From contig CALXBS010000008.1 in the NCBI GenBank assembly GCA_944386605.1, positions 1 through 50,526 on the forward strand: a DNA stretch of 50,526 nt, given 5' to 3'. The stretch is from an uncultured Clostridia bacterium. Lineage in GTDB: Bacteria > Bacillota > Clostridia > TANB77 > CAG-465. A program made the position numbers and the translations under genes. Below the pieces are notes generated by a model. The model was given only the letters and a program-made list of their open reading frames with translations, did no database searches and had not been told where the DNA came from. This document shows, piece after piece, positions 1-50,526 of the stretch (position 1 is its first letter; each line of letters starts with the position of its first letter).

Positions 1-94
1 ATTACTTGATGTTTTAAGTTTTCTCATTACTCAATGACTTTTTGTTACAAAAATATTTCTTTATGTTTTTAACCTGACATCAAATTTAGAAGCA

Positions 95-123
95 TTGACA
101 TTTTTTAAAAGGAAGGATATAAT
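95..123 (+). promoter_or_regulatory. Sigma-A type promoter of the acyl-CoA synthetase gene
   Basis: TTGACA at 95-100 and TATAAT at 118-123 with a 17-bp spacer, a full consensus match. Expected start of transcription is near 130, giving a leader of about 20 nt that carries the GGGAGG ribosome site. Confidence 0.85.
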
Positions 124-149
124 AAGGAAAGTATTATGGGAGGATTCAT

Positions 150-1880
150 ATGGAAGATGTAATTGAAGAGTTAAAAAACTTGGATTCTTTAAAAGATGTT
201 GTAGATAAACGTTTTGAAAAATTTGGAGAAAAGGTAGCCTTTCTTGAAAAGGATGGAACACCAGAATATAAAGAGATTACGTATCAAAAGGTAAGAGAAG
301 ATATCTTTTCTTTGGGAACTATTTTATTAGAGAAGTTTCATTTAAAAGGAGAAAAAATTGCTGTTATAGGGGAAAATAGTACAAGATGGTATATTACCTA
401 TATGGCAACTATTTGTGGAGTAGGTATTATTGTGCCTTTGGATAAAGAATTACCAGCAAATGAAATTTTAAATTTGTTAGAAAGATCAGAAGCAAAATGT
501 ATTGTTTATTCTAGCAGAAAAAAAGAAATGATTGATCAGATTAGACCAAAATTAAAAGATGTTGTATATATTAATATGAATAGTAAAGAGCATAGTAAAG
601 AAGAGTATTCATTTGATTTGCTACTAAAAGAGGGAAAAGAGCTATTAGATACAGGAAGTACCACTTATTTAGATCAAAAGGTGGATAAAGAGGCTTTTCA
701 GATTTTGCTATTTACTTCTGGAACAACTGCTCAGGCAAAAGGGGTTATGTTAAGTCATAAGAATATGATTGCAAATACTATGGCGTGTTACCGCTTGGCA
801 CCACAAGCAGCGGAATTTACTTTCCTTTCTATTTTACCAATCCATCATACTTATGAATTTTCCATCACCTATATTTATGGAACATTTATGGGAGCAAAAA
901 TTGGTATTTGTGAAGGATTAAAATATATTACCAAAAATGTAAAAGAAGTAAAACCAGATTTACTAATTGTAGTACCTGCTATTATTGAAAAAGTAAATAA
1001 AAAAATTGAAAAGACAATTGAAGAATCAGGGAAAGCGAAAATGATTCATGTTGCTAAAAAAGTAACCACTGGATTAAGTAAGATTGGAATCGATCTAAGG
1101 AAAGTTGTATTTAAACAAGTGCAGGATACTTTTGGTGGAAACTTAAAATATTTACTTAGTGGAGCTGCTCCTTTAGATAAAGAATTAATTCAAAAAATGG
1201 AAGCATATGGTTTTCAATTTTTACAAGGATATGGAGCTACAGAAACATCTCCTTTAATTGCTGGAACAAGTTTTGATAATAGAGTGGCAGGAACAGTTGG
1301 AAAAGCGGTTTATGGAGTAGATGTAAGAATTGACTTAAGCGGAAATGAAGATGAAAATAGCAACATTGGGGAAATTATTGTAAAAGGCGATAATGTCATG
1401 TTAGGATATTATCAAGATGAAGAAAAAACAAAGGAAGTTTTGAAAAAAGGCTGGTTTTATACTGGAGATTTAGGATACTTTGATTTAAATGGAAATTTAG
1501 TTATTTCTGGAAGAAGTAAAGATGTAATTGTTACTTCTAATGGTAAAAATATTTATCCGGAAGAAATAGAATTGCAAATTAATAAAATACCATTGGTAGA
1601 AGAATCAATGGTCTATGGTGCAAAGGATCCTTCTAAATCACAAGAATTAATTATTACAGCTAGAGTTACTTTAAATAAAGAATATATAGCAGACACTTAT
1701 GGTTCTAATCCACCATCTGACGATGAAATTTATCAAATGATATGGGAAGATATTAAAAAAATCAATCGAACTATGGTATCATATAAAGCAGTGAAAAAAT
1801 TGGAAATTAAAAAGGATGATTTTATTAAAACAACTACTTTAAAAATAAAAAGATATCAAGAATTAAAGAAAAAAGTATAG
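150..1880 (+). CDS. Long-chain acyl-CoA synthetase / AMP-forming ligase (ANL superfamily)
   Basis: A 576-residue adenylate-forming enzyme that would activate a fatty acid with ATP and CoA to give acyl-CoA, AMP and PPi, probably at the inner face of the membrane. The ANL phosphate-binding loop SGTTAQAKG lies at residues 190-198, the A5-like motif GYGATETSP in the middle, and the hinge/A7-A8 block YTGDLGYFD...GRSKDVIVTSNGKNIYPEEIE near 430-475. Length fits bacterial FadD/LCFA-CoA ligases. The ATG at 150 follows GGGAGG at good spacing. It is a single-gene unit with its own consensus promoter and terminator. Substrate chain length cannot be read from the sequence; other ANL acids such as aryl acids are possible but less likely given the resemblance to bacterial long-chain ligases. 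Confidence 0.9.
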   Translation: MEDVIEELKNLDSLKDVVDKRFEKFGEKVAFLEKDGTPEYKEITYQKVREDIFSLGTILLEKFHLKGEKIAVIGENSTRWYITYMATICGVGIIVPLDKELPANEILNLLERSEAKCIVYSSRKKEMIDQIRPKLKDVVYINMNSKEHSKEEYSFDLLLKEGKELLDTGSTTYLDQKVDKEAFQILLFTSGTTAQAKGVMLSHKNMIANTMACYRLAPQAAEFTFLSILPIHHTYEFSITYIYGTFMGAKIGICEGLKYITKNVKEVKPDLLIVVPAIIEKVNKKIEKTIEESGKAKMIHVAKKVTTGLSKIGIDLRKVVFKQVQDTFGGNLKYLLSGAAPLDKELIQKMEAYGFQFLQGYGATETSPLIAGTSFDNRVAGTVGKAVYGVDVRIDLSGNEDENSNIGEIIVKGDNVMLGYYQDEEKTKEVLKKGWFYTGDLGYFDLNGNLVISGRSKDVIVTSNGKNIYPEEIELQINKIPLVEESMVYGAKDPSKSQELIITARVTLNKEYIADTYGSNPPSDDEIYQMIWEDIKKINRTMVSYKAVKKLEIKKDDFIKTTTLKIKRYQELKKKV

Positions 1881-1889
1881 AAAGAATAG

Positions 1890-1919
1890 GAAGTATCTAG
1901 TATTAGGTACTTCTTTTTT
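1890..1919 (+). terminator. Intrinsic terminator after acyl-CoA synthetase
   Basis: A 9-bp stem (GAAGTATCT with AGGTACTTC, one G-T pair), 6-nt loop and a T6 tract, 10 nt after the stop codon. Confidence 0.85.
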
Positions 1920-1952
1920 AGTTGAATATTTAGGGAAAATAGTTTAAATGTA

Positions 1953-1981
1953 TTGACAACTTTTCAAAATGAGGGTATAAT
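1953..1981 (+). promoter_or_regulatory. Consensus promoter of the tRNA-Lys gene
   Basis: TTGACA 1953-1958, 17-bp spacer, TATAAT 1976-1981: perfect in both boxes, ending 18 nt before the mature tRNA. Confidence 0.9.
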
Positions 1982-1999
1982 AGGTAATGTATTTTGAAA

Positions 2000-2075
2000 G
2001 TACCATTAGCTCAGTTGGTAGAGCAGTTGCCTCTTAAGCAATTTGTCCAGGGTTCGAGCCCCTGATGGTGCACCA
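2000..2075 (+). tRNA. tRNA-Lys (anticodon CTT)
   Basis: A complete 76-nt cloverleaf. The acceptor stem GTACCAT pairs with ATGGTGC, the D stem is GCTC/GAGC, the anticodon stem GTTGC/GCAAT holds the loop CTCTTAA, and the T stem CAGGG/CCCTG holds TTCGAGC. Anticodon CTT reads AAG lysine codons. The 3' CCA is encoded (2073-2075). It is a solitary tRNA with its own promoter and terminator. Confidence 0.97.
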
Positions 2076-2083
2076 ATATCAGT

Positions 2084-2129
2084 AAAAATCTTGTAGGCAT
2101 TTTATTTAAATGTACTAACAAGATTTTTT
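2084..2129 (+). terminator. Terminator of the tRNA gene
   Basis: AAAAATCTTGT at 2084-2094 pairs with ACAAGATTTTT at 2118-2128, with an inner CATTT/AAATG stem, followed by T-rich sequence. Confidence 0.8.
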
Positions 2130-2145
2130 CGTTTGCAAGTAACAA

Positions 2146-2187
2146 AAAAGAATGCTTATATACATATCGTATTTTAAGCATTCTTTT
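2146..2187 (-). terminator. Terminator of the minus-strand gene at 2192-2779
   Basis: A 13-bp perfect inverted repeat (AAAAGAATGCTTA / TAAGCATTCTTTT). Read on the minus strand it ends in a run of six T, just after the stop codon of the minus-strand gene. It could also back up the tRNA terminator on the plus strand. Confidence 0.8.
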
Positions 2188-2191
2188 GCTT

Positions 2192-2779
2192 TTAAAAATC
2201 TTTAGAAATAATGTAATAGGAAAAAGGTTTGTATCCAAGACTTAGCATGAATTTGGAAGGATTTTCATCTCCGTAACAAAAAAATTCAGGGGAGTGAAAC
2301 CATCCTTGTTTGTGTGACCAATTTTGATCACTATCTTGTCTTACAAAGTGAAAAGCCTTTCTATTACGAGAAAGCCCAAGCAAAATTTTAGCTTCCTTGC
2401 TTTGGAGTGGTTCTTCATAAGAAGACTCTCGAATCGATAGCCCCAGCATATGAAGATCGTATTGTAAATAAAGGAACATATCTACATGGCTTTTAGGATA
2501 GACAATTCTTTTTGCATTTTTAAAATTAACATTTCTCCGAAGACCTGCTCCAATGATTCCAAAATGAAAAGGAATACTTTTAAGAGATTCTGCACTGTCA
2601 TAATAAGTATTTTCAACATTTAAAGCATAAGCATAGCAATTTGCTTTGGCATAATCTGTTTCCTTCCATATTTTGTCATGTAGATCAGGAGGATAAACAT
2701 TGCTTTTAATTTCTTTTCGCATTTCATCAATTTTTTCCCAATATGCTTCATACATAGCATTCCTTTCCATTATGAACAA
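2192..2779 (-). CDS. Unknown protein with cysteine-peptidase-like NCYAYAL / HF / WSHK motifs
   Basis: A 195-residue soluble protein I cannot name. It has no signal peptide or membrane segment. Notable motifs are NCYAYALN near residue 47 and a later block FHFVRQDSDQNWSHKQGW. A cysteine followed about 100 residues later by a histidine and a Trp-Ser-His-Lys block recalls small papain/NlpC-fold proteins; this is only a guess from motif memory. The start is uncertain: TTG at 2779 lies about 10 nt after AAGGA, while ATG at 2755 has AAAGGA at 5-nt spacing and may be the true start (187 residues). It has its own consensus promoter and terminator, and looks less AT-rich than its neighbours. Confidence 0.7.
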   Translation of the reverse strand: MFIMERNAMYEAYWEKIDEMRKEIKSNVYPPDLHDKIWKETDYAKANCYAYALNVENTYYDSAESLKSIPFHFGIIGAGLRRNVNFKNAKRIVYPKSHVDMFLYLQYDLHMLGLSIRESSYEEPLQSKEAKILLGLSRNRKAFHFVRQDSDQNWSHKQGWFHSPEFFCYGDENPSKFMLSLGYKPFSYYIISKDF

Positions 2780-2808
2780 TTATCATAATTCCTTTTGATT
2801 TTGGTATT

Positions 2809-2837
2809 ATTATATCCTGTTATAAGTTGCTTGTCAA
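2809..2837 (-). promoter_or_regulatory. Consensus promoter for the minus-strand gene at 2192-2779
   Basis: Read on the minus strand: TTGACA (2837-2832), 17-bp spacer, TATAAT (2814-2809). The transcript would start about 25 nt before the TTG start. Confidence 0.85.
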
Positions 2838-2852
2838 ATATTATGGGAATTT

Positions 2853-2882
2853 TTGAACCATTTTTTTGAATGCTCATATACT
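2853..2882 (+). promoter_or_regulatory. Probable promoter of the LysM amidase gene
   Basis: TTGAAC 2853-2858, 18-bp spacer, TATACT 2877-2882, 23 nt before the start codon. It stands back to back with the minus-strand promoter. Confidence 0.6.
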
Positions 2883-2905
2883 AGTTATTAGGGAGGTAAG
2901 TAAAA

Positions 2906-3937
2906 ATGAATGACATAAAAGTAGTAATAGATGCTGGTCATGGCGGAACCGATCCAGGAGCAGTTGCAAATGGGGTACAAGAAAAAGATTTAACTTTAAA
3001 AATTTCACAATATATGTATGAGAGATTTTTAGAAACAGGAATCCCCACTACTTTAATACGTTCTACAGATGAAACAGTTTCACCATCCGAGCGTGTTAGA
3101 AGAATTCTTGCAGCCTATGGGAATAATCCAAATGTAATTGTGATTTCTAATCATATCAACTCTACTAGCAGTGAAATAGGGCCAGAAGGAGCAGAAGTAA
3201 TTTATGCATTAAGAAATAACAGTACACTTGCACAAAATATTTTGGATGAATTAGGAAATGCAGGGCAAAAAACAAGAAATATTTATCAAAGAAGATCAGA
3301 TACAGATCCTTCAAAAGATTATTATTTTATACATAGAAATACAGGAGTTACACAACCTGTAATTATAGAATATGGATTTATCAATAACCCAAATGATTTA
3401 AGAAGAATACAGGAAAATTACAGGGATTTTGTAGATGGTGTGATTAAAGCAGTTTTGAGAACATTTGAAGTAGAAAATCCATCAGATAAAATAGTGTATA
3501 CTGTAAAGCCTGGAGATACTTTATGGAGCATTGCACAAAGTTATCAAACCACAGTAGACGCAATTAAATTATTAAATAATTTAACAAGTGACATGATTTT
3601 AGTAGGACAGGAATTAAATATTCCGGAAGGGCTTGTACAAAGACCTACACATGTAATTTCTTATGTGGTTCGACCAGGAGATACTTTATGGAATATTTCA
3701 CAAAGGTTTGGAACAACTGTAAGGGACATTCAAGAGTTAAACAATTGGTTTCAAGATTTTATTATCGTAGGACAGATTTTATTAGTTCCTACTTCTGAAA
3801 TTAATTATGTAGTTATGCCAGGGGATACTTTGTGGAGTATTGCACAAGTTTATCATACAACTGTGGACGCTATTAAAAATTTAAATCAATTATCATCTGA
3901 TTTGATTATGGTTGGTCAAGTATTAAAAATAATATAA
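2906..3937 (+). CDS. N-acetylmuramoyl-L-alanine amidase (Amidase_3) with three C-terminal LysM domains
   Basis: A 343-residue zinc amidase that would cut the bond between N-acetylmuramic acid and L-alanine in peptidoglycan. The Amidase_3 domain (about 1-185) shows the zinc ligands H12 (DAGHGG), E26 (QEKDLTL) and H83 (SNHIN) and the catalytic E155 (IIEYGF). Three LysM repeats follow at about 196-242, 251-296 and 299-343, each with the PGDTLW core. GGGAGG precedes the ATG. It begins directly with the catalytic domain, and no signal peptide or membrane anchor is visible, which is odd for a wall enzyme. A decayed copy of its last LysM repeat lies about 2 kb downstream (5851-5972). Confidence 0.93.
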   Translation: MNDIKVVIDAGHGGTDPGAVANGVQEKDLTLKISQYMYERFLETGIPTTLIRSTDETVSPSERVRRILAAYGNNPNVIVISNHINSTSSEIGPEGAEVIYALRNNSTLAQNILDELGNAGQKTRNIYQRRSDTDPSKDYYFIHRNTGVTQPVIIEYGFINNPNDLRRIQENYRDFVDGVIKAVLRTFEVENPSDKIVYTVKPGDTLWSIAQSYQTTVDAIKLLNNLTSDMILVGQELNIPEGLVQRPTHVISYVVRPGDTLWNISQRFGTTVRDIQELNNWFQDFIIVGQILLVPTSEINYVVMPGDTLWSIAQVYHTTVDAIKNLNQLSSDLIMVGQVLKII

Positions 3938-3944
3938 TATGGTA

Positions 3945-3972
3945 AAAGGGACTTTTTTATAGTCTCTTTTTA
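3945..3972 (+). terminator. Terminator of the LysM amidase gene
   Basis: A 9-bp stem AAAGGGACT/AGTCTCTTT (one G-T pair), T-rich loop and T5 tail. Confidence 0.75.
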
Positions 3973-3974
3973 TT

Positions 3975-4355
3975 TGGACTTTTTTTAAGCTATTTGTATA
4001 TATTAAAAAATTTTGGAGTACTCATCTTAATTACAATAATTTCATTTGTGGCTAATTTAATGCAAATAGATATTAAAACATATCTTGCAGGAACTACCCA
4101 AAAAAGATTAAACGGAATACAAGATTACTAGAAAATTTTATTTTTGCTTGGTCTAGATTTGACACAATAAAATTTAATACTATGTTTATAAGTAATTGCT
4201 GGTTATTTCCTAATTATTTAATGATAATTTTTGTATTAACTATGCTTATAATTGTATTATTAGTATCGTCAGTATGCTACAAGAAGAATTCATGTATATA
4301 TGAAAGAGAAAATAATGTACAAATTTTAGAAGCTAGATATTTTACAAAGATGTGA
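3975..4355 (+). pseudogene. Remnant of an integral membrane protein, frameshifted
   Basis: No intact gene. One frame reads through a hydrophobic stretch (FGVLILITIISFVANLM) to TAG at 4129-4131. A second frame, shifted by one base near the A6 run at about 4100, continues with another hydrophobic segment (YLMIIFVLTMLIIVLLVSSV) and a charged tail to TGA at 4353-4355. Together they look like about 125 residues of a two-span membrane protein. No ribosome site or clear start is present and I cannot name the family. It lies between the amidase terminator and the repeats upstream of the DUF4143 gene, so it may be part of the same acquired segment. Confidence 0.4.
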
Positions 4356-4425
4356 TAAAAATGCAAAAAAAATGTGCAAAAGTGTGATAAAATATAGAAA
4401 AAACAATTGCAAAAGTGTGATAAAA
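4344..4425 (+). repeat. Three phased direct repeats upstream of the DUF4143 ATPase gene
   Basis: The 17-mer GCAAAAGTGTGATAAAA occurs exactly at 4376-4392 and 4409-4425. A degenerate copy (ACAAAGATGTGATAAAA) lies at 4344-4360. The TGTGATAAAA cores are 32 and 33 bp apart, about three helical turns, so they fall on one face of the DNA. This suggests iterated binding sites for a regulator, 53-134 bp before the start codon. Confidence 0.65.
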
Positions 4426-4477
4426 GTAGTATGATTAATATAGAATTGAATATATTAATTATAGGAGATGAGTTAAA

Positions 4478-5776
4478 TTGAAAAGGTTTATATTAGATAA
4501 ATTGATTAAATGGAAAGAAAGTAAATATAGAAAACCATTAATCTTAAAAGGTGCAAGACAAGTTGGAAAAACATATATATTAAAACAATTTGGTAAAGAA
4601 AATTATGAGGGGGTAGCATATTTTAATTTTGATCATGATGAAGATTTATACAAGTTATTTATAAATACTAAAGACCCAAGAAGAATATTAGAACAATTAG
4701 CATTTATATATGGAAAAGCAATATTACCAGGAAAAACGCTAATCATTTTTGATGAGATTCAAGAGTGTCCTAATGCATTAAATAGTTTAAAATATTTTAA
4801 TGAAGAAGCTAATGAATATCATATAGTATGTGCTGGAAGTTTGCTTGGCATTAGATTATCACATACATCATTCCCAGTAGGAAAAGTAGAATTTTTAAAT
4901 ATGTATCCAATGTCATTTAAAGAATTCTTAGAAGCGGATAATTGTAAGAATTTAATAGAGTATATGGATTCAATTAATGATATTCAACCTATTTCTGATA
5001 TATTTGCTAATCAATTAGAAGAAAAATTAAAAGCATATTTTATAATAGGAGGAATGCCAGAGGCAGTATATTCATGGGTTAATGAAAAAGATATAGAAAG
5101 AGTAAATATTATACAGGAAAATATACTAAAAGCTTATGAAAGTGATTTTTCAAAACATACAAATAATAGTGAAGCAAATAAAATATCTTTAATATGGAAT
5201 AGTATACCGTCTCAACTAGCAAGAGAAAATAAAAAGTTCCTATATCAAACGATAAAAGAAGGAGCAAGAGCCAGAGAATACGAAAATGCTTTAAATTGGT
5301 TAAATGATGCAAATTTGATTTATAAAGTATATAATGTAACTAAAACAGATTTTCCATTAAAAGCATATACAGATTTAACTTGTTTTAAAATATATATGAA
5401 TGATGTTGGGTTATTAAGAAGAATGGCAAATTTAGATAGTAAAATAATAGTAGAAGGAAATAAGTTATTTGAGGAATTTAAAGGAGCTTTTACAGAAAAT
5501 TATATTTTAAATATGTTGAATTTAATATATGATAATGTACCAAATTATTTTATATTTGATAGAAAAAAAATAGATTTTGTAATACAAAATAAAAATGAAA
5601 TAATACCAATAGAAGTAAAATCTGGAAAAACAATTAATCATACAAGTTTAACCAAATATAATGAAAAATTTCAAGTAAATAAATCCATAAGATTTTCGTT
5701 AAATAATTTGAAACAAGATGAAAAAATACTCAATATACCATTATATTTGATAGAAAATATAAATAGGTTTATATAA
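4478..5776 (+). CDS. AAA_14 / DUF4143 family ATPase
   Basis: A 432-residue P-loop ATPase of the AAA_14-DUF4143 type. Walker A is GARQVGKT at residues 25-32; Walker B is the LIIFDEIQ stretch near residue 88. The C-terminal DUF4143 region has a restriction-nuclease-like signature, DFVIQNKNEIIPIEVKSGK (D...EVK). Members are common in accessory regions of anaerobes; their biological role is not settled. The start is TTG at 4478, preceded by GGAG about 10 nt upstream. The gene seems more AT-rich than its neighbours, lies in a stretch flanked by two copies of a LysM-gene end, and has iterated upstream repeats, all consistent with a laterally acquired cassette. Confidence 0.88.
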   Translation: MKRFILDKLIKWKESKYRKPLILKGARQVGKTYILKQFGKENYEGVAYFNFDHDEDLYKLFINTKDPRRILEQLAFIYGKAILPGKTLIIFDEIQECPNALNSLKYFNEEANEYHIVCAGSLLGIRLSHTSFPVGKVEFLNMYPMSFKEFLEADNCKNLIEYMDSINDIQPISDIFANQLEEKLKAYFIIGGMPEAVYSWVNEKDIERVNIIQENILKAYESDFSKHTNNSEANKISLIWNSIPSQLARENKKFLYQTIKEGARAREYENALNWLNDANLIYKVYNVTKTDFPLKAYTDLTCFKIYMNDVGLLRRMANLDSKIIVEGNKLFEEFKGAFTENYILNMLNLIYDNVPNYFIFDRKKIDFVIQNKNEIIPIEVKSGKTINHTSLTKYNEKFQVNKSIRFSLNNLKQDEKILNIPLYLIENINRFI

Positions 5777-5787
5777 TATTGATCATA

Positions 5788-5812
5788 CGACCATGCGATC
5801 TATTGGTCGCAT
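5788..5812 (+). terminator. Hairpin after the DUF4143 gene
   Basis: ATGCGATC pairs with GGTCGCAT around a TATT loop (5793-5812). An alternative pairing uses CGACC at 5788. Only a short AT-rich tail (ATAATTTT) follows, so it is a weak terminator or a structured 3' end. Confidence 0.5.
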
Positions 5813-5850
5813 AATTTTAACAAAAATCTATCACAAAAGAAATTGCGACT

Positions 5851-5972
5851 GGTTTGCCGATGAGATACTTTGTGGTGTATTGCTCAAGCTTATCATACAA
5901 CTGTGGACGCTATTAAAAATAATATAAAAAGTAAAAGAGTATCAAAATATTTTTTTGGTTCTCTTTTTTGAT
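5851..5972 (+). pseudogene. Decayed duplicate of the last LysM repeat and terminator of the amidase gene
   Basis: Positions 5865-5920 match 3825-3880 of the amidase gene with about three substitutions. From there the copy is joined directly to sequence matching 3931 onward: exactly 50 bp are missing between two copies of TATTAAAAAT (3871-3880 and 3921-3930). A decayed terminator (AAAAGAG ... CTCTTTTTT) follows at about 5933-5972, matching the one at 3945-3972 in position. The fragment has no start and encodes nothing useful. Confidence 0.75.
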
Positions 5973-6063
5973 TTGATAAAAAAGTAGAATAAAATGTAAA
6001 ATTTCTATTTTTCTTTTTGTAATAATATGGTATACTTATCATGTAATTATAGGGGGAGAGAAT

Positions 6064-7311
6064 ATGAGTTATTTAGAAATAGAAGATAATGAAATATATA
6101 AACTAATTGAGTCTGAAAAGATAAGACAAGACCATAGTATAGAATTAATTGCATCAGAAAACTTTGTAAGTGAAGCGGTATTAGAAGCAGTAGGATCTGT
6201 TCTTACAAATAAATATGCAGAAGGATACCCATCAAAACGTTATTATGGAGGGTGTGGAAATGTAGATTCTATTGAAAGTATCGCTATTGAACGTGCTAAA
6301 AAATTATTTGGGGCAGAACATGTCAATGTACAACCTCATAGTGGTAGTCAAGCAAATATGGCTATTTATTTAAGTATGTTACAAACAGGAGATAATGTTT
6401 TAGGAATGAGTTTATCTAGTGGTGGCCATCTAACACATGGTAGTAAAGTAAACTTTTCAGGAAAATTATTTAATGTATGTGCATATGGGTTAAATGAAGA
6501 GGGATTTATCGATTATGAAGATGTATTGCAAAAAGCATTAGAATTTAAACCAAAAATGATTGTGGCAGGTGCAAGTGCTTATCCAAGAGAAATTGATTTT
6601 GCAAAATTTAGAGAAATTGCAGATAAAGTAGGCGCTTATTTATTGGTAGATATGGCACATATTGCTGGTCTTGTATGTACAGGCTATCATATGTCACCTG
6701 TTCCTTATGCAGACTTTGTAACTTCTACTACTCATAAGACATTAAGAGGACCACGTGGAGGATTAATTCTTTGCAAGAAAGAGTATGCGGAAAAAATTGA
6801 TAAAACAATCTTTCCTGGCATTCAGGGAGGACCATTAGAGCATGTGATAGCTGGAAAAGCGGTATGTTTTAAAGAGGCTTTACAACCAGAATTTAAAGAA
6901 TATATTGGGCAAGTAGTTAAAAATTCTGAAATACTTGCAAAAGAGTTAAAGAAAAGAAGATATAAATTAATATCAGATGGAACCGATAATCATATGATGT
7001 TAATTAATTTAATAAATAAGCAAATGACAGGGAAAGAGGCAGAAATATTATTAGAAGAAGTAGGAATTACAGTTAATAAAAATGCAATTCCTAATGATCC
7101 AAAGTCACCTAATATTACAAGTGGTATTAGAGTGGGTACTGCTGCTTGTACAACCAAAGGATTAAAAGAAGAGGATATGGTAAAACTTGCAGAAGCAATG
7201 GATCTAGTTTTATCTAAGTATATTGTCAATATTCCTGAAATAGAGTATAACAAGAATAAATTAAAAGCGAAAAAAATTGTAGAAGAATTAACACAAAAAT
7301 TTGTTAATTAG
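6064..7311 (+). CDS. glyA: Serine hydroxymethyltransferase
   Basis: A 415-residue PLP enzyme that converts serine and tetrahydrofolate to glycine and 5,10-methylene-tetrahydrofolate in the cytosol. Family signatures include ELIASENF near residue 27, [13 protein letters not shown] near 53-65 and the PLP-lysine motif [12 protein letters not shown] with K225. Length is normal. AGGGGGAG precedes the ATG. It heads an operon: pgi starts 13 nt after its stop, followed closely by three membrane genes. The leader contains a possible TATACT -10 box near 6030 but no convincing -35 box. Confidence 0.97.
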
Positions 7312-7323
7312 GAAGGTGATAGC

Positions 7324-8631
7324 ATGCAAGGAATCAAATTAGATATTTCGGGTACAGAAAAATTTGTATCAAAAGAAAAATTACATGAAATGGAAGATAG
7401 AATTTTTTCTGCTCATGATAAAATTCAAGATAAAACAGGAGAAGGAAAAGAAATGCTTGGATGGTTTGATTTGCCTTCTCATCGAAAAGAAGAAGAAATT
7501 GAACGAATTAAAAGTTGTGCAAAAAAAATCCAAAAACAATCAGATGTTTTAGTAGTGATTGGTATTGGAGGCTCTTATTTAGGTGCAAAGGCAGTCATTG
7601 ATTTATTTGCAGATTCTTTTGCTAATATGAAATCTTATCGTCAAAGAAAATATCCAGAAATTATTTTTGCTGGAAATAGTTTGAGTGGAAAATATTTAAG
7701 AAATTTAATTGAGTATTTAGAAGATAAGGATTTTTCGATTAATGTCATTTCTAAATCAGGTACTACTTTGGAGCCAGCAATTGCCTTTAGAACATTACGT
7801 TTGGTATTAGAGCAAAAATATGGAGTAAGAGGTGTTGCAGAAAGAATTTATGTAACAACCGATGAGAATAAAGGAATTTTGCACGATATAGCAGTTAAAA
7901 ATGAATATGAAAGATTTGTAGTTCCAGATGATATTGGAGGAAGATATTCTGTTTTAACAGCAGTAGGATTACTTCCAATGGCAGTTGCTAACATTCAAAT
8001 TGAAGATGTTTTAGATGGTGCTCAATTTGCTTCGTATTTATATAACGAAAGAAGTTTAGAAACAAATGAGTGTTATCAGTATGCGGCTATGCGAAATATT
8101 TTATATGAACAAGGAAAAAGAATTGAAATATTAGCAAGCTATGAACCTTCTTTTCAGTATTTTATTGAATGGTTTAAACAATTATTTGGAGAAAGCGAAG
8201 GCAAAAATAATAAAGGAATTTTTCCAGCAGGAGTTAATTTTACAACTGATTTGCATTCAATGGGACAAATGATTCAAGAAGGAAAAAGAAATATTTTTGA
8301 AACCGTCTTAAATGTAGAGACAGATCGAAGCTTTATTAGCTTACCAAGTCTTGATGTAGATGAAGATGGATTAAATTATTTAGCTGGAAAAGATATTGAT
8401 TATATTAATAAACAAGCTTTTTTAGGAACTCTTAAAGCGCATATAGATGGAGGAGTTCCTACTATGGTATTAAATATTAAAGATGTCAATGAATACTATG
8501 TGGGACAACTGATCTATTTCTTTGAGAAAGCTTGTGCAATTAGTGCTTATTGCTTGGGGGTAAATCCATTTAATCAGCCTGGTGTAGAGGCTTACAAGAA
8601 AAATATGATGAATTTATTAAAGGGAGAATAA
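7324..8631 (+). CDS. pgi: Glucose-6-phosphate isomerase
   Basis: A 435-residue isomerase interconverting glucose 6-phosphate and fructose 6-phosphate. Recognisable blocks are VIGIGGSYLGAKA near residues 78-90, the phosphate-binding ISKSGTTLEPA near 142, FGESEGKNNKGIFPAG with the catalytic glutamate near 290, and the C-terminal QPGVEAYKK. This is the short bacterial form (430-450 residues). AGGAAGGTGAT precedes the ATG. It lies 13 nt after glyA and only 1 nt before the next gene, so it is co-transcribed. It is the only upper-glycolysis enzyme here; the lower-pathway genes lie 22 kb downstream. Confidence 0.97.
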   Translation: MQGIKLDISGTEKFVSKEKLHEMEDRIFSAHDKIQDKTGEGKEMLGWFDLPSHRKEEEIERIKSCAKKIQKQSDVLVVIGIGGSYLGAKAVIDLFADSFANMKSYRQRKYPEIIFAGNSLSGKYLRNLIEYLEDKDFSINVISKSGTTLEPAIAFRTLRLVLEQKYGVRGVAERIYVTTDENKGILHDIAVKNEYERFVVPDDIGGRYSVLTAVGLLPMAVANIQIEDVLDGAQFASYLYNERSLETNECYQYAAMRNILYEQGKRIEILASYEPSFQYFIEWFKQLFGESEGKNNKGIFPAGVNFTTDLHSMGQMIQEGKRNIFETVLNVETDRSFISLPSLDVDEDGLNYLAGKDIDYINKQAFLGTLKAHIDGGVPTMVLNIKDVNEYYVGQLIYFFEKACAISAYCLGVNPFNQPGVEAYKKNMMNLLKGE

Positions 8632-8632
8632 T

Positions 8633-9571
8633 ATGCAAAGAAAAGAAAAAATAGCTCTTTTTATCCTATTTTTAATTCTATCCTTTTTACTAGGTGCAGT
8701 ATTTTTTACTGTACCTTATTCTCCGGATTCTTATACAATTAGAGCAAGAGGATATGACTATTATAACGAATATGCTTTTAGAAATATGCGTCCTTTACAA
8801 GTATATATTAGTGAAGTTTTTTTTAGTATCTTAGGAAAAGATATTGCTTATGAAACTTTTTATAGAATTTATCTTATGATTTCACTTGTTTTGCTTGCAG
8901 GCATTATGTATATGCTGATGAGATATGTTTTACAAATTTTAGAAGACAAGAATAGAAAAGTTGGTAAGTTTCAAAAAATAAGTATTGGATTATGTATTGT
9001 GATGATGGTTTTTAATTGTTACTTATCAGATAATTTAGTATATATGGAAAATCTTACCATGATACTTGCTTATTTTCTTTCAGTAGTTGCAAGTATCTTG
9101 TATGCCAAAAATATTCGATTTAAAAATAGTATTTGTTTTGTATTGCTAACAATATCAGAATTTTGTTATCAGACAATGATTGTAAATTTTGTAATACTTT
9201 CAATAGTATTTTATATATTAAAAAAAGAACGTATTCCGGATTTTAAATTTATGAGAAATATTACGATTTTATTTTTTATTCCAATGCTTCTACTATTTGT
9301 ATATTATTTATATTTAGAACATACAGGAATGGAAATTAATACTCGTTTTTCAGAGCCATATAAGCTTTTTTATGTAACAACTTTTGTTGGTTTGCAAATG
9401 CTTATATATTTTACTTTATATCTGATTTATTATCTATTAGACAGCATTATCATGAAAGAATATTTTAAAGAAAAGCAATCCGTTTCCAAAAGCGTTTTAT
9501 TTGTAATATTTTGTGTCATTCTTTATAATTTTTCTTTTTCAATTATTAATTTTCGGATATGCTTCCAATAG
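8633..9571 (+). CDS. N-terminal part of a polytopic GtrII-like membrane glycosyltransferase, broken by a frameshift
   Basis: 312 residues with many hydrophobic spans. The first external loop carries acidic and basic residues (YSPDSY...RNMRPLQVY), like membrane glucosyltransferases of the GtrII type; the family call is tentative. The ATG overlaps the pgi end (TAATATG), so it is translationally coupled. The frame ends at 9569-9571 just after a T-rich stretch, while the continuing membrane sequence runs on in another frame (9513-10082). Joined, the two would give about 483 residues, a usual length for such enzymes. It is either a recent mutation, a phase-variable state, or a sequence error in the T runs at 9528-9556. 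Confidence 0.7.
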   Translation: MQRKEKIALFILFLILSFLLGAVFFTVPYSPDSYTIRARGYDYYNEYAFRNMRPLQVYISEVFFSILGKDIAYETFYRIYLMISLVLLAGIMYMLMRYVLQILEDKNRKVGKFQKISIGLCIVMMVFNCYLSDNLVYMENLTMILAYFLSVVASILYAKNIRFKNSICFVLLTISEFCYQTMIVNFVILSIVFYILKKERIPDFKFMRNITILFFIPMLLLFVYYLYLEHTGMEINTRFSEPYKLFYVTTFVGLQMLIYFTLYLIYYLLDSIIMKEYFKEKQSVSKSVLFVIFCVILYNFSFSIINFRICFQ

Positions 9572-10082
9572 AATGATGACAGGAGTAGGAATGCTTGCAG
9601 GTATTATTTTACTAATATTTGCAGTATGTGGTACAAAATGGATGGAATATAAAAAAAGATGGTTTGGTTTATTAATTATAACAGGGATAATAGAATATGC
9701 AATATTTTTAGGCTATTATGCAATTTTTCTTAAGTATAATCAATATATAGATGAAAATTGTTCTGTAGTGGGAGAATATATTATAGATTATAATAAGACG
9801 CATGATGAAAAAATAGAAAATATTATTTTATATGCTTCTGATAGCATAAAAAAGGAAAGATGGTATTCCTATGTCCCATACTTACATTTTCAAATTTATA
9901 ATGTCGAGGATAATTTCTTTGATCAATTAATGATTTATCTTGATGGAAAAGAAAAATTAAATGAGATAGAAAAGGAAGATGAAACGATTTGTCAAACTTA
10001 TTTTAAGGGAAAAGAATGGATAGAATTTTCTGCAGACCAATTTGTTGTAATAGGAAATACGTTACATTTTTGTAAATATTAG
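9513..10082 (+). CDS. C-terminal part of the frameshifted membrane glycosyltransferase
   Basis: Continues the protein of 8633-9571 in another reading frame: LLIFGYASNRMMTGVGMLAG and two further hydrophobic spans, then a soluble C-terminal region of about 100 residues. No ribosome site precedes the GTG at 9513, so it is unlikely to be translated on its own; the two pieces together make sense as one gene. The TraX-family gene follows after 9 nt with its own AGGAGG. Confidence 0.65.
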   Translation: MSFFIIFLFQLLIFGYASNRMMTGVGMLAGIILLIFAVCGTKWMEYKKRWFGLLIITGIIEYAIFLGYYAIFLKYNQYIDENCSVVGEYIIDYNKTHDEKIENIILYASDSIKKERWYSYVPYLHFQIYNVEDNFFDQLMIYLDGKEKLNEIEKEDETICQTYFKGKEWIEFSADQFVVIGNTLHFCKY

Positions 10083-10091
10083 GAGGCGTAT

Positions 10092-10868
10092 ATGAAAAAA
10101 GGCTTATCAGGTAATTTGTTAAAAGTAATAGCGGTGCTTACAATGCTCATTGATCATATTGGAGTATTTTTCTCTTATTCTATGAGCTATGAAGTATATT
10201 ATATTTTTCGAATGATTGGAAGAATTAGTATGCCACTTTATGCCTTCTTAATTGTACAAGGCTATTTTCATACAAGCAATTTATCAAAATATTTAAAGAG
10301 ACTTGGAATACTAGGAATAGTAACACAAATTGTACTTGTTACAGGGAATCTTATCAATCAAGCCGTCTTGCCTAGTATAATCGTTTCTGAGACTTATAAA
10401 AACTGGAATGTGGTAGTTTCCTTTTTCTTTTCTTTACTTCTTTTAAAAGCTTTGGATTTAGATAAGCCATTTATCAAAAAGACTTTTAAAGAAATAAATA
10501 TTTTGTTACGTGTGGCAACGATTATTTTAGTAGTTTTTCTTTATCTGAATTTTGCTTTTGATTATGAAGGATTAATTCCTATTATTTGCATTGTTTTTTT
10601 CATAGGAGAAAAATTCATTCAAAAAAAGAAATTGCAAAAACATATAAAAAATTATGTAAGACTTGTTTGTGCAACGATTGTATGGATTATTTTAACATCC
10701 GATATGGTGATTGAATTTTATGCATTGATAGATATTATTTTGTTATATTTTTATAATGAAGAAGTTTATAAAAAATCAAATTGGATTAGAAATCTATTTT
10801 ACTTATTTTATCCTATTCATTTTATCGTGTTATATATAGTTGCATTAATAGGAGGTAGATTATGGTAA
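10092..10868 (+). CDS. TraX family membrane protein
   Basis: A 258-residue polytopic membrane protein. Its N-terminal sequence LKVIAVLTMLIDHIG and the following MIGRISMPLYAFLIVQGYFHTSN are typical of the TraX family, named after the F-plasmid pilin N-acetyltransferase and also found in many chromosomes with no plasmid. Membrane acyltransferase activity is the likely function and the substrate is unknown. AGGAGG precedes the ATG. Its last 7 bases overlap the next gene. It lies in the glyA-pgi operon with two glycosyltransferase-like genes, so modification of a surface polymer fits better than a link to the secretion operon at 13.5-28 kb. Confidence 0.85.
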   Translation: MKKGLSGNLLKVIAVLTMLIDHIGVFFSYSMSYEVYYIFRMIGRISMPLYAFLIVQGYFHTSNLSKYLKRLGILGIVTQIVLVTGNLINQAVLPSIIVSETYKNWNVVVSFFFSLLLLKALDLDKPFIKKTFKEINILLRVATIILVVFLYLNFAFDYEGLIPIICIVFFIGEKFIQKKKLQKHIKNYVRLVCATIVWIILTSDMVIEFYALIDIILLYFYNEEVYKKSNWIRNLFYLFYPIHFIVLYIVALIGGRLW

Positions 10869-12061
10869 AGGAATTTTTAAAAAATAATAAAATAGAAATT
10901 CTAAAATGTAGTTTGATCATTTTAATTGTTTGTATCATTCATATATTGACTTTAAATATCATTGCTGAAGATTATCGTATCTATTTACATCCTTGGATAG
11001 AGAAGATTATAGAAAATGGTAGAATTCACTCTTTATCTTTGCAAATTGGAAATTATTTTCCACCTTATATGCTATTGTTAACCATTGGGACATATATTAC
11101 TAGTAATGATTTATTATGGATTAAACTTATTTCTTTTGCATTTGATATTTTGATAGGAATTTTTAGCTATAAAATAGCAAAGCATTTCCATAAAGAAATG
11201 AAACCATCTCGAGCACTTCTTATTTTGCTTCTTCCAGGAGTTATTTTAAATTCTGGAGTTTTGGGACAATGTGATGCAATTTATACTGCCTTTTTACTTA
11301 TGTTTATTGCCTATATTTTAGAAAACAAACTCAAAAGAGCATTATTTTTCTTTGGAGTAGCACTTTCCTTCAAAATGCAAGCCATTTTTTTAGCACCTAT
11401 ATTGCTATATTTATTATTAAAGAAAAGGGTGAAATGGTATGAAATTTTGATTTTTGTTCCAATAGGATATGTATTACTTTCATTACCACATATTATTGCT
11501 TCTAAGAATATTTGGTATATGTTAGATATATTTAAAATGCAGATTAATTTTAAATCCGTATTTAGTGGATCTTGTCCTAATTTTTATGCATGGCTAGGAT
11601 TGTTATATGTCCCAATTGAACCATTGCTAAAATATGAATTAACTGTAGGAACGATACTTTTTTCTGTTATAGTGGTAATCAGTAATATACAAAAACAAGA
11701 ATATTCAGATCAAACATTTTTAGAAAAATGTATGTTTCTTTCATTAGTAGTTCCATTTTTCTTACCGAATATGTTAGATAGGTATTTTTATGTAGCAAAT
11801 GTGTTAATTTTTATTGTATATATTTTAGTAAAAAAGATGAGTAAAATGAATATTGTTTTGGTTTCATTTTTTTCACTAGCTTGTTTTATTCCAACTTTTA
11901 GTTATAACTTTTTGATGGGTAATGAGACAAGTCAATATTTTGTACAGTGGTTAGGGGTAAAACTCATTTCATCTACCATTGTAGTGATCATTGTATTACT
12001 TATGATGTATGAATATATTTTAAATCCTTTTGTGAATAAATTGAGGAGTAAGAGTAGATAA
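10862..12061 (+). CDS. Gpi18-like GT-C membrane glycosyltransferase
   Basis: A 399-residue protein with about ten hydrophobic spans. The first extracytoplasmic loop has AEDYRIYLHPW, and the middle has LPGVILNSGVLGQCDAIYTAF followed by VALSFKMQAIFLAPI, which closely recalls bacterial Gpi18-type (COG5542) GT-C transferases that use lipid-linked sugar donors on the outer face of the membrane. It overlaps the TraX-family gene by 7 bp and is the last gene of the operon. No terminator is obvious before the next promoter at 12085. Donor and acceptor are unknown. Confidence 0.75.
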   Translation: MVKEFLKNNKIEILKCSLIILIVCIIHILTLNIIAEDYRIYLHPWIEKIIENGRIHSLSLQIGNYFPPYMLLLTIGTYITSNDLLWIKLISFAFDILIGIFSYKIAKHFHKEMKPSRALLILLLPGVILNSGVLGQCDAIYTAFLLMFIAYILENKLKRALFFFGVALSFKMQAIFLAPILLYLLLKKRVKWYEILIFVPIGYVLLSLPHIIASKNIWYMLDIFKMQINFKSVFSGSCPNFYAWLGLLYVPIEPLLKYELTVGTILFSVIVVISNIQKQEYSDQTFLEKCMFLSLVVPFFLPNMLDRYFYVANVLIFIVYILVKKMSKMNIVLVSFFSLACFIPTFSYNFLMGNETSQYFVQWLGVKLISSTIVVIIVLLMMYEYILNPFVNKLRSKSR

Positions 12062-12084
12062 GAGACGCTTGTTTACATAAACTA

Positions 12085-12113
12085 TTTACAAAAATAAATT
12101 ATTGTGATATAAT
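12085..12113 (+). promoter_or_regulatory. Promoter of the SSB-like gene
   Basis: TTTACA 12085-12090, 17-bp spacer, TATAAT 12108-12113, with a leader of about 70 nt carrying AAAGGAGG. Confidence 0.8.
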
Positions 12114-12191
12114 GAAAATATCGCAGTAATTTTTTTTAACCTCGAACATATGAATAGTAATATATAAGGACCAAAGGAGGAAATTTTTTAA

Positions 12192-12821
12192 ATGGAAAAT
12201 TATAATGAAAATAATGTAGTAAATCTGGGAGGAAAAATTGCGTCTAATCCCGTTTTTAGCCATGAATTGTATGATGAAAAATTCTATAAATTAGATGTGG
12301 AAACAAAAAGATTAAGTGATTCAAGTGATATTTTGCCAATTATTGTTTCAGAACGTTTAATTGATATAGATGACTTAAAAATTGGAGAAATTGTTAATAT
12401 TGTGGGACAATTTAGGTCATATAATCAACAAACAGAAAGCAAAAGTAAATTAATTTTATCTATTTTTGCAAAAGAAATAGAAAAAACACAAGAGGATATA
12501 TTAACATTAAATGATGCAAATTTAATAGGATATATTTGTAAAACGCCTATTTATAGGAAAACACCTCTAGGAAGAGAAATTGCAGATGTATTAATTGCAG
12601 TAAATAGATCATATAAAAAATCTGACTATATTCCTTGTATATTATGGGGAAGAAATGCTAGATTTTGTGAGACTTTAGAAGTAGGAACTATGGTAAAAAT
12701 TAATGGTAGAATTCAGTCTAGAAAATATGAAAAGAAACTAGAAAATGGAGCTAGTGAAGAAAAAATAGCTTATGAAGTTTCTGTTTCAAAATTTTCTGTA
12801 GATAAATCGGAAGAAGAGTAA
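12192..12821 (+). CDS. Single-stranded DNA-binding-like protein with two OB folds
   Basis: A 209-residue cytosolic protein. Two SSB-like segments are visible: NVVNLGGKIASNPVFSHE... at 8-95 and NLIGYICKTPIYRKTPLGRE...IPCILWGRNARFCETL...VKINGRIQSRKYEKK at 108-180. The second has the strand pattern and the basic RIQSRKYEKK end of the SSB/PriB OB fold. It lacks the acidic flexible tail of the replicative SSB, though it ends SVDKSEEE. AAAGGAGG precedes the ATG. It sits just upstream of the secretion operon, where mobile elements often carry an ssb; whether it serves that system is open. Confidence 0.75.
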   Translation: MENYNENNVVNLGGKIASNPVFSHELYDEKFYKLDVETKRLSDSSDILPIIVSERLIDIDDLKIGEIVNIVGQFRSYNQQTESKSKLILSIFAKEIEKTQEDILTLNDANLIGYICKTPIYRKTPLGREIADVLIAVNRSYKKSDYIPCILWGRNARFCETLEVGTMVKINGRIQSRKYEKKLENGASEEKIAYEVSVSKFSVDKSEEE

Positions 12822-12840
12822 GTAAAATTACTCTTTTTTT
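12816..12840 (+). terminator. Terminator between convergent genes (SSB-like and M23)
   Basis: GAGTAA/TTACTC stem, 6-nt loop, T7 tract. The stem overlaps the SSB-like stop codon and, on the other strand, the end of the M23 gene, so it may act both ways. Confidence 0.8.
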
Positions 12841-13319
12841 ATGTATAAAAGAGGATCAAGAGTATTTTTATTAGAATCAAAGAGTGTAAAATGAAGATGG
12901 GGACCTGTGGTGATTCCATTTTGTATTCCATTATCTAGTATTTTAGGTCCTACAGTAGATATTTTTTGTTTTTCTTTAACGGTATCACCAATACTAACAA
13001 AATGATAAGAAGAAAGATGACCATATAATGAGGAAATGTTATTAGAATGAAGTATTGTAATATAGTTTCCAAAAGAAGTACTAAATCCAATTTGTGTGAC
13101 AATTCCTTCTGTACAAGAAAAAACGTCACTTCCTTGAGGAGCAAGAAAATCAATTCCATTATGAAAAAATGTTCCATTAAAAATTTCACGATAGCCGTAA
13201 TAGGAAGAAATATTCGTAAAATAAGTGGGATAAAAAAAGCTTGTATTTTGACTGGAATTTTCTAAAAGTGAGCAAAGAATTAAGATAAAAATAAATAAAA
13301 AGTTTTTAAAAAATTTCAT
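12828..13319 (-). CDS. Secreted M23 (LytM-type) metallopeptidase
   Basis: A 163-residue protein with an N-terminal signal peptide or anchor (MKFFKNFLFIFILILCSLL) followed by a compact M23 domain. Zinc ligands H53 and D57 lie in HNGIDF, with H101 in YGHL and H141/H143 in GPHLHF. It would cut peptide crosslinks of peptidoglycan outside the cell. The open frame extends to 13337, but the ATG at 13319 is preferred because the -10 box covers 13326-13331, placing the predicted transcript start on the A of this ATG; no ribosome site is present. It converges on the SSB-like gene and backs onto the secretion operon, so it may help open the wall for it. Confidence 0.87.
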   Translation of the reverse strand: MKFFKNFLFIFILILCSLLENSSQNTSFFYPTYFTNISSYYGYREIFNGTFFHNGIDFLAPQGSDVFSCTEGIVTQIGFSTSFGNYITILHSNNISSLYGHLSSYHFVSIGDTVKEKQKISTVGPKILDNGIQNGITTGPHLHFTLFDSNKNTLDPLLYIKKE

Positions 13320-13325
13320 AGAAAT

Positions 13326-13353
13326 ATCATAGCACATTTTATGTAAAAGTCAA
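13326..13353 (-). promoter_or_regulatory. Promoter giving a leaderless M23 peptidase mRNA
   Basis: On the minus strand: TTGACT (13353-13348), 16-bp spacer, TATGAT (13331-13326). The seventh base after the -10 box is the A of the ATG at 13319, and no Shine-Dalgarno sequence is present. Confidence 0.6.
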
Positions 13354-13452
13354 TTTTTTTTATAAAAAAGTGCTTAAAAATGCTATATTTTTAATAATTG
13401 CGTATAGACTAATAGGATATTGGTTAAAATATAAAAAATCATATTCAAACTA

Positions 13453-13481
13453 TTGATTTTTAAAAAAAATGTAGTTATAAT
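13453..13481 (+). promoter_or_regulatory. Promoter of the pilin genes (start of the secretion operon)
   Basis: TTGATT 13453-13458, 17-bp spacer, TATAAT 13476-13481. The leader is about 28 nt and contains AAGGAGG. Confidence 0.8.
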
Positions 13482-13515
13482 ATTAGTAAGGGTAAAAGTA
13501 AAGGAGGATATTATT

Positions 13516-13875
13516 ATGAAAAAGTCAAAGAAGATTTTGCTAAGAGCTTTACCTGTATTATTAGTTTTAGGTGTTATTTTCTTGGCATCAAATAGTGTAC
13601 TAGCTGTTAGTGCTGGATTACCAAATACAGGTAGTAATAAAATTAGTGGTGTTACTAATTTAGCAGGTACAATTTGGAATACTGTTGCTGTTATTATCCA
13701 AATTTTAGCAATTGCTGCAATTGTTATTGCTGGTGTTAGATATATGTTCGCTTCTGCAGATGAAAAAGCAGATATCAAAAAACAAACAGTAATATTAATA
13801 GTAGGTGCAGTTCTTGTATTTGCTGCAGTACCACTTGCACAATTCATTGGAAATTTAGCAAACAGCACTTTCTAA
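13516..13875 (+). CDS. VirB2/TrbC-like pilin subunit
   Basis: A 119-residue protein with a signal peptide (MKKSKKILLRALPVLLVLGVIFLASNSVLA) and two hydrophobic helices at about 51-73 and 83-105, joined by a short charged loop (ASADEKADIKKQ). This two-helix layout is that of VirB2/TrbC pilins. AAGGAGG precedes the ATG at 13516; the frame is open upstream but without a ribosome site. It is the first gene of the operon, with its own promoter, as expected for an abundant subunit. Its mature part is clearly related to the end of the next gene product (shared GTIWNT and a charged loop at the same place). Confidence 0.85.
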   Translation: MKKSKKILLRALPVLLVLGVIFLASNSVLAVSAGLPNTGSNKISGVTNLAGTIWNTVAVIIQILAIAAIVIAGVRYMFASADEKADIKKQTVILIVGAVLVFAAVPLAQFIGNLANSTF

Positions 13876-13975
13876 TAATAGCATATGAAAAGAAGAAATT
13901 AAAAGAAAATATGCTTGTAATATTTTTTTATCAACAATCTTACTGGAAAATGAAAAAAAGTAAGGGGTGATTAAA

Positions 13976-14968
13976 ATGAAAAAACATACTATGAATAAAA
14001 AAATTATGATGGTAGTATTACTAGTTTATGCATTTGGATTTATGAACATTCCTAATATTTTTGCTTCTCAGCCAAATCCATTACCATTCCCAGAGTTTGG
14101 AGTAACAACACCTAATTCGAGTGTATCAACGCCACCACTATTGCCATGGGGAGGCGAAACTACGAATGGTGCTTCAGATATTCCAAGTATTGATTGGGGC
14201 ACTCCATCAACAAATCCTAATGATGGAAATGAAAATACAGGAACAAATAATGGAGGAGATAATACTACTAGTAGCAATGATAGTAATACTAGTGGAGGAA
14301 GTAGCAGTAGTAGTAGCGGCGGTAGCAGTAGCAGCAGTAGTACGACTACTACAAATAAAACATCTAATAGTAGCGGAAATCCAATAACTGTTTCTCCAGG
14401 TGGTGGTAATGGTAGTGGTGGAGCTGCTTTTGATTTAGATAATATTTTAGGTTTTGCTAAAGATTTCTTTGGATTAGGAAAAAATGATGACGATGAGTTT
14501 GCAAGTGAAATTAATGAGGAATTGCAAGGGATTATAAACGTAGTTGTTAATTTTGGTAACTTAGTTATTTTTATAGCAGCAGTTGTACTAGGTGTAAAAT
14601 ATATCTGGTCTGGTGTTGAAGGCAAAATGATTGTAAAAGAAACTTTACCATCTTTTTGTATTGGTGTTACATTCTTCTATTTTGCTCAGAAACTAGTTGA
14701 TTTCTTCAAAATTATTGGAACGGATATTCAGAATACAACTTCTAGTAATGCAATCATTGGAACAATTTGGAATACAACCACATATTTGATTCAAATAGCT
14801 TGTATTGGTGGAATTGTTTTCCTAGGATTAAAATATATGTGGGCACCTGCAGATAAAAGAGCAGATTTTAAAAATCAATCTATTATGGTAGTATTAGGTT
14901 TAATATTAGTATTATCATCAGTAGAATTTATTAACTTTATTCTTAGTTTTGGAAATACTGTATTTTAA
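13976..14968 (+). CDS. Double VirB2-like pilin with Ser/Gly/Asn-rich linker
   Basis: A 330-residue protein starting at the ATG after AAGGGGTGATTAAA. Order: signal peptide (about 1-32); Pro-rich then Ser/Gly/Asn/Thr-rich low-complexity linker (about 35-150) with runs of serine codons; first two-helix unit (about 185-245, INVVVNFGNLVIFIAAVVLG... and SFCIGVTFFYFAQKLVDFF); second two-helix unit (about 262-330, GTIWNTTTYLIQIACIGGIV...MVVLGLILVLSS). The second unit parallels the short pilin across its length, including GTIWNT, the charged loop (APADKRADFKNQ) and the final NxxF. It could be a minor or tip pilin, or tether the pilus to the wall. I know of no named family for this fusion. Confidence 0.75.
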   Translation: MKKHTMNKKIMMVVLLVYAFGFMNIPNIFASQPNPLPFPEFGVTTPNSSVSTPPLLPWGGETTNGASDIPSIDWGTPSTNPNDGNENTGTNNGGDNTTSSNDSNTSGGSSSSSSGGSSSSSSTTTTNKTSNSSGNPITVSPGGGNGSGGAAFDLDNILGFAKDFFGLGKNDDDEFASEINEELQGIINVVVNFGNLVIFIAAVVLGVKYIWSGVEGKMIVKETLPSFCIGVTFFYFAQKLVDFFKIIGTDIQNTTSSNAIIGTIWNTTTYLIQIACIGGIVFLGLKYMWAPADKRADFKNQSIMVVLGLILVLSSVEFINFILSFGNTVF

Positions 14969-14971
14969 AGA

Positions 14972-15008
14972 AATGTTGCACAATTATTTCAATTGTGTAA
15001 CATTTTTA
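14972..15008 (+). terminator. Strong terminator after the pilin genes
   Basis: A 14-bp stem AATGTTGCACAATT/AATTGTGTAACATT (one G-T pair), loop ATTTC and T5. It separates the two pilin genes from the machinery genes. Confidence 0.85.
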
Positions 15009-15048
15009 TTTTCTTATCTAGATATGCTTTATTTTCCTTATCTGGGTA

Positions 15049-15077
15049 TTGATTTAAACTAGATATTATGATAAAAT
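15049..15077 (+). promoter_or_regulatory. Probable internal promoter for the secretion machinery genes
   Basis: TTGATT 15049-15054, 17-bp spacer, TAAAAT 15072-15077, directly after the pilin terminator. Confidence 0.55.
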
Positions 15078-15108
15078 TTTGTAAATATTGGTGCGAGGGG
15101 GAAAAGAT

Positions 15109-15450
15109 ATGGGAAAAACTTATGGAGTACCTAGAAGTGCAAAGGGTGAATCTCGTTTCTTATATGTATTCACAGTCCGCTCTTTGATTACAACACTTAT
15201 TTTTGGGGCTGTTGGAGTTGTGCTTTATTTTATTTTATCTTTTATTGGTTTAGGTGGTATTGGTCTGGTATGTGTTGTGGTACTTGCTGGTATTGGATTT
15301 GCAGTTGGAACATTAACAATTCCTGATTCTCCAATTGTAGGAAATTTGAGAAAAGCAGGTGGAGAAAAAGTAAGTGAAATTTTAATTAGAACGGCAACCT
15401 TTAGTAAGCGAAAAAAAATATATATTTACAGAGAGGGGTATAGAAAATAA
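15109..15450 (+). CDS. PrgI family protein (VirB3-like)
   Basis: A 113-residue inner-membrane protein with two adjacent hydrophobic spans (about residues 22-43 and 47-68) and short soluble ends. An N-terminal basic segment (YGVPRSAKGESRF) precedes the spans and a conserved-looking TLTIPDSPIVGNLRKAGGE follows them. This matches PrgI/TcpE-VirB3-like partners of VirB4 in Gram-positive type IV systems. The ATG at 15109 follows GAGGGGG; the frame is open from 15088. Its stop codon overlaps the next start by one base (TAATG). Confidence 0.8.
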   Translation: MGKTYGVPRSAKGESRFLYVFTVRSLITTLIFGAVGVVLYFILSFIGLGGIGLVCVVVLAGIGFAVGTLTIPDSPIVGNLRKAGGEKVSEILIRTATFSKRKKIYIYREGYRK

Positions 15451-16901
15451 TGAATTCTACAGTTGTAATTTTAATCATAGGTGGTTTAGCTGCTATTATA
15501 GCATACGTAATATATACAATGTCTAATAAGAAGAATGCAAGTGGAGGACAGACTACAACTAAATCTACTTCTCAAAGAGGTGGAAAAAAAGATGATAAAG
15601 ATAATGAGATTATTGATGGAAGTATCAGAAGAAGAAAAGAGACAAATATTCCTAGAAAAGATGTATTAGATTTTATGGAATTTGATAGCATTGCAGATAA
15701 TATGATTATTCAAGAAAATGGTACTAAATTTACAATGGTTTTGCAATGTAAGGGTATTAACTATGATTTGATGTCTGATATTGAACAACTTGCTGTAGAA
15801 GAAGGATTTATTGTATTTTTAAATACTTTAAAATTTCCTGTTCAATTGTACGTTCAAGCTAGAGCAGTAGATTTAAAGAAAAATTTAAATATTTATCAAG
15901 ATAGTGTAGATGATCTACTTACTAGATTTAATACTGCAGATGAAAATTACAAAGCACTAGCAAATGAATTAGATGTTGACTTTACAAAAGTAGCTGCTGC
16001 AAAAGAAGAAAGAGATAGAATGGCAAATATTGTAGAATATGCACAAGATATCACAAGATATGTTGAAAGAATTAGCTTAAATAAAAATATTTTACAAAGA
16101 AGATTTTATATTGTATTCTCATATTTTAAATCAGAAGTTACTTCTGTTAGTGAATTTTCAGAAGATGAAATTAGAGAAATTTGTCATAGAGAATTATATA
16201 CAAGAGGGCAATCTATTATGAGTGCTTTAATGTCATGTTCTGTTACTTCTAGACTTTTAGATTCTAATGAATTAGCAGAATTGTTATTTGTTTCCTATAA
16301 CAGAGATGATGAAAAATTAATGGATATTAGAACTGCATTAGATTCAGGATTCTATAGATTATATTCTACATCTAAAGATGTTTATGAGAAAAAACAAGAG
16401 CTTGCACAAAAAGAAGTGGAAGAAGAAGCTGCTAAGAGAGTACAAGAAGCAATTCGTTTAACATTAAGAAGTGCAGTAGTTCAATCAGAAGATGAAATTG
16501 TAGAAGAATTCGAGGAAAAAACAGATAGGCAAGCTTTAGAGATTATTAGAAATGCAGATTTAGATGATGATGCTAAAAATCATTTAACCAATATTATTGC
16601 AGAAAATCATGTTATTGGAGTAGAAGAAAGAAAAAGAGAACGTGCTAGAAGAAGAAAAGAACAAGAAGAAATTCCAGAGGGAACAGAAGAAGAAACACAA
16701 ACAACACAAGAAGAAAAACCAAAAGAAGCAGATGCAACTCACACAGATGAAAGACTAGAAAGAGTTATGCCAACTGCTCCAAATGTAAATAGAAATTATC
16801 TTGATGTAGAAGTAACAGAAGAAGCAACAAATGATACACAAAAACCAGCAGAGAAAAACAATAGTACATTGGATTCATCAGAAGATGATATTATTGTATA
16901 G
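15450..16901 (+). CDS. Membrane-anchored TraC/VirB4-N-like protein of the secretion system
   Basis: A 483-residue protein with one N-terminal membrane span (TVVILIIGGLAAIIAYVIY), a basic linker, then a soluble domain (about 70-300: DVLDFMEFDSIADNMIIQENGTKFTMVLQCKG...) resembling the N-terminal, non-ATPase domain of VirB4/TraC. It has no Walker motifs. A charged helical region and an acidic Glu/Thr-rich tail follow. Proteins of this kind sit between PrgI and VirB4 in some Gram-positive and candidate-phylum clusters. Translation is coupled to the PrgI gene by TAATG. It probably docks the ATPase to the membrane; the family assignment is moderately sure. Confidence 0.65.
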   Translation: MNSTVVILIIGGLAAIIAYVIYTMSNKKNASGGQTTTKSTSQRGGKKDDKDNEIIDGSIRRRKETNIPRKDVLDFMEFDSIADNMIIQENGTKFTMVLQCKGINYDLMSDIEQLAVEEGFIVFLNTLKFPVQLYVQARAVDLKKNLNIYQDSVDDLLTRFNTADENYKALANELDVDFTKVAAAKEERDRMANIVEYAQDITRYVERISLNKNILQRRFYIVFSYFKSEVTSVSEFSEDEIREICHRELYTRGQSIMSALMSCSVTSRLLDSNELAELLFVSYNRDDEKLMDIRTALDSGFYRLYSTSKDVYEKKQELAQKEVEEEAAKRVQEAIRLTLRSAVVQSEDEIVEEFEEKTDRQALEIIRNADLDDDAKNHLTNIIAENHVIGVEERKRERARRRKEQEEIPEGTEEETQTTQEEKPKEADATHTDERLERVMPTAPNVNRNYLDVEVTEEATNDTQKPAEKNNSTLDSSEDDIIV

Positions 16902-16915
16902 GAGGCCATGGATAA

Positions 16916-18994
16916 ATGAGTAGAGAAGAAAAAGAGGAATTAAAAGCTAAAAAATTAGAAGAGAGGAAAAAGGCAAGAGAGGAAAGAGATCGTATTCGTT
17001 TAGAAAGAAGAATGAGAAGAAAAGGAGTTCCAGAAGAGCAAATTATTAAATCTTCAGAAGAAGAAATTAATATTTTGGAAACCAATAAATCGGATATTAA
17101 AGATTTAATGGCACCTGCTGGAATCGATGCAAGTCATTATGATTATTTGGAAATCTTTTCTAAAATTTCAAGATTTGTAAGAACATTCTATGTAACCACT
17201 TTACCAAGGCAGGCTACTTTCCCTTATTTTTTGGCGGGAATTTATGAGTTTGGAGATGTAAATACTTCTGTATATATTAATCCAATCTCAGAAACAGTTT
17301 CACAAAAGGATTTAAATAAAACGATTGTAGAATTGCAATCAGAAAGATATGTTGCAAACGATAGAGGAGATATTAACAGGGCTTCTGTTTTAGCACAAAA
17401 ACAAGCAGAGGCGGAAGCGCTAAGAGATGAAATTGCAGCAGGTTATAATAAGTTATTTGAGGCAACCATCGTAGCAACCTTATTTTCATATAGTAAAACA
17501 GAGCTTGATAAAGCTTCAGAATTATTGGCAATGGAGGCTTCTAAAAACCTAATCGGTATTAAAGCAACATGGGCACTTCAAGAAGAAGCATTTCAAACAA
17601 ATTTACCTTTAAACAAAAATAAATTAACAAGAAAGCATACTTTTGATAGGGGATCTATGTCTACCGTATTTCCATTTTTATCATCTGATATAGGGCATGA
17701 TATCGGTGTTCCTATTGGAATTAACAAACAGACCGGACTTCCAGTTTTATTTGATAATTTCCATTCTTCATTAACCAATTATAATATGATTATATTTGGT
17801 AAATCTGGTTCTGGTAAATCTGTTACGATTAAAACGATTATGGCAAGATCTTCTATTTTGATGGGCGTAGAAAACTTGGTAATTGACGCAGAAGGTGAAT
17901 ATGTAGTTGTTGCGGATTCTTTAAATGGAATTAATATTAATATTAGTCCTAACAGTAAGACTGTTATTAATATCTTTGATATTGAGCCAGAGGTAACAAG
18001 AGATGAAATTACAGGAAAAGATAGAATCGTATTAAATGTAGAGAACAAAGTAGAGGACGTTACACAAGCGTTATTAACAATGGCACGTGGTGCTACTAGA
18101 AGTGCAGAAGTAAATGAGCTTACAAAACAAATTATTGCAGAAATTGTTGCGGAGCTATATCAAAAAGCAGGTATCAATAATGATATTAATTCTTTGTATT
18201 TAGATTCTCATACAGAATTTAATGCTGTAGATGGTACAACAAGTGTGATAGGAACTGCTAAGAAACCAATGCCTACTATTAGTGATTGGTATGATTTATT
18301 AGTAGAAAAATCACGAGAAGATCTTAACGAAACTTATGCATACCACTATAGTTATCTATTAAAAGTTATGAGGCAATATTGTAAAAAGTTTGATGGTCAG
18401 ATGGCTTACTTTGATGGTCAGTCTACCTTTGAATTGATGGATGGAAATCCTTTTATTAATATTAACTTATCACAACTAGAAGAAAAGTTTGCTAGACCAC
18501 TTGCTCAACAGATTCTTCTTTCTTGGGTATGGGAAAAATATGTTAAAAAGAATAGTGAAAATAAAACAAAAGCTAGAAAGAAAAGAGTTCTTGTCGATGA
18601 GGCTTGGATGTTACTAGATTATCCAGAAGCGATCCAATTCTTAAATACAATGGCAAGACGTGCCAGAAAAAGAAACGTTTCGTTAGCTGTTGTATCACAG
18701 AAATTCCAAGATTTCTATGAGAAAAAAGAAGCGCAAGCAGTTCTTACTTCATCAGAAGTAAAACTATTCTTAGCACAGGATAAATCTGAAATTCAATATT
18801 TAAAAGAAGTATTTAAATTAAGTGATGGTGAAACAGATTTCTTGTTAACTTGTTCAAGAGGTGAAGGGTTAATTAAAATTGGGCAAGAATCTGCAGTAAT
18901 AGCAATTCAACCTACTCAAAAAGAATTTGAGTTTGTTGAAACAAACTTATCTAAGATTATAGAGCTTAGACAACAGAAACAAAATAATAATTAG
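16916..18994 (+). CDS. VirB4-type ATPase of the type IV secretion system
   Basis: A 692-residue cytosolic ATPase that would power pilus assembly or export. A basic N-terminal segment is followed by a VirB4 N-domain (about 75-250). The motor domain has Walker A GKSGSGKS at residues 295-302 and Walker B RVLVDEAWMLLDY with D561-E562, followed by MARRARKRNVSLAVVSQKFQDF and the TraC-type end. TAGGAGG precedes the ATG; an ATG 8 nt upstream runs into TGA almost at once. It follows the TraC-like gene by 14 nt and precedes VirB6 by 11 nt. It is the only secretion ATPase in the window; I find no VirD4 or VirB11 homologue. Confidence 0.95.
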   Translation: MSREEKEELKAKKLEERKKAREERDRIRLERRMRRKGVPEEQIIKSSEEEINILETNKSDIKDLMAPAGIDASHYDYLEIFSKISRFVRTFYVTTLPRQATFPYFLAGIYEFGDVNTSVYINPISETVSQKDLNKTIVELQSERYVANDRGDINRASVLAQKQAEAEALRDEIAAGYNKLFEATIVATLFSYSKTELDKASELLAMEASKNLIGIKATWALQEEAFQTNLPLNKNKLTRKHTFDRGSMSTVFPFLSSDIGHDIGVPIGINKQTGLPVLFDNFHSSLTNYNMIIFGKSGSGKSVTIKTIMARSSILMGVENLVIDAEGEYVVVADSLNGININISPNSKTVINIFDIEPEVTRDEITGKDRIVLNVENKVEDVTQALLTMARGATRSAEVNELTKQIIAEIVAELYQKAGINNDINSLYLDSHTEFNAVDGTTSVIGTAKKPMPTISDWYDLLVEKSREDLNETYAYHYSYLLKVMRQYCKKFDGQMAYFDGQSTFELMDGNPFININLSQLEEKFARPLAQQILLSWVWEKYVKKNSENKTKARKKRVLVDEAWMLLDYPEAIQFLNTMARRARKRNVSLAVVSQKFQDFYEKKEAQAVLTSSEVKLFLAQDKSEIQYLKEVFKLSDGETDFLLTCSRGEGLIKIGQESAVIAIQPTQKEFEFVETNLSKIIELRQQKQNNN

Positions 18995-19005
18995 GTGATA
19001 ATATT

Positions 19006-20028
19006 ATGAAAAAAAAGAAAAGTAGATTAAAAAATTTTAAACAATGCTTAAAAAGAAATAAAAAAATGATTTTTACTGTATTATTGTTATTATTAGCAAT
19101 TAGTGTATTTTCTTCTTTTGAAAATATCTCATATGCTAGAATTACAGATGAAGGACAACAAAGTGGATGGGACAGTTTTAATGATATACTAGGTGCTATT
19201 GTATCCGGTATTTTGCAGTTTGGTATGGGTGTATTAGGTGCACCATTTGCAGCTATATTTGGTGCGTTAGCCCTACTATTATTCTTGATATTATGGCTAT
19301 TGTTTACTACACTGGGTGTGACGGATGGATTAATTTCATTCCCATTTCCTGATACCATTGTATTTAATAAAGTACCATTCTTTGATCCAAACTTTATTAA
19401 TCCAACTTCAGATGCCTCTGCGCCTGTTCATATTTTACAAGGAACAATTTCCAGCTTATATTATACCTTCTTTACCATAGCAATAACGGTTTTTGTTATT
19501 GCTGCAATGGTAATTGGTATTAAACTTGCTTTATCTTCTATTGGTAGCGAGAAAGCACAGTATAAACAGGCTTTAAATAATTGGATTTTTGGTATTGTAT
19601 TGTTATTTACAGTACATATTTTAATGGCGGGAATATTTGCATTAAATGAAGGGATTGTTGAGGCCGCGTCCCATGCTTCGGGAGGAATTACCTTTACAAT
19701 AGGGGCATTTGACTGGATACCTGTTGCGGGTAATGTTATTGGAAATATTTTGGATATTGGAGCAGATCTTTTGGGAACATTAACAGGTCAAGAAATTAGT
19801 GCTGGAATCACTCTGGATGCATTTCCTGGATATGCCGGTATTATCATTATTCTAGTTATCAAGACTATGGGTGGAGACTTAATTGCTGCTTTAACACTAT
19901 TAACAATTTTAGGACAAACCGTAGCATTAGTGATTATGTATATAAAGAGATTGTTTTACTGTATCATACTTGGAATTATGGCACCATTAATTGTTGCAGT
20001 AGATGTTATTAAAAAATCAATATCTTAA
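19006..20028 (+). CDS. VirB6/TrbL-like polytopic protein, N-terminal part
   Basis: A 340-residue membrane protein. A signal-like N-terminal span (MIFTVLLLLLAISVFSSF) is followed by about six more hydrophobic segments. The end, ALVIMYIKRLFYCIILGIMAPLIVAV, has the basic-aromatic helix followed by an AP turn typical of VirB6-like proteins of Gram-positive conjugation systems, where the chain normally goes on into another helix pair. Here it stops, and the expected continuation (NGIFANWFKNFTIIVFTQSFHAVYLLFILKF) opens the next gene in a different frame. TAGGTGATAAT precedes the ATG. Confidence 0.75.
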   Translation: MKKKKSRLKNFKQCLKRNKKMIFTVLLLLLAISVFSSFENISYARITDEGQQSGWDSFNDILGAIVSGILQFGMGVLGAPFAAIFGALALLLFLILWLLFTTLGVTDGLISFPFPDTIVFNKVPFFDPNFINPTSDASAPVHILQGTISSLYYTFFTIAITVFVIAAMVIGIKLALSSIGSEKAQYKQALNNWIFGIVLLFTVHILMAGIFALNEGIVEAASHASGGITFTIGAFDWIPVAGNVIGNILDIGADLLGTLTGQEISAGITLDAFPGYAGIIIILVIKTMGGDLIAALTLLTILGQTVALVIMYIKRLFYCIILGIMAPLIVAVDVIKKSIS

Positions 20029-20051
20029 ATGTATTGGAGGGAATAAATAAA

Positions 20052-21407
20052 ATGGGTGATAAATCAAATGGGATTTTTGCGAATTGGTTTAAAAATTTTA
20101 CGATAATTGTTTTTACACAAAGCTTTCATGCAGTTTATCTATTATTTATCTTAAAATTTTTATCAATTGTGTCAGAAGGAGAAATATCAGATACAACTTT
20201 TGCTGAGAATCAAGGCTTATTCTCTATTATATCTATTGCAGGTTTGGCAGGATTAATTAAATTAGAGAAATTTATAAAAGGATTATTTGGTATCAAGAGT
20301 TCAGATCTTCTTGGTAACATTGGAGATAACTTTGCTAAGGCCCTAATTGGTGTTAGATCTGCTATGGATATGGGTAGAAGAACAATCGAACCTTTTAATG
20401 AATATAAAAAAGCGCAGTCTAATTCTAAAGCTGCGGCTAAAAAAGTGGATAGATTAAGAGCAATTCAAAATGCAAATTTAAATGCACCAAAAAATACCAA
20501 TGCAGCACAAGCAGCTGCAACGACTACTGCTACAAGAGTAGGAACAGGAAGTCCGGTTGGTATTGAAGCTGGATCAGGAGCAGGAACTGGTACTGGTACT
20601 GGCGGTGGCAATGCTGCTATTACAGATGACGCTTTAAGAAGATTAATAGCTGCTTTAGAGGCAAATTCTGCTGCTTTACAACAAAATGGTGGAGGAAAAA
20701 GCGGAGAAAGTGACGCAGTGAAAGCTTTAAAAGATCAATATGCATTAGAAGACGCACAAGAAGAATTAGCAAAAGCAGAACGTGATGAACAGGCTTGGAA
20801 AAAGAAAAGATTTACAAGACTTGCAACTACGGTTGGTGCAGCAGCCTTTGGTATGGGTGCTACTGAAACAATAGGAGACGCAGTTACGGTTGCAAATATT
20901 GTGGATAAACCTTTAGATTATATGACTGATAAAGGAATAGATAAAATTACTAGTGTTGATGCTGCTAATAAAGCTCTTGATAGAAAAGCAGAGATTCAAA
21001 ATAAACAAGCAGAAGAACTTAGTAGGTTAAGAAGGAGTTATCATTTGCCAGTAGATAGTGATTCTGTAGAAGGATTATCTCCTGCAGACAAAGCAGCATA
21101 TGAGGCTGAAAGTCAGAAAATTAAGAAAGCGTATAAGTCACAAATTGACAAACAAGGTCAGATGGCACAAGAATTTATTAATGACATTCCAAAAGGCGTT
21201 GTTTCTAGTATGGCGAATTTATGGAAAGAAGCAGCTACTAGTACAACACCTGTAAAACTTACACAAAAAGACCCTACAAGATCAAGACTTAAAGTATCTA
21301 ATTATAGGGTTTCTGTGGATACAGAATTTAATAGAGATTTAGCAGCTGCTGCAAGAAGATCGCCTAGAACTACAGATGACCTTAGCAGAAGAAGAAGGCC
21401 ACATTAA
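20052..21407 (+). CDS. VirB6-like protein, C-terminal part with long Ala/Gly-rich tail
   Basis: 451 residues from the ATG at 20052, with GGAGG 11 nt upstream; a TTG at 20034 is in frame but lies on the ribosome site. The first 80 residues carry two hydrophobic helices that complete the VirB6 fold begun in the previous gene. After these come a charged helix, an Ala/Thr/Gly-rich linker (about 150-200), a helical Lys/Glu/Ala-rich stretch and a basic C-terminus rich in Arg and Ser. The tail is probably cytoplasmic and could bind substrate or nucleic acid. Either the split is normal in this lineage or an ancestral fusion has been broken. Confidence 0.65.
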   Translation: MGDKSNGIFANWFKNFTIIVFTQSFHAVYLLFILKFLSIVSEGEISDTTFAENQGLFSIISIAGLAGLIKLEKFIKGLFGIKSSDLLGNIGDNFAKALIGVRSAMDMGRRTIEPFNEYKKAQSNSKAAAKKVDRLRAIQNANLNAPKNTNAAQAAATTTATRVGTGSPVGIEAGSGAGTGTGTGGGNAAITDDALRRLIAALEANSAALQQNGGGKSGESDAVKALKDQYALEDAQEELAKAERDEQAWKKKRFTRLATTVGAAAFGMGATETIGDAVTVANIVDKPLDYMTDKGIDKITSVDAANKALDRKAEIQNKQAEELSRLRRSYHLPVDSDSVEGLSPADKAAYEAESQKIKKAYKSQIDKQGQMAQEFINDIPKGVVSSMANLWKEAATSTTPVKLTQKDPTRSRLKVSNYRVSVDTEFNRDLAAAARRSPRTTDDLSRRRRPH

Positions 21408-21428
21408 AAAGAGTAAGGAGGTTCATGT

Positions 21429-22004
21429 ATGAGAGAAGAATTTAGAAAAATTATGAATTATATTATTATATTTCTTTTTGTCCTTGCCGTTTTATATGGT
21501 GGTTATGCTCTTATCAAATCAAAAATTGAAGATTATCAGGCGTCAAAACAACCAATTGTAAATGGTATTGAGAATATTGATGATTATATTATTACAGAAG
21601 ATACAGAAGTTGTTATTGATGGAAATGTAGAGCTAAAAGCTTCTAATATCGTAACAGGATATCAAGAATTTTATACGGTACAAAATGCGATCGATAATTA
21701 TATTGGAGCATTAATTAATGGGAAATATAAAGAAACATATGCAATTACAACACAAGATATAAGAGCAGTAGCAGATGAAGCAACTTATGTACAGAGAATA
21801 CAAGAATTTACACAGAAAAATTTTGTATCTTCAGATGCAATGACACCTTATGAGAATTATAATAATGTAAGAATATTGTACAAGATTGATACCGATGCTT
21901 ATATAGGAGAAGTAGTAACAGCAAATAATGAGATAGTAAGAATTGGTGTTGTATTAAATACAGAGAATTCTACATATAGAGTTTTTTATGTTGAAATCAG
22001 TTAA
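21429..22004 (+). CDS. Membrane-anchored VirB8/TcpC-like (NTF2-fold) protein, first copy
   Basis: A 191-residue bitopic protein. A short basic N-terminus leads to one membrane span (IMNYIIIFLFVLAVLYGGYAL), a linker, then an external domain of about 110 residues starting VQNAIDNYIGALINGKYKETYAITTQDIR. A helix with YxxALxxGKYxxxYxxTT before a mixed sheet is the pattern of NTF2-like and VirB8/TcpC domains that form the periplasmic or wall-facing part of type IV systems. AAGGAGG precedes the ATG. The call rests on topology and context rather than on strict motifs. Confidence 0.6.
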   Translation: MREEFRKIMNYIIIFLFVLAVLYGGYALIKSKIEDYQASKQPIVNGIENIDDYIITEDTEVVIDGNVELKASNIVTGYQEFYTVQNAIDNYIGALINGKYKETYAITTQDIRAVADEATYVQRIQEFTQKNFVSSDAMTPYENYNNVRILYKIDTDAYIGEVVTANNEIVRIGVVLNTENSTYRVFYVEIS

Positions 22005-22015
22005 GGAGGAATAGA

Positions 22016-22900
22016 ATGAATCAGTATTTTGATGATAAAAAGATCGCTACAATATGTAGCATTGGAATTGCAATTGTACTAATTATTGCAATTGTAGTAG
22101 TTGTAACTTTATGGAAAAATGCTTTTTCTATTCCAGATACAACGAATCAAATTGTTGATACAACCACTAGTGAAAATACAGGAATTGGTACTTATGAAAC
22201 AGTAAATATGACAAGACAACTTCAAATTCAAGCTTATGCTACTCAAATTGCAACTGCTTTTCAAGCGGAAGATATAGAGACTATTTATAACATGGTAAGT
22301 CCTGATTATTTAGAGTATTTTTCTATGGACAAAGACACTTTAAAAACTTCTCTTGAAAACAAAGGAATCTATGGAAAAAAAATAGAGATGAGTGATGTTA
22401 CTGCTTCAACTTTAAAAGGACATACAATTATGACAATTTCTTATTCAACCAATAATGGAAAAATAACAGGAAATTTAAACGTAATTGAAAGATCACCTAA
22501 TAATTTTAAAATTGCTTTTGATGATTTTATCATGTATATAAAAGATCCAGTAGAGTATATTGTTGATGGATTTAAACTTACACTATCTAATCAAGTTTAC
22601 TTTACAAATAGTATCAGAATGGCAGCAAATTTAAAAAATATGAATACCGATACTTATATTATAAATACCAATGGATTATATGAAAATCATTATTTGAAAT
22701 TAAGTAATGGGGCAGAATATAGAACATTGTCAAGTATTTTAATAGGGGAAGAAAGAAGAATGGAACCTGGAAGCGAAATGAATTATCGATTAGAATTTAG
22801 TTTGCCTACAAATTCATATTCTAGCATTAGATCCATTTTAATTAAAGATATTGCAAATGAAAAAACAAATATTAGTAAAACATATGAATTTGAATTGTAA
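22016..22900 (+). CDS. Membrane-anchored VirB8/NTF2-like protein with extra C-terminal beta domain
   Basis: A 294-residue bitopic protein: one N-terminal span (IATICSIGIAIVLIIAIVVVVTL), a Thr-rich linker, then an NTF2-like domain beginning QIQAYATQIATAFQAEDIETIYNMVSPDYLEYF (about 72-175). A second beta-rich domain follows (about 185-294, with SNQVYFTNSIRMAANLKNMN). AAGGAGG precedes the ATG, 11 nt after the previous stop. It is probably a second wall-facing scaffold subunit. The extra domain has an Ig-like strand pattern, but I do not recognise it. Confidence 0.6.
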   Translation: MNQYFDDKKIATICSIGIAIVLIIAIVVVVTLWKNAFSIPDTTNQIVDTTTSENTGIGTYETVNMTRQLQIQAYATQIATAFQAEDIETIYNMVSPDYLEYFSMDKDTLKTSLENKGIYGKKIEMSDVTASTLKGHTIMTISYSTNNGKITGNLNVIERSPNNFKIAFDDFIMYIKDPVEYIVDGFKLTLSNQVYFTNSIRMAANLKNMNTDTYIINTNGLYENHYLKLSNGAEYRTLSSILIGEERRMEPGSEMNYRLEFSLPTNSYSSIRSILIKDIANEKTNISKTYEFEL

Positions 22901-22916
22901 AAAGACATGGTAATAT

Positions 22917-22948
22917 AAACCTGTGGGTGTCTATTACCTACAGGTTTT
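22917..22948 (+). terminator. Hairpin before the large hydrolase gene (partial terminator)
   Basis: AACCTGTGGG pairs with CCTACAGGTT (one mismatch), followed by only four T. It is more likely an attenuator or processing site than a full stop, because the hydrolase gene 42 nt on has no clear promoter of its own. Confidence 0.5.
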
Positions 22949-22989
22949 CCATATATTTAACAGAAATGAAAAGAAGGTGAATTAAGTTA

Positions 22990-25900
22990 ATGGATAAAGA
23001 TAAAAACCACTATGATCCTGATTTAGATGATGAAAATGATGATGAGTTAGACGAGTTAGATGAAGTAGAAGAAGTCTCTTCATCGAGTGATGGTAGTTCT
23101 TTAAAAGAGGATGTAAAGGATGCAAAAGAAAAGACTAAAAAGGCAAAGGAAGAATACGAAAAATTAAGACAACAAAAGTTACAAGCATTAGATCAAAATG
23201 CGTCTGAATTAAGTAAAAAGGCAAGTAGTGAGACGACTAAACAAGGGGCTAAACAGGTCGCCCAAGAAAGTAGTGAAAAACTTGCACAAGAAGGCGGTAA
23301 AAAAGCAACTCAAGAAGCTGGTATGCAGTTAGCACAAGGTGCAGGAAAAGAAGTAGCAAAAGAAGCTGGAAAACAGGCAGCTAAAGAAGGAGCTAAAGCG
23401 GGTGCTAAGGCGGGTGCTGCAGCGGCTGCTGAAGGTGCTGCAGCTTTTATTCCATATGTAAATGTTGCAGTTCTTGCTTTAGAGGCAATCAATGCTATTA
23501 GAAAAGTAGGCAGAAAAATTAAATCTAAACTTACAGGAAAATCAGAAGAAGAATTAAAAGAAGAATCTAAAAGGAAAAGAAGAATCATTTTAATTCTTAT
23601 CATAGCCATTATTGTAGTGTTCTTTTTTGGAGGCATTGGTGGCGGTAAATATATCATGAGTGAAATTATTCAAACCGATATAGACGCCCTAATTACTAGA
23701 AGAGAAAGACGTTATGGGGAAGACTTTAATTTAACAAGAACGAATTCTTCCGGAGAAACAGAACATTATAAACCATTAATTTTATTTTCTGCCGAAGAAT
23801 ATGATGAAACAATTAATAAAAGCTATCCAGATGATAAATGTTATGTGGACATGTTAAAAGAAGATTATTCAGGTACTTTAAATGGACTTTTATTAAAAGA
23901 TGTAAATATTACAGGAATTGCTGGTGATACGCCAACAGAAGAGGAAAATTATATTGCTAGCGGTAAAATGGCTTTAAAATTCTTGCAAGCTGAAAAATCC
24001 AATTTTAATAAAGTTTTTTGGATTAAGTATTCAAATAATTCATCTTATGATTATACAAAATCAGGAACTTATACATCAGAAGCAGATATGGCAGCAAATG
24101 ACCAAAAAGCTACTTTAGTAAGGTCTACTCAAGAATCTGGTTCTGTTAAAATGCAAAATGGAGTGTTTGGATCATTACTAAATGTACCAAATTTAACAGA
24201 ATATGATATTTTACCAGGAGCTAGTGAAGAAGAAAAAGCAATGGTATATATTAATATGTTATCTCCATATATGCAAAAATGGATTATTCCTTTTGCTATA
24301 TTAGTAGATACAGAAGGAGATAAAACATTTGCAAATTATGTCTTAAATGATATGGCTCATGAGGTAAAAGCAAATTTATATGAGCTAAACCAGGAAACAA
24401 AAACTACCAATAAATATTATTATTTACAAATAGAGCAGACATGGCATTGGGATGTTATGGTAGAAAAAACAACTACATGGGAAAGTGAAAGTACAAATGC
24501 AAATGGAGAGACTGTTACACACACGCATACAAGAACGAGTACAAGTACTTATACTGAAGATAATAAACATAAATTAGACGAAGTGACCAATTCTAGAGAT
24601 CATAAGCCAGGAACTAGTGTTTCAGGTAGTTCTTCTGATGTGTCACAGTGGGCATATGTACCAGCAGATCATTCTTCTGGAGATACAGACTATGAGTATT
24701 ATATTGATAATGTATATTTAGAATATACACTAAAAGCTGGTCCGGTTGTTGCAGTGGATAATGGAGAACCAATGGTACAAGAAATTACTGTATCTAGAAC
24801 CATTGAACCATATCGTTATGTTCCAAAATTATCTTATGTAGAAGACTTTTATAATATATTAAGTGCAGAGTATAGTATTATTCCAATTGCTGAGACTAAT
24901 GCACCTTCAACTACCAATGGAGCAAACTTAGGTGGTGTGGAATTATATGATGAAGAAAATGGAATTGGACTTGTTAGTTTCGAAGAAACTTGGCAAGAAA
25001 GCTTTAATATTATAAGTTCTAAAACAGAAACTTATAAAGTATCTTATTATACAGAAGAGGACTATGAAAATATTGGAAGAAGAATTTCTAGAGTAGAATG
25101 GAAGCAAGACTGGGGAAATGTTATTAAAGCGGATGGTAGTGACATTAGTGATACTTCTATTTCTCTGGGCGGTGGTAGTGGAACAGGTGGAGGAATGACT
25201 GCTACAAAACAAGCATTATTTGAGTGGATTGTTCCATTAGCCAAGCAGTTACAAAAAGAAACTGGCCTATTGCCTTCTCTTACAATTGCCCAAAAAATTC
25301 AAGAATCTGGATGGAATTGGACAGATAGTATTATAGAAACAGAAGGACATAATTATTGGGGAATGAAATGTGGTTCGCATTGGACAGGTGACTATCTAAT
25401 ACTTAATACGAAAGAAGATGATGGAACAGGAAATCTATATGAAATTCAAGATGCATTTAGAAAATACGAATCTGATGAAGCGGGATTTTCTGGTAGAGGA
25501 GACTTTTTCTGGTCAAATTCTAGGTATCGAAATGTACTTTTAGCATGTTTTGATTTAGATTGGGAAGCCGCAGTTGAAGACTTTAAAACAAATGGTTATG
25601 CAACAGATATAAAATATGCTAATAGTTTACAATTAATTATTCAGCAAAACGAGTTATATCAATATGATAATGATCCAGAATACCAATTTGATGGAACAAT
25701 CCCAGATTATGCGGATTATAACCCATATACAGGAGAGATTTTTGGAGGAGATGGTAGTTCAAGTGGTGGCATAGGCGTTAATACAGTTCCTGGTGCTGAA
25801 TTTGAAACAGATCCTATTTATAGTGAATTAAAAAATAATCCAATTTATCCAGAAAAAACTGCTGCTGAACTAGTATCTGCTTTTAGAAAGTATTCTGGTT

Positions 25901-27198
25901 CACATGGATATAGTTATGATGATTTATATTTTGCTTTTTCACAAATTGATGAATATTATCCTGATTCAGCGAATCCTTCTCTTGGAGGAGCTACACAATT
26001 AAGTAATCTAAAGATTCCTGATGGAGGATTTGGATGGCCTGTTGAAATTACAGATTCTAATCCAGGTGTTAAGGTAATCAATTGCTTATATGGTTATACA
26101 GAAGGATATGGAACATCACATAATGGGGTAGATATTTCAAGAGGTGATTTATTATACAAGGAAGGAAACCTAAGTAGAGGTCCAAATATTGTAGCAACAC
26201 ATGATGGTGAAGTGGTATATGCAAGTGCAAATCCAACAAGTGATGAGGATTCTTATACTTATATTCAGATAAAAACAACAGATGGAGCATATATTACAGA
26301 ATATGGTCATTTATCAGAGATTCATGTAGCAGTAGGTGATACTGTTACAAAAGGCCAAGTAATTGGTGTTATGGGAAATACAGGAAATTCTACAGGTGTA
26401 CATTTACATTATGTTATTTATAACACAGCAAATGGTGGAAAAGAAAGATTAGATCCATTAGATTTTTATGAATTAACACCAGAATATGGAAGTATCGATA
26501 GAGCTACTATTACAGGAATTCCTACAGGATATGAATATAAAGGATCAAAAACAGGTTATTTAGGTGGAAATTATTCTGGAGATCATGATGTTATGGTAAC
26601 AACTGCAGGAACATTCCCAAGATATAGACAGGGAAGTGGAGAAGTTTGGAGTAATGTTACTTATGGTGGAGGAACAATGTCTACTTCTGCTTGTGGACCT
26701 ACTTCTATGGCAATTATTTTATCTGGTTTAGGTTTAGTAATTCCTGGATATGATGGTTCAACTTTAAATGGATATACGTCACCAGCAAATAATATTATGG
26801 AACCAACAGAAACAGCAAAATATTGTCGTGATGTAGGATGTATGACGTCCCAAGGAATGGCACATTCTTATCCTGGAAAAGTTATGTCAAATTTTGGGAT
26901 AGAAACTATTACATTAGAACGAGGATCAGCGGCTACAGTGTTATCATATTTAGAACAAGGATATGTTGCAATGGCTTCTACATCTACCGGATTTTTTACA
27001 GGTGGTGGTCATATTATTGCTATTCCGGGAACAGATGGAAATGGAAATATTGCTGTAATAGATCCTAATAAAGCTGAAAGAGATGGATTTTATACAGTTG
27101 ACCAAATGAATGGTGTTGCACCAATGCCAGCTGGTATTGGTAGTGGCGGTAGAACGAATTCAAATGTTAAAAAATGGTGGGTATTTAAAATCAACTAG
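22990..27198 (+). CDS. Giant VirB1-like wall hydrolase: glucosaminidase + M23 peptidase + C39-like peptidase
   Basis: A 1402-residue bitopic protein. Order: acidic then Ala/Lys/Gly-rich helical cytoplasmic part (1-190); basic stop and one membrane span (about 199-218); a large external region of unknown fold (225-730); a GH73-type glucosaminidase-like domain (about 736-890; KIQESGWNW, EGHNYWGMKCG); an M23 peptidase (about 1010-1160) with H1044/D1048 in HNGVD and H1138/H1140 in VHLHY; and a papain-like C39-type domain (about 1195-1402) with C1235 in SACGPTSMA, H1341 in GGGHIIAIPG and D1358 in VIDPN. It would cut glycan strands and peptide bridges to make a channel through the wall. Related VirB1-like proteins usually carry two catalytic domains; three is unusual. 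Confidence 0.88.
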   Translation: MDKDKNHYDPDLDDENDDELDELDEVEEVSSSSDGSSLKEDVKDAKEKTKKAKEEYEKLRQQKLQALDQNASELSKKASSETTKQGAKQVAQESSEKLAQEGGKKATQEAGMQLAQGAGKEVAKEAGKQAAKEGAKAGAKAGAAAAAEGAAAFIPYVNVAVLALEAINAIRKVGRKIKSKLTGKSEEELKEESKRKRRIILILIIAIIVVFFFGGIGGGKYIMSEIIQTDIDALITRRERRYGEDFNLTRTNSSGETEHYKPLILFSAEEYDETINKSYPDDKCYVDMLKEDYSGTLNGLLLKDVNITGIAGDTPTEEENYIASGKMALKFLQAEKSNFNKVFWIKYSNNSSYDYTKSGTYTSEADMAANDQKATLVRSTQESGSVKMQNGVFGSLLNVPNLTEYDILPGASEEEKAMVYINMLSPYMQKWIIPFAILVDTEGDKTFANYVLNDMAHEVKANLYELNQETKTTNKYYYLQIEQTWHWDVMVEKTTTWESESTNANGETVTHTHTRTSTSTYTEDNKHKLDEVTNSRDHKPGTSVSGSSSDVSQWAYVPADHSSGDTDYEYYIDNVYLEYTLKAGPVVAVDNGEPMVQEITVSRTIEPYRYVPKLSYVEDFYNILSAEYSIIPIAETNAPSTTNGANLGGVELYDEENGIGLVSFEETWQESFNIISSKTETYKVSYYTEEDYENIGRRISRVEWKQDWGNVIKADGSDISDTSISLGGGSGTGGGMTATKQALFEWIVPLAKQLQKETGLLPSLTIAQKIQESGWNWTDSIIETEGHNYWGMKCGSHWTGDYLILNTKEDDGTGNLYEIQDAFRKYESDEAGFSGRGDFFWSNSRYRNVLLACFDLDWEAAVEDFKTNGYATDIKYANSLQLIIQQNELYQYDNDPEYQFDGTIPDYADYNPYTGEIFGGDGSSSGGIGVNTVPGAEFETDPIYSELKNNPIYPEKTAAELVSAFRKYSGSHGYSYDDLYFAFSQIDEYYPDSANPSLGGATQLSNLKIPDGGFGWPVEITDSNPGVKVINCLYGYTEGYGTSHNGVDISRGDLLYKEGNLSRGPNIVATHDGEVVYASANPTSDEDSYTYIQIKTTDGAYITEYGHLSEIHVAVGDTVTKGQVIGVMGNTGNSTGVHLHYVIYNTANGGKERLDPLDFYELTPEYGSIDRATITGIPTGYEYKGSKTGYLGGNYSGDHDVMVTTAGTFPRYRQGSGEVWSNVTYGGGTMSTSACGPTSMAIILSGLGLVIPGYDGSTLNGYTSPANNIMEPTETAKYCRDVGCMTSQGMAHSYPGKVMSNFGIETITLERGSAATVLSYLEQGYVAMASTSTGFFTGGGHIIAIPGTDGNGNIAVIDPNKAERDGFYTVDQMNGVAPMPAGIGSGGRTNSNVKKWWVFKIN

Positions 27199-27211
27199 AT
27201 AAGAAAGGAGA

Positions 27212-27247
27212 ATTCTCAGTGTGTATTTTTTATTACACACTGAGAAT
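27212..27247 (+). promoter_or_regulatory. Perfect 14-bp hairpin between ribosome site and start codon
   Basis: ATTCTCAGTGTGTA (27212-27225) is perfectly complementary to 27234-27247, with an 8-nt T-rich loop. It begins two bases after AAAGGAG (27204-27210). The fold buries a GTG at 27219. It also brings the ribosome site to an effective distance of about 11 nt from the ATG at 27258. Confidence 0.7.
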
Positions 27248-27257
27248 AAGTATAAAT

Positions 27258-27710
27258 ATGGAGAAATTCTTAAATATTTTTTTAAATATAGTAATTATAC
27301 TATTAATTTGTTATTTGATATTTCTTTGTGCACAAAATTTTTGGATAGCACCAAAGGAAGAAAATGCATTTCAAGGAACAATTATTACTGATTATGAGGA
27401 ATTAACAGTAGGTCGAACTATTGTAGATCAATATATTTTGGCATATAGAGAAGGAAATTATGATAAATTAAGTTATATTTTAACTGAATCTATTCAAAAA
27501 GAAAATACTATTTATGAACAAATTTCTCGTGATATTCCTAGTGGCACTGCATTTATTACATATATGGAAAAAGATAGTAGTCATAATTATAAAATTACGT
27601 ATGTTATAGGAGATAGTAATGTAGAAAATGTACTTTTAGTAAAAACAAACCCAGCAGAGATGACATTTGAAATACAATATGATAGTATCATAGAAGGAAA
27701 TGAGGTGTAA
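27258..27710 (+). CDS. Small membrane-anchored NTF2-like protein of the secretion operon, third copy
   Basis: 150 residues from the ATG at 27258: a membrane span (FLNIFLNIVIILLICYLIFLCA) then an external domain with GRTIVDQYILAYREGNYDKLSYILTESIQKE, the helix pattern seen in the two VirB8-like proteins upstream, and a short beta-rich end. GTG 27219 is an alternative start (163 residues) with better linear spacing to AAGGAG, but it lies inside the stem of a perfect hairpin. I prefer the ATG because the extra 13 residues look unlike a natural N-terminus. Function is inferred only from topology and position. Confidence 0.6.
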   Translation: MEKFLNIFLNIVIILLICYLIFLCAQNFWIAPKEENAFQGTIITDYEELTVGRTIVDQYILAYREGNYDKLSYILTESIQKENTIYEQISRDIPSGTAFITYMEKDSSHNYKITYVIGDSNVENVLLVKTNPAEMTFEIQYDSIIEGNEV

Positions 27711-27712
27711 GT

Positions 27713-28222
27713 ATGGAAAAGTATGTTTGGACAATTTTAAAAATAGTGTTGATCATTGCGTTAATTATAGCAATTGTTTGCTTGCAAAAAAATGAAAAGA
27801 CAGATTATTCTGATTTTGATGAGACTTTTCCAGATAATACTTACTATTCAGATTATACCTATAATTTAGATGAAAAATATGAAAAGCTAGCTATAGATGA
27901 ATTTCTAAATTTATTAAATACTGGAAATTATGAGCAAGCTTATCAAAAGCTTACACAGTCTTGCAAGGATGAAAGTTTTCCAACAGTAGAAGCGTTTAGA
28001 AATTATGTAAGAGAAAACTTGTTTTTGCCAGGTGCTATTAATGATAATGTAAACGTTTTAGCACAAAGTATAAAAAATTATTCTGATGGAGACATACCTG
28101 TGGCAGTTTATGTAGTTAACATTAGAGATAATAGCATAGGAATTTATGAGGAACACGATTCTTATGGTATTAAATTAGATTTATATATTATAAATCCTTT
28201 CCAAATTGAATTTAAAATTTAA
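27713..28222 (+). CDS. Small membrane-anchored NTF2-like protein of the secretion operon, fourth copy
   Basis: A 169-residue bitopic protein, starting 2 nt after the previous stop with GAGGTG as ribosome site. One membrane span (ILKIVLIIALIIAIVCL), an acidic Tyr/Asp-rich linker, then an external domain with LAIDEFLNLLNTGNYEQAYQKLTQSCKDE. The Asn-Tyr-Glu-Gln-Ala-Tyr turn is again the NTF2/VirB8-like signature. Last gene before a strong terminator. With the other three it forms a series of single-span proteins likely to build a heteromeric external ring or collar. Confidence 0.6.
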   Translation: MEKYVWTILKIVLIIALIIAIVCLQKNEKTDYSDFDETFPDNTYYSDYTYNLDEKYEKLAIDEFLNLLNTGNYEQAYQKLTQSCKDESFPTVEAFRNYVRENLFLPGAINDNVNVLAQSIKNYSDGDIPVAVYVVNIRDNSIGIYEEHDSYGIKLDLYIINPFQIEFKI

Positions 28223-28229
28223 TTTTATA

Positions 28230-28265
28230 AATAATCATTTCAATTTCTGAAATGGTTATTTTTTT
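28230..28265 (+). terminator. Terminator at the end of the secretion operon
   Basis: A 13-bp stem (AATAATCATTTCA/TGAAATGGTTATT, one G-T pair), 5-nt loop, T5. Confidence 0.85.
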
Positions 28266-28293
28266 ATATCATTACATAAAATGTTATTTTCTA

Positions 28294-28322
28294 TTGATAT
28301 ATTTTAGAAAAAATGATATAAC
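28294..28322 (+). promoter_or_regulatory. Promoter of the S1-domain protein gene
   Basis: TTGATA 28294-28299, 17-bp spacer, TATAAC 28317-28322; leader about 80 nt. Confidence 0.6.
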
Positions 28323-28407
28323 TATAATAGTATTATATTAGTAAATCACTTTTCTTAAGTTATTATTGCTAATATTTAAGTAAATAAAAGTAAAAAGGAG
28401 AAAAGGA

Positions 28408-29220
28408 ATGGAAAACAGTGAAAAAGAAGTTAAGAAAAAATCTAAAAGAGGAATAGAAAACTATTCTTTAGAAGCTTTAGAGAAAGCAAAAAAATCTCAA
28501 CAGGTACTAGATATGCACATTGATGAAATTGATTCCAATTTAAATATGGTTGGAATAGTAGGAAGAAAGATAAAGGCAAGGATTCCTCGAAATGAAGCGT
28601 CTAGTATTGTAGGCGATGATGGTTTGGTAGAAGAAAGACATATTGTGAATAAAAAAGGAAAAGTTATTCCAGTATGTATTAAAGAAATTATCACAAATGA
28701 AGATGGTTCAGTAGAGCTAGTTATGTCAAAAAGAATGCTAGAGTTAAAAGTTAGAAAGTGGATGTATATGCACTTAAAACCTGGTATGAAATTAAAAGGT
28801 GTGGTTGTTGCGACTACAGAATATGCTGCTTTTGTAGATGTAGGTGGTGGTGTAACAGGAATATTAAAATTACTAGATATTTCTGATTCTATGTTACAAA
28901 GTGCTGCTGACATGTTTAAAGTAAGTCAAAGAATTGAAGTGATTGTAAAAAAATATGATCGTGATACAGGTAGAATTGAATTATCTTACAAAGAATTTTT
29001 AGGAAGTTTTGAAGAAAATATTCAAAAATATCATGAGGGTGACATTGTAGAAGGAATTGTTAGAAATAGAATAAAGTCTGGTGTTTTTGTAGAACTACAA
29101 CCTAATTTAGTAGGATTAGCAGAGCATGTAAATGGAATAGAATATGGTCAAAAAGTGCTAGTAAGTATTAGAAGAATTATTCCAGAAAAAAAGAAAATAA
29201 AGTTAATTATTATTGGTTAA
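28408..29220 (+). CDS. S1-domain RNA-binding protein
   Basis: A 270-residue cytosolic protein. A basic N-terminal segment (1-40) leads to a first S1-like module (about 40-115) and two clearer S1 repeats: 124-195 (LKPGMKLKGVVVATTEYAAFVDVGGGVTGILKL...GRIELSYKE) and 207-268 (HEGDIVEGIVRNRIKSGVFVELQPNLVGLAE). This is like the small S1-type proteins of Clostridia rather than full ribosomal protein S1 of 4-6 repeats. AAAAAGGAG precedes the ATG. It likely aids translation initiation or binds RNA. Nothing ties it functionally to the secretion operon upstream, from which a terminator separates it. Confidence 0.85.
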   Translation: MENSEKEVKKKSKRGIENYSLEALEKAKKSQQVLDMHIDEIDSNLNMVGIVGRKIKARIPRNEASSIVGDDGLVEERHIVNKKGKVIPVCIKEIITNEDGSVELVMSKRMLELKVRKWMYMHLKPGMKLKGVVVATTEYAAFVDVGGGVTGILKLLDISDSMLQSAADMFKVSQRIEVIVKKYDRDTGRIELSYKEFLGSFEENIQKYHEGDIVEGIVRNRIKSGVFVELQPNLVGLAEHVNGIEYGQKVLVSIRRIIPEKKKIKLIIIG

Positions 29221-29230
29221 TTGCAATGGC

Positions 29231-29258
29231 TTGACATTTCATGTATACTATATATAGG
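29231..29258 (+). promoter_or_regulatory. Promoter of the replication-relaxation-like gene
   Basis: TTGACA 29231-29236, 16-bp spacer, TATAGG 29253-29258. The -35 box is perfect and the -10 box weak; the leader is about 60 nt. Confidence 0.55.
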
Positions 29259-29323
29259 TATGAAAATACCGATTATTTTGGACAGTTAAATTTCAAAATT
29301 AAAATTTAAGGAGTGAAAATTTT

Positions 29324-30352
29324 ATGGTAGAAGATAAAGAAGTAAAAACATTAATATCTCCTTTCGCAGTAAGGGAAGATGAAAAAAAGGTTTATGATGG
29401 TAAAGATGGATTTGCCTCTGTAAACCAAGTTGTATTTAAAATGGATATGGGATATATTAATGAATCGCATATTCAAGCTTTAGAAGTAGTAAATGAATTT
29501 GGATTTGTTACTTCAAGACAAGTAACACAAATTTTAGATTTACGTGGAAAATTAAATGATATTGAAGAAGATAAAAAACAAAATAAAGTGGCAAAATGGT
29601 TAGAGGATCTAACAAAATCAAAAGTAATTGCAAGATATTATTTTCAAAGTGAAGCAGGTAAAAGTTCTTATAGAGCATATTGTATTGATAAAATTGCAAC
29701 TTATATCTTAAAACAAAGAAATATTCCTACAACATGGCAACCTACAGATAATACAAAACCTGCCTATGCGGTAAAAAGAAAACTTGCTGGAAATCAAATT
29801 ATAATTGCATATATGCAAAAAGTAGGAAGCTTTGTAAGCTCTAATCCAAACTTATTGTTATATTCTAAACGCTTTAATGTTAAGTTTAAACCAACTGGTG
29901 GGCTAATCGTATTAAAAGAAGGCGCAAATGAAGTAAATTTTGTTTTTGAAGTAGTAAGAAGAAATGAAGATTGGCAAAATATGTTTGCTGAAAAAGTACA
30001 GTTATATTCAGATTTTTATGAAAATTTTACTAGAAATGATGCAGGATTTTATGATAAACCACAAGTTATTTTTGTAGGAGAAGATATTCAACACATTGCA
30101 GAAATGTTTAGAATTATCAAAAAAGTTGGAATGGTACTAGAAGATAGTGAAATGTATTTTACAACAGAGTTAAAGCATTTAGATGAAGATTTAGAAAATA
30201 CCATTAGTGTATTTGAATTAGATCCTGAAACAAAGAAATATAGAGTGGTAACCAAACATTTAGATATTTTAAAACCTGGTGATAATCAGGCTGGTAAATC
30301 AAATGGTTTAAATACCAATATGAAATTTAATGCAAATATGATTATTGAATAA
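29324..30352 (+). CDS. Replication-relaxation-like protein (winged helix plus nuclease-like fold)
   Basis: A 342-residue cytosolic protein. The N-terminal part has a winged-helix motif (HIQALEVVNEFGFVTSRQVTQIL, about 48-70). The C-terminal half (about 150-290) has a beta-rich core NFVFEVVRRNEDWQNMFAEKVQLYSDFYEN...PQVIFVGED, which resembles the restriction-endonuclease-like region of the replication-relaxation family of plasmid and conjugative-element proteins. AAGGAGTG precedes the ATG. It stands alone between two terminators, 1.1 kb after the secretion operon. If the family call holds, it is the only gene here besides the SSB-like one that suggests a plasmid or ICE origin. Confidence 0.6.
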   Translation: MVEDKEVKTLISPFAVREDEKKVYDGKDGFASVNQVVFKMDMGYINESHIQALEVVNEFGFVTSRQVTQILDLRGKLNDIEEDKKQNKVAKWLEDLTKSKVIARYYFQSEAGKSSYRAYCIDKIATYILKQRNIPTTWQPTDNTKPAYAVKRKLAGNQIIIAYMQKVGSFVSSNPNLLLYSKRFNVKFKPTGGLIVLKEGANEVNFVFEVVRRNEDWQNMFAEKVQLYSDFYENFTRNDAGFYDKPQVIFVGEDIQHIAEMFRIIKKVGMVLEDSEMYFTTELKHLDEDLENTISVFELDPETKKYRVVTKHLDILKPGDNQAGKSNGLNTNMKFNANMIIE

Positions 30353-30356
30353 AAGA

Positions 30357-30386
30357 AAAAACTTCAACAATTTGTTGGAGTTTTTC
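30357..30386 (+). terminator. Terminator after the replication-relaxation-like gene
   Basis: AAAAACTTCAACA pairs with TGTTGGAGTTTTT (one G-T pair) around a 3-nt loop, then a T/C-rich tail. Confidence 0.8.
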
Positions 30387-30398
30387 TCTTTTTTCTAT

Positions 30399-30426
30399 TT
30401 GTTTTTTGTTATGTGAGTGTTATAAT
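30399..30426 (+). promoter_or_regulatory. Promoter of the small gene at 30465
   Basis: TTGTTT 30399-30404, 16-bp spacer, TATAAT 30421-30426. Confidence 0.6.
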
Positions 30427-30464
30427 AAAGAAAAAAAGCCTAAACATAATTGGGGAGGAGGAAA

Positions 30465-30752
30465 ATGGGAGAAATCATAAATTATCAAAATGAGTGTTTT
30501 TTAAGGGATGTAAGAAAGCTAAGAGAAGAAAAGAAATATTTATCACCAAAAGAAAAAATTCAGATTCAAAGAAGAATTAGAGACTCGGTTAAAGATATTG
30601 TTCAAAAGATCATAGAAATTTCCATGGAAGAAAAAGAACCATTAGATTTTTTCCGGTACCAAGTGTATATTGATTTTGCAATTGAGTTAAAAGAAAAAAT
30701 ATTGATTCCTAGAAATGTTACTTTTGAAGAATTATTGGAAAGAAAAAAATAG
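30465..30752 (+). CDS. Small helical protein of unknown function
   Basis: 95 residues from the ATG at 30465, directly after GGGGAGGAGG; a TTG at 30450 is in frame but sits on the ribosome site. No signal peptide, membrane span or known motif. The sequence is highly charged and almost all helical (RDVRKLREEKKYLSPKEKIQIQRRIRDSVKDIVQKIIE), with a single aromatic patch (DFFRYQVYIDF). It has its own promoter and terminator and stands just ahead of the gap operon. I cannot name a family. Confidence 0.7.
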   Translation: MGEIINYQNECFLRDVRKLREEKKYLSPKEKIQIQRRIRDSVKDIVQKIIEISMEEKEPLDFFRYQVYIDFAIELKEKILIPRNVTFEELLERKK

Positions 30753-30792
30753 TAAGAATAAATTTTAAAGTGATTTATTCTTGCTATTTTTT
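30751..30792 (+). terminator. Terminator of the small gene at 30465
   Basis: A 10-bp perfect core stem AAGAATAAAT/ATTTATTCTT, extendable by three pairs, followed by T6. Confidence 0.85.
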
Positions 30793-30835
30793 GTATAAAT
30801 GCGCGATGGAAAGTTAAATTATTTTAAAAAAATAC

Positions 30836-30864
30836 TTTACAATCCACGTTTTTGATAATATAAT
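30836..30864 (+). promoter_or_regulatory. Promoter of the gap operon
   Basis: TTTACA 30836-30841, 17-bp spacer, TATAAT 30859-30864. The predicted transcript begins near 30871, right at a small hairpin. Confidence 0.8.
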
Positions 30865-30872
30865 TATAATTG

Positions 30873-30888
30873 TACTACGAGAGTAGTA
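30873..30888 (+). promoter_or_regulatory. GNRA-capped hairpin at the 5' end of the gap mRNA
   Basis: TACTAC-GAGA-GTAGTA: a 6-bp stem closed by a GAGA (GNRA) tetraloop, starting about 2 nt after the predicted transcript start. Such 5' end hairpins can protect abundant mRNAs from 5'-dependent decay; that role is inference. Confidence 0.5.
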
Positions 30889-30916
30889 GACCATATCAAG
30901 ATACAAAGGGAGGTAA

Positions 30917-31936
<1,020 letters not shown>

Positions 31937-31943
31937 TAGAAAA

Positions 31944-31982
31944 GAAAGCTAGTTATACCTTTTTTGATAACTGGCTTCTTTT
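31944..31982 (+). terminator. Hairpin between gap and pgk (attenuator or terminator)
   Basis: A stem of about 12 bp (GAAAGCTAGTTAT with ATAACTGGCTTC, one bulge and one G-T pair) followed by TTTT. No new promoter is evident before pgk, so partial read-through is likely. Confidence 0.65.
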
Positions 31983-32006
31983 GTCTAATGAAGGAGGAAA
32001 TTTGTT

Positions 32007-33185
32007 ATGATAAATAAAAAATCAGTAGAAGATATTGAAGTAAAAGGAAAACGTGTTTTGGTAAGATGTGATTTTAATGTACCTTTGGATAAAGAGACAA
32101 AGGAAATTACAAGTGATAAAAGAATTAGAGAATCTTTAAAGACAATCAATTATTTAATCAGTCATGGAGCTAAGGTAATATTATGTTCTCATATTGGAAA
32201 AACTGGAAAAAATTTAAGTCTTGCACCTGTAGCTGCTAGACTTACAGAGTTATTAGAAAAGGAAGTACCTTTATTGGTAGATTTAGATGCAGATGAGACA
32301 AGAACAACCATTGAAAATATGAAAGAAGGAGATGTCGTTCTTTTAGAAAATACAAGAATGACAGAAGCAGAAGAGAAAAATGACGATGCTTTTGCTAAAA
32401 AACTTGCTTCTTTTGCAGAAATTTTTGTAAATGATGCTTTTGGAAGTGCTCATAGAGCACATGCTTCTACCGTAGGAGTTACCAAATATTTACCTTCTGT
32501 ATGTGGCTTTTTGATTCAAAAAGAAATAGAAGCATTAGATCATGGAATCAACAATCCTAAAAGACCTCTTGTTGCAATTATTGGTGGTTCAAAAGTATCT
32601 AGTAAAATTAATGTGTTATTAAGTCTTTTGGATAAAGTAGATACCTTACTAATTGGAGGAGGTATGACATATACGTTTATTAAAGCACAAGGTGGAAAAA
32701 TAGGGACTTCTTTGTGTGAAGATGATAAATTGGAAGTAGCAGCAGAAATTTTAAAGAAAGCATTAGATAAAGGGGTTCGTTTACTTCTTCCAGTAGATGC
32801 CGTTATTGCTTCTGAGATCTCAGATGAGGTACCAACAGAAGTATGTGCAGTGGATAAAATTCCAGATGATAAAATGGGACTAGATATTGGACCTAAAACA
32901 GTTGAAATATATAAAGAAGAAATTGCAATTGCAGGAACTGTAGTTTGGAATGGCCCTGTGGGTGTATTTGAATGTGACGCATTTGCAACTGGAACAAAAG
33001 AAATTGCAAAAGCAATGGCAGATTCTCATGCCGTTACTATTATTGGAGGCGGTGATAGCGCTGCTGCAGTAGAAAAATTTGGATTAGAGGATAAAATGTC
33101 TCATGTATCTACTGGAGGAGGAGCTTCTCTTGAATTTATGGAAGGAAAAAAATTGCCTGGTATTGAGGCATTACAAGATAAGTAA
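32007..33185 (+). CDS. pgk: Phosphoglycerate kinase
   Basis: A 392-residue enzyme that transfers phosphate from 1,3-bisphosphoglycerate to ADP. Signatures are RVLVRCDFNVPLD near 17-29, SHIGKT (where most homologues have SHLGRP), LLENTRM near 110, NDAFGSAHRAHAS near 138, AIIGGSKVSSKI near 191 and the nucleotide-binding TIIGGGDSAAAVEKFG near 346. AAGGAGG precedes the ATG. It ends 13 nt before tpiA. Full length and intact. Confidence 0.97.
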   Translation: MINKKSVEDIEVKGKRVLVRCDFNVPLDKETKEITSDKRIRESLKTINYLISHGAKVILCSHIGKTGKNLSLAPVAARLTELLEKEVPLLVDLDADETRTTIENMKEGDVVLLENTRMTEAEEKNDDAFAKKLASFAEIFVNDAFGSAHRAHASTVGVTKYLPSVCGFLIQKEIEALDHGINNPKRPLVAIIGGSKVSSKINVLLSLLDKVDTLLIGGGMTYTFIKAQGGKIGTSLCEDDKLEVAAEILKKALDKGVRLLLPVDAVIASEISDEVPTEVCAVDKIPDDKMGLDIGPKTVEIYKEEIAIAGTVVWNGPVGVFECDAFATGTKEIAKAMADSHAVTIIGGGDSAAAVEKFGLEDKMSHVSTGGGASLEFMEGKKLPGIEALQDK

Positions 33186-33198
33186 GAGAGGTAAATTT

Positions 33199-33951
33199 AT
33201 GAGAAAAAAAATAATTGCTGGAAACTGGAAAATGAATTATTGTGTTAATAAAGGAGTTGATTTTGTTGAAGAAATCAAAGAACGAATTGACACAGATAAA
33301 ATAGATGTGGTTATTTGTCCTAATTTTGTTGCTTTAGATAGAATTTTTGACGCAATTGAGGGAACAAATATTTACTTAGGTGCTCAAAATGTATATTTTG
33401 AAACAAGTGGCGCTTATACAGGAGAAACTTCTGTAGATATGTTAACAGCAGTAGGAGTAAAATACTGTATTGTAGGACATAGTGAAAGAAGAAAATATTT
33501 TCATGAAACAGATGAGATGGTAAATCAAAAAGTAAAGAAGCTTTTAGAAAAAGATGTTTCTCCTATTATTTGTGTGGGCGAGACTTTAGAGGAAAGAGAC
33601 GCTTCTAAACATTTTGATATTGTAGAAGAACAAGTAACGAAAGCTTTAAAAGATATTCATAAAGATTTGGTTTCTAAAAAGATAGTCATTGCTTATGAAC
33701 CTATTTGGGCAATTGGAACAGGGGTTACGGCTACTGCAGAACAAGCAAATGAAATGTGTAAGTTTATTCGTGGAGTGGTTGCAAAATTATATACTACTTC
33801 TGTTGCAGATTGCGTAAGAATTCAGTATGGTGGAAGTGTGAAACCAAGTAATGCAAATGAAATCCTAAATATGAGTGATATTGACGGTGCTCTTGTAGGT
33901 GGCGCTAGTTTAACAAATGACTTTGTAGCTATTGTAAATTACGAAAGTTGA
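33199..33951 (+). CDS. tpiA: Triosephosphate isomerase
   Basis: A 250-residue isomerase of dihydroxyacetone phosphate and glyceraldehyde 3-phosphate. GNWKMN holds the substrate lysine, YCIVGHSERR the catalytic histidine, and IAYEPIWAIGTG the catalytic glutamate and flexible loop; the phosphate-binding YGGSVKPSN and GALVGGASL follow. The ATG at 33199 is preceded by AGAGAGG; the frame is open 96 nt further upstream inside pgk, but TPI homology starts here. Confidence 0.97.
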   Translation: MRKKIIAGNWKMNYCVNKGVDFVEEIKERIDTDKIDVVICPNFVALDRIFDAIEGTNIYLGAQNVYFETSGAYTGETSVDMLTAVGVKYCIVGHSERRKYFHETDEMVNQKVKKLLEKDVSPIICVGETLEERDASKHFDIVEEQVTKALKDIHKDLVSKKIVIAYEPIWAIGTGVTATAEQANEMCKFIRGVVAKLYTTSVADCVRIQYGGSVKPSNANEILNMSDIDGALVGGASLTNDFVAIVNYES

Positions 33952-33960
33952 TGATATAAT
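33932..33960 (+). promoter_or_regulatory. Possible internal promoter ahead of gpmI
   Basis: TTGTAA 33932-33937 (inside the tpiA end), 17-bp spacer, TATAAT 33955-33960. Confidence 0.5.
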
Positions 33961-33990
33961 ATATATACTGCAAAAAAGGCAGAGAAAGTG

Positions 33991-35541
33991 ATGTGTACAG
34001 AGAATATGAAAGATAAACAATATTTACTAATGATAATGGATGGAGTAGGGATTAATCCAGAAGAAAAAGGTAATGCTTTTAAACTTGCAAATACTCCAAA
34101 CTTGGATAGACTATTTGACAGATATCCAAATACGCATATTCAGACAAGCGGGATGGCAGTAGGGCTTCCAGAAGGTCAAATGGGAAATTCAGAAGTAGGT
34201 CATACCAATATTGGAGCAGGAAGAATTGTGTATCAAGAATTAACTAGAATTACCAAAGAAATAGAAGAAAATCGTTTTTTTGAAAATGTAGAATTAAAAA
34301 AAGCAATGGATCATGTAAAAAAGAATCACAGTGCCTTACATCTTTTAGGACTTGTATCGGATGGAGGTGTTCATAGCCATATCAAGCATTTATTTGCATT
34401 ATTAGAAATGGCGAAAAGAGAGAACATTGAAAAAGTATATATACATGCTATTTTAGACGGAAGAGATACTCCTCCTACTTCTGCAATAGAATATTTAAAA
34501 AATGTAGAAGAAAAAATAAAAGAAGTGGGAGTTGGAAAGATAGCAACAATTACAGGTAGATATTATGCAATGGATCGTGATAATCGATGGGAAAGAGTAG
34601 AGCTTGCTTATCAAGCAATGGCAAATGGTGTAGGAAATACCTTTAAAACGGTTCAAAAAGCAATTGAAACTTCTTATGAAGCACAAGAGTTTGATGAATT
34701 TGTAAAGCCAATTGTAATTGTTGATGAGGAAGAAAATCCTATTGCAACTGTTAAATCTCATGACGCTATGGTATATTTTAATTTTAGACCAGATAGAGCA
34801 AGAGAATTAACCAAGGCTTTTGCGTTGACAAATTTTGATGCTTTTAAAGTAAATCAATATGAAGATCTTATGTTTGTTACTATGACACAATATGATGAAA
34901 GTATTAAGGAAGTATTAGTAGCATATAAACCACAAGTATTAAAAAATACATTTGGAGAATATGTTTCTAATTTAGGCTATACACAATTAAGAATTTCAGA
35001 AACAGAGAAATATGCACATGTAACATTTTTCTTTAATGGTGGTGAAGAAAAACCTTATCCAGGTGAAGAAAGAATTCTTGTACCTTCGCCAAAAGTAGCT
35101 ACTTATGATTTACAACCAGAAATGTCTGCTTATGAGGTAACCGATAAAGTAATAGAGGCAATCGATTCTTGTAAGTATGATGTGATTATTATGAATTATG
35201 CAAATGGAGATATGGTTGGACATACGGGTAATTTAGAGAAAACAATAGAAGCAGTAGAAGCTTTGGATAAATGTGTTGGAAGAGTGATTTCTAAAATAGA
35301 AGAAGTTGGCGGAGAAGCTTTAGTAACTGCTGATCATGGTAATTGTGAGCAAATGTTAGATTTAAAAACAGGGGAGGCAATTACTTCTCATTCTACCTTT
35401 GATGTGCCTTTGATTGTTGTTTCTAATAGAGTAAAAAGTGTCAACACTGGTAGATTATGTGATTTAACTCCAACATTATTAACATTAATGGGAGAAGAAA
35501 TTCCACAAGAAATGACAGGAGTTAATTTAGTAGAATTTTAA
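33991..35541 (+). CDS. gpmI: 2,3-bisphosphoglycerate-independent phosphoglycerate mutase
   Basis: About 516 residues. It interconverts 3- and 2-phosphoglycerate with two Mn ions and a phosphoserine intermediate. Evidence: YLLMIMDGVG at the N-terminus, MGNSEVGHTNIGAG with the phosphorylated serine (S67 from this start), GLVSDGGVHSH, ILDGRDTPP, YFNFRPDRARE, and VTADHGNCEQM at the C-terminus. The start is uncertain: GTG 33988, ATG 33991 and ATG 34006 (MKDKQ) are in frame and none has a strong ribosome site. The last fits the usual family N-terminus; 33991 has the better purine-rich upstream sequence. Confidence 0.95.
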   Translation: MCTENMKDKQYLLMIMDGVGINPEEKGNAFKLANTPNLDRLFDRYPNTHIQTSGMAVGLPEGQMGNSEVGHTNIGAGRIVYQELTRITKEIEENRFFENVELKKAMDHVKKNHSALHLLGLVSDGGVHSHIKHLFALLEMAKRENIEKVYIHAILDGRDTPPTSAIEYLKNVEEKIKEVGVGKIATITGRYYAMDRDNRWERVELAYQAMANGVGNTFKTVQKAIETSYEAQEFDEFVKPIVIVDEEENPIATVKSHDAMVYFNFRPDRARELTKAFALTNFDAFKVNQYEDLMFVTMTQYDESIKEVLVAYKPQVLKNTFGEYVSNLGYTQLRISETEKYAHVTFFFNGGEEKPYPGEERILVPSPKVATYDLQPEMSAYEVTDKVIEAIDSCKYDVIIMNYANGDMVGHTGNLEKTIEAVEALDKCVGRVISKIEEVGGEALVTADHGNCEQMLDLKTGEAITSHSTFDVPLIVVSNRVKSVNTGRLCDLTPTLLTLMGEEIPQEMTGVNLVEF

Positions 35542-35551
35542 GGTGAGATAA

Positions 35552-35818
35552 ATGGAAGAAAATTTCGAAAATGATTCAAATACATTAAGTGATGCTCAAA
35601 AAAGATATGGAATTGGAATTACCAATTTAGAAGATGATACACCTAATTTTTGGGTGGAAAAAGAAAAGGAAGAATTGGAAGAAGCCGAAAGACGTATGTA
35701 TGAAAATGCAGAAGAAATGGTCTTTTTGTGCAAAAAATGCGGAGCAGAAATTGATCGTGCAAAACCTCCTGCAGAGCCTGAAAAGTTAAAAAAGATTATG
35801 GCAGGAGATAAAAAATGA
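35552..35818 (+). CDS. Small acidic protein with one CxxC knuckle
   Basis: 88 residues, GGTGAG before the ATG, 10 nt after gpmI. The N-terminal half is acidic; a helix (WVEKEKEELEEAERRMYENAEEM) leads to VFLCKKCGAEIDRAKPP. CKKCG is half of a zinc ribbon, so zinc binding would need a dimer or a partner supplying two more ligands. Its TGA overlaps the ATG of the next gene (ATGA), so the two products are translated together and may interact. No family recognised. Confidence 0.75.
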   Translation: MEENFENDSNTLSDAQKRYGIGITNLEDDTPNFWVEKEKEELEEAERRMYENAEEMVFLCKKCGAEIDRAKPPAEPEKLKKIMAGDKK

Positions 35819-36493
35819 AAAAAAAAAAAAAATGATCTTGTTTGTATTGCTTTAACTGCAAAAGAAAAAGAGAAAAAAGATTTAGAAAAAAAGAAAAAGG
35901 AAAAAGCAAAACAAAGAAAAGAAGAGATAGAATTAGAAAGAGCAAAAGAAGACATTAAAGATGATTGTATGGATCTTTTAAATGATTTAAAAGAAAGGTT
36001 ATTAGAGGGAAGAATAACTGCTTCTAGATTTGTAGCCGTTTATTTAAATGGTGCTTATCGTATTGTGAATCATTATGGTAAAAAACTTCCAATTTATGCA
36101 GGAGATTATCGAAGAACTTTTTTAGATTTATGTGATGAAGTTTTAAGTTATTATCAGGTTCGTGATAAGTCTGTTGAAACATTAGCGAGAATGGATGATG
36201 ATATTGACGACACAAAATCTCTTGCAGAAAGACTAGCTTCCCATTATGATGGAGATATAGAACATGACAAACTTTTGATTGCAGAAACAAAATTTTATTT
36301 AGAAGATGATAAATTTGCGTTACCTGCTTATGAGATGGAAGAAAGAATTGCAGAATATGAAAAATTAGAAAATGAAATTGAAAGGCAAGAGGAAAAACGT
36401 GAGTTAGAAAAAAGATATCAAGAAAGAGTTTTGATTTATGCTAAGAAGCTTGAAGAAAGACAAATTAGGAAGTTAGAAAGAAATTTTGATTAG
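35815..36493 (+). CDS. Coiled-coil protein with a 15-A tract after the start codon (out of frame as sequenced)
   Basis: The natural start is the ATG at 35815-35817, overlapping the previous stop as ATGA. It is followed by 15 A (35818-35832), which in this sequence leads to MKKKKK and TGA. One base fewer, or two more, would join the ATG to a frame open to 36493: NDLVCIALTAKEKEKKDL..., a Lys/Glu-rich coiled coil, then DLLNDLKERLLEGRITASRFVAVYLNGAYRIV and a helical C-terminus, about 225 residues in all. An internal ATG at 35969 would give 174 residues but has no ribosome site. Slippage on the A tract, phase variation or a sequencing error could each explain it. No family recognised. Confidence 0.7.
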
Positions 36494-36537
36494 TTATTTT
36501 CTACTTAATGCAATATTTTGTAGTGAATATATTTTAG

Positions 36538-37878
<1,341 letters not shown>

Positions 37879-37944
37879 TATAATAAAATAGAGAATATAG
37901 AATAGAAAATAAATAAAAAAAGTAGAAAAATAATAAAAAGTGAA

Positions 37945-37977
37945 AAGGAATGGCTAAGCCATTCCTTCTATTTTTTT
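37945..37977. terminator. Bidirectional terminator between eno and the HTH gene
   Basis: An 11-bp nearly uninterrupted palindrome (AAGGAATGGCT A AGCCATTCCTT), followed by CTA and T7 on the plus strand and by TTTTCACTTTTT on the minus strand. It overlaps the stop codon of the minus-strand gene. Confidence 0.85.
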
Positions 37978-38418
37978 AAGAATTGATTTGCATTCTACCA
38001 GTTGTTTTCGTAATTCTTCCTTGGTGTACGGGTAATCATCAGGGGTAAAAGTTTCATCATAGATTTCCAAAGTGAAACGAATAAAATTTAGTCTTGCAAT
38101 GGTTTCTTTTCTTTGTTTTGCAGCTTGTATTAATTCGTCATAGTGTAGTAACACTTTATCACTTGGAATCACGTTTAATTCATAACACCGTTTTAGATAG
38201 TGTCTTTGTGCAGTCCGTTTCATTGCCTGTGCCATAGGTAGATCGACATATTCGAAAATAATAGCGTTATCGAAGACTTTTCTTACCCGGTTTCGAGAAA
38301 TGCAGTATAAATCTGCGATAACTTGCATAGAAATGTCTTGTTCTACATATTGTTCACACATTTTTTGGATCGTTGGTAAATCCAAAATAACTTTTGGTTT
38401 GGTTTTAGGCATCGTCAT
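37954..38418 (-). CDS. Small helix-turn-helix protein, orphan regulator candidate
   Basis: A 154-residue soluble protein. A helix-turn-helix reads QDISMQVIADLYCISRNRVRKVFDNA (about 28-53), followed by a basic helical region and a C-terminal helical segment (YTKEELRKQLVECKSILKKIEGMA). AGGAGAGGT precedes the ATG and a consensus promoter lies 50 nt further up. It is transcribed away from RNase J and towards eno. The gene appears less AT-rich and has a different codon choice from its neighbours, which suggests transfer. Family unknown; a phage- or element-derived DNA-binding protein is possible. Confidence 0.7.
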   Translation of the reverse strand: MTMPKTKPKVILDLPTIQKMCEQYVEQDISMQVIADLYCISRNRVRKVFDNAIIFEYVDLPMAQAMKRTAQRHYLKRCYELNVIPSDKVLLHYDELIQAAKQRKETIARLNFIRFTLEIYDETFTPDDYPYTKEELRKQLVECKSILKKIEGMA

Positions 38419-38467
38419 ATTACCTCTCCTTTAAATTTAAAATAGACAGTTGACATATTTCGATTAA

Positions 38468-38496
38468 ATTATATCATCGTTTTCTTTGTACGTCAA
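38468..38496 (-). promoter_or_regulatory. Promoter of the HTH gene
   Basis: On the minus strand: TTGACG (38496-38491), 17-bp spacer, TATAAT (38473-38468). Confidence 0.75.
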
Positions 38497-38534
38497 TGAA
38501 AATAGGGAAGTTTCAGTGGAAAATACATACTTGT

Positions 38535-38563
38535 TTGACAATACACACAAAATATTGTATAAT
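38535..38563 (+). promoter_or_regulatory. Promoter of the RNase J gene
   Basis: TTGACA 38535-38540, 17-bp spacer, TATAAT 38558-38563: full consensus. The leader is about 135 nt and holds an ACTACGTAGT palindrome (38576-38585) and a small ATAGC-GTAT-GCTAT hairpin. Confidence 0.85.
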
Positions 38564-38703
38564 GAATACATTAGGACTACGTAGTGGAAAAGTAAAAGTT
38601 TTAAAATAGGGTATTATAGCGTATGCTATTTATATAAATTGTTCGTGTAAAGTTATGTTAAAATTGTAGATTGAAAAAATATATAAAAAAAGGAGAAGGA
38701 TAA

Positions 38704-40590
38704 ATGGAAGAGAAAAAAGAAAGGGAGCGTTATGCCAAAAAATCAAAATTTGGCGTAAAATCCAAAAAGAATAAAAATGAAAATGAAACGAAAAAAACAG
38801 TAAAAACAAAAATGAAAAAGTTTACTGTAAAAGAACAAGATACAAAATTTCCAATTGTTTCAGATATGAAAAAACCCGTTACCAAAAAACATGGTAAATT
38901 GGTAAAAGTGGAAAAGCCCAAATTAAAAATTATTCCTCTTGGTGGAATGAATGAGATCGGAAAAAATATGACCGTTTTTGAATATGAAGATGAAATTATT
39001 ATTATTGATTGTGGTTTAGCTTTTCCAGAAGATGAAATGCTTGGAGTTGATTTGGTAATACCAGATATTACATATTTAGAGAGAAATAAAGAGAAAATAA
39101 AAGCAATTTTAATTACACATGGACATGAGGATCATATTGGTTCGATTCCTTATGTGTTAAAGAAAATTAATGTACCTATTTATGGTACAAAACTAACGCT
39201 TGGTTTAATTAAAGCGAAATTACAAGAACATAACTTAGACAAGAAAACAAAATTAAAATGTATCAATCCAGGTGAAACTGTCAAGTTTAAACATTTTAAG
39301 GTAGAATTTGTAAGAGTAACACATTCAATTGCAGATTCAGTAGCAATGGCTATTACTACACCTGTAGGTGTCGTTTTACATACAGGAGATTTTAAAGTTG
39401 ATTTTACTCCAATTGATGGAAAACATATTGATATTCAAAGACTTGCAGAAATTGGTAGAAAAGGTGTATTATTATTGATGGCTGATAGTACCAATGCATT
39501 AAGACCTGGTTACGCAATGTCTGAAAGTAGCGTAGGAAAAGAATTTGATCGAATTTTTGCAAATTGCAATAAAAGAATTATTGTAGCAACTTTTGCTTCT
39601 AATATTCACAGAATGCAACAAATTATCAATTCTGCTGTTAAATTTAAAAGAAAAGTAGCAGTGGTAGGACGTAGTATGGAAAATGTTTTAGCAGTTGCAC
39701 AAGAATTAGGATATTTAGAAGCACCAGAGGGCACGATTATTGATATTGATAAAATTAATATCTATAATCCGGAACAGCTGGTCATTATTACCACTGGTTC
39801 CCAAGGAGAACCTATGGCTGCTTTAAGTAGAATGTCTACTGGAGAACATAGAAAAGTACAAGTAACACCTGAGGATTTGGTTATTTTTTCTTCATCACCT
39901 ATACCAGGAAATGAAAAATCTGTCGGAAGAGTAACCGATGAACTTGAAAAATTAGGTGCAGAAGTGATATATAACCAGTTAGCAGATGTACATGTTTCAG
40001 GTCATGCTTGTCAAGAAGAATTAAAGCTTATGCTAAGTTTGATTCAACCAAAATATTTTATGCCAGTGCATGGTGAATATCGTTTCTTAAAACAACATGG
40101 ACAAATTGGTGTAAGTCTTGGAATTCCACCAGAAAATATCTTTTTATCAGAAAATGGTAGAATACTAGAACTTGGTGAAGATTCAGCAAGATTAACGCTA
40201 CAAGTACCATCTGGTATTGTTTTAGTAGATGGTTTAGGTGTAGGAGATGTTGGAAATATTGTTTTAAGGGATAGACAATTACTATCTGAAAATGGTATGA
40301 TTATTATTGTAGTTTCCTTAGATAGAAAAACTTCAAGAGTGGTTTCTGGACCAGATATTGTCACTCGTGGTTTTGTATATGTAAGAGAAAGCGAATCTTT
40401 AATGGAAGAAATTAAAGAGATGGCAAAAAAAGAATTAGAAAAATGTGAGAGAGAGAACATTCGTGAATGGTCTACAATCAAGTCTAATTTAAGAGAGAGC
40501 TTGATCCATTACATTTATGGCAAGACAAAACGTCAACCGATGATATTACCGATATTAATGGATGTGGATATGAATCCTAAAAGTGAATAA
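38704..40590 (+). CDS. rnj: Ribonuclease J
   Basis: A 628-residue metallo-beta-lactamase/beta-CASP ribonuclease with 5' exonuclease and endonuclease activity, central to mRNA decay and rRNA processing. The zinc motif HGHEDH is at residues 139-144, GDFKVD and the beta-CASP blocks (MADSTNALRPG, VVGRSMENVLAVA, ITTGSQGEPMAALSRM, HVSGHA, PVHGEYRFL) are intact. The first 75 residues are an extra Lys-rich, probably disordered extension before the normal start at KLKIIPLGGMNEIG, possibly an RNA- or ribosome-binding tail. AAAAGGAGAAGG precedes the ATG. gltX follows directly. Confidence 0.95.
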   Translation: MEEKKERERYAKKSKFGVKSKKNKNENETKKTVKTKMKKFTVKEQDTKFPIVSDMKKPVTKKHGKLVKVEKPKLKIIPLGGMNEIGKNMTVFEYEDEIIIIDCGLAFPEDEMLGVDLVIPDITYLERNKEKIKAILITHGHEDHIGSIPYVLKKINVPIYGTKLTLGLIKAKLQEHNLDKKTKLKCINPGETVKFKHFKVEFVRVTHSIADSVAMAITTPVGVVLHTGDFKVDFTPIDGKHIDIQRLAEIGRKGVLLLMADSTNALRPGYAMSESSVGKEFDRIFANCNKRIIVATFASNIHRMQQIINSAVKFKRKVAVVGRSMENVLAVAQELGYLEAPEGTIIDIDKINIYNPEQLVIITTGSQGEPMAALSRMSTGEHRKVQVTPEDLVIFSSSPIPGNEKSVGRVTDELEKLGAEVIYNQLADVHVSGHACQEELKLMLSLIQPKYFMPVHGEYRFLKQHGQIGVSLGIPPENIFLSENGRILELGEDSARLTLQVPSGIVLVDGLGVGDVGNIVLRDRQLLSENGMIIIVVSLDRKTSRVVSGPDIVTRGFVYVRESESLMEEIKEMAKKELEKCERENIREWSTIKSNLRESLIHYIYGKTKRQPMILPILMDVDMNPKSE

Positions 40591-40608
40591 ATGAAGGAGA
40601 GTTTGAAT

Positions 40609-42315
40609 ATGGATAAAGAATATGAAAAGAAATGTTATGAATTGGCTTATTTAATATTTCCTGATATTCATGAAACCGTGGAAGATTTGGAAATAAGATA
40701 CCCTGAAAGGAATTTACCAGAAGGTGCTGCAGTTACTAGGTTTGCACCTTCACCAACAGGATTTTTACATACTGGTGCTTTATTTACTTCTTTGGTAGAT
40801 AAGAAGATTGCAAGTCAAACTGGTGGTGTGTTCTTTTTAAGAATAGAAGATACTGATCAAAAACGTGAAGTAAAAGGCAGTGTAGAGTTATTTACAAAAG
40901 AGTTAAAAGATTTTGATTTGGTTCCTCAAGAAGGTGTAATTGCGGAAGGAAAAGAAGTAGGCGATTATGGTCCATATACACAAAGTAAAAGAGAAGATAT
41001 TTACAAAATTTGTGCAAAACATTTAATTGAAAAAGGGCTTGCTTACCCATGTTTTTGTACTCCTGAGATGTTAGAGAAATCACATGAGGCACAAACTGCT
41101 AACAAAGTAGTACCTGGTTATTATGGTATTTATGCAAAATGCAGAAATATTTCTATTGATGAATCAATTGAAAGAGTAAAAAATGGAGAAAAATTTGTGA
41201 TTAGATTTCGCTCTATGGGTTCTCATTTGAAAAAAATATCTTTTATGGACGCAGCTAGAGGAAAAATTGAAATTGCTGAAAATGATCAAGATGTTGTTTT
41301 GATTAAAAGTGATGGCCTTCCAACTTATCATTTTGCACATGTTGTAGATGATCATTTTATGAGAACAACACATGTTGTAAGAGGAGAGGAATGGATTCCA
41401 TCTACACCTATCCATCTAGATTTATTTAATGCAATGGGATTTGTAACTCCTATCTATGTGCATGTTCCTCTTATTTTGGTAAAAGATGGAAATAGCAAGA
41501 GAAAATTAAGTAAAAGAAAAGATAAAGAGGCAGCTGTTGCTTACTTTTTAAAAGCTGGATATCCTACAGAGGCAGTCCTAGAATATTTATATACATTAAT
41601 TAATTCTGATTACGAAATTTGGAGAAAGAAAAACAAAACTTTACCAAGAGATGAATTTGATATTAAGCTAAATCGTATGAGTTCATCTGGTTCTTTATTA
41701 GATATGATGAAATTAAATGATATTAGTAGAGAATTAATTTCTAAAATGTCAAGTCAAGAAGTATTAGATCGTATACTTGCTTGGTCAAAAATCTATGATG
41801 AACCTTTATATCAAATATTAAATAGGGATTTAGAATATTCTTTGAAAATATTTGGTTTAGAAAGAGATCATGCTACTAAAATTCGTAAAGATATTATTAA
41901 ATGGGAAGATATTCAAGAAAATTTCTTTTATTTCTTTGATGACTTGTATCAAGAGAGTATTCAAAATGAAGGATATCAATTTGATTGCTTAAGACAAGAA
42001 GAAAGAATGAAATTAAACTGTGATGTTGTAAGGGATGTACTTGAAAAGTATTTAGCCATTTATGATGAAAATGCAGATAAAGAAACATGGTTTGCAGATT
42101 TAAAGAAACTTGCAGCGAGTCTAAGTTTTTGCACTGATATGAAATTCTACAAACAAAATCGAGATAAGTATATTGGAAGTATTTCGGACTTTGCTACTAT
42201 GATTCGTGTAGCAGTTACTAATAAAAAGAATACACCAGATATTTATTCGATTATGCAATTACTTGGAAAAGATAGAGTAGTTTCTAGAATGAAAGAGGCA
42301 ATTAATCATTTATAA
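40609..42315 (+). CDS. gltX: Glutamate--tRNA ligase (atypical, long form)
   Basis: 568 residues from the ATG at 40609, which follows AAGGAG; an ATG at 40591 is in frame but precedes the ribosome site. A class I synthetase charging tRNA with glutamate. The HIGH-type motif appears as APSPTGFLHTG at 46-56 and the KMSKS-type motif as KLSKRK at 299-304; FFLRIEDTDQKR, CFCTPE and GLPTYHFAHVVDDH are typical of the family. It is longer than most bacterial GltX (about 470-500), with about 40 extra N-terminal residues. Glu and Gln specificity cannot be separated by eye. It forms an operon with RNase J, about 18 nt apart. Confidence 0.92.
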   Translation: MDKEYEKKCYELAYLIFPDIHETVEDLEIRYPERNLPEGAAVTRFAPSPTGFLHTGALFTSLVDKKIASQTGGVFFLRIEDTDQKREVKGSVELFTKELKDFDLVPQEGVIAEGKEVGDYGPYTQSKREDIYKICAKHLIEKGLAYPCFCTPEMLEKSHEAQTANKVVPGYYGIYAKCRNISIDESIERVKNGEKFVIRFRSMGSHLKKISFMDAARGKIEIAENDQDVVLIKSDGLPTYHFAHVVDDHFMRTTHVVRGEEWIPSTPIHLDLFNAMGFVTPIYVHVPLILVKDGNSKRKLSKRKDKEAAVAYFLKAGYPTEAVLEYLYTLINSDYEIWRKKNKTLPRDEFDIKLNRMSSSGSLLDMMKLNDISRELISKMSSQEVLDRILAWSKIYDEPLYQILNRDLEYSLKIFGLERDHATKIRKDIIKWEDIQENFFYFFDDLYQESIQNEGYQFDCLRQEERMKLNCDVVRDVLEKYLAIYDENADKETWFADLKKLAASLSFCTDMKFYKQNRDKYIGSISDFATMIRVAVTNKKNTPDIYSIMQLLGKDRVVSRMKEAINHL

Positions 42316-42323
42316 TATAAAAG

Positions 42324-42352
42324 AAGTCGTAAGTAAAATTACGGCTTTTTTT
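42324..42352 (+). terminator. Terminator after gltX
   Basis: AAGTCGTAA pairs with TTACGGCTT (one G-T pair), 6-nt loop, T7. Confidence 0.85.
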
Positions 42353-42589
42353 GTTGAAAAATAAAATAAGAAATGGTAGTATGCGAGTGTAATAGGGATA
42401 TTATAACCAGCAAACAAAAATTATGTTAATCAAAATTCTTGAAAGTATGATTGGACTACACACACACACACACACACACAACATAGTTTTAAAAATATGA
42501 AAAAATTATGTTGAGGTTTAATTCTACTAAAAAAGAATAAATAACATAAAAATGCAAAAACTAATGAAAACAAAAGAAAAGGAGGATAT
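42347..42589 (+). repeat. Duplicated leader region, copy A, upstream of the first Cna-B surface gene
   Basis: Aligns with 46991-47222 at high identity. Shared blocks include GAAAAATAAAATAAGAAATG, the AC repeat with its flanks GACTACAC and AACATAGTTTTA, and CTACTAAAAAAGAATAAATA. I see no convincing promoter within it. The similarity continues into the first 45 codons of both genes. Confidence 0.8.
42458..42480 (+). repeat. AC dinucleotide microsatellite, copy A
   Basis: A pure run of 23 nt of alternating A and C (11.5 units), ending 109 nt before the start codon of the first surface gene. A repeat of this length is prone to slipped-strand mutation. Confidence 0.95.
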
Positions 42590-45500
42590 ATGGAAAAGCA
42601 AGAAAAAGAAATAAAAAAGCAAAATGAAAATAAGAAAAAACGTAAAAGAAGAGTATCCATATTTACGGTATTTTTGTGCCTATTTTTAATTGTTACCATG
42701 TCAGTTATCACTATAGGAATGTTTACCCAGAAAAATGCAATAGAAGTAACAGATAATAACTGGAATATTAGTTTAGTCATGTATGATAGAAGTAGTGATA
42801 CACCAAATCAGGCTATTACAGATTTTACATGGAATGCAACAAATGAAGATGAAACAAAGCAATTAGCCATGCAAATAAACTATGCATGTACAACAGGAAA
42901 AGAATATCAAGCAGGAGAAATTATCATACAGATACCAGGAATAGCTAGAGATAGTTTTAGTGAATATTGGGATAATCCAACTGAATATAATGAGCAAACA
43001 TATGATGAATGGTTAGTAAATAATGTAGTTGTAGCAGCAGATAAACAAGACAGCAGTACGAAGCAATATGATTGGAGTTATGTATATGATGAAGAAAATA
43101 ATGTATATACATTTACCAATAATATGAAAGTAGCAGAAAATGAGCATTTTGAAGGAACGATACAAATTGTATATAATTTAAATCCAACATTTAAAATAGA
43201 AACGGATTTAGCGTATCAAGCAAAAATAAAGGAAAATATACAGTCCGATGAAATTATAGCAATGGAATCAAATGTATGTAATTTTCATTATACAAGTACG
43301 AAAAAAACTTATAGATTAGTTAAATCTGCAACAGCAGCTCCTAAAATAGATTTTACTCCAATTGAGGATATATTAGATAATTATTATTGGGTTAGATATT
43401 ATTTTGGTGTTTATGATAATGGTGATGGAATCATAAAAGCGTATGGTGAGGATAATAATTGGCTACCAAAATATGTTACTAATTGTATCAAAGAAGAATT
43501 ACCAGAAGGATGTGTATTATATGATAAGAATTTAAATAAAATAGAACCACGTGAAGGGAATACATATTATTATTTAGCAAATACTTCTTATTATGTAGGA
43601 TACCCAAAAGATCAGTATCAAGAAGGTGAAAAAATAACAAATAAAGCAGAATTATGGGGAAGATATGAAGATGAAGAAGAAATGCAAAAGTTAGCAGAAG
43701 GGGATGCGACAGTAAGCTTAGCAAATTTAAATTTTGAATACACAGGTAAGTTGTACAATATATCAAAGAGGCAAGGTCTGAATACTAATACGTATTTAAG
43801 TATGATAAAATCAGAACAGGGAGTAAGCCTGACATGGTGGTTATATCCAACAGCTTTTTATACAGATAGTAAAATGGATGTAGAAGTAGGAGATGATTTA
43901 TTATATATTACAAGAGAAAATGGAGAGATAACAAAGTTAGAAGAAGATGAGTATCATTTTGAAGGAGTATTAATCCCTACTTTCCGAACATATAATAAAT
44001 ATACTGGAGGTCAAGGAGAAGCATTAGTAGGATATGAATGGGATCTACAAGTAAGATATGCAGGAACAAATGAATACGTAAGTTATCAAACCGGAACAAC
44101 AGGAACAAATAGTCAAACAATAAAATTTAGTACTAAGGATATAGTTGGTGTAAAAGTAGTCATTAAAGATTTAGATAAAACTTTATATAATCCAACATCT
44201 TCACCTATCAATGTATATACCAATATACATACACGTGATTGTGTAGCAGGAGGATATATATATAATTTTGATTATTTGCAAGTATACCAAAAAGATGGAG
44301 AAGGAAATAGAACATTAGTAAACGAACCAACATTAAGTAGTTATGGCACAGAAGCTAAAAAGTTAAAAGTAGCAGAATATGATCAAGCAACTTATGGAAC
44401 CTACATGCAAAGAGCTGTTGATGATGCATATATATTAAATGGTTATTTTTCTTTATCTAATACTAAGAGCGGTTCTAATTTACAAAATGATGTAGCAGAA
44501 GAAAAATATACGTACGAATATAGATTAAGAAATGATTTAAGTTTGGATTATTATGAAGTAAATAAAGATGTAATTATAAAAAATTATGATATTTTACCAG
44601 AAGGAATGTATTTAAAATATAATGAAGAAGAGATTATAAATAATGTAGGGTTATATGATAATCAGTCTATATACGCGAAATTAAAATTAAAAGATGGAAC
44701 AAAGTTTAAAAACAAAACTGAATTATTAAATTATATAAAAGAACATACAGAAGTAGAAATAGATTATAACTATCAAGATAGTGGAAGAACAAAAATAAGT
44801 ATCATAACCAATTTAAATGAAATAGATTGGAGTTATTATTTATCTCATTCTTTACATAGTAATTATTTTTACATATACTTTGATATACAAGTAGAAATAC
44901 CATATGATAGTATATTAGAATATGGAACAAGCTATACAAATTATGTATATAGTATGTGGAATAATCAAGAATATAGTTATACTTACTCTAGTTCTTCTTT
45001 GAGAACTGATAATGGAACTGCTGATAGTTTAGCAAGTGATATTGATCAGGATGGTGATACTGAGGAGGGGCTTGTAGGAAATGTTTTTACCTTTGATATA
45101 ACACATGCAGTATCCTCACAACAAGCAGTGATTAAACAAGTAAGAACAGATTTAACACAAGGAAAATATGTAGAAGGAACTGCAGAAGTAAGTCCTAATG
45201 GAGAATATGATTATAAATTACGTGTGACAACTGGAGCAAATAGTATCAAAGATTTAATACTTTATGATAATATCGAAACAATTACAGATGGCTCTGGAGC
45301 AGATATAAGTCAAGGTTGGAAAGGAAGCTTTTTAGGTGTAGATACCAGTTATGCAGAATCAAAAGGATATGCACCAAAAGTATATTACTCTACTGAGTTA
45401 AATCCAGGCAAGTTAACGGAAGTGCCAGATAAATGGAATTTGTTAGATGATAGTGTAGATAAAAGTAGCGTAAAATCTATTTGTGTGGATTTAAGATATG

Positions 45501-46951
45501 ACGCAGATGGTGGAGAAATGGGACTTAGCCCAAATAATGTTGTATTTGTGTTAGTAAAAATGCAAGCACCAGATGATGAAAACTTAATGACATCAGCAAA
45601 TAATATGTTCTGGACAAATTGGAGAGCAATTGATCCATTAGGAGGAATCATTGATAATGTAGAAGGAATATATTCTAATCAAGTCAATGTAGAAATTAGT
45701 AAAAAAGGAATCACAACAAGTATTAGCGGACAAAAAACATGGATAGATGAAGAAAATAAGAATATCACAAGACCAGAAAGTATTGTTGTAAAACTAATGC
45801 AAGATGGAGTAGAATATGTAGCCAAAATAGTAACAGCAAATGATAATTGGAGCTATACATTTGAAAATGTACCAGTATATCGAAATAATGCTGGAGATCA
45901 ATATGAATATACCATAGAAGAAGAACCAGTAGAAAATTATATAACAAGTTATGAAGGAAATAATATTATCAATGAAGTAAATTTAACGGAATTTGAAGTA
46001 GAAAAAATATGGGATGATCATAACAATGAAAATCAAAAACGTCCAGAAAGTCTTGTAGTAGAATTAAAACAAGAAGGAAAAATAATACAAGAAGCTACAT
46101 TAAATGAATCTAATAATTGGAAACATACCTTTACAAACTTAGAAAAATATAACGAGTTAGGAGAAGAAATTATCTATACAGTAGATGAACAATCATTTAT
46201 CAATGACGAGTGGTATGTAAAAGAAATTGTAGGAGGAAAAATAACTAACAAATTTGTAGTACCAGATGAAAAAGTAAAAATCGTTGGAAGTAAAAGATGG
46301 GATGACAACAATAATTTAGCAGGAAAGCGTCCTGAAAGTATAGTATTACAAGTAAAAAATGGAGAAGAAGTAGTAACAGAACAAGTGGTAACAGAAGAAA
46401 GCAATTGGAGCTATGAATTTGAACTTGCAAAATACGATGAAAGTGGAAATGAAATAGTCTATACGATAGATGAAAAAGAAGTAGAAAGTAAATTTTATGA
46501 AAAGGTAGGAGTAGAAGGAAATGTAGTAATAAACAAATTTGTAGTACCAGATGAAAAGATAGAAATATGGGTAGATAAAAAATGGGAAGATGAAGATAAC
46601 AAATATGGAAAACGCCCAGAAAGTGTAATACTACAAATTAAAAATGGAGAAACAGTCGTAGAAGAAGTAGAAGTAAGTGAAGGGAACAATTGGAGACATA
46701 AATTTGAGCTTACAAAATATGATGAGTTAGGCAATGAAATAAATTACACCATAGATGAAAAAGAAACTGCTGAGTATTATGAAAAACGTATTGAAGGAAA
46801 TACCGTTATTAATACTTGTACCTATACGCCACCAACAGATACATCGGATATATCTATTTGGGTATATGTAGTGGTAGCAATCATTGCAATAGTTGGAATT
46901 GGAGTATTTACCATTGTAAAAGTAAGACAAAAGAAAAGTTTGAAAAAGTAA
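42590..46951 (+). CDS. Giant Cna-B surface protein, first paralog
   Basis: 1453 residues; AAAGGAGG before the ATG. Order: strongly basic N-terminus and hydrophobic segment (about 24-45; export signal or anchor); a large external region (50-1035) of unknown beta-rich domains, including a DIDQDGDTEEG calcium-loop-like motif near 817; four Cna-B-type repeats starting near 1040, 1133, 1227 and 1322, each with a W-D/E start, RPESxxV and YTIDE/YTVDE end; then TPPTDTSD (from 1413), a membrane span (about 1423-1443) and the basic tail KVRQKKSLKK. The end has the layout of a sortase substrate, but TPPTD is not a classic LPXTG. It is probably a wall-attached stalk or adhesin. Confidence 0.85.
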   Translation: MEKQEKEIKKQNENKKKRKRRVSIFTVFLCLFLIVTMSVITIGMFTQKNAIEVTDNNWNISLVMYDRSSDTPNQAITDFTWNATNEDETKQLAMQINYACTTGKEYQAGEIIIQIPGIARDSFSEYWDNPTEYNEQTYDEWLVNNVVVAADKQDSSTKQYDWSYVYDEENNVYTFTNNMKVAENEHFEGTIQIVYNLNPTFKIETDLAYQAKIKENIQSDEIIAMESNVCNFHYTSTKKTYRLVKSATAAPKIDFTPIEDILDNYYWVRYYFGVYDNGDGIIKAYGEDNNWLPKYVTNCIKEELPEGCVLYDKNLNKIEPREGNTYYYLANTSYYVGYPKDQYQEGEKITNKAELWGRYEDEEEMQKLAEGDATVSLANLNFEYTGKLYNISKRQGLNTNTYLSMIKSEQGVSLTWWLYPTAFYTDSKMDVEVGDDLLYITRENGEITKLEEDEYHFEGVLIPTFRTYNKYTGGQGEALVGYEWDLQVRYAGTNEYVSYQTGTTGTNSQTIKFSTKDIVGVKVVIKDLDKTLYNPTSSPINVYTNIHTRDCVAGGYIYNFDYLQVYQKDGEGNRTLVNEPTLSSYGTEAKKLKVAEYDQATYGTYMQRAVDDAYILNGYFSLSNTKSGSNLQNDVAEEKYTYEYRLRNDLSLDYYEVNKDVIIKNYDILPEGMYLKYNEEEIINNVGLYDNQSIYAKLKLKDGTKFKNKTELLNYIKEHTEVEIDYNYQDSGRTKISIITNLNEIDWSYYLSHSLHSNYFYIYFDIQVEIPYDSILEYGTSYTNYVYSMWNNQEYSYTYSSSSLRTDNGTADSLASDIDQDGDTEEGLVGNVFTFDITHAVSSQQAVIKQVRTDLTQGKYVEGTAEVSPNGEYDYKLRVTTGANSIKDLILYDNIETITDGSGADISQGWKGSFLGVDTSYAESKGYAPKVYYSTELNPGKLTEVPDKWNLLDDSVDKSSVKSICVDLRYDADGGEMGLSPNNVVFVLVKMQAPDDENLMTSANNMFWTNWRAIDPLGGIIDNVEGIYSNQVNVEISKKGITTSISGQKTWIDEENKNITRPESIVVKLMQDGVEYVAKIVTANDNWSYTFENVPVYRNNAGDQYEYTIEEEPVENYITSYEGNNIINEVNLTEFEVEKIWDDHNNENQKRPESLVVELKQEGKIIQEATLNESNNWKHTFTNLEKYNELGEEIIYTVDEQSFINDEWYVKEIVGGKITNKFVVPDEKVKIVGSKRWDDNNNLAGKRPESIVLQVKNGEEVVTEQVVTEESNWSYEFELAKYDESGNEIVYTIDEKEVESKFYEKVGVEGNVVINKFVVPDEKIEIWVDKKWEDEDNKYGKRPESVILQIKNGETVVEEVEVSEGNNWRHKFELTKYDELGNEINYTIDEKETAEYYEKRIEGNTVINTCTYTPPTDTSDISIWVYVVVAIIAIVGIGVFTIVKVRQKKSLKK

Positions 46952-46960
46952 ATAAATACA

Positions 46961-46997
46961 AATCGTAAGTAGTGAAAAATTACTTGCGATTTTTTTG
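46961..46997 (+). terminator. Terminator after the first Cna-B surface gene
   Basis: AATCGTAAGTA pairs with TACTTGCGATT (one G-T pair), then T7. It is similar in sequence to the gltX terminator, so the terminator is part of the duplicated unit. Confidence 0.85.
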
Positions 46998-47222
46998 TTG
47001 AAAAATAAAATAAGAAATGGTAGTATGCGTGTGTAATAGGAATATTGCTGAAAGGTATAAACATTTATGTTAACAAAAAGCTTTAAAAGTATGATTAGAC
47101 TACACACACACACACACACACACAACATAGTTTTAGAAAAATTATGTTTATTCAAATCTACTAAAAAAGAATAAATAACATAAAAATGAAAAACAAATAA
47201 GTACTAAAGAAAGGAGACATGT
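46991..47222 (+). repeat. Duplicated leader region, copy B, upstream of the second Cna-B surface gene
   Basis: Counterpart of 42347-42589: same blocks in the same order, about 10 nt shorter, with scattered substitutions. It includes an AC repeat of identical length. Confidence 0.8.
47102..47124 (+). repeat. AC dinucleotide microsatellite, copy B
   Basis: A pure 23-nt alternating AC run, 98 nt before the start codon of the second surface gene, the same length as copy A. Confidence 0.95.
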
Positions 47223-50200
47223 ATGGAAAAGCAAGAAAAAGAAATAAAAAAGCAAAATGAAAACAAGAAAAAACGTAAAAGAAAAGTATCCATATTTACG
47301 ATATTTTTGTGGCTATTTTTAATTGTTACCATGTCAGTTATCACTATAGGAATGTTTACCCAGAAAAATGCAATTGAAGTAACCGATGAGAATTGGAAAG
47401 TAGAACTTATGATGTATGATAGAAATAGTGATACACCTAATCAACCAATTACTGACTTTACTTGGAATGCAACAAATGAAAGTGATACAAGACAACTAGC
47501 AATGCAAATTAATTATACCTGTTTAACTGGAAAAGCATATGCGCCTGGTGAATTGCAAATTTGTATTCCGTCTTGGAATCAAAAGAAAAATTTTAGTGAA
47601 GAAAATCAAAGAGAAAGTTTAAAAGTAACAAGTGCTATTGGTAATTCTGATAATTGGAAATATCAATATGATAGAAATTCTAACATGTATGTGTTTACAA
47701 ATCTTTATTCTATAGAATCAGGCGAGAATTTTCAAGGAAGTGTTCAGATTGTATATGATTTAAAACCAATTTTTAAAATACAAACAGATTTAGAAGTTAG
47801 TGCTACTTTAAAAGAAAATATTCAAAATGCAGATACCATTATTACTGCAACATCTAATAGTTGTCATTTTCATTATAATGGTAATAAGAAAAATTATACT
47901 TTGAAAAAAGGATCATATATTAATTCAAATACTGATTATACGAAAATAGATGCTATTGTGGATGATTATTATTGGACTAGATATAAATTTTCAACAAGTA
48001 CAGATCTTAATATTATCAAAGCATTAGATGAGAATTCAAGACCAATTGTTTATAATCAAGTAAATAAATGTATTAAAGAAGTGTTACCAGAGGGGTGTGT
48101 TCTTTATGATGAGAATTTAGATCCAGTAGAAGCTACTGAAAATAATGAATATTATTATTTGTATACTGATAAATTTTATTATGTAGGATATCCAAAGTCG
48201 AAATATAATGAAGGGGATAAGATAACCAATACTGCAGAACTGTGGGGAAGATATGAAGATGAAGAAGAAATGCAAAAGCTTGCAGAAGATAGTGTTGAGA
48301 CTACTTTAACAAATTTAAATTTTGAGTATACAGGTAATTTATATGAACTATCTAAGGAAAATGTTGATTTTTCTACTTATCAAAGTATTGTAAGATATGG
48401 ACTGCAGGATTTAGAATGGTCGCTTTCTCCAATAGCTTTTTATACAGATTCTGTAATGGATGTGGAAATAGGGGATGATTTATTATATGCTGATAATGAG
48501 AATGAAGATCCTGTAAAATTAAGCGATGACGATTATCATTTTACAAAAATGTATATTCCTGTTTTTCACTCCTATAATAAATATAATGGAAGTAATGGAG
48601 AAGTTTTAAATGGATATGAATGGGAGTTACAAGTAAGATATGCTGGACAAGATGAATATGTAAGTTATCAAACGGGAGTAACAGGCAATTCACAAAAATA
48701 TATCTATTTTGAAAGAAAAGATATAGTAGGAATAAAGTTAATTATTAAGAATTTAGATAAAACATTATATGATGGAGAAATAAAAGTTTTTACCAATATT
48801 CATACGACCAAAATAAAAGCATTGCCAAGTCATGGGGAATCTTCAAGAGTTTATAATTATGATTATATGATTGTATCTACTACAGATGAAAATGGTGAGA
48901 AAAAAATATTAAATGAATCTGCTTATTATAACATGAGTATAAGTTTAGCAGAGGAAATAAAAGAAAGTGATTTAGAAAATTTTGGTACTTATTTATATAG
49001 AACAGGTGGTTTTTATCCTATTTTTTTAGGATTTTTGGATTTTACAGTGTATCAAAATAATCCACGTTGTTATGTAACTGGTTCAAATGAATTTTATACG
49101 ATGGTATATGAATATTACGCACAGATAAATTCAACATATTATCCTGTTGATAATAATCCAGTCATCAAGCTTTACGATCTTTTACCTAAAGGTGCAATAT
49201 TAGAGAATACCGTAGAAGAAGTAATTAATTCAATCAGTGTAGATTCAAGTGCATATAGTAACTTTAAATTAAAAGATGGAACTACATTTTCTACTAAAGC
49301 TAAGTTTAATGAATACATTAGAAAACATACTACAGTAGAAGTTGTAGAAAATTACAAAAATACAGGAAGAGTAGCTGTCATTATTAATATAGCTTTACAT
49401 GATTTAGATTGGACTTATTATGCAGAACATGAAGAAAGTTTTAGAATTATTGGTTATGTCAATGCTAAGATACCATATGATAGTATATTAGAATATGGTG
49501 TAAATTACAAAAATGAAATTTATGCTATGTTAGATGACGAAGAAACAAGTGAAAATATGGGAGAAATTGATGCAATTGATTATTGGGGACCTTCTGGATA
49601 TGATTCTAAAGCAACTTATGATGATGGACGAATTGAAGAAATTATGAAAGATATAGATAATGATGGTATTACAGATGAGAACGTAGTTTATTCATATAAA
49701 AATAAGTCTATTGCACATGCTTCTTCTTCACAACAAAGTGTTATTACAAAAGTAAGAACAGATTTAACAGAAGGAGAATATGTTACTGGAACCGCAGAAG
49801 TAAGTCCAGGAGAAGAATATGATTATAAACTACGTGTAACCACCGGAGCAAATAGCATTAAAGATTTGATTCTTTATGATCATATTGAAACAATAATGGA
49901 TGGATCTGGAGCAGATGTAAGTACTGGTTGGAAAGGAAGTTTCTTAGGAGTAGATACCAGTTATGCCGAATCAAAAGGATATGCTCCAAAGGTATATTAT
50001 TCAACAGAATTAAATCCAGGAAAATTAACCGAAGTACCAGATAAATGGCTGTTATTAGATGATAATGTAGATAAAAGTACCGTAAAATCAATTTGTGTAG
50101 ATTTAAGATATAAATCAGATGGAAGTGAAATGGAGCTTGGAGCAAATGATGTTGTATTTGTATTAGTAAGAATGCAAGCACCTGATGATATCAATTTAAA

Positions 50201-50526
50201 GACATCATCGAGTAATATGTTTTCAACCAATTGGAAAGCAATAGAGCCATCGGGAGGAATTATCGATAATATTGAAGGAATATATTCTAATCAAGTGAAT
50301 GTAGAAATCAGTAAAAAAGAAATTACAACAAGTATTAGTGGACAGAAAACATGGATAGATGAAGATAATAAATATCAAACAAGACCATCAAGTATTACTG
50401 TAAAATTAATGAGAGATGGAAGAGTCTATACAAGAAAGACAGTAACAGCAGAGGACAATTGGAGTTATACTTTTGAAAATGTACCAGTATATAAAGACAA
50501 TGTAGGAACGAAGTATGAATATAGTA
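47223..50526 (+). CDS. Giant Cna-B surface protein, second paralog (cut by the window end)
   Basis: Open from the ATG at 47223 (AAAGGAGA upstream) to the end of the window, about 1101 residues, no stop reached. The first 45 residues are nearly identical to the first paralog; after that the external region is clearly related but diverged (YYVGYPKSKYNEGDKITN, the DIDNDGITDEN loop near residue 810, and a strongly conserved TDLTEGEYVTGTAEVSPGEE to QVNVEISKK block). The first Cna-B repeat begins near 50335 (SGQKTWIDEDNK, RPSSITVKLM) and is cut. Further repeats and an anchor are expected beyond the window. Confidence 0.85.
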   Translation, partial: MEKQEKEIKKQNENKKKRKRKVSIFTIFLWLFLIVTMSVITIGMFTQKNAIEVTDENWKVELMMYDRNSDTPNQPITDFTWNATNESDTRQLAMQINYTCLTGKAYAPGELQICIPSWNQKKNFSEENQRESLKVTSAIGNSDNWKYQYDRNSNMYVFTNLYSIESGENFQGSVQIVYDLKPIFKIQTDLEVSATLKENIQNADTIITATSNSCHFHYNGNKKNYTLKKGSYINSNTDYTKIDAIVDDYYWTRYKFSTSTDLNIIKALDENSRPIVYNQVNKCIKEVLPEGCVLYDENLDPVEATENNEYYYLYTDKFYYVGYPKSKYNEGDKITNTAELWGRYEDEEEMQKLAEDSVETTLTNLNFEYTGNLYELSKENVDFSTYQSIVRYGLQDLEWSLSPIAFYTDSVMDVEIGDDLLYADNENEDPVKLSDDDYHFTKMYIPVFHSYNKYNGSNGEVLNGYEWELQVRYAGQDEYVSYQTGVTGNSQKYIYFERKDIVGIKLIIKNLDKTLYDGEIKVFTNIHTTKIKALPSHGESSRVYNYDYMIVSTTDENGEKKILNESAYYNMSISLAEEIKESDLENFGTYLYRTGGFYPIFLGFLDFTVYQNNPRCYVTGSNEFYTMVYEYYAQINSTYYPVDNNPVIKLYDLLPKGAILENTVEEVINSISVDSSAYSNFKLKDGTTFSTKAKFNEYIRKHTTVEVVENYKNTGRVAVIINIALHDLDWTYYAEHEESFRIIGYVNAKIPYDSILEYGVNYKNEIYAMLDDEETSENMGEIDAIDYWGPSGYDSKATYDDGRIEEIMKDIDNDGITDENVVYSYKNKSIAHASSSQQSVITKVRTDLTEGEYVTGTAEVSPGEEYDYKLRVTTGANSIKDLILYDHIETIMDGSGADVSTGWKGSFLGVDTSYAESKGYAPKVYYSTELNPGKLTEVPDKWLLLDDNVDKSTVKSICVDLRYKSDGSEMELGANDVVFVLVRMQAPDDINLKTSSSNMFSTNWKAIEPSGGIIDNIEGIYSNQVNVEISKKEITTSISGQKTWIDEDNKYQTRPSSITVKLMRDGRVYTRKTVTAEDNWSYTFENVPVYKDNVGTKYEYS

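Follow-up and report, generated by a model that had tools for sequence, protein, structure and literature searches.

Does a chromosomal type IV secretion system (T4SS) operon of an uncultured Clostridia bacterium represent a conjugative element, or a conjugation machine that has become a fixed function of the cell? This question is raised by the window (50,526 nucleotides), a complete contig of a 1.66 Mb metagenome-assembled genome (MAG, 92% complete), in which a T4SS operon occupies positions 13516–28222 between glyA-pgi and the gap side. The host order comprises uncultured, animal-associated Clostridia from gut and rumen metagenomes, with genome sizes of 0.9–2.2 Mb. Analyses covered an order-wide sample of 143 genomes from 33 genera (129 of good quality), a class-wide draw of 391 genomes, and a set of 81 loci for synteny and gene clustering. 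All T4SS genes named in an earlier note on this DNA (pilins, PrgI/VirB3, VirB4, a hydrolase, and others) were recovered, at the coordinates given there, from open reading frames and profile searches. They lie on the forward strand, as do the flanking genes discussed here unless indicated otherwise.

The operon begins with two VirB2-like pilin genes. Pilin 1 (13516..13875; listed ORF from 13453, ATG at 13516) matched PF04956 (E 1.6e-8) and PF18895 (1e-5). Pilin 2 (13967..14968), a long form that matched PF18895 and, in two stretches, PF04956 (E 1e-8), contains a Ser/Gly-rich insert and two hydrophobic pilin-like stretches. Pilin arrays across the order had 1–7 members with a mean identity of 32%, and in related families up to seven pilins were accompanied by several giant VirB6-like proteins. 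A PrgI/VirB3-like membrane protein (15088..15450; PF12666, E 5e-4, below the curated cut-off) is encoded immediately 5' of the virB4 N-terminal gene in 76 of 81 loci. A terminator-like hairpin lies between the pilins and PrgI in the window (14969–15007). Conservation of such a terminator was considered and rejected, as a strong hairpin with T-tail occurred in only 13/74 loci vs 4/74 shuffled sequences, mostly because the gap between pilins and PrgI is short.

Downstream of PrgI, VirB4 is split into two genes, encoding a TrsD-like N-terminal part (VirB4N, 15450..16901) and an ATPase part (VirB4C, 16916..18994); across loci, the median gap between them was 18 bases. This assignment is based on matches of the two genes to successive segments of the NCBIfam model VirB4_plasma (positions 97–227 for VirB4N, 280–891 for the adjoining 3' gene) and on similarity of the predicted VirB4N model to residues 11–206 of TrwK/VirB4 of plasmid R388 (Z 11.1). 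VirB4N, which carries an N-terminal transmembrane (TM) helix, also aligned with plasmid proteins at the TrsD position (hhalign, 98–99%). VirB4C matched PF19044 (E 2.8e-16), NF045971 (CD1110-type VirB4, the best family model; E 6e-65), NF045975 (E 3.5e-62), and PDB entry 4ag5 (E 7e-27); both NCBIfam scores were below the curated equivalog cut-offs. These profile and structure matches identified VirB4C as a Gram-positive-type VirB4 ATPase of MPF_FATA systems. Its Walker A and B motifs are GKSGSGKS and DEAW, respectively; in 28 of 81 VirB4C proteins, GKG replaces GKS in Walker A.

VirB4C is followed by two VirB6-like genes. The product of the first (19006..20028) is a polytopic protein with a weak match to NF045848 (E 8e-4), whose cluster (145 members) was represented in 76 of 81 loci; the second (VirB6b, 20034..21407) yielded no family match in HMM searches and was assigned by position and gene clustering. 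PrgI/VirB3, with a weak HMM match but a fixed position, and VirB6 thus both lie beside virB4, as in MPF_FATA systems. Next come a small membrane-anchored protein with one TM helix and a conserved position (B8a, 21429..22004), for which a profile search gave no family match, and B8b (22016..22900), predicted to consist of a TM helix, an NTF2-like domain, and a beta-sandwich. The AlphaFold2 model of B8b (mean pLDDT 85) showed NTF2-like matches at positions 72–169; no VirB8 chain was among the Foldseek matches listed, and B8b may still be a VirB8. A VirB1-like wall hydrolase of 1402 amino acids (22990..27198; PF01832 E 5e-22, PF01551 E 3e-19, PF13529 E 3e-5) consists of an N-terminal cytoplasmic part, a TM segment, and glucosaminidase, M23, and C39-like domains. 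Two accessory single-TM proteins complete the operon: B8c (27219..27710), called from its ORF and operon position, and B8d (27713..28222), an ORF with weak tblastn matches in other loci. The gene identities proposed in the earlier note were thus confirmed by HMM for the pilins, VirB4, and the hydrolase, while its TraC-like protein proved to be the VirB4 N-terminal domain and VirB6b is placed by context. Its several VirB8-like proteins came down to a predicted NTF2-like fold for B8b; the other three were assigned from size, one TM helix, and position.

VirB4C was found at 61–92% identity in 108 of the 143 genomes (99 of 129 good-quality genomes, 28 of 33 genera). Every match at E<=1e-90 in the class-wide draw came from this order, and none of comparable similarity was seen in other orders of the class among these 391 genomes. 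The order pilin-PrgI-TrsD-VirB4-VirB6 was kept in about 75–81 loci, and VirB4C distances tracked those of pgi (Mantel r 0.73, n=12). Relative to the nearest relative, dN/dS was 0.06 for VirB4C vs 0.14 for pgi, and 0.37, 0.36, and 0.54 for VirB6b, B8a, and B8b, respectively. The T4SS core is conserved, with purifying selection on the ATPase that is stronger than on pgi, and the exposed parts change fast and diversify. VirB4C matches were lacking in 35 of 143 genomes; in three of these (G003, G012, G025) the assembly breaks exactly at the locus, and some others look like true absences, which implies that the T4SS is not essential to all members of the order.

Three genes that border the operon (SSB-like, S1-domain, and replication-relaxation-like) were not T4SS parts. 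Upstream lies an SSB-like gene (12192..12821; PF00436), found at other chromosomal sites in families f3 and f5, followed by a divergent M23 peptidase gene on the reverse strand (12828..13337; PF01551 E 1.5e-22) that most loci of the source family (f1) retain at this position, ahead of the pilins. Downstream are genes for an S1-domain protein (28408..29220; PF00575), which in genome G047 lies beside ribosomal genes without a T4SS, and a replication-relaxation-like winged-helix protein (29324..30352; PF13814, 18.9 bits, below cut-off), which occupies ordinary chromosomal sites in other families. The suggestion that the SSB-like and replication-relaxation-like genes are leftovers of an element did not hold, since in other families both, along with the S1 gene, stand at ordinary, T4SS-free sites. 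Several VirB4-less genomes within the family lack both; reading this co-loss as a functional link was rejected because other families have them as ordinary genes at a distance from the T4SS and because several absences reflect contig breaks or missing contigs. Distances of the SSB-like protein tracked neither VirB4C nor pgi (Mantel r 0.25 and 0.24), and it was therefore not used as a species proxy. Location between glyA-pgi and gap applied to the source lineage but not in general: other families carry the T4SS elsewhere, indicating at least a few relocations or reacquisitions.

No relaxase, integrase, or coupling gene was seen within the T4SS locus and no att repeats were found in the window contig, as the earlier note had stated; repeats framing the locus were short and at chance level, with no long direct repeats. 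Searches of the MAG for MOB_P (PF03432) and MOB_T (PF02486) relaxases, whose controls matched, found none; in the search for MOB_V (PF01076) the positive control itself was silent, and a relaxase of type MOB_V, or of MOB_F, MOB_Q, MOB_C, or MOB_H, may be present. The closest mobile VirB4s were <=34% identical to VirB4C, viral contigs gave no match, and phage records nothing near. Absence of a coupling protein was true of the locus only, as the chromosome encodes two VirD4-type ATPases at separate, distant housekeeping loci (dnaX-recR and obg-rplU-pth); they were present in 136/143 and 131/143 genomes of the order. The genome includes a VirD4 of the conjugative family NF045973. Since VirD4s also occur in T4SS-less genomes, their coupling to the T4SS is unproven. 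The features of a conjugative element, i.e., a relaxase (MOB_P/MOB_T), an adjacent coupling gene, att repeats, and a sporadic distribution, were thus not encountered. Domestication as a fixed cell function, as the earlier note had proposed, is supported by the order-wide chromosomal T4SS, the constraint on VirB4C, and the lack of MOB_P/MOB_T relaxases; the contrary signs named in that note, sporadic presence or a relaxase with repeats, were not seen in these searches.

The closest known system is the relaxase-less chromosomal T4SS of Patescibacteria, which is of MPF_FATA type with TrsD and VirB4, 2–11 VirB2-like pilins, a mostly absent relaxase, and a distant coupling protein (PMC12102498). 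The Clostridia operon shares with it chromosomal MPF_FATA-type parts, TrsD beside VirB4, PrgI/VirB3, VirB6, divergent VirB2-like arrays (up to seven members), lack of a relaxase (for MOB_P/MOB_T), and VirD4 far from virB4; the likeness is one of such gene features. According to the summary in PMC12857230, the T4SS is essential for epibiotic growth of Ca. Southlakia epibionticum, whereas the present hosts are Clostridia with no sign of epibiont life in the present evidence. Unlike Patescibacteria, they regularly carry a large VirB1-like hydrolase and VirB8-like proteins beside virB4, and tandem extended VirB6 proteins. Bacillota plasmids and integrative conjugative elements (pGO1 trs, pCF10 prg, CD1110-type) share PrgI, TrsD, VirB4, VirB6, and a wall hydrolase, but differ in their VirB4 (<=34% identity), whereas the Clostridia operon is chromosomal, order-wide, and without an adjacent relaxase or coupling gene. 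Gene order was identical in Thermoanaerobacterium pMU3262 and Geobacillus pGspE55-1, with a PF18895 pilin over cut-off, and in Jeotgalibacillus, with a weaker pilin match; pilins of Gram-positive T4SSs are therefore not confined to Patescibacteria. A VirB4 tree with plasmids was discarded as a guide to the source, as it has long branches that meet. The Rickettsia rvh T4SS (see PMC2653234) is likewise non-mobile and lineage-wide, with dispersed parts and several extended VirB6 proteins, but belongs to an unrelated diderm host and is of MPF_T type with VirB7/9/10. Protein export is reported for the T4SS of Streptococcus suis 89K, also Gram-positive, which in contrast lies on a mobile pathogenicity island and for which no pilins are reported (PMC12857230).

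Taken together, these results make it probable that the operon encodes a vertically inherited, non-conjugative MPF_FATA T4SS that arose from a conjugation cassette and has become a standing envelope machine, most likely a contact-dependent pilus or translocation device. Both VirB4 parts, with PrgI/VirB3 and VirB6, would form a membrane translocon that powers assembly of a VirB2 pilus, which would contact other cells. VirB8-like proteins, VirB6 ectodomains, and the glucosaminidase/M23/C39 hydrolase may open a passage through the thick wall, and substrates (protein; less likely DNA) would probably be delivered by one of the two distant VirD4-type ATPases. Pilus formation, the contact role, coupling to the VirD4s, and the nature of the substrates are what we infer from these genes.

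An integrative conjugative element in a degenerate or cryptic state, still moving by means of a relaxase in trans or of an unsearched type, would account for the cassette on Bacillota plasmids and on segments that look mobile in two genomes of the order, and could draw on the NF045973 VirD4 and a possible MOB_V relaxase. We consider it unlikely in view of the clade-structured distribution, a VirB4C as constrained as housekeeping genes, the lack of flanking repeats and MOB_P/MOB_T, and the position of the VirD4s among dnaX-recR and obg-rplU-pth. Nor is much probability given to a DNA uptake or release machine akin to Com of Helicobacter, Ced/Ted of archaea, or the gonococcal GGI, in which the SSB, S1, and winged-helix proteins would be DNA-handling partners: SSB-like and replication-relaxation-like genes border the locus in the source family and VirD4s of a DNA-transfer family are present, but across the rest of the order these neighbors are ordinary chromosomal genes, including in genomes in which VirB4C was not found. 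Adhesion by a pilus without translocated substrate would fit the pilin arrays as the most expanded part, SpaA/thioester adhesin-like giants at one locus, and VirD4 conservation independent of the T4SS; retention of the channel parts (VirB6, VirB8-like proteins, wall hydrolase) and the large VirB6 ectodomains, superfluous for a plain pilus, make this improbable.

This reading bears on current views of these systems: a recent review describes VirB2 pilins as absent from Gram-positive T4SSs other than those of Patescibacteria, and DNA transfer as accounting for nearly all known functions of Gram-positive T4SSs. A literature search of partial coverage found no earlier description of such a system in Clostridia. 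As a bolder and less likely reading, this order of ordinary-sized gut Clostridia might use a Patescibacteria-type pilus T4SS for obligate or habitual contact with other cells (delivery, predation, or exchange); if true, the epibiont-type machine would have a second origin, independent or shared, outside Patescibacteria. The presence of a relaxase-less, pilin-bearing T4SS in most species of the order suggests that a conjugation machine was converted into a lasting cell-contact device. Such a non-mobile T4SS with pilins is standard equipment of a Clostridia order, in a combination so far described as unusual for Patescibacteria, with related Bacillota plasmids as a plausible source of the cassette. 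This raises the question whether the patescibacterial machine, too, came from such a Bacillota cassette, and adds another lineage, whose cells are larger and perhaps easier to work with, for probing the function of relaxase-less Gram-positive T4SSs.

The type IV secretion system (T4SS) gene row extended from 13516 to 28222, with every gene on the plus strand, in the window, which is the complete 50,526-base contig C8 of a 1.66-Mb, 92% complete MAG. It encoded two pilins of the TrbC/T4SS_pilin family, a PrgI-like protein (profile match under its cut-off), VirB4 as two separate genes and a pair of VirB6-like proteins. The row also included single-TM proteins and a wall hydrolase of 1402 aa that carried glucosaminidase, M23 and C39-like domains. 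Assignment of VirB6 and of three of the four VirB8-like proteins was based on position; for the remaining VirB8-like protein, a confident predicted model combined a TM helix with an NTF2-like domain and a beta-sandwich. A TraX-family (PF05857) membrane protein was encoded upstream (10092-10868).

The gene described in the earlier note as TraC-like was present, and NCBIfam coverage, profile alignment and a fold match identified its product as the N-terminal domain of VirB4 (VirB4N). The NCBIfam model VirB4_plasma was split across two genes: this gene covered model positions 97-227, and the following one, which encoded the ATPase part (VirB4C), covered 280-891. Profile alignment matched VirB4N to small TrsD-position proteins of three Bacillota plasmids with 98-99% probability. 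Its predicted model, of modest confidence (mean pLDDT 64), had the R388 TrwK/VirB4 N-domain as its best match (Z 11.1, 166 residues), and four further R388 entries were in the match list. Among 81 loci (80 related loci and the window), VirB4C invariably contained the Walker B motif DEAW; in 28 (e.g., L055-L067) Walker A read GKSGAGKG, in which Gly replaces the magnesium-binding Ser/Thr.

A second VirB4-like locus (L113:7959-11434, on contig C9 of genome G000; also L140:5678-10755, in G039) encoded a TrsD-like protein, a 603-aa VirB4-like ATPase and a P-loop (MinD/CpaE-like) protein amid housekeeping genes, without pilins or VirB6. Homologues of about 570-614 aa occurred in nearly all relatives searched, and the locus looks like another domesticated VirB4 pair.

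Of the 81 loci, 76 yielded PrgI, 75 VirB4N and 76 VirB6-like proteins by ORF clustering; pilins were present in no fewer than 69. Loci encoded one to seven pilins (commonest 3-4; mean identity within an array 32%) and one to five VirB6-like proteins, with clustered members of up to 1476 aa and an 1866-aa ORF in L128. One f1-family locus (L121:7350-17513, genome G015) carried two giant surface proteins of 1871 and 1473 aa between hydrolase and S1, adjoining an IS200-like transposase ORF; the 1473-aa protein, the one tested, contained SpaA repeats together with a weakly matching thioester domain. In family f1, the T4SS was bordered by SSB-like/M23 genes on one side and S1-Replic_Relax on the other. 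In other families these SSB-like, S1 and Replic_Relax-like genes were located elsewhere, and the T4SS had neighbours such as M16 peptidases or ABC transporters. Both the insertion point and its surroundings are thus specific to the lineage, and the three genes, two of which (SSB-like and replication-relaxation-like) the earlier note gave as the operon's borders, were counted as host genes.

With the 692-aa VirB4 ATPase as query, matches (E<=1e-60), nearly all 61-92% identical, were found in 108 of 143 genomes of the order, covering 28 of 33 genera; the sporadic presence among close relatives that the earlier note named as refuting domestication was thus not observed. All genomes compared were MAGs. 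Contigs of three f1 genomes without a match (G003, G012, G025) stopped exactly at the locus border, the last gene being the SSB-like or the S1-side one, so that some absences are assembly gaps; the remaining f1 absences may be genuine. One f3 genome (G122:C39:5920-7875) held an f1-like VirB4C (76%) in addition to its own, reflecting horizontal transfer or MAG contamination. A class-wide draw of 391 genomes (E<=1e-90) yielded 15 positives, all from this order, and no match in roughly 370 genomes of other orders. The best plasmid VirB4 matches reached at most 34% identity and phage-record matches remained below 27%; a viral-contig scan for the ATPase gave no match.

The dN/dS comparison proposed earlier, made with the closest genome (G002, locus L031) and yielding rough values since dS was near or above 1, gave 0.061 for VirB4C against 0.136 for pgi. 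The Replic_Relax-like gene had a ratio of 0.052, the TrsD part 0.207 and pilin 1 0.209; the two VirB6 genes had 0.20 and 0.37, and the two VirB8-like genes 0.36 and 0.54. The inner ATPase is under housekeeping-like constraint and the outward parts are fast-changing. VirB4C and pgi distances correlated (Mantel r 0.73, p 0.0005, 12 loci), which is supportive and not independent because pgi adjoins the locus. A VirB4 tree with outgroups contained long branches that meet.

Genome searches with responding positive controls found neither MOB_P (PF03432) nor MOB_T (PF02486) relaxases, and no direct repeats framed the locus, in agreement with the earlier reading; the PF01076 profile had no match in the genome, its controls being equally silent. 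The reported lack of a coupling protein applied only to the locus, as a VirD4 of 683 aa and a VirD4-like protein of 838 aa were encoded elsewhere in the genome. The former (PF02534, E 2e-76; NF045973, 430 bits vs. cut-off 250) lay at dnaX-recR-murI in this genus. Each of the five further genomes read (f1, f3, f5) had a 175-aa gene without a Pfam family adjoining it; this orphan VirD4 and its conserved neighbour, a pair retained across families of the order, are seen at L114:8527-11378. The gene for the 838-aa VirD4-like protein adjoined pth-rplU-obg in those f1 genomes that were read; in one genome (L115:8981-13411), a gene for a cell-surface-like protein of 1476 aa, anchored at its C-terminus, lay beside it. 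Since these VirD4s occurred in 136 and 131 of the 143 genomes, T4SS-less ones included, they may serve this T4SS, the second VirB4-like locus or another process.

Patescibacterial T4SSs combine TrsD beside VirB4, PrgI/VirB3, arrays of 2-11 VirB2-like proteins, a mostly absent relaxase and a VirD4 distant from virB4 (PMC12102498), all of which were also encountered here. According to a review (PMC12857230), VirB2 is absent from Gram-positive T4SSs outside Patescibacteria. The present locus is an exception, as are plasmids of Thermoanaerobacterium and Geobacillus, which share its order pilin-PrgI-TrsD-VirB4-VirB6-hydrolase; in Jeotgalibacillus the order is likewise kept, with a pilin match below threshold (VirB6 called by position and size in all three). 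Two genomes of the order carried a mobile-looking cassette (L138:6416-13074; L139:6443-13088) encoding an HTH protein, pilin (over the Pfam cut-off in one), PrgI-like and TrsD-like proteins, a VirB4 about 30% identical, VirB6 and M23. Domestication from a plasmid-type or mobile-looking cassette would be the simplest history.

We consider it fairly probable that the T4SS is a non-conjugative envelope device, with lower confidence in any particular substrate; a protein substrate passed on by a distant VirD4 appears more likely than conjugation. VirB4, VirB3 and VirB6 would build a VirB2 pilus and channel, for which the hydrolase would open the wall, and the likely purpose would be contact with other cells.

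Follow-up and report, generated by a model that had tools for sequence, protein, structure and literature searches.

Simple-sequence contingency loci of the Haemophilus type carry slippage-prone repeats in the promoter or in the coding sequence of surface and restriction-modification genes, and genes for HsdS proteins, methyltransferases and acyltransferases belong to the kinds that are classically phase-variable. Repression of a terminator by a coupled ribosome is known from pyrBI. In Streptococcus gallolyticus, mutants showed that GCAGA repeats within a leader-peptide ORF switch transcription of pil1, the ribosome entering a terminator (Danne et al., 2014; PMC3894217); the same layout was reported for pil3 (PMC3894217). 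In E. coli, a ribosome that stops near a terminator represses that terminator (PMC4824070). A search of the openly licensed literature found no paper on an AC/His-Thr leader of the kind presented below.

Twin AC leaders in the window and their genomic family

The window is a stretch of 50,526 nt, contig C8 of the assembly of an uncultured Clostridia bacterium (G000; 1.66 Mb, 92% complete). Two of its genes each stand behind a leader with a pure AC tract, and their features are collected in Table 1. The leaders (42346-42589 and 46990-47222) aligned in four blocks of 87-96% identity, and a block of 89% identity (42549-42765 and 47182-47398) extended from the leader into the first codons of both genes. 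The first-pass annotation had described twin AC repeats of equal length in duplicated leaders, followed by near-identical gene starts, and both points were borne out. It had also spoken of two giant Cna-B genes; Cna_B domains were indeed found in both, as four stretches in gene 1 and one in the present part of gene 2, and the size holds for the complete gene 1, gene 2 being open at the contig end with at least 1101 aa. The start codons lay 109 nt (gene 1) and 98 nt (gene 2) past the AC tract.

Table 1. Positions of the two leaders, their predicted elements and their genes in the window
Feature	Position	Strand	Basis or remark
Predicted promoter, gene 1: TTGAAA, 17 nt, TAGTAT	42354-42382	+	9/12 consensus, TG before second hexamer; kept in paralogous leaders
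Leader ORF 1, MLIKILESMIGLHTHTHTHNIVLKI (stop), AC tract inside, without clear Shine-Dalgarno	42423-42500	+	sequence
AC tract 1, 23 nt	42458-42480	+	sequence
Leader hairpin, AC tract as 5′ bulge	42436-42542	+	fold z -3.57
Gene 1, Cna_B surface protein, 1453 aa	42590-46951	+	ORF and domain search
Terminator 3′ of gene 1, abutting promoter 2	46960-46997	+	prediction
Predicted promoter, gene 2: TTGAAA, 17 nt, TAGTAT	46998-47026	+	sigma-70-like match
Leader ORF 2, MLTKSFKSMIRLHTHTHTHNIVLEKLCLFKSTKKE (stop)	47067-47174	+	sequence
AC tract 2, 23 nt	47102-47124	+	sequence
Leader hairpin, weaker form	47080-47186	+	fold z -2.64
Gene 2, Cna_B, 1101 aa seen, open at contig end	47223-50525	+	ORF and domain search

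The twin leader was confirmed, and it is far larger than a twin. The window pair made up two of the 49 AC tracts of at least 19 nt in the genome, all of which ended in CAA; ACT preceded the tract in an alignable leader in 46 of the 49, the exceptions being L039, L053 and the contig-cut L067. Tract lengths ran from 19 to 51 nt, 23 nt being found in 24 of the 49, and one 50-nt tract was cut by a contig end. Since the pattern CT(AC)8.5 occurred 48 times in this genome and the reversed pattern not once, the AC leaders are not due to chance. When the leader segment that precedes the tract served as a BLAST query, 40 matches were obtained, with scoring limited to 40 of the 87 candidates; the paralogous leaders were 79-90% identical to the query, and the AC tract was present in all 30 matched leaders that were fetched. 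Residues 1-257 of gene 1 matched 52 places in the genome of the window and 22 in G004; the ORFs at those 52 places totalled 53,936 codons, equal to 9.7% of the assembly. Four family-search matches to sortase in the window's genome fit cell-wall anchoring and have no bearing on the leader.

Recombination that deletes or swaps one of the genes had likewise been suggested from the duplication, and for this there were hints only, namely contigs ending in AC tracts and a leader shortened within its tract. The contigs in question (L409, L410, L411 and L419, all of the window's genome) terminated inside the tract, as is expected of an assembly broken by repeats or heterogeneous in their length. The shortened leader (L428, region G000:C11:36119-36223) was cut within the AC tract with only 10 nt left and unrelated sequence after it, as if recombined or deleted. 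Loss of mismatch repair was considered as a cause of the wide spread in tract length and was rejected, MutS being found in the window's genome.

Elements flanking the tract: a predicted promoter, the leader ORF and, in relatives, a terminator

Wholly upstream of each window tract stood a match to a sigma-70-like promoter, its spacer being 17 nt, and the sequence TARTATGC was kept in 34 of 37 aligned leaders, as counted by eye (L038, L039 and L056 deviate). With the promoter match so placed and conserved, transcription is predicted to include the AC repeat, which begins about 70 nt from the predicted transcript start. Neither window tract fell between the -35 and -10 boxes (Table 1), neither had the vlhA-type position just upstream of the promoter, and neither lay inside the main ORF, as a coding-sequence contingency repeat does. 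The first-pass annotation had likened the repeats to the promoter switch of Haemophilus fimbriae; judged from the predicted promoter, the window repeat is not a promoter-spacing repeat, and that analogy is wrong.

An ATG-led leader ORF was found to read through the AC tract as (His-Thr)n, in the form ...L(HT)nH..., and an in-frame ATG stood upstream of the tract in 40 of 43 leaders of the window's genome. A Shine-Dalgarno sequence before this ORF was clear in most relatives and in neither of the two window leaders. The pil1-type arrangement, that is a repeat in a short leader ORF 3′ of a predicted promoter, was seen both in the window and in relatives. Exact AC leaders were also present in G004 and G015, which belong to the same genus as the window's genome. 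Across the order, the CT(AC)8.5 leader was found in 32 of 385 genomes and in 15 of 48 genera, against three hits in total for the reversed control, and none of the 373 genomes from the other orders in the class had it (391 searched, 18 of them in the order).

From 25 genomes other than that of the window, 140 loci were fetched; about 16 contig-end tracts and the genomes G031, G262, G273, G284, G344 and G358 stood outside this set, and for outside-family genomes with more than 10 CT(AC)8.5 hits only places among the matches listed entered it. Fifteen loci with less than 110 nt downstream were dropped, leaving 125, and a terminator call required a T-run together with a hairpin at least as stable as -9 kcal/mol. 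In most of the fetched loci the leader ORF had the form M...L(HT)n and was led by a Shine-Dalgarno sequence. An intrinsic terminator stood between leader ORF and gene at 104 of the 125 loci, and exactly one reading frame was open into the terminator hairpin at 96 of these 104, compared with 29.4 expected from dinucleotide shuffles. The stop of the open frame fell inside the hairpin at 88 loci. No frame was open at L249 and L259 (G015), L284 (G011), L287 (G027), L337 (G038) and L348 (G058), and two were open at L277 and L304. As the loci are related, the test was repeated on samples to which each of 17 genomes contributed a single locus picked at random; over 2000 draws the median tail probability was 9e-7 and the 95th percentile 1e-4. 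Hairpin centres in G015 differed by multiples of three at 22 of 22 loci; the steps in hairpin position were less clean than this in G004, G038 and G307.

The frame set by the assembled tract stopped before the hairpin at 93 of the 104 loci and entered it at 11, one each in G004, G006, G015, G038, G233, G239, G348 and G354 and three in G307. The on-frame locus of G006 (L272) had an interrupted AC tract of 15 nt, and the gene behind this leader resembles one for an IS200-type transposase. At five further loci of G058 no terminator was called by the finder used. Along L341-L348 of the same genome, a very long hairpin-like stretch followed the leader and the longest frame stopped at +30; most of these stretches were not called as terminators.

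We propose that the AC tracts are slippage-prone repeats, each within the short leader ORF that precedes a member of a large, dispersed family of surface proteins. A change by one AC unit, up or down, would shift the leader reading frame 3′ of the tract. In most relatives, two of the frames would stop early, so that the intrinsic terminator could form and the gene would be off; the remaining frame would take the ribosome into the terminator hairpin, transcription would continue and the gene would be on. Slipped-strand switching had been suggested for the window genes from the repeats themselves. For the family, the layouts described here make such switching well supported, acting presumably through a leader-peptide attenuator and not through a promoter. 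What speaks for it is the position of the tract in leader ORFs before terminators, and in coding sequences of relatives, together with tract lengths that differ between copies and between phage loci (see below). A promoter-type action is not supported, and in the window's own species there is neither a terminator nor a single open frame. Tract lengths were taken from metagenome assemblies; in G004 they were 23 nt in 22 of 25 cases, indicating that slippage is not rampant in the consensus.

The leader of the window's species and alternative readings

Among the 43 leaders analysed in the window's genome, 13 reached the gene start within 33-54 nt and 30 were long or had no called start. The two window leaders had no intrinsic terminator between leader ORF and gene, and of all 43 only L023, L034 and L039, which are weak or odd cases, had a called hairpin with a T-run ahead of the gene. 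The window's leaders also had no constant open frame after the tract. Frame 0 stopped 3 nt past the tract in 37 of the 43 and the other two frames varied; in the short leaders the phase 2 frame passed the gene start codon in 11 of 13, which may simply follow from low T content. With the terminator absent, the frames not maintained and the readout different, the window leaders were not classed as pil1-type attenuators. On sequence comparison they are homologous to the leaders of the relatives, with what appears as a different readout.

The long leaders were predicted to fold as a hairpin in which the AC tract forms a bulge (z -3.57 and -2.64 for the first and second window copies, -8.80 for L040). 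On 21 aligned leaders, 89.6% of cells were paired in this hairpin, compared with at most 46% when the alignment was slid. Together with the missing terminator and the unmaintained frames, such folding is what would be expected if, in the window's species, the leader were a structural RNA element, serving stability or presenting the AC bulge to a factor that binds it, with tract length carrying little information. However, the 13 short leaders mostly lacked the 3′ arms and still kept the tract, covariation in the hairpin was weak (its score was reached by 36 of 500 shuffles), and the design of the relatives relies on frame, not on structure. We regard a purely structural role as unlikely, while ranking it first among the alternatives. 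A search of the leaders with Rfam at gathering thresholds found nothing. The idea that the leader fold masks the main ribosome binding site was not supported, the mean unpaired values being 0.93 and 0.76. In the long leaders (for example window 42420-42560), the 3′ half resembled an inverted 5′ half minus the tract, and the outermost pair can bury the leader ATG.

Attenuation by His/Thr supply, sensed through the HTHTHT leader peptide, would account for peptides rich in His and Thr codons in front of terminators. Codons of such an attenuator are kept at the amino-acid level with synonymous drift, and this was not the case here: a degenerate pattern with all synonymous His and Thr codons added one extra locus only (G006), from which it follows that the tract is kept pure as DNA. 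The assembled frame, moreover, mostly stops before the hairpin, and we consider amino-acid sensing very improbable. The same low standing is given to a tract without function that was copied along with its genes by duplication. The identity of the paralogous leaders agrees with such copying, but the tract has stayed pure although its flanks diverge widely across G000, G004 and G015, it is common to the 32 genomes of 15 genera and precedes several types of gene, and the one-frame statistic departs far from expectation. The weakest reading, a promoter-spacing or upstream-activator switch of the Haemophilus fimbriae or M. gallisepticum vlhA type, has in its favor a dinucleotide repeat upstream of surface genes and, as in vlhA, a large gene family (PMC6258824), and it is barely credible with the predicted promoter wholly upstream of the tract in conserved form and with a Shine-Dalgarno sequence, leader ORF and terminator surrounding the tract in relatives.

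At the two window genes the terminator has gone and a long hairpin with a tract bulge is predicted, and here the tract would still act through translation of the leader. Taken as a whole, an explanation in which slippage in the leader ORF sets the frame, the frame gates a terminator in relatives and the window tract acts via leader translation seems to us probable.

Target genes and comparison with described switches

The downstream genes, classified by an N-terminal motif pattern of our own, were pilin-like in most genomes and Cna-B-family-like in G004, and Pfam searches identified a BspA-type LRR protein, a sugar transferase and a DegT aminotransferase behind the leaders. At five loci of relatives the AC tract was situated within the coding sequence itself: in frame in the acyltransferases L294 and L358 and in the HsdS gene L354, and out of frame in the HsdS gene L353 and the DNA methyltransferase L350. 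These five are candidate phase-variable glycan and DNA-methylation genes.

Two IMG/VR contigs, L365 and L370, carried a NAVTLEAL(HT)n leader, apparently at the same locus, with tracts of 29 and 25 nt, respectively, and a third (L367) ended within an AC tract. On L365 (3640-3730, minus strand) and L370 (485-560, minus strand) the phage AC leader had its own Shine-Dalgarno sequence and was followed by a hairpin. From reading of the ORFs, the phage leaders apparently lie between tail-region genes; Pfam found nothing on the phage ORF after the leader, and no window-type leader was seen in the viral contigs.

A wider picture can be drawn only tentatively, and we hold it possible but doubtful. In a whole lineage of uncultured Clostridia, AC slippage in leader ORFs would control the set of surface genes, which number up to about 50 and take up as much as a tenth of a genome; most of them would be off, and independent chance, not a master locus, would turn one or a few on at a time. 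Phages of these bacteria would have this switch too, among their tail genes, and in the window's species a tract-reading hairpin of a new kind would have taken the place of the terminator. A mechanism shown for two pilus operons of one Streptococcus appears to operate on a genome scale in uncultured Clostridia. It would act there on surface proteins and sugar transferases, and its coding form on restriction-modification genes. As the on/off state of each gene would be predictable from sequence, long-read metagenomes could serve to measure surface variation. The exception is the window's species, which could show a second readout of the same AC repeat.

Compared with Haemophilus-type loci, the coding type of repeat is present in relatives, whereas the window tract stands outside the main coding sequence and does not separate promoter boxes. 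Mycoplasma gallisepticum vlhA is alike in being a large family of surface genes, each preceded by a short repeat that varies in length; its GAA repeat, however, is placed about 40 nt before the start of the transcript (PMC6258824), whereas the AC repeat is predicted to be transcribed. In ribosome-coupled repression of terminators, control is physiological (PMC4824070), in contrast to the hypermutable repeat proposed here. The closest systems are pil1 and pil3. They share with the relatives' loci a non-triplet repeat in an RBS-led leader ORF, an upstream promoter and a terminator before surface genes; at the pil loci a frameshift makes the leader peptide long enough to reach into the hairpin, and the genes are then switched on (PMC3894217). 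The layout of the relatives matches this in its sequence-testable features. The pil loci have a terminator, whereas the leaders of the window lack one; their repeat is GCAGA at two loci, whereas here it is AC at tens of loci per genome, in an order of Clostridia and a few phages. The putative switch of the relatives would thus be explained by a known principle, that of pil1, with a new repeat unit and on a new scale.
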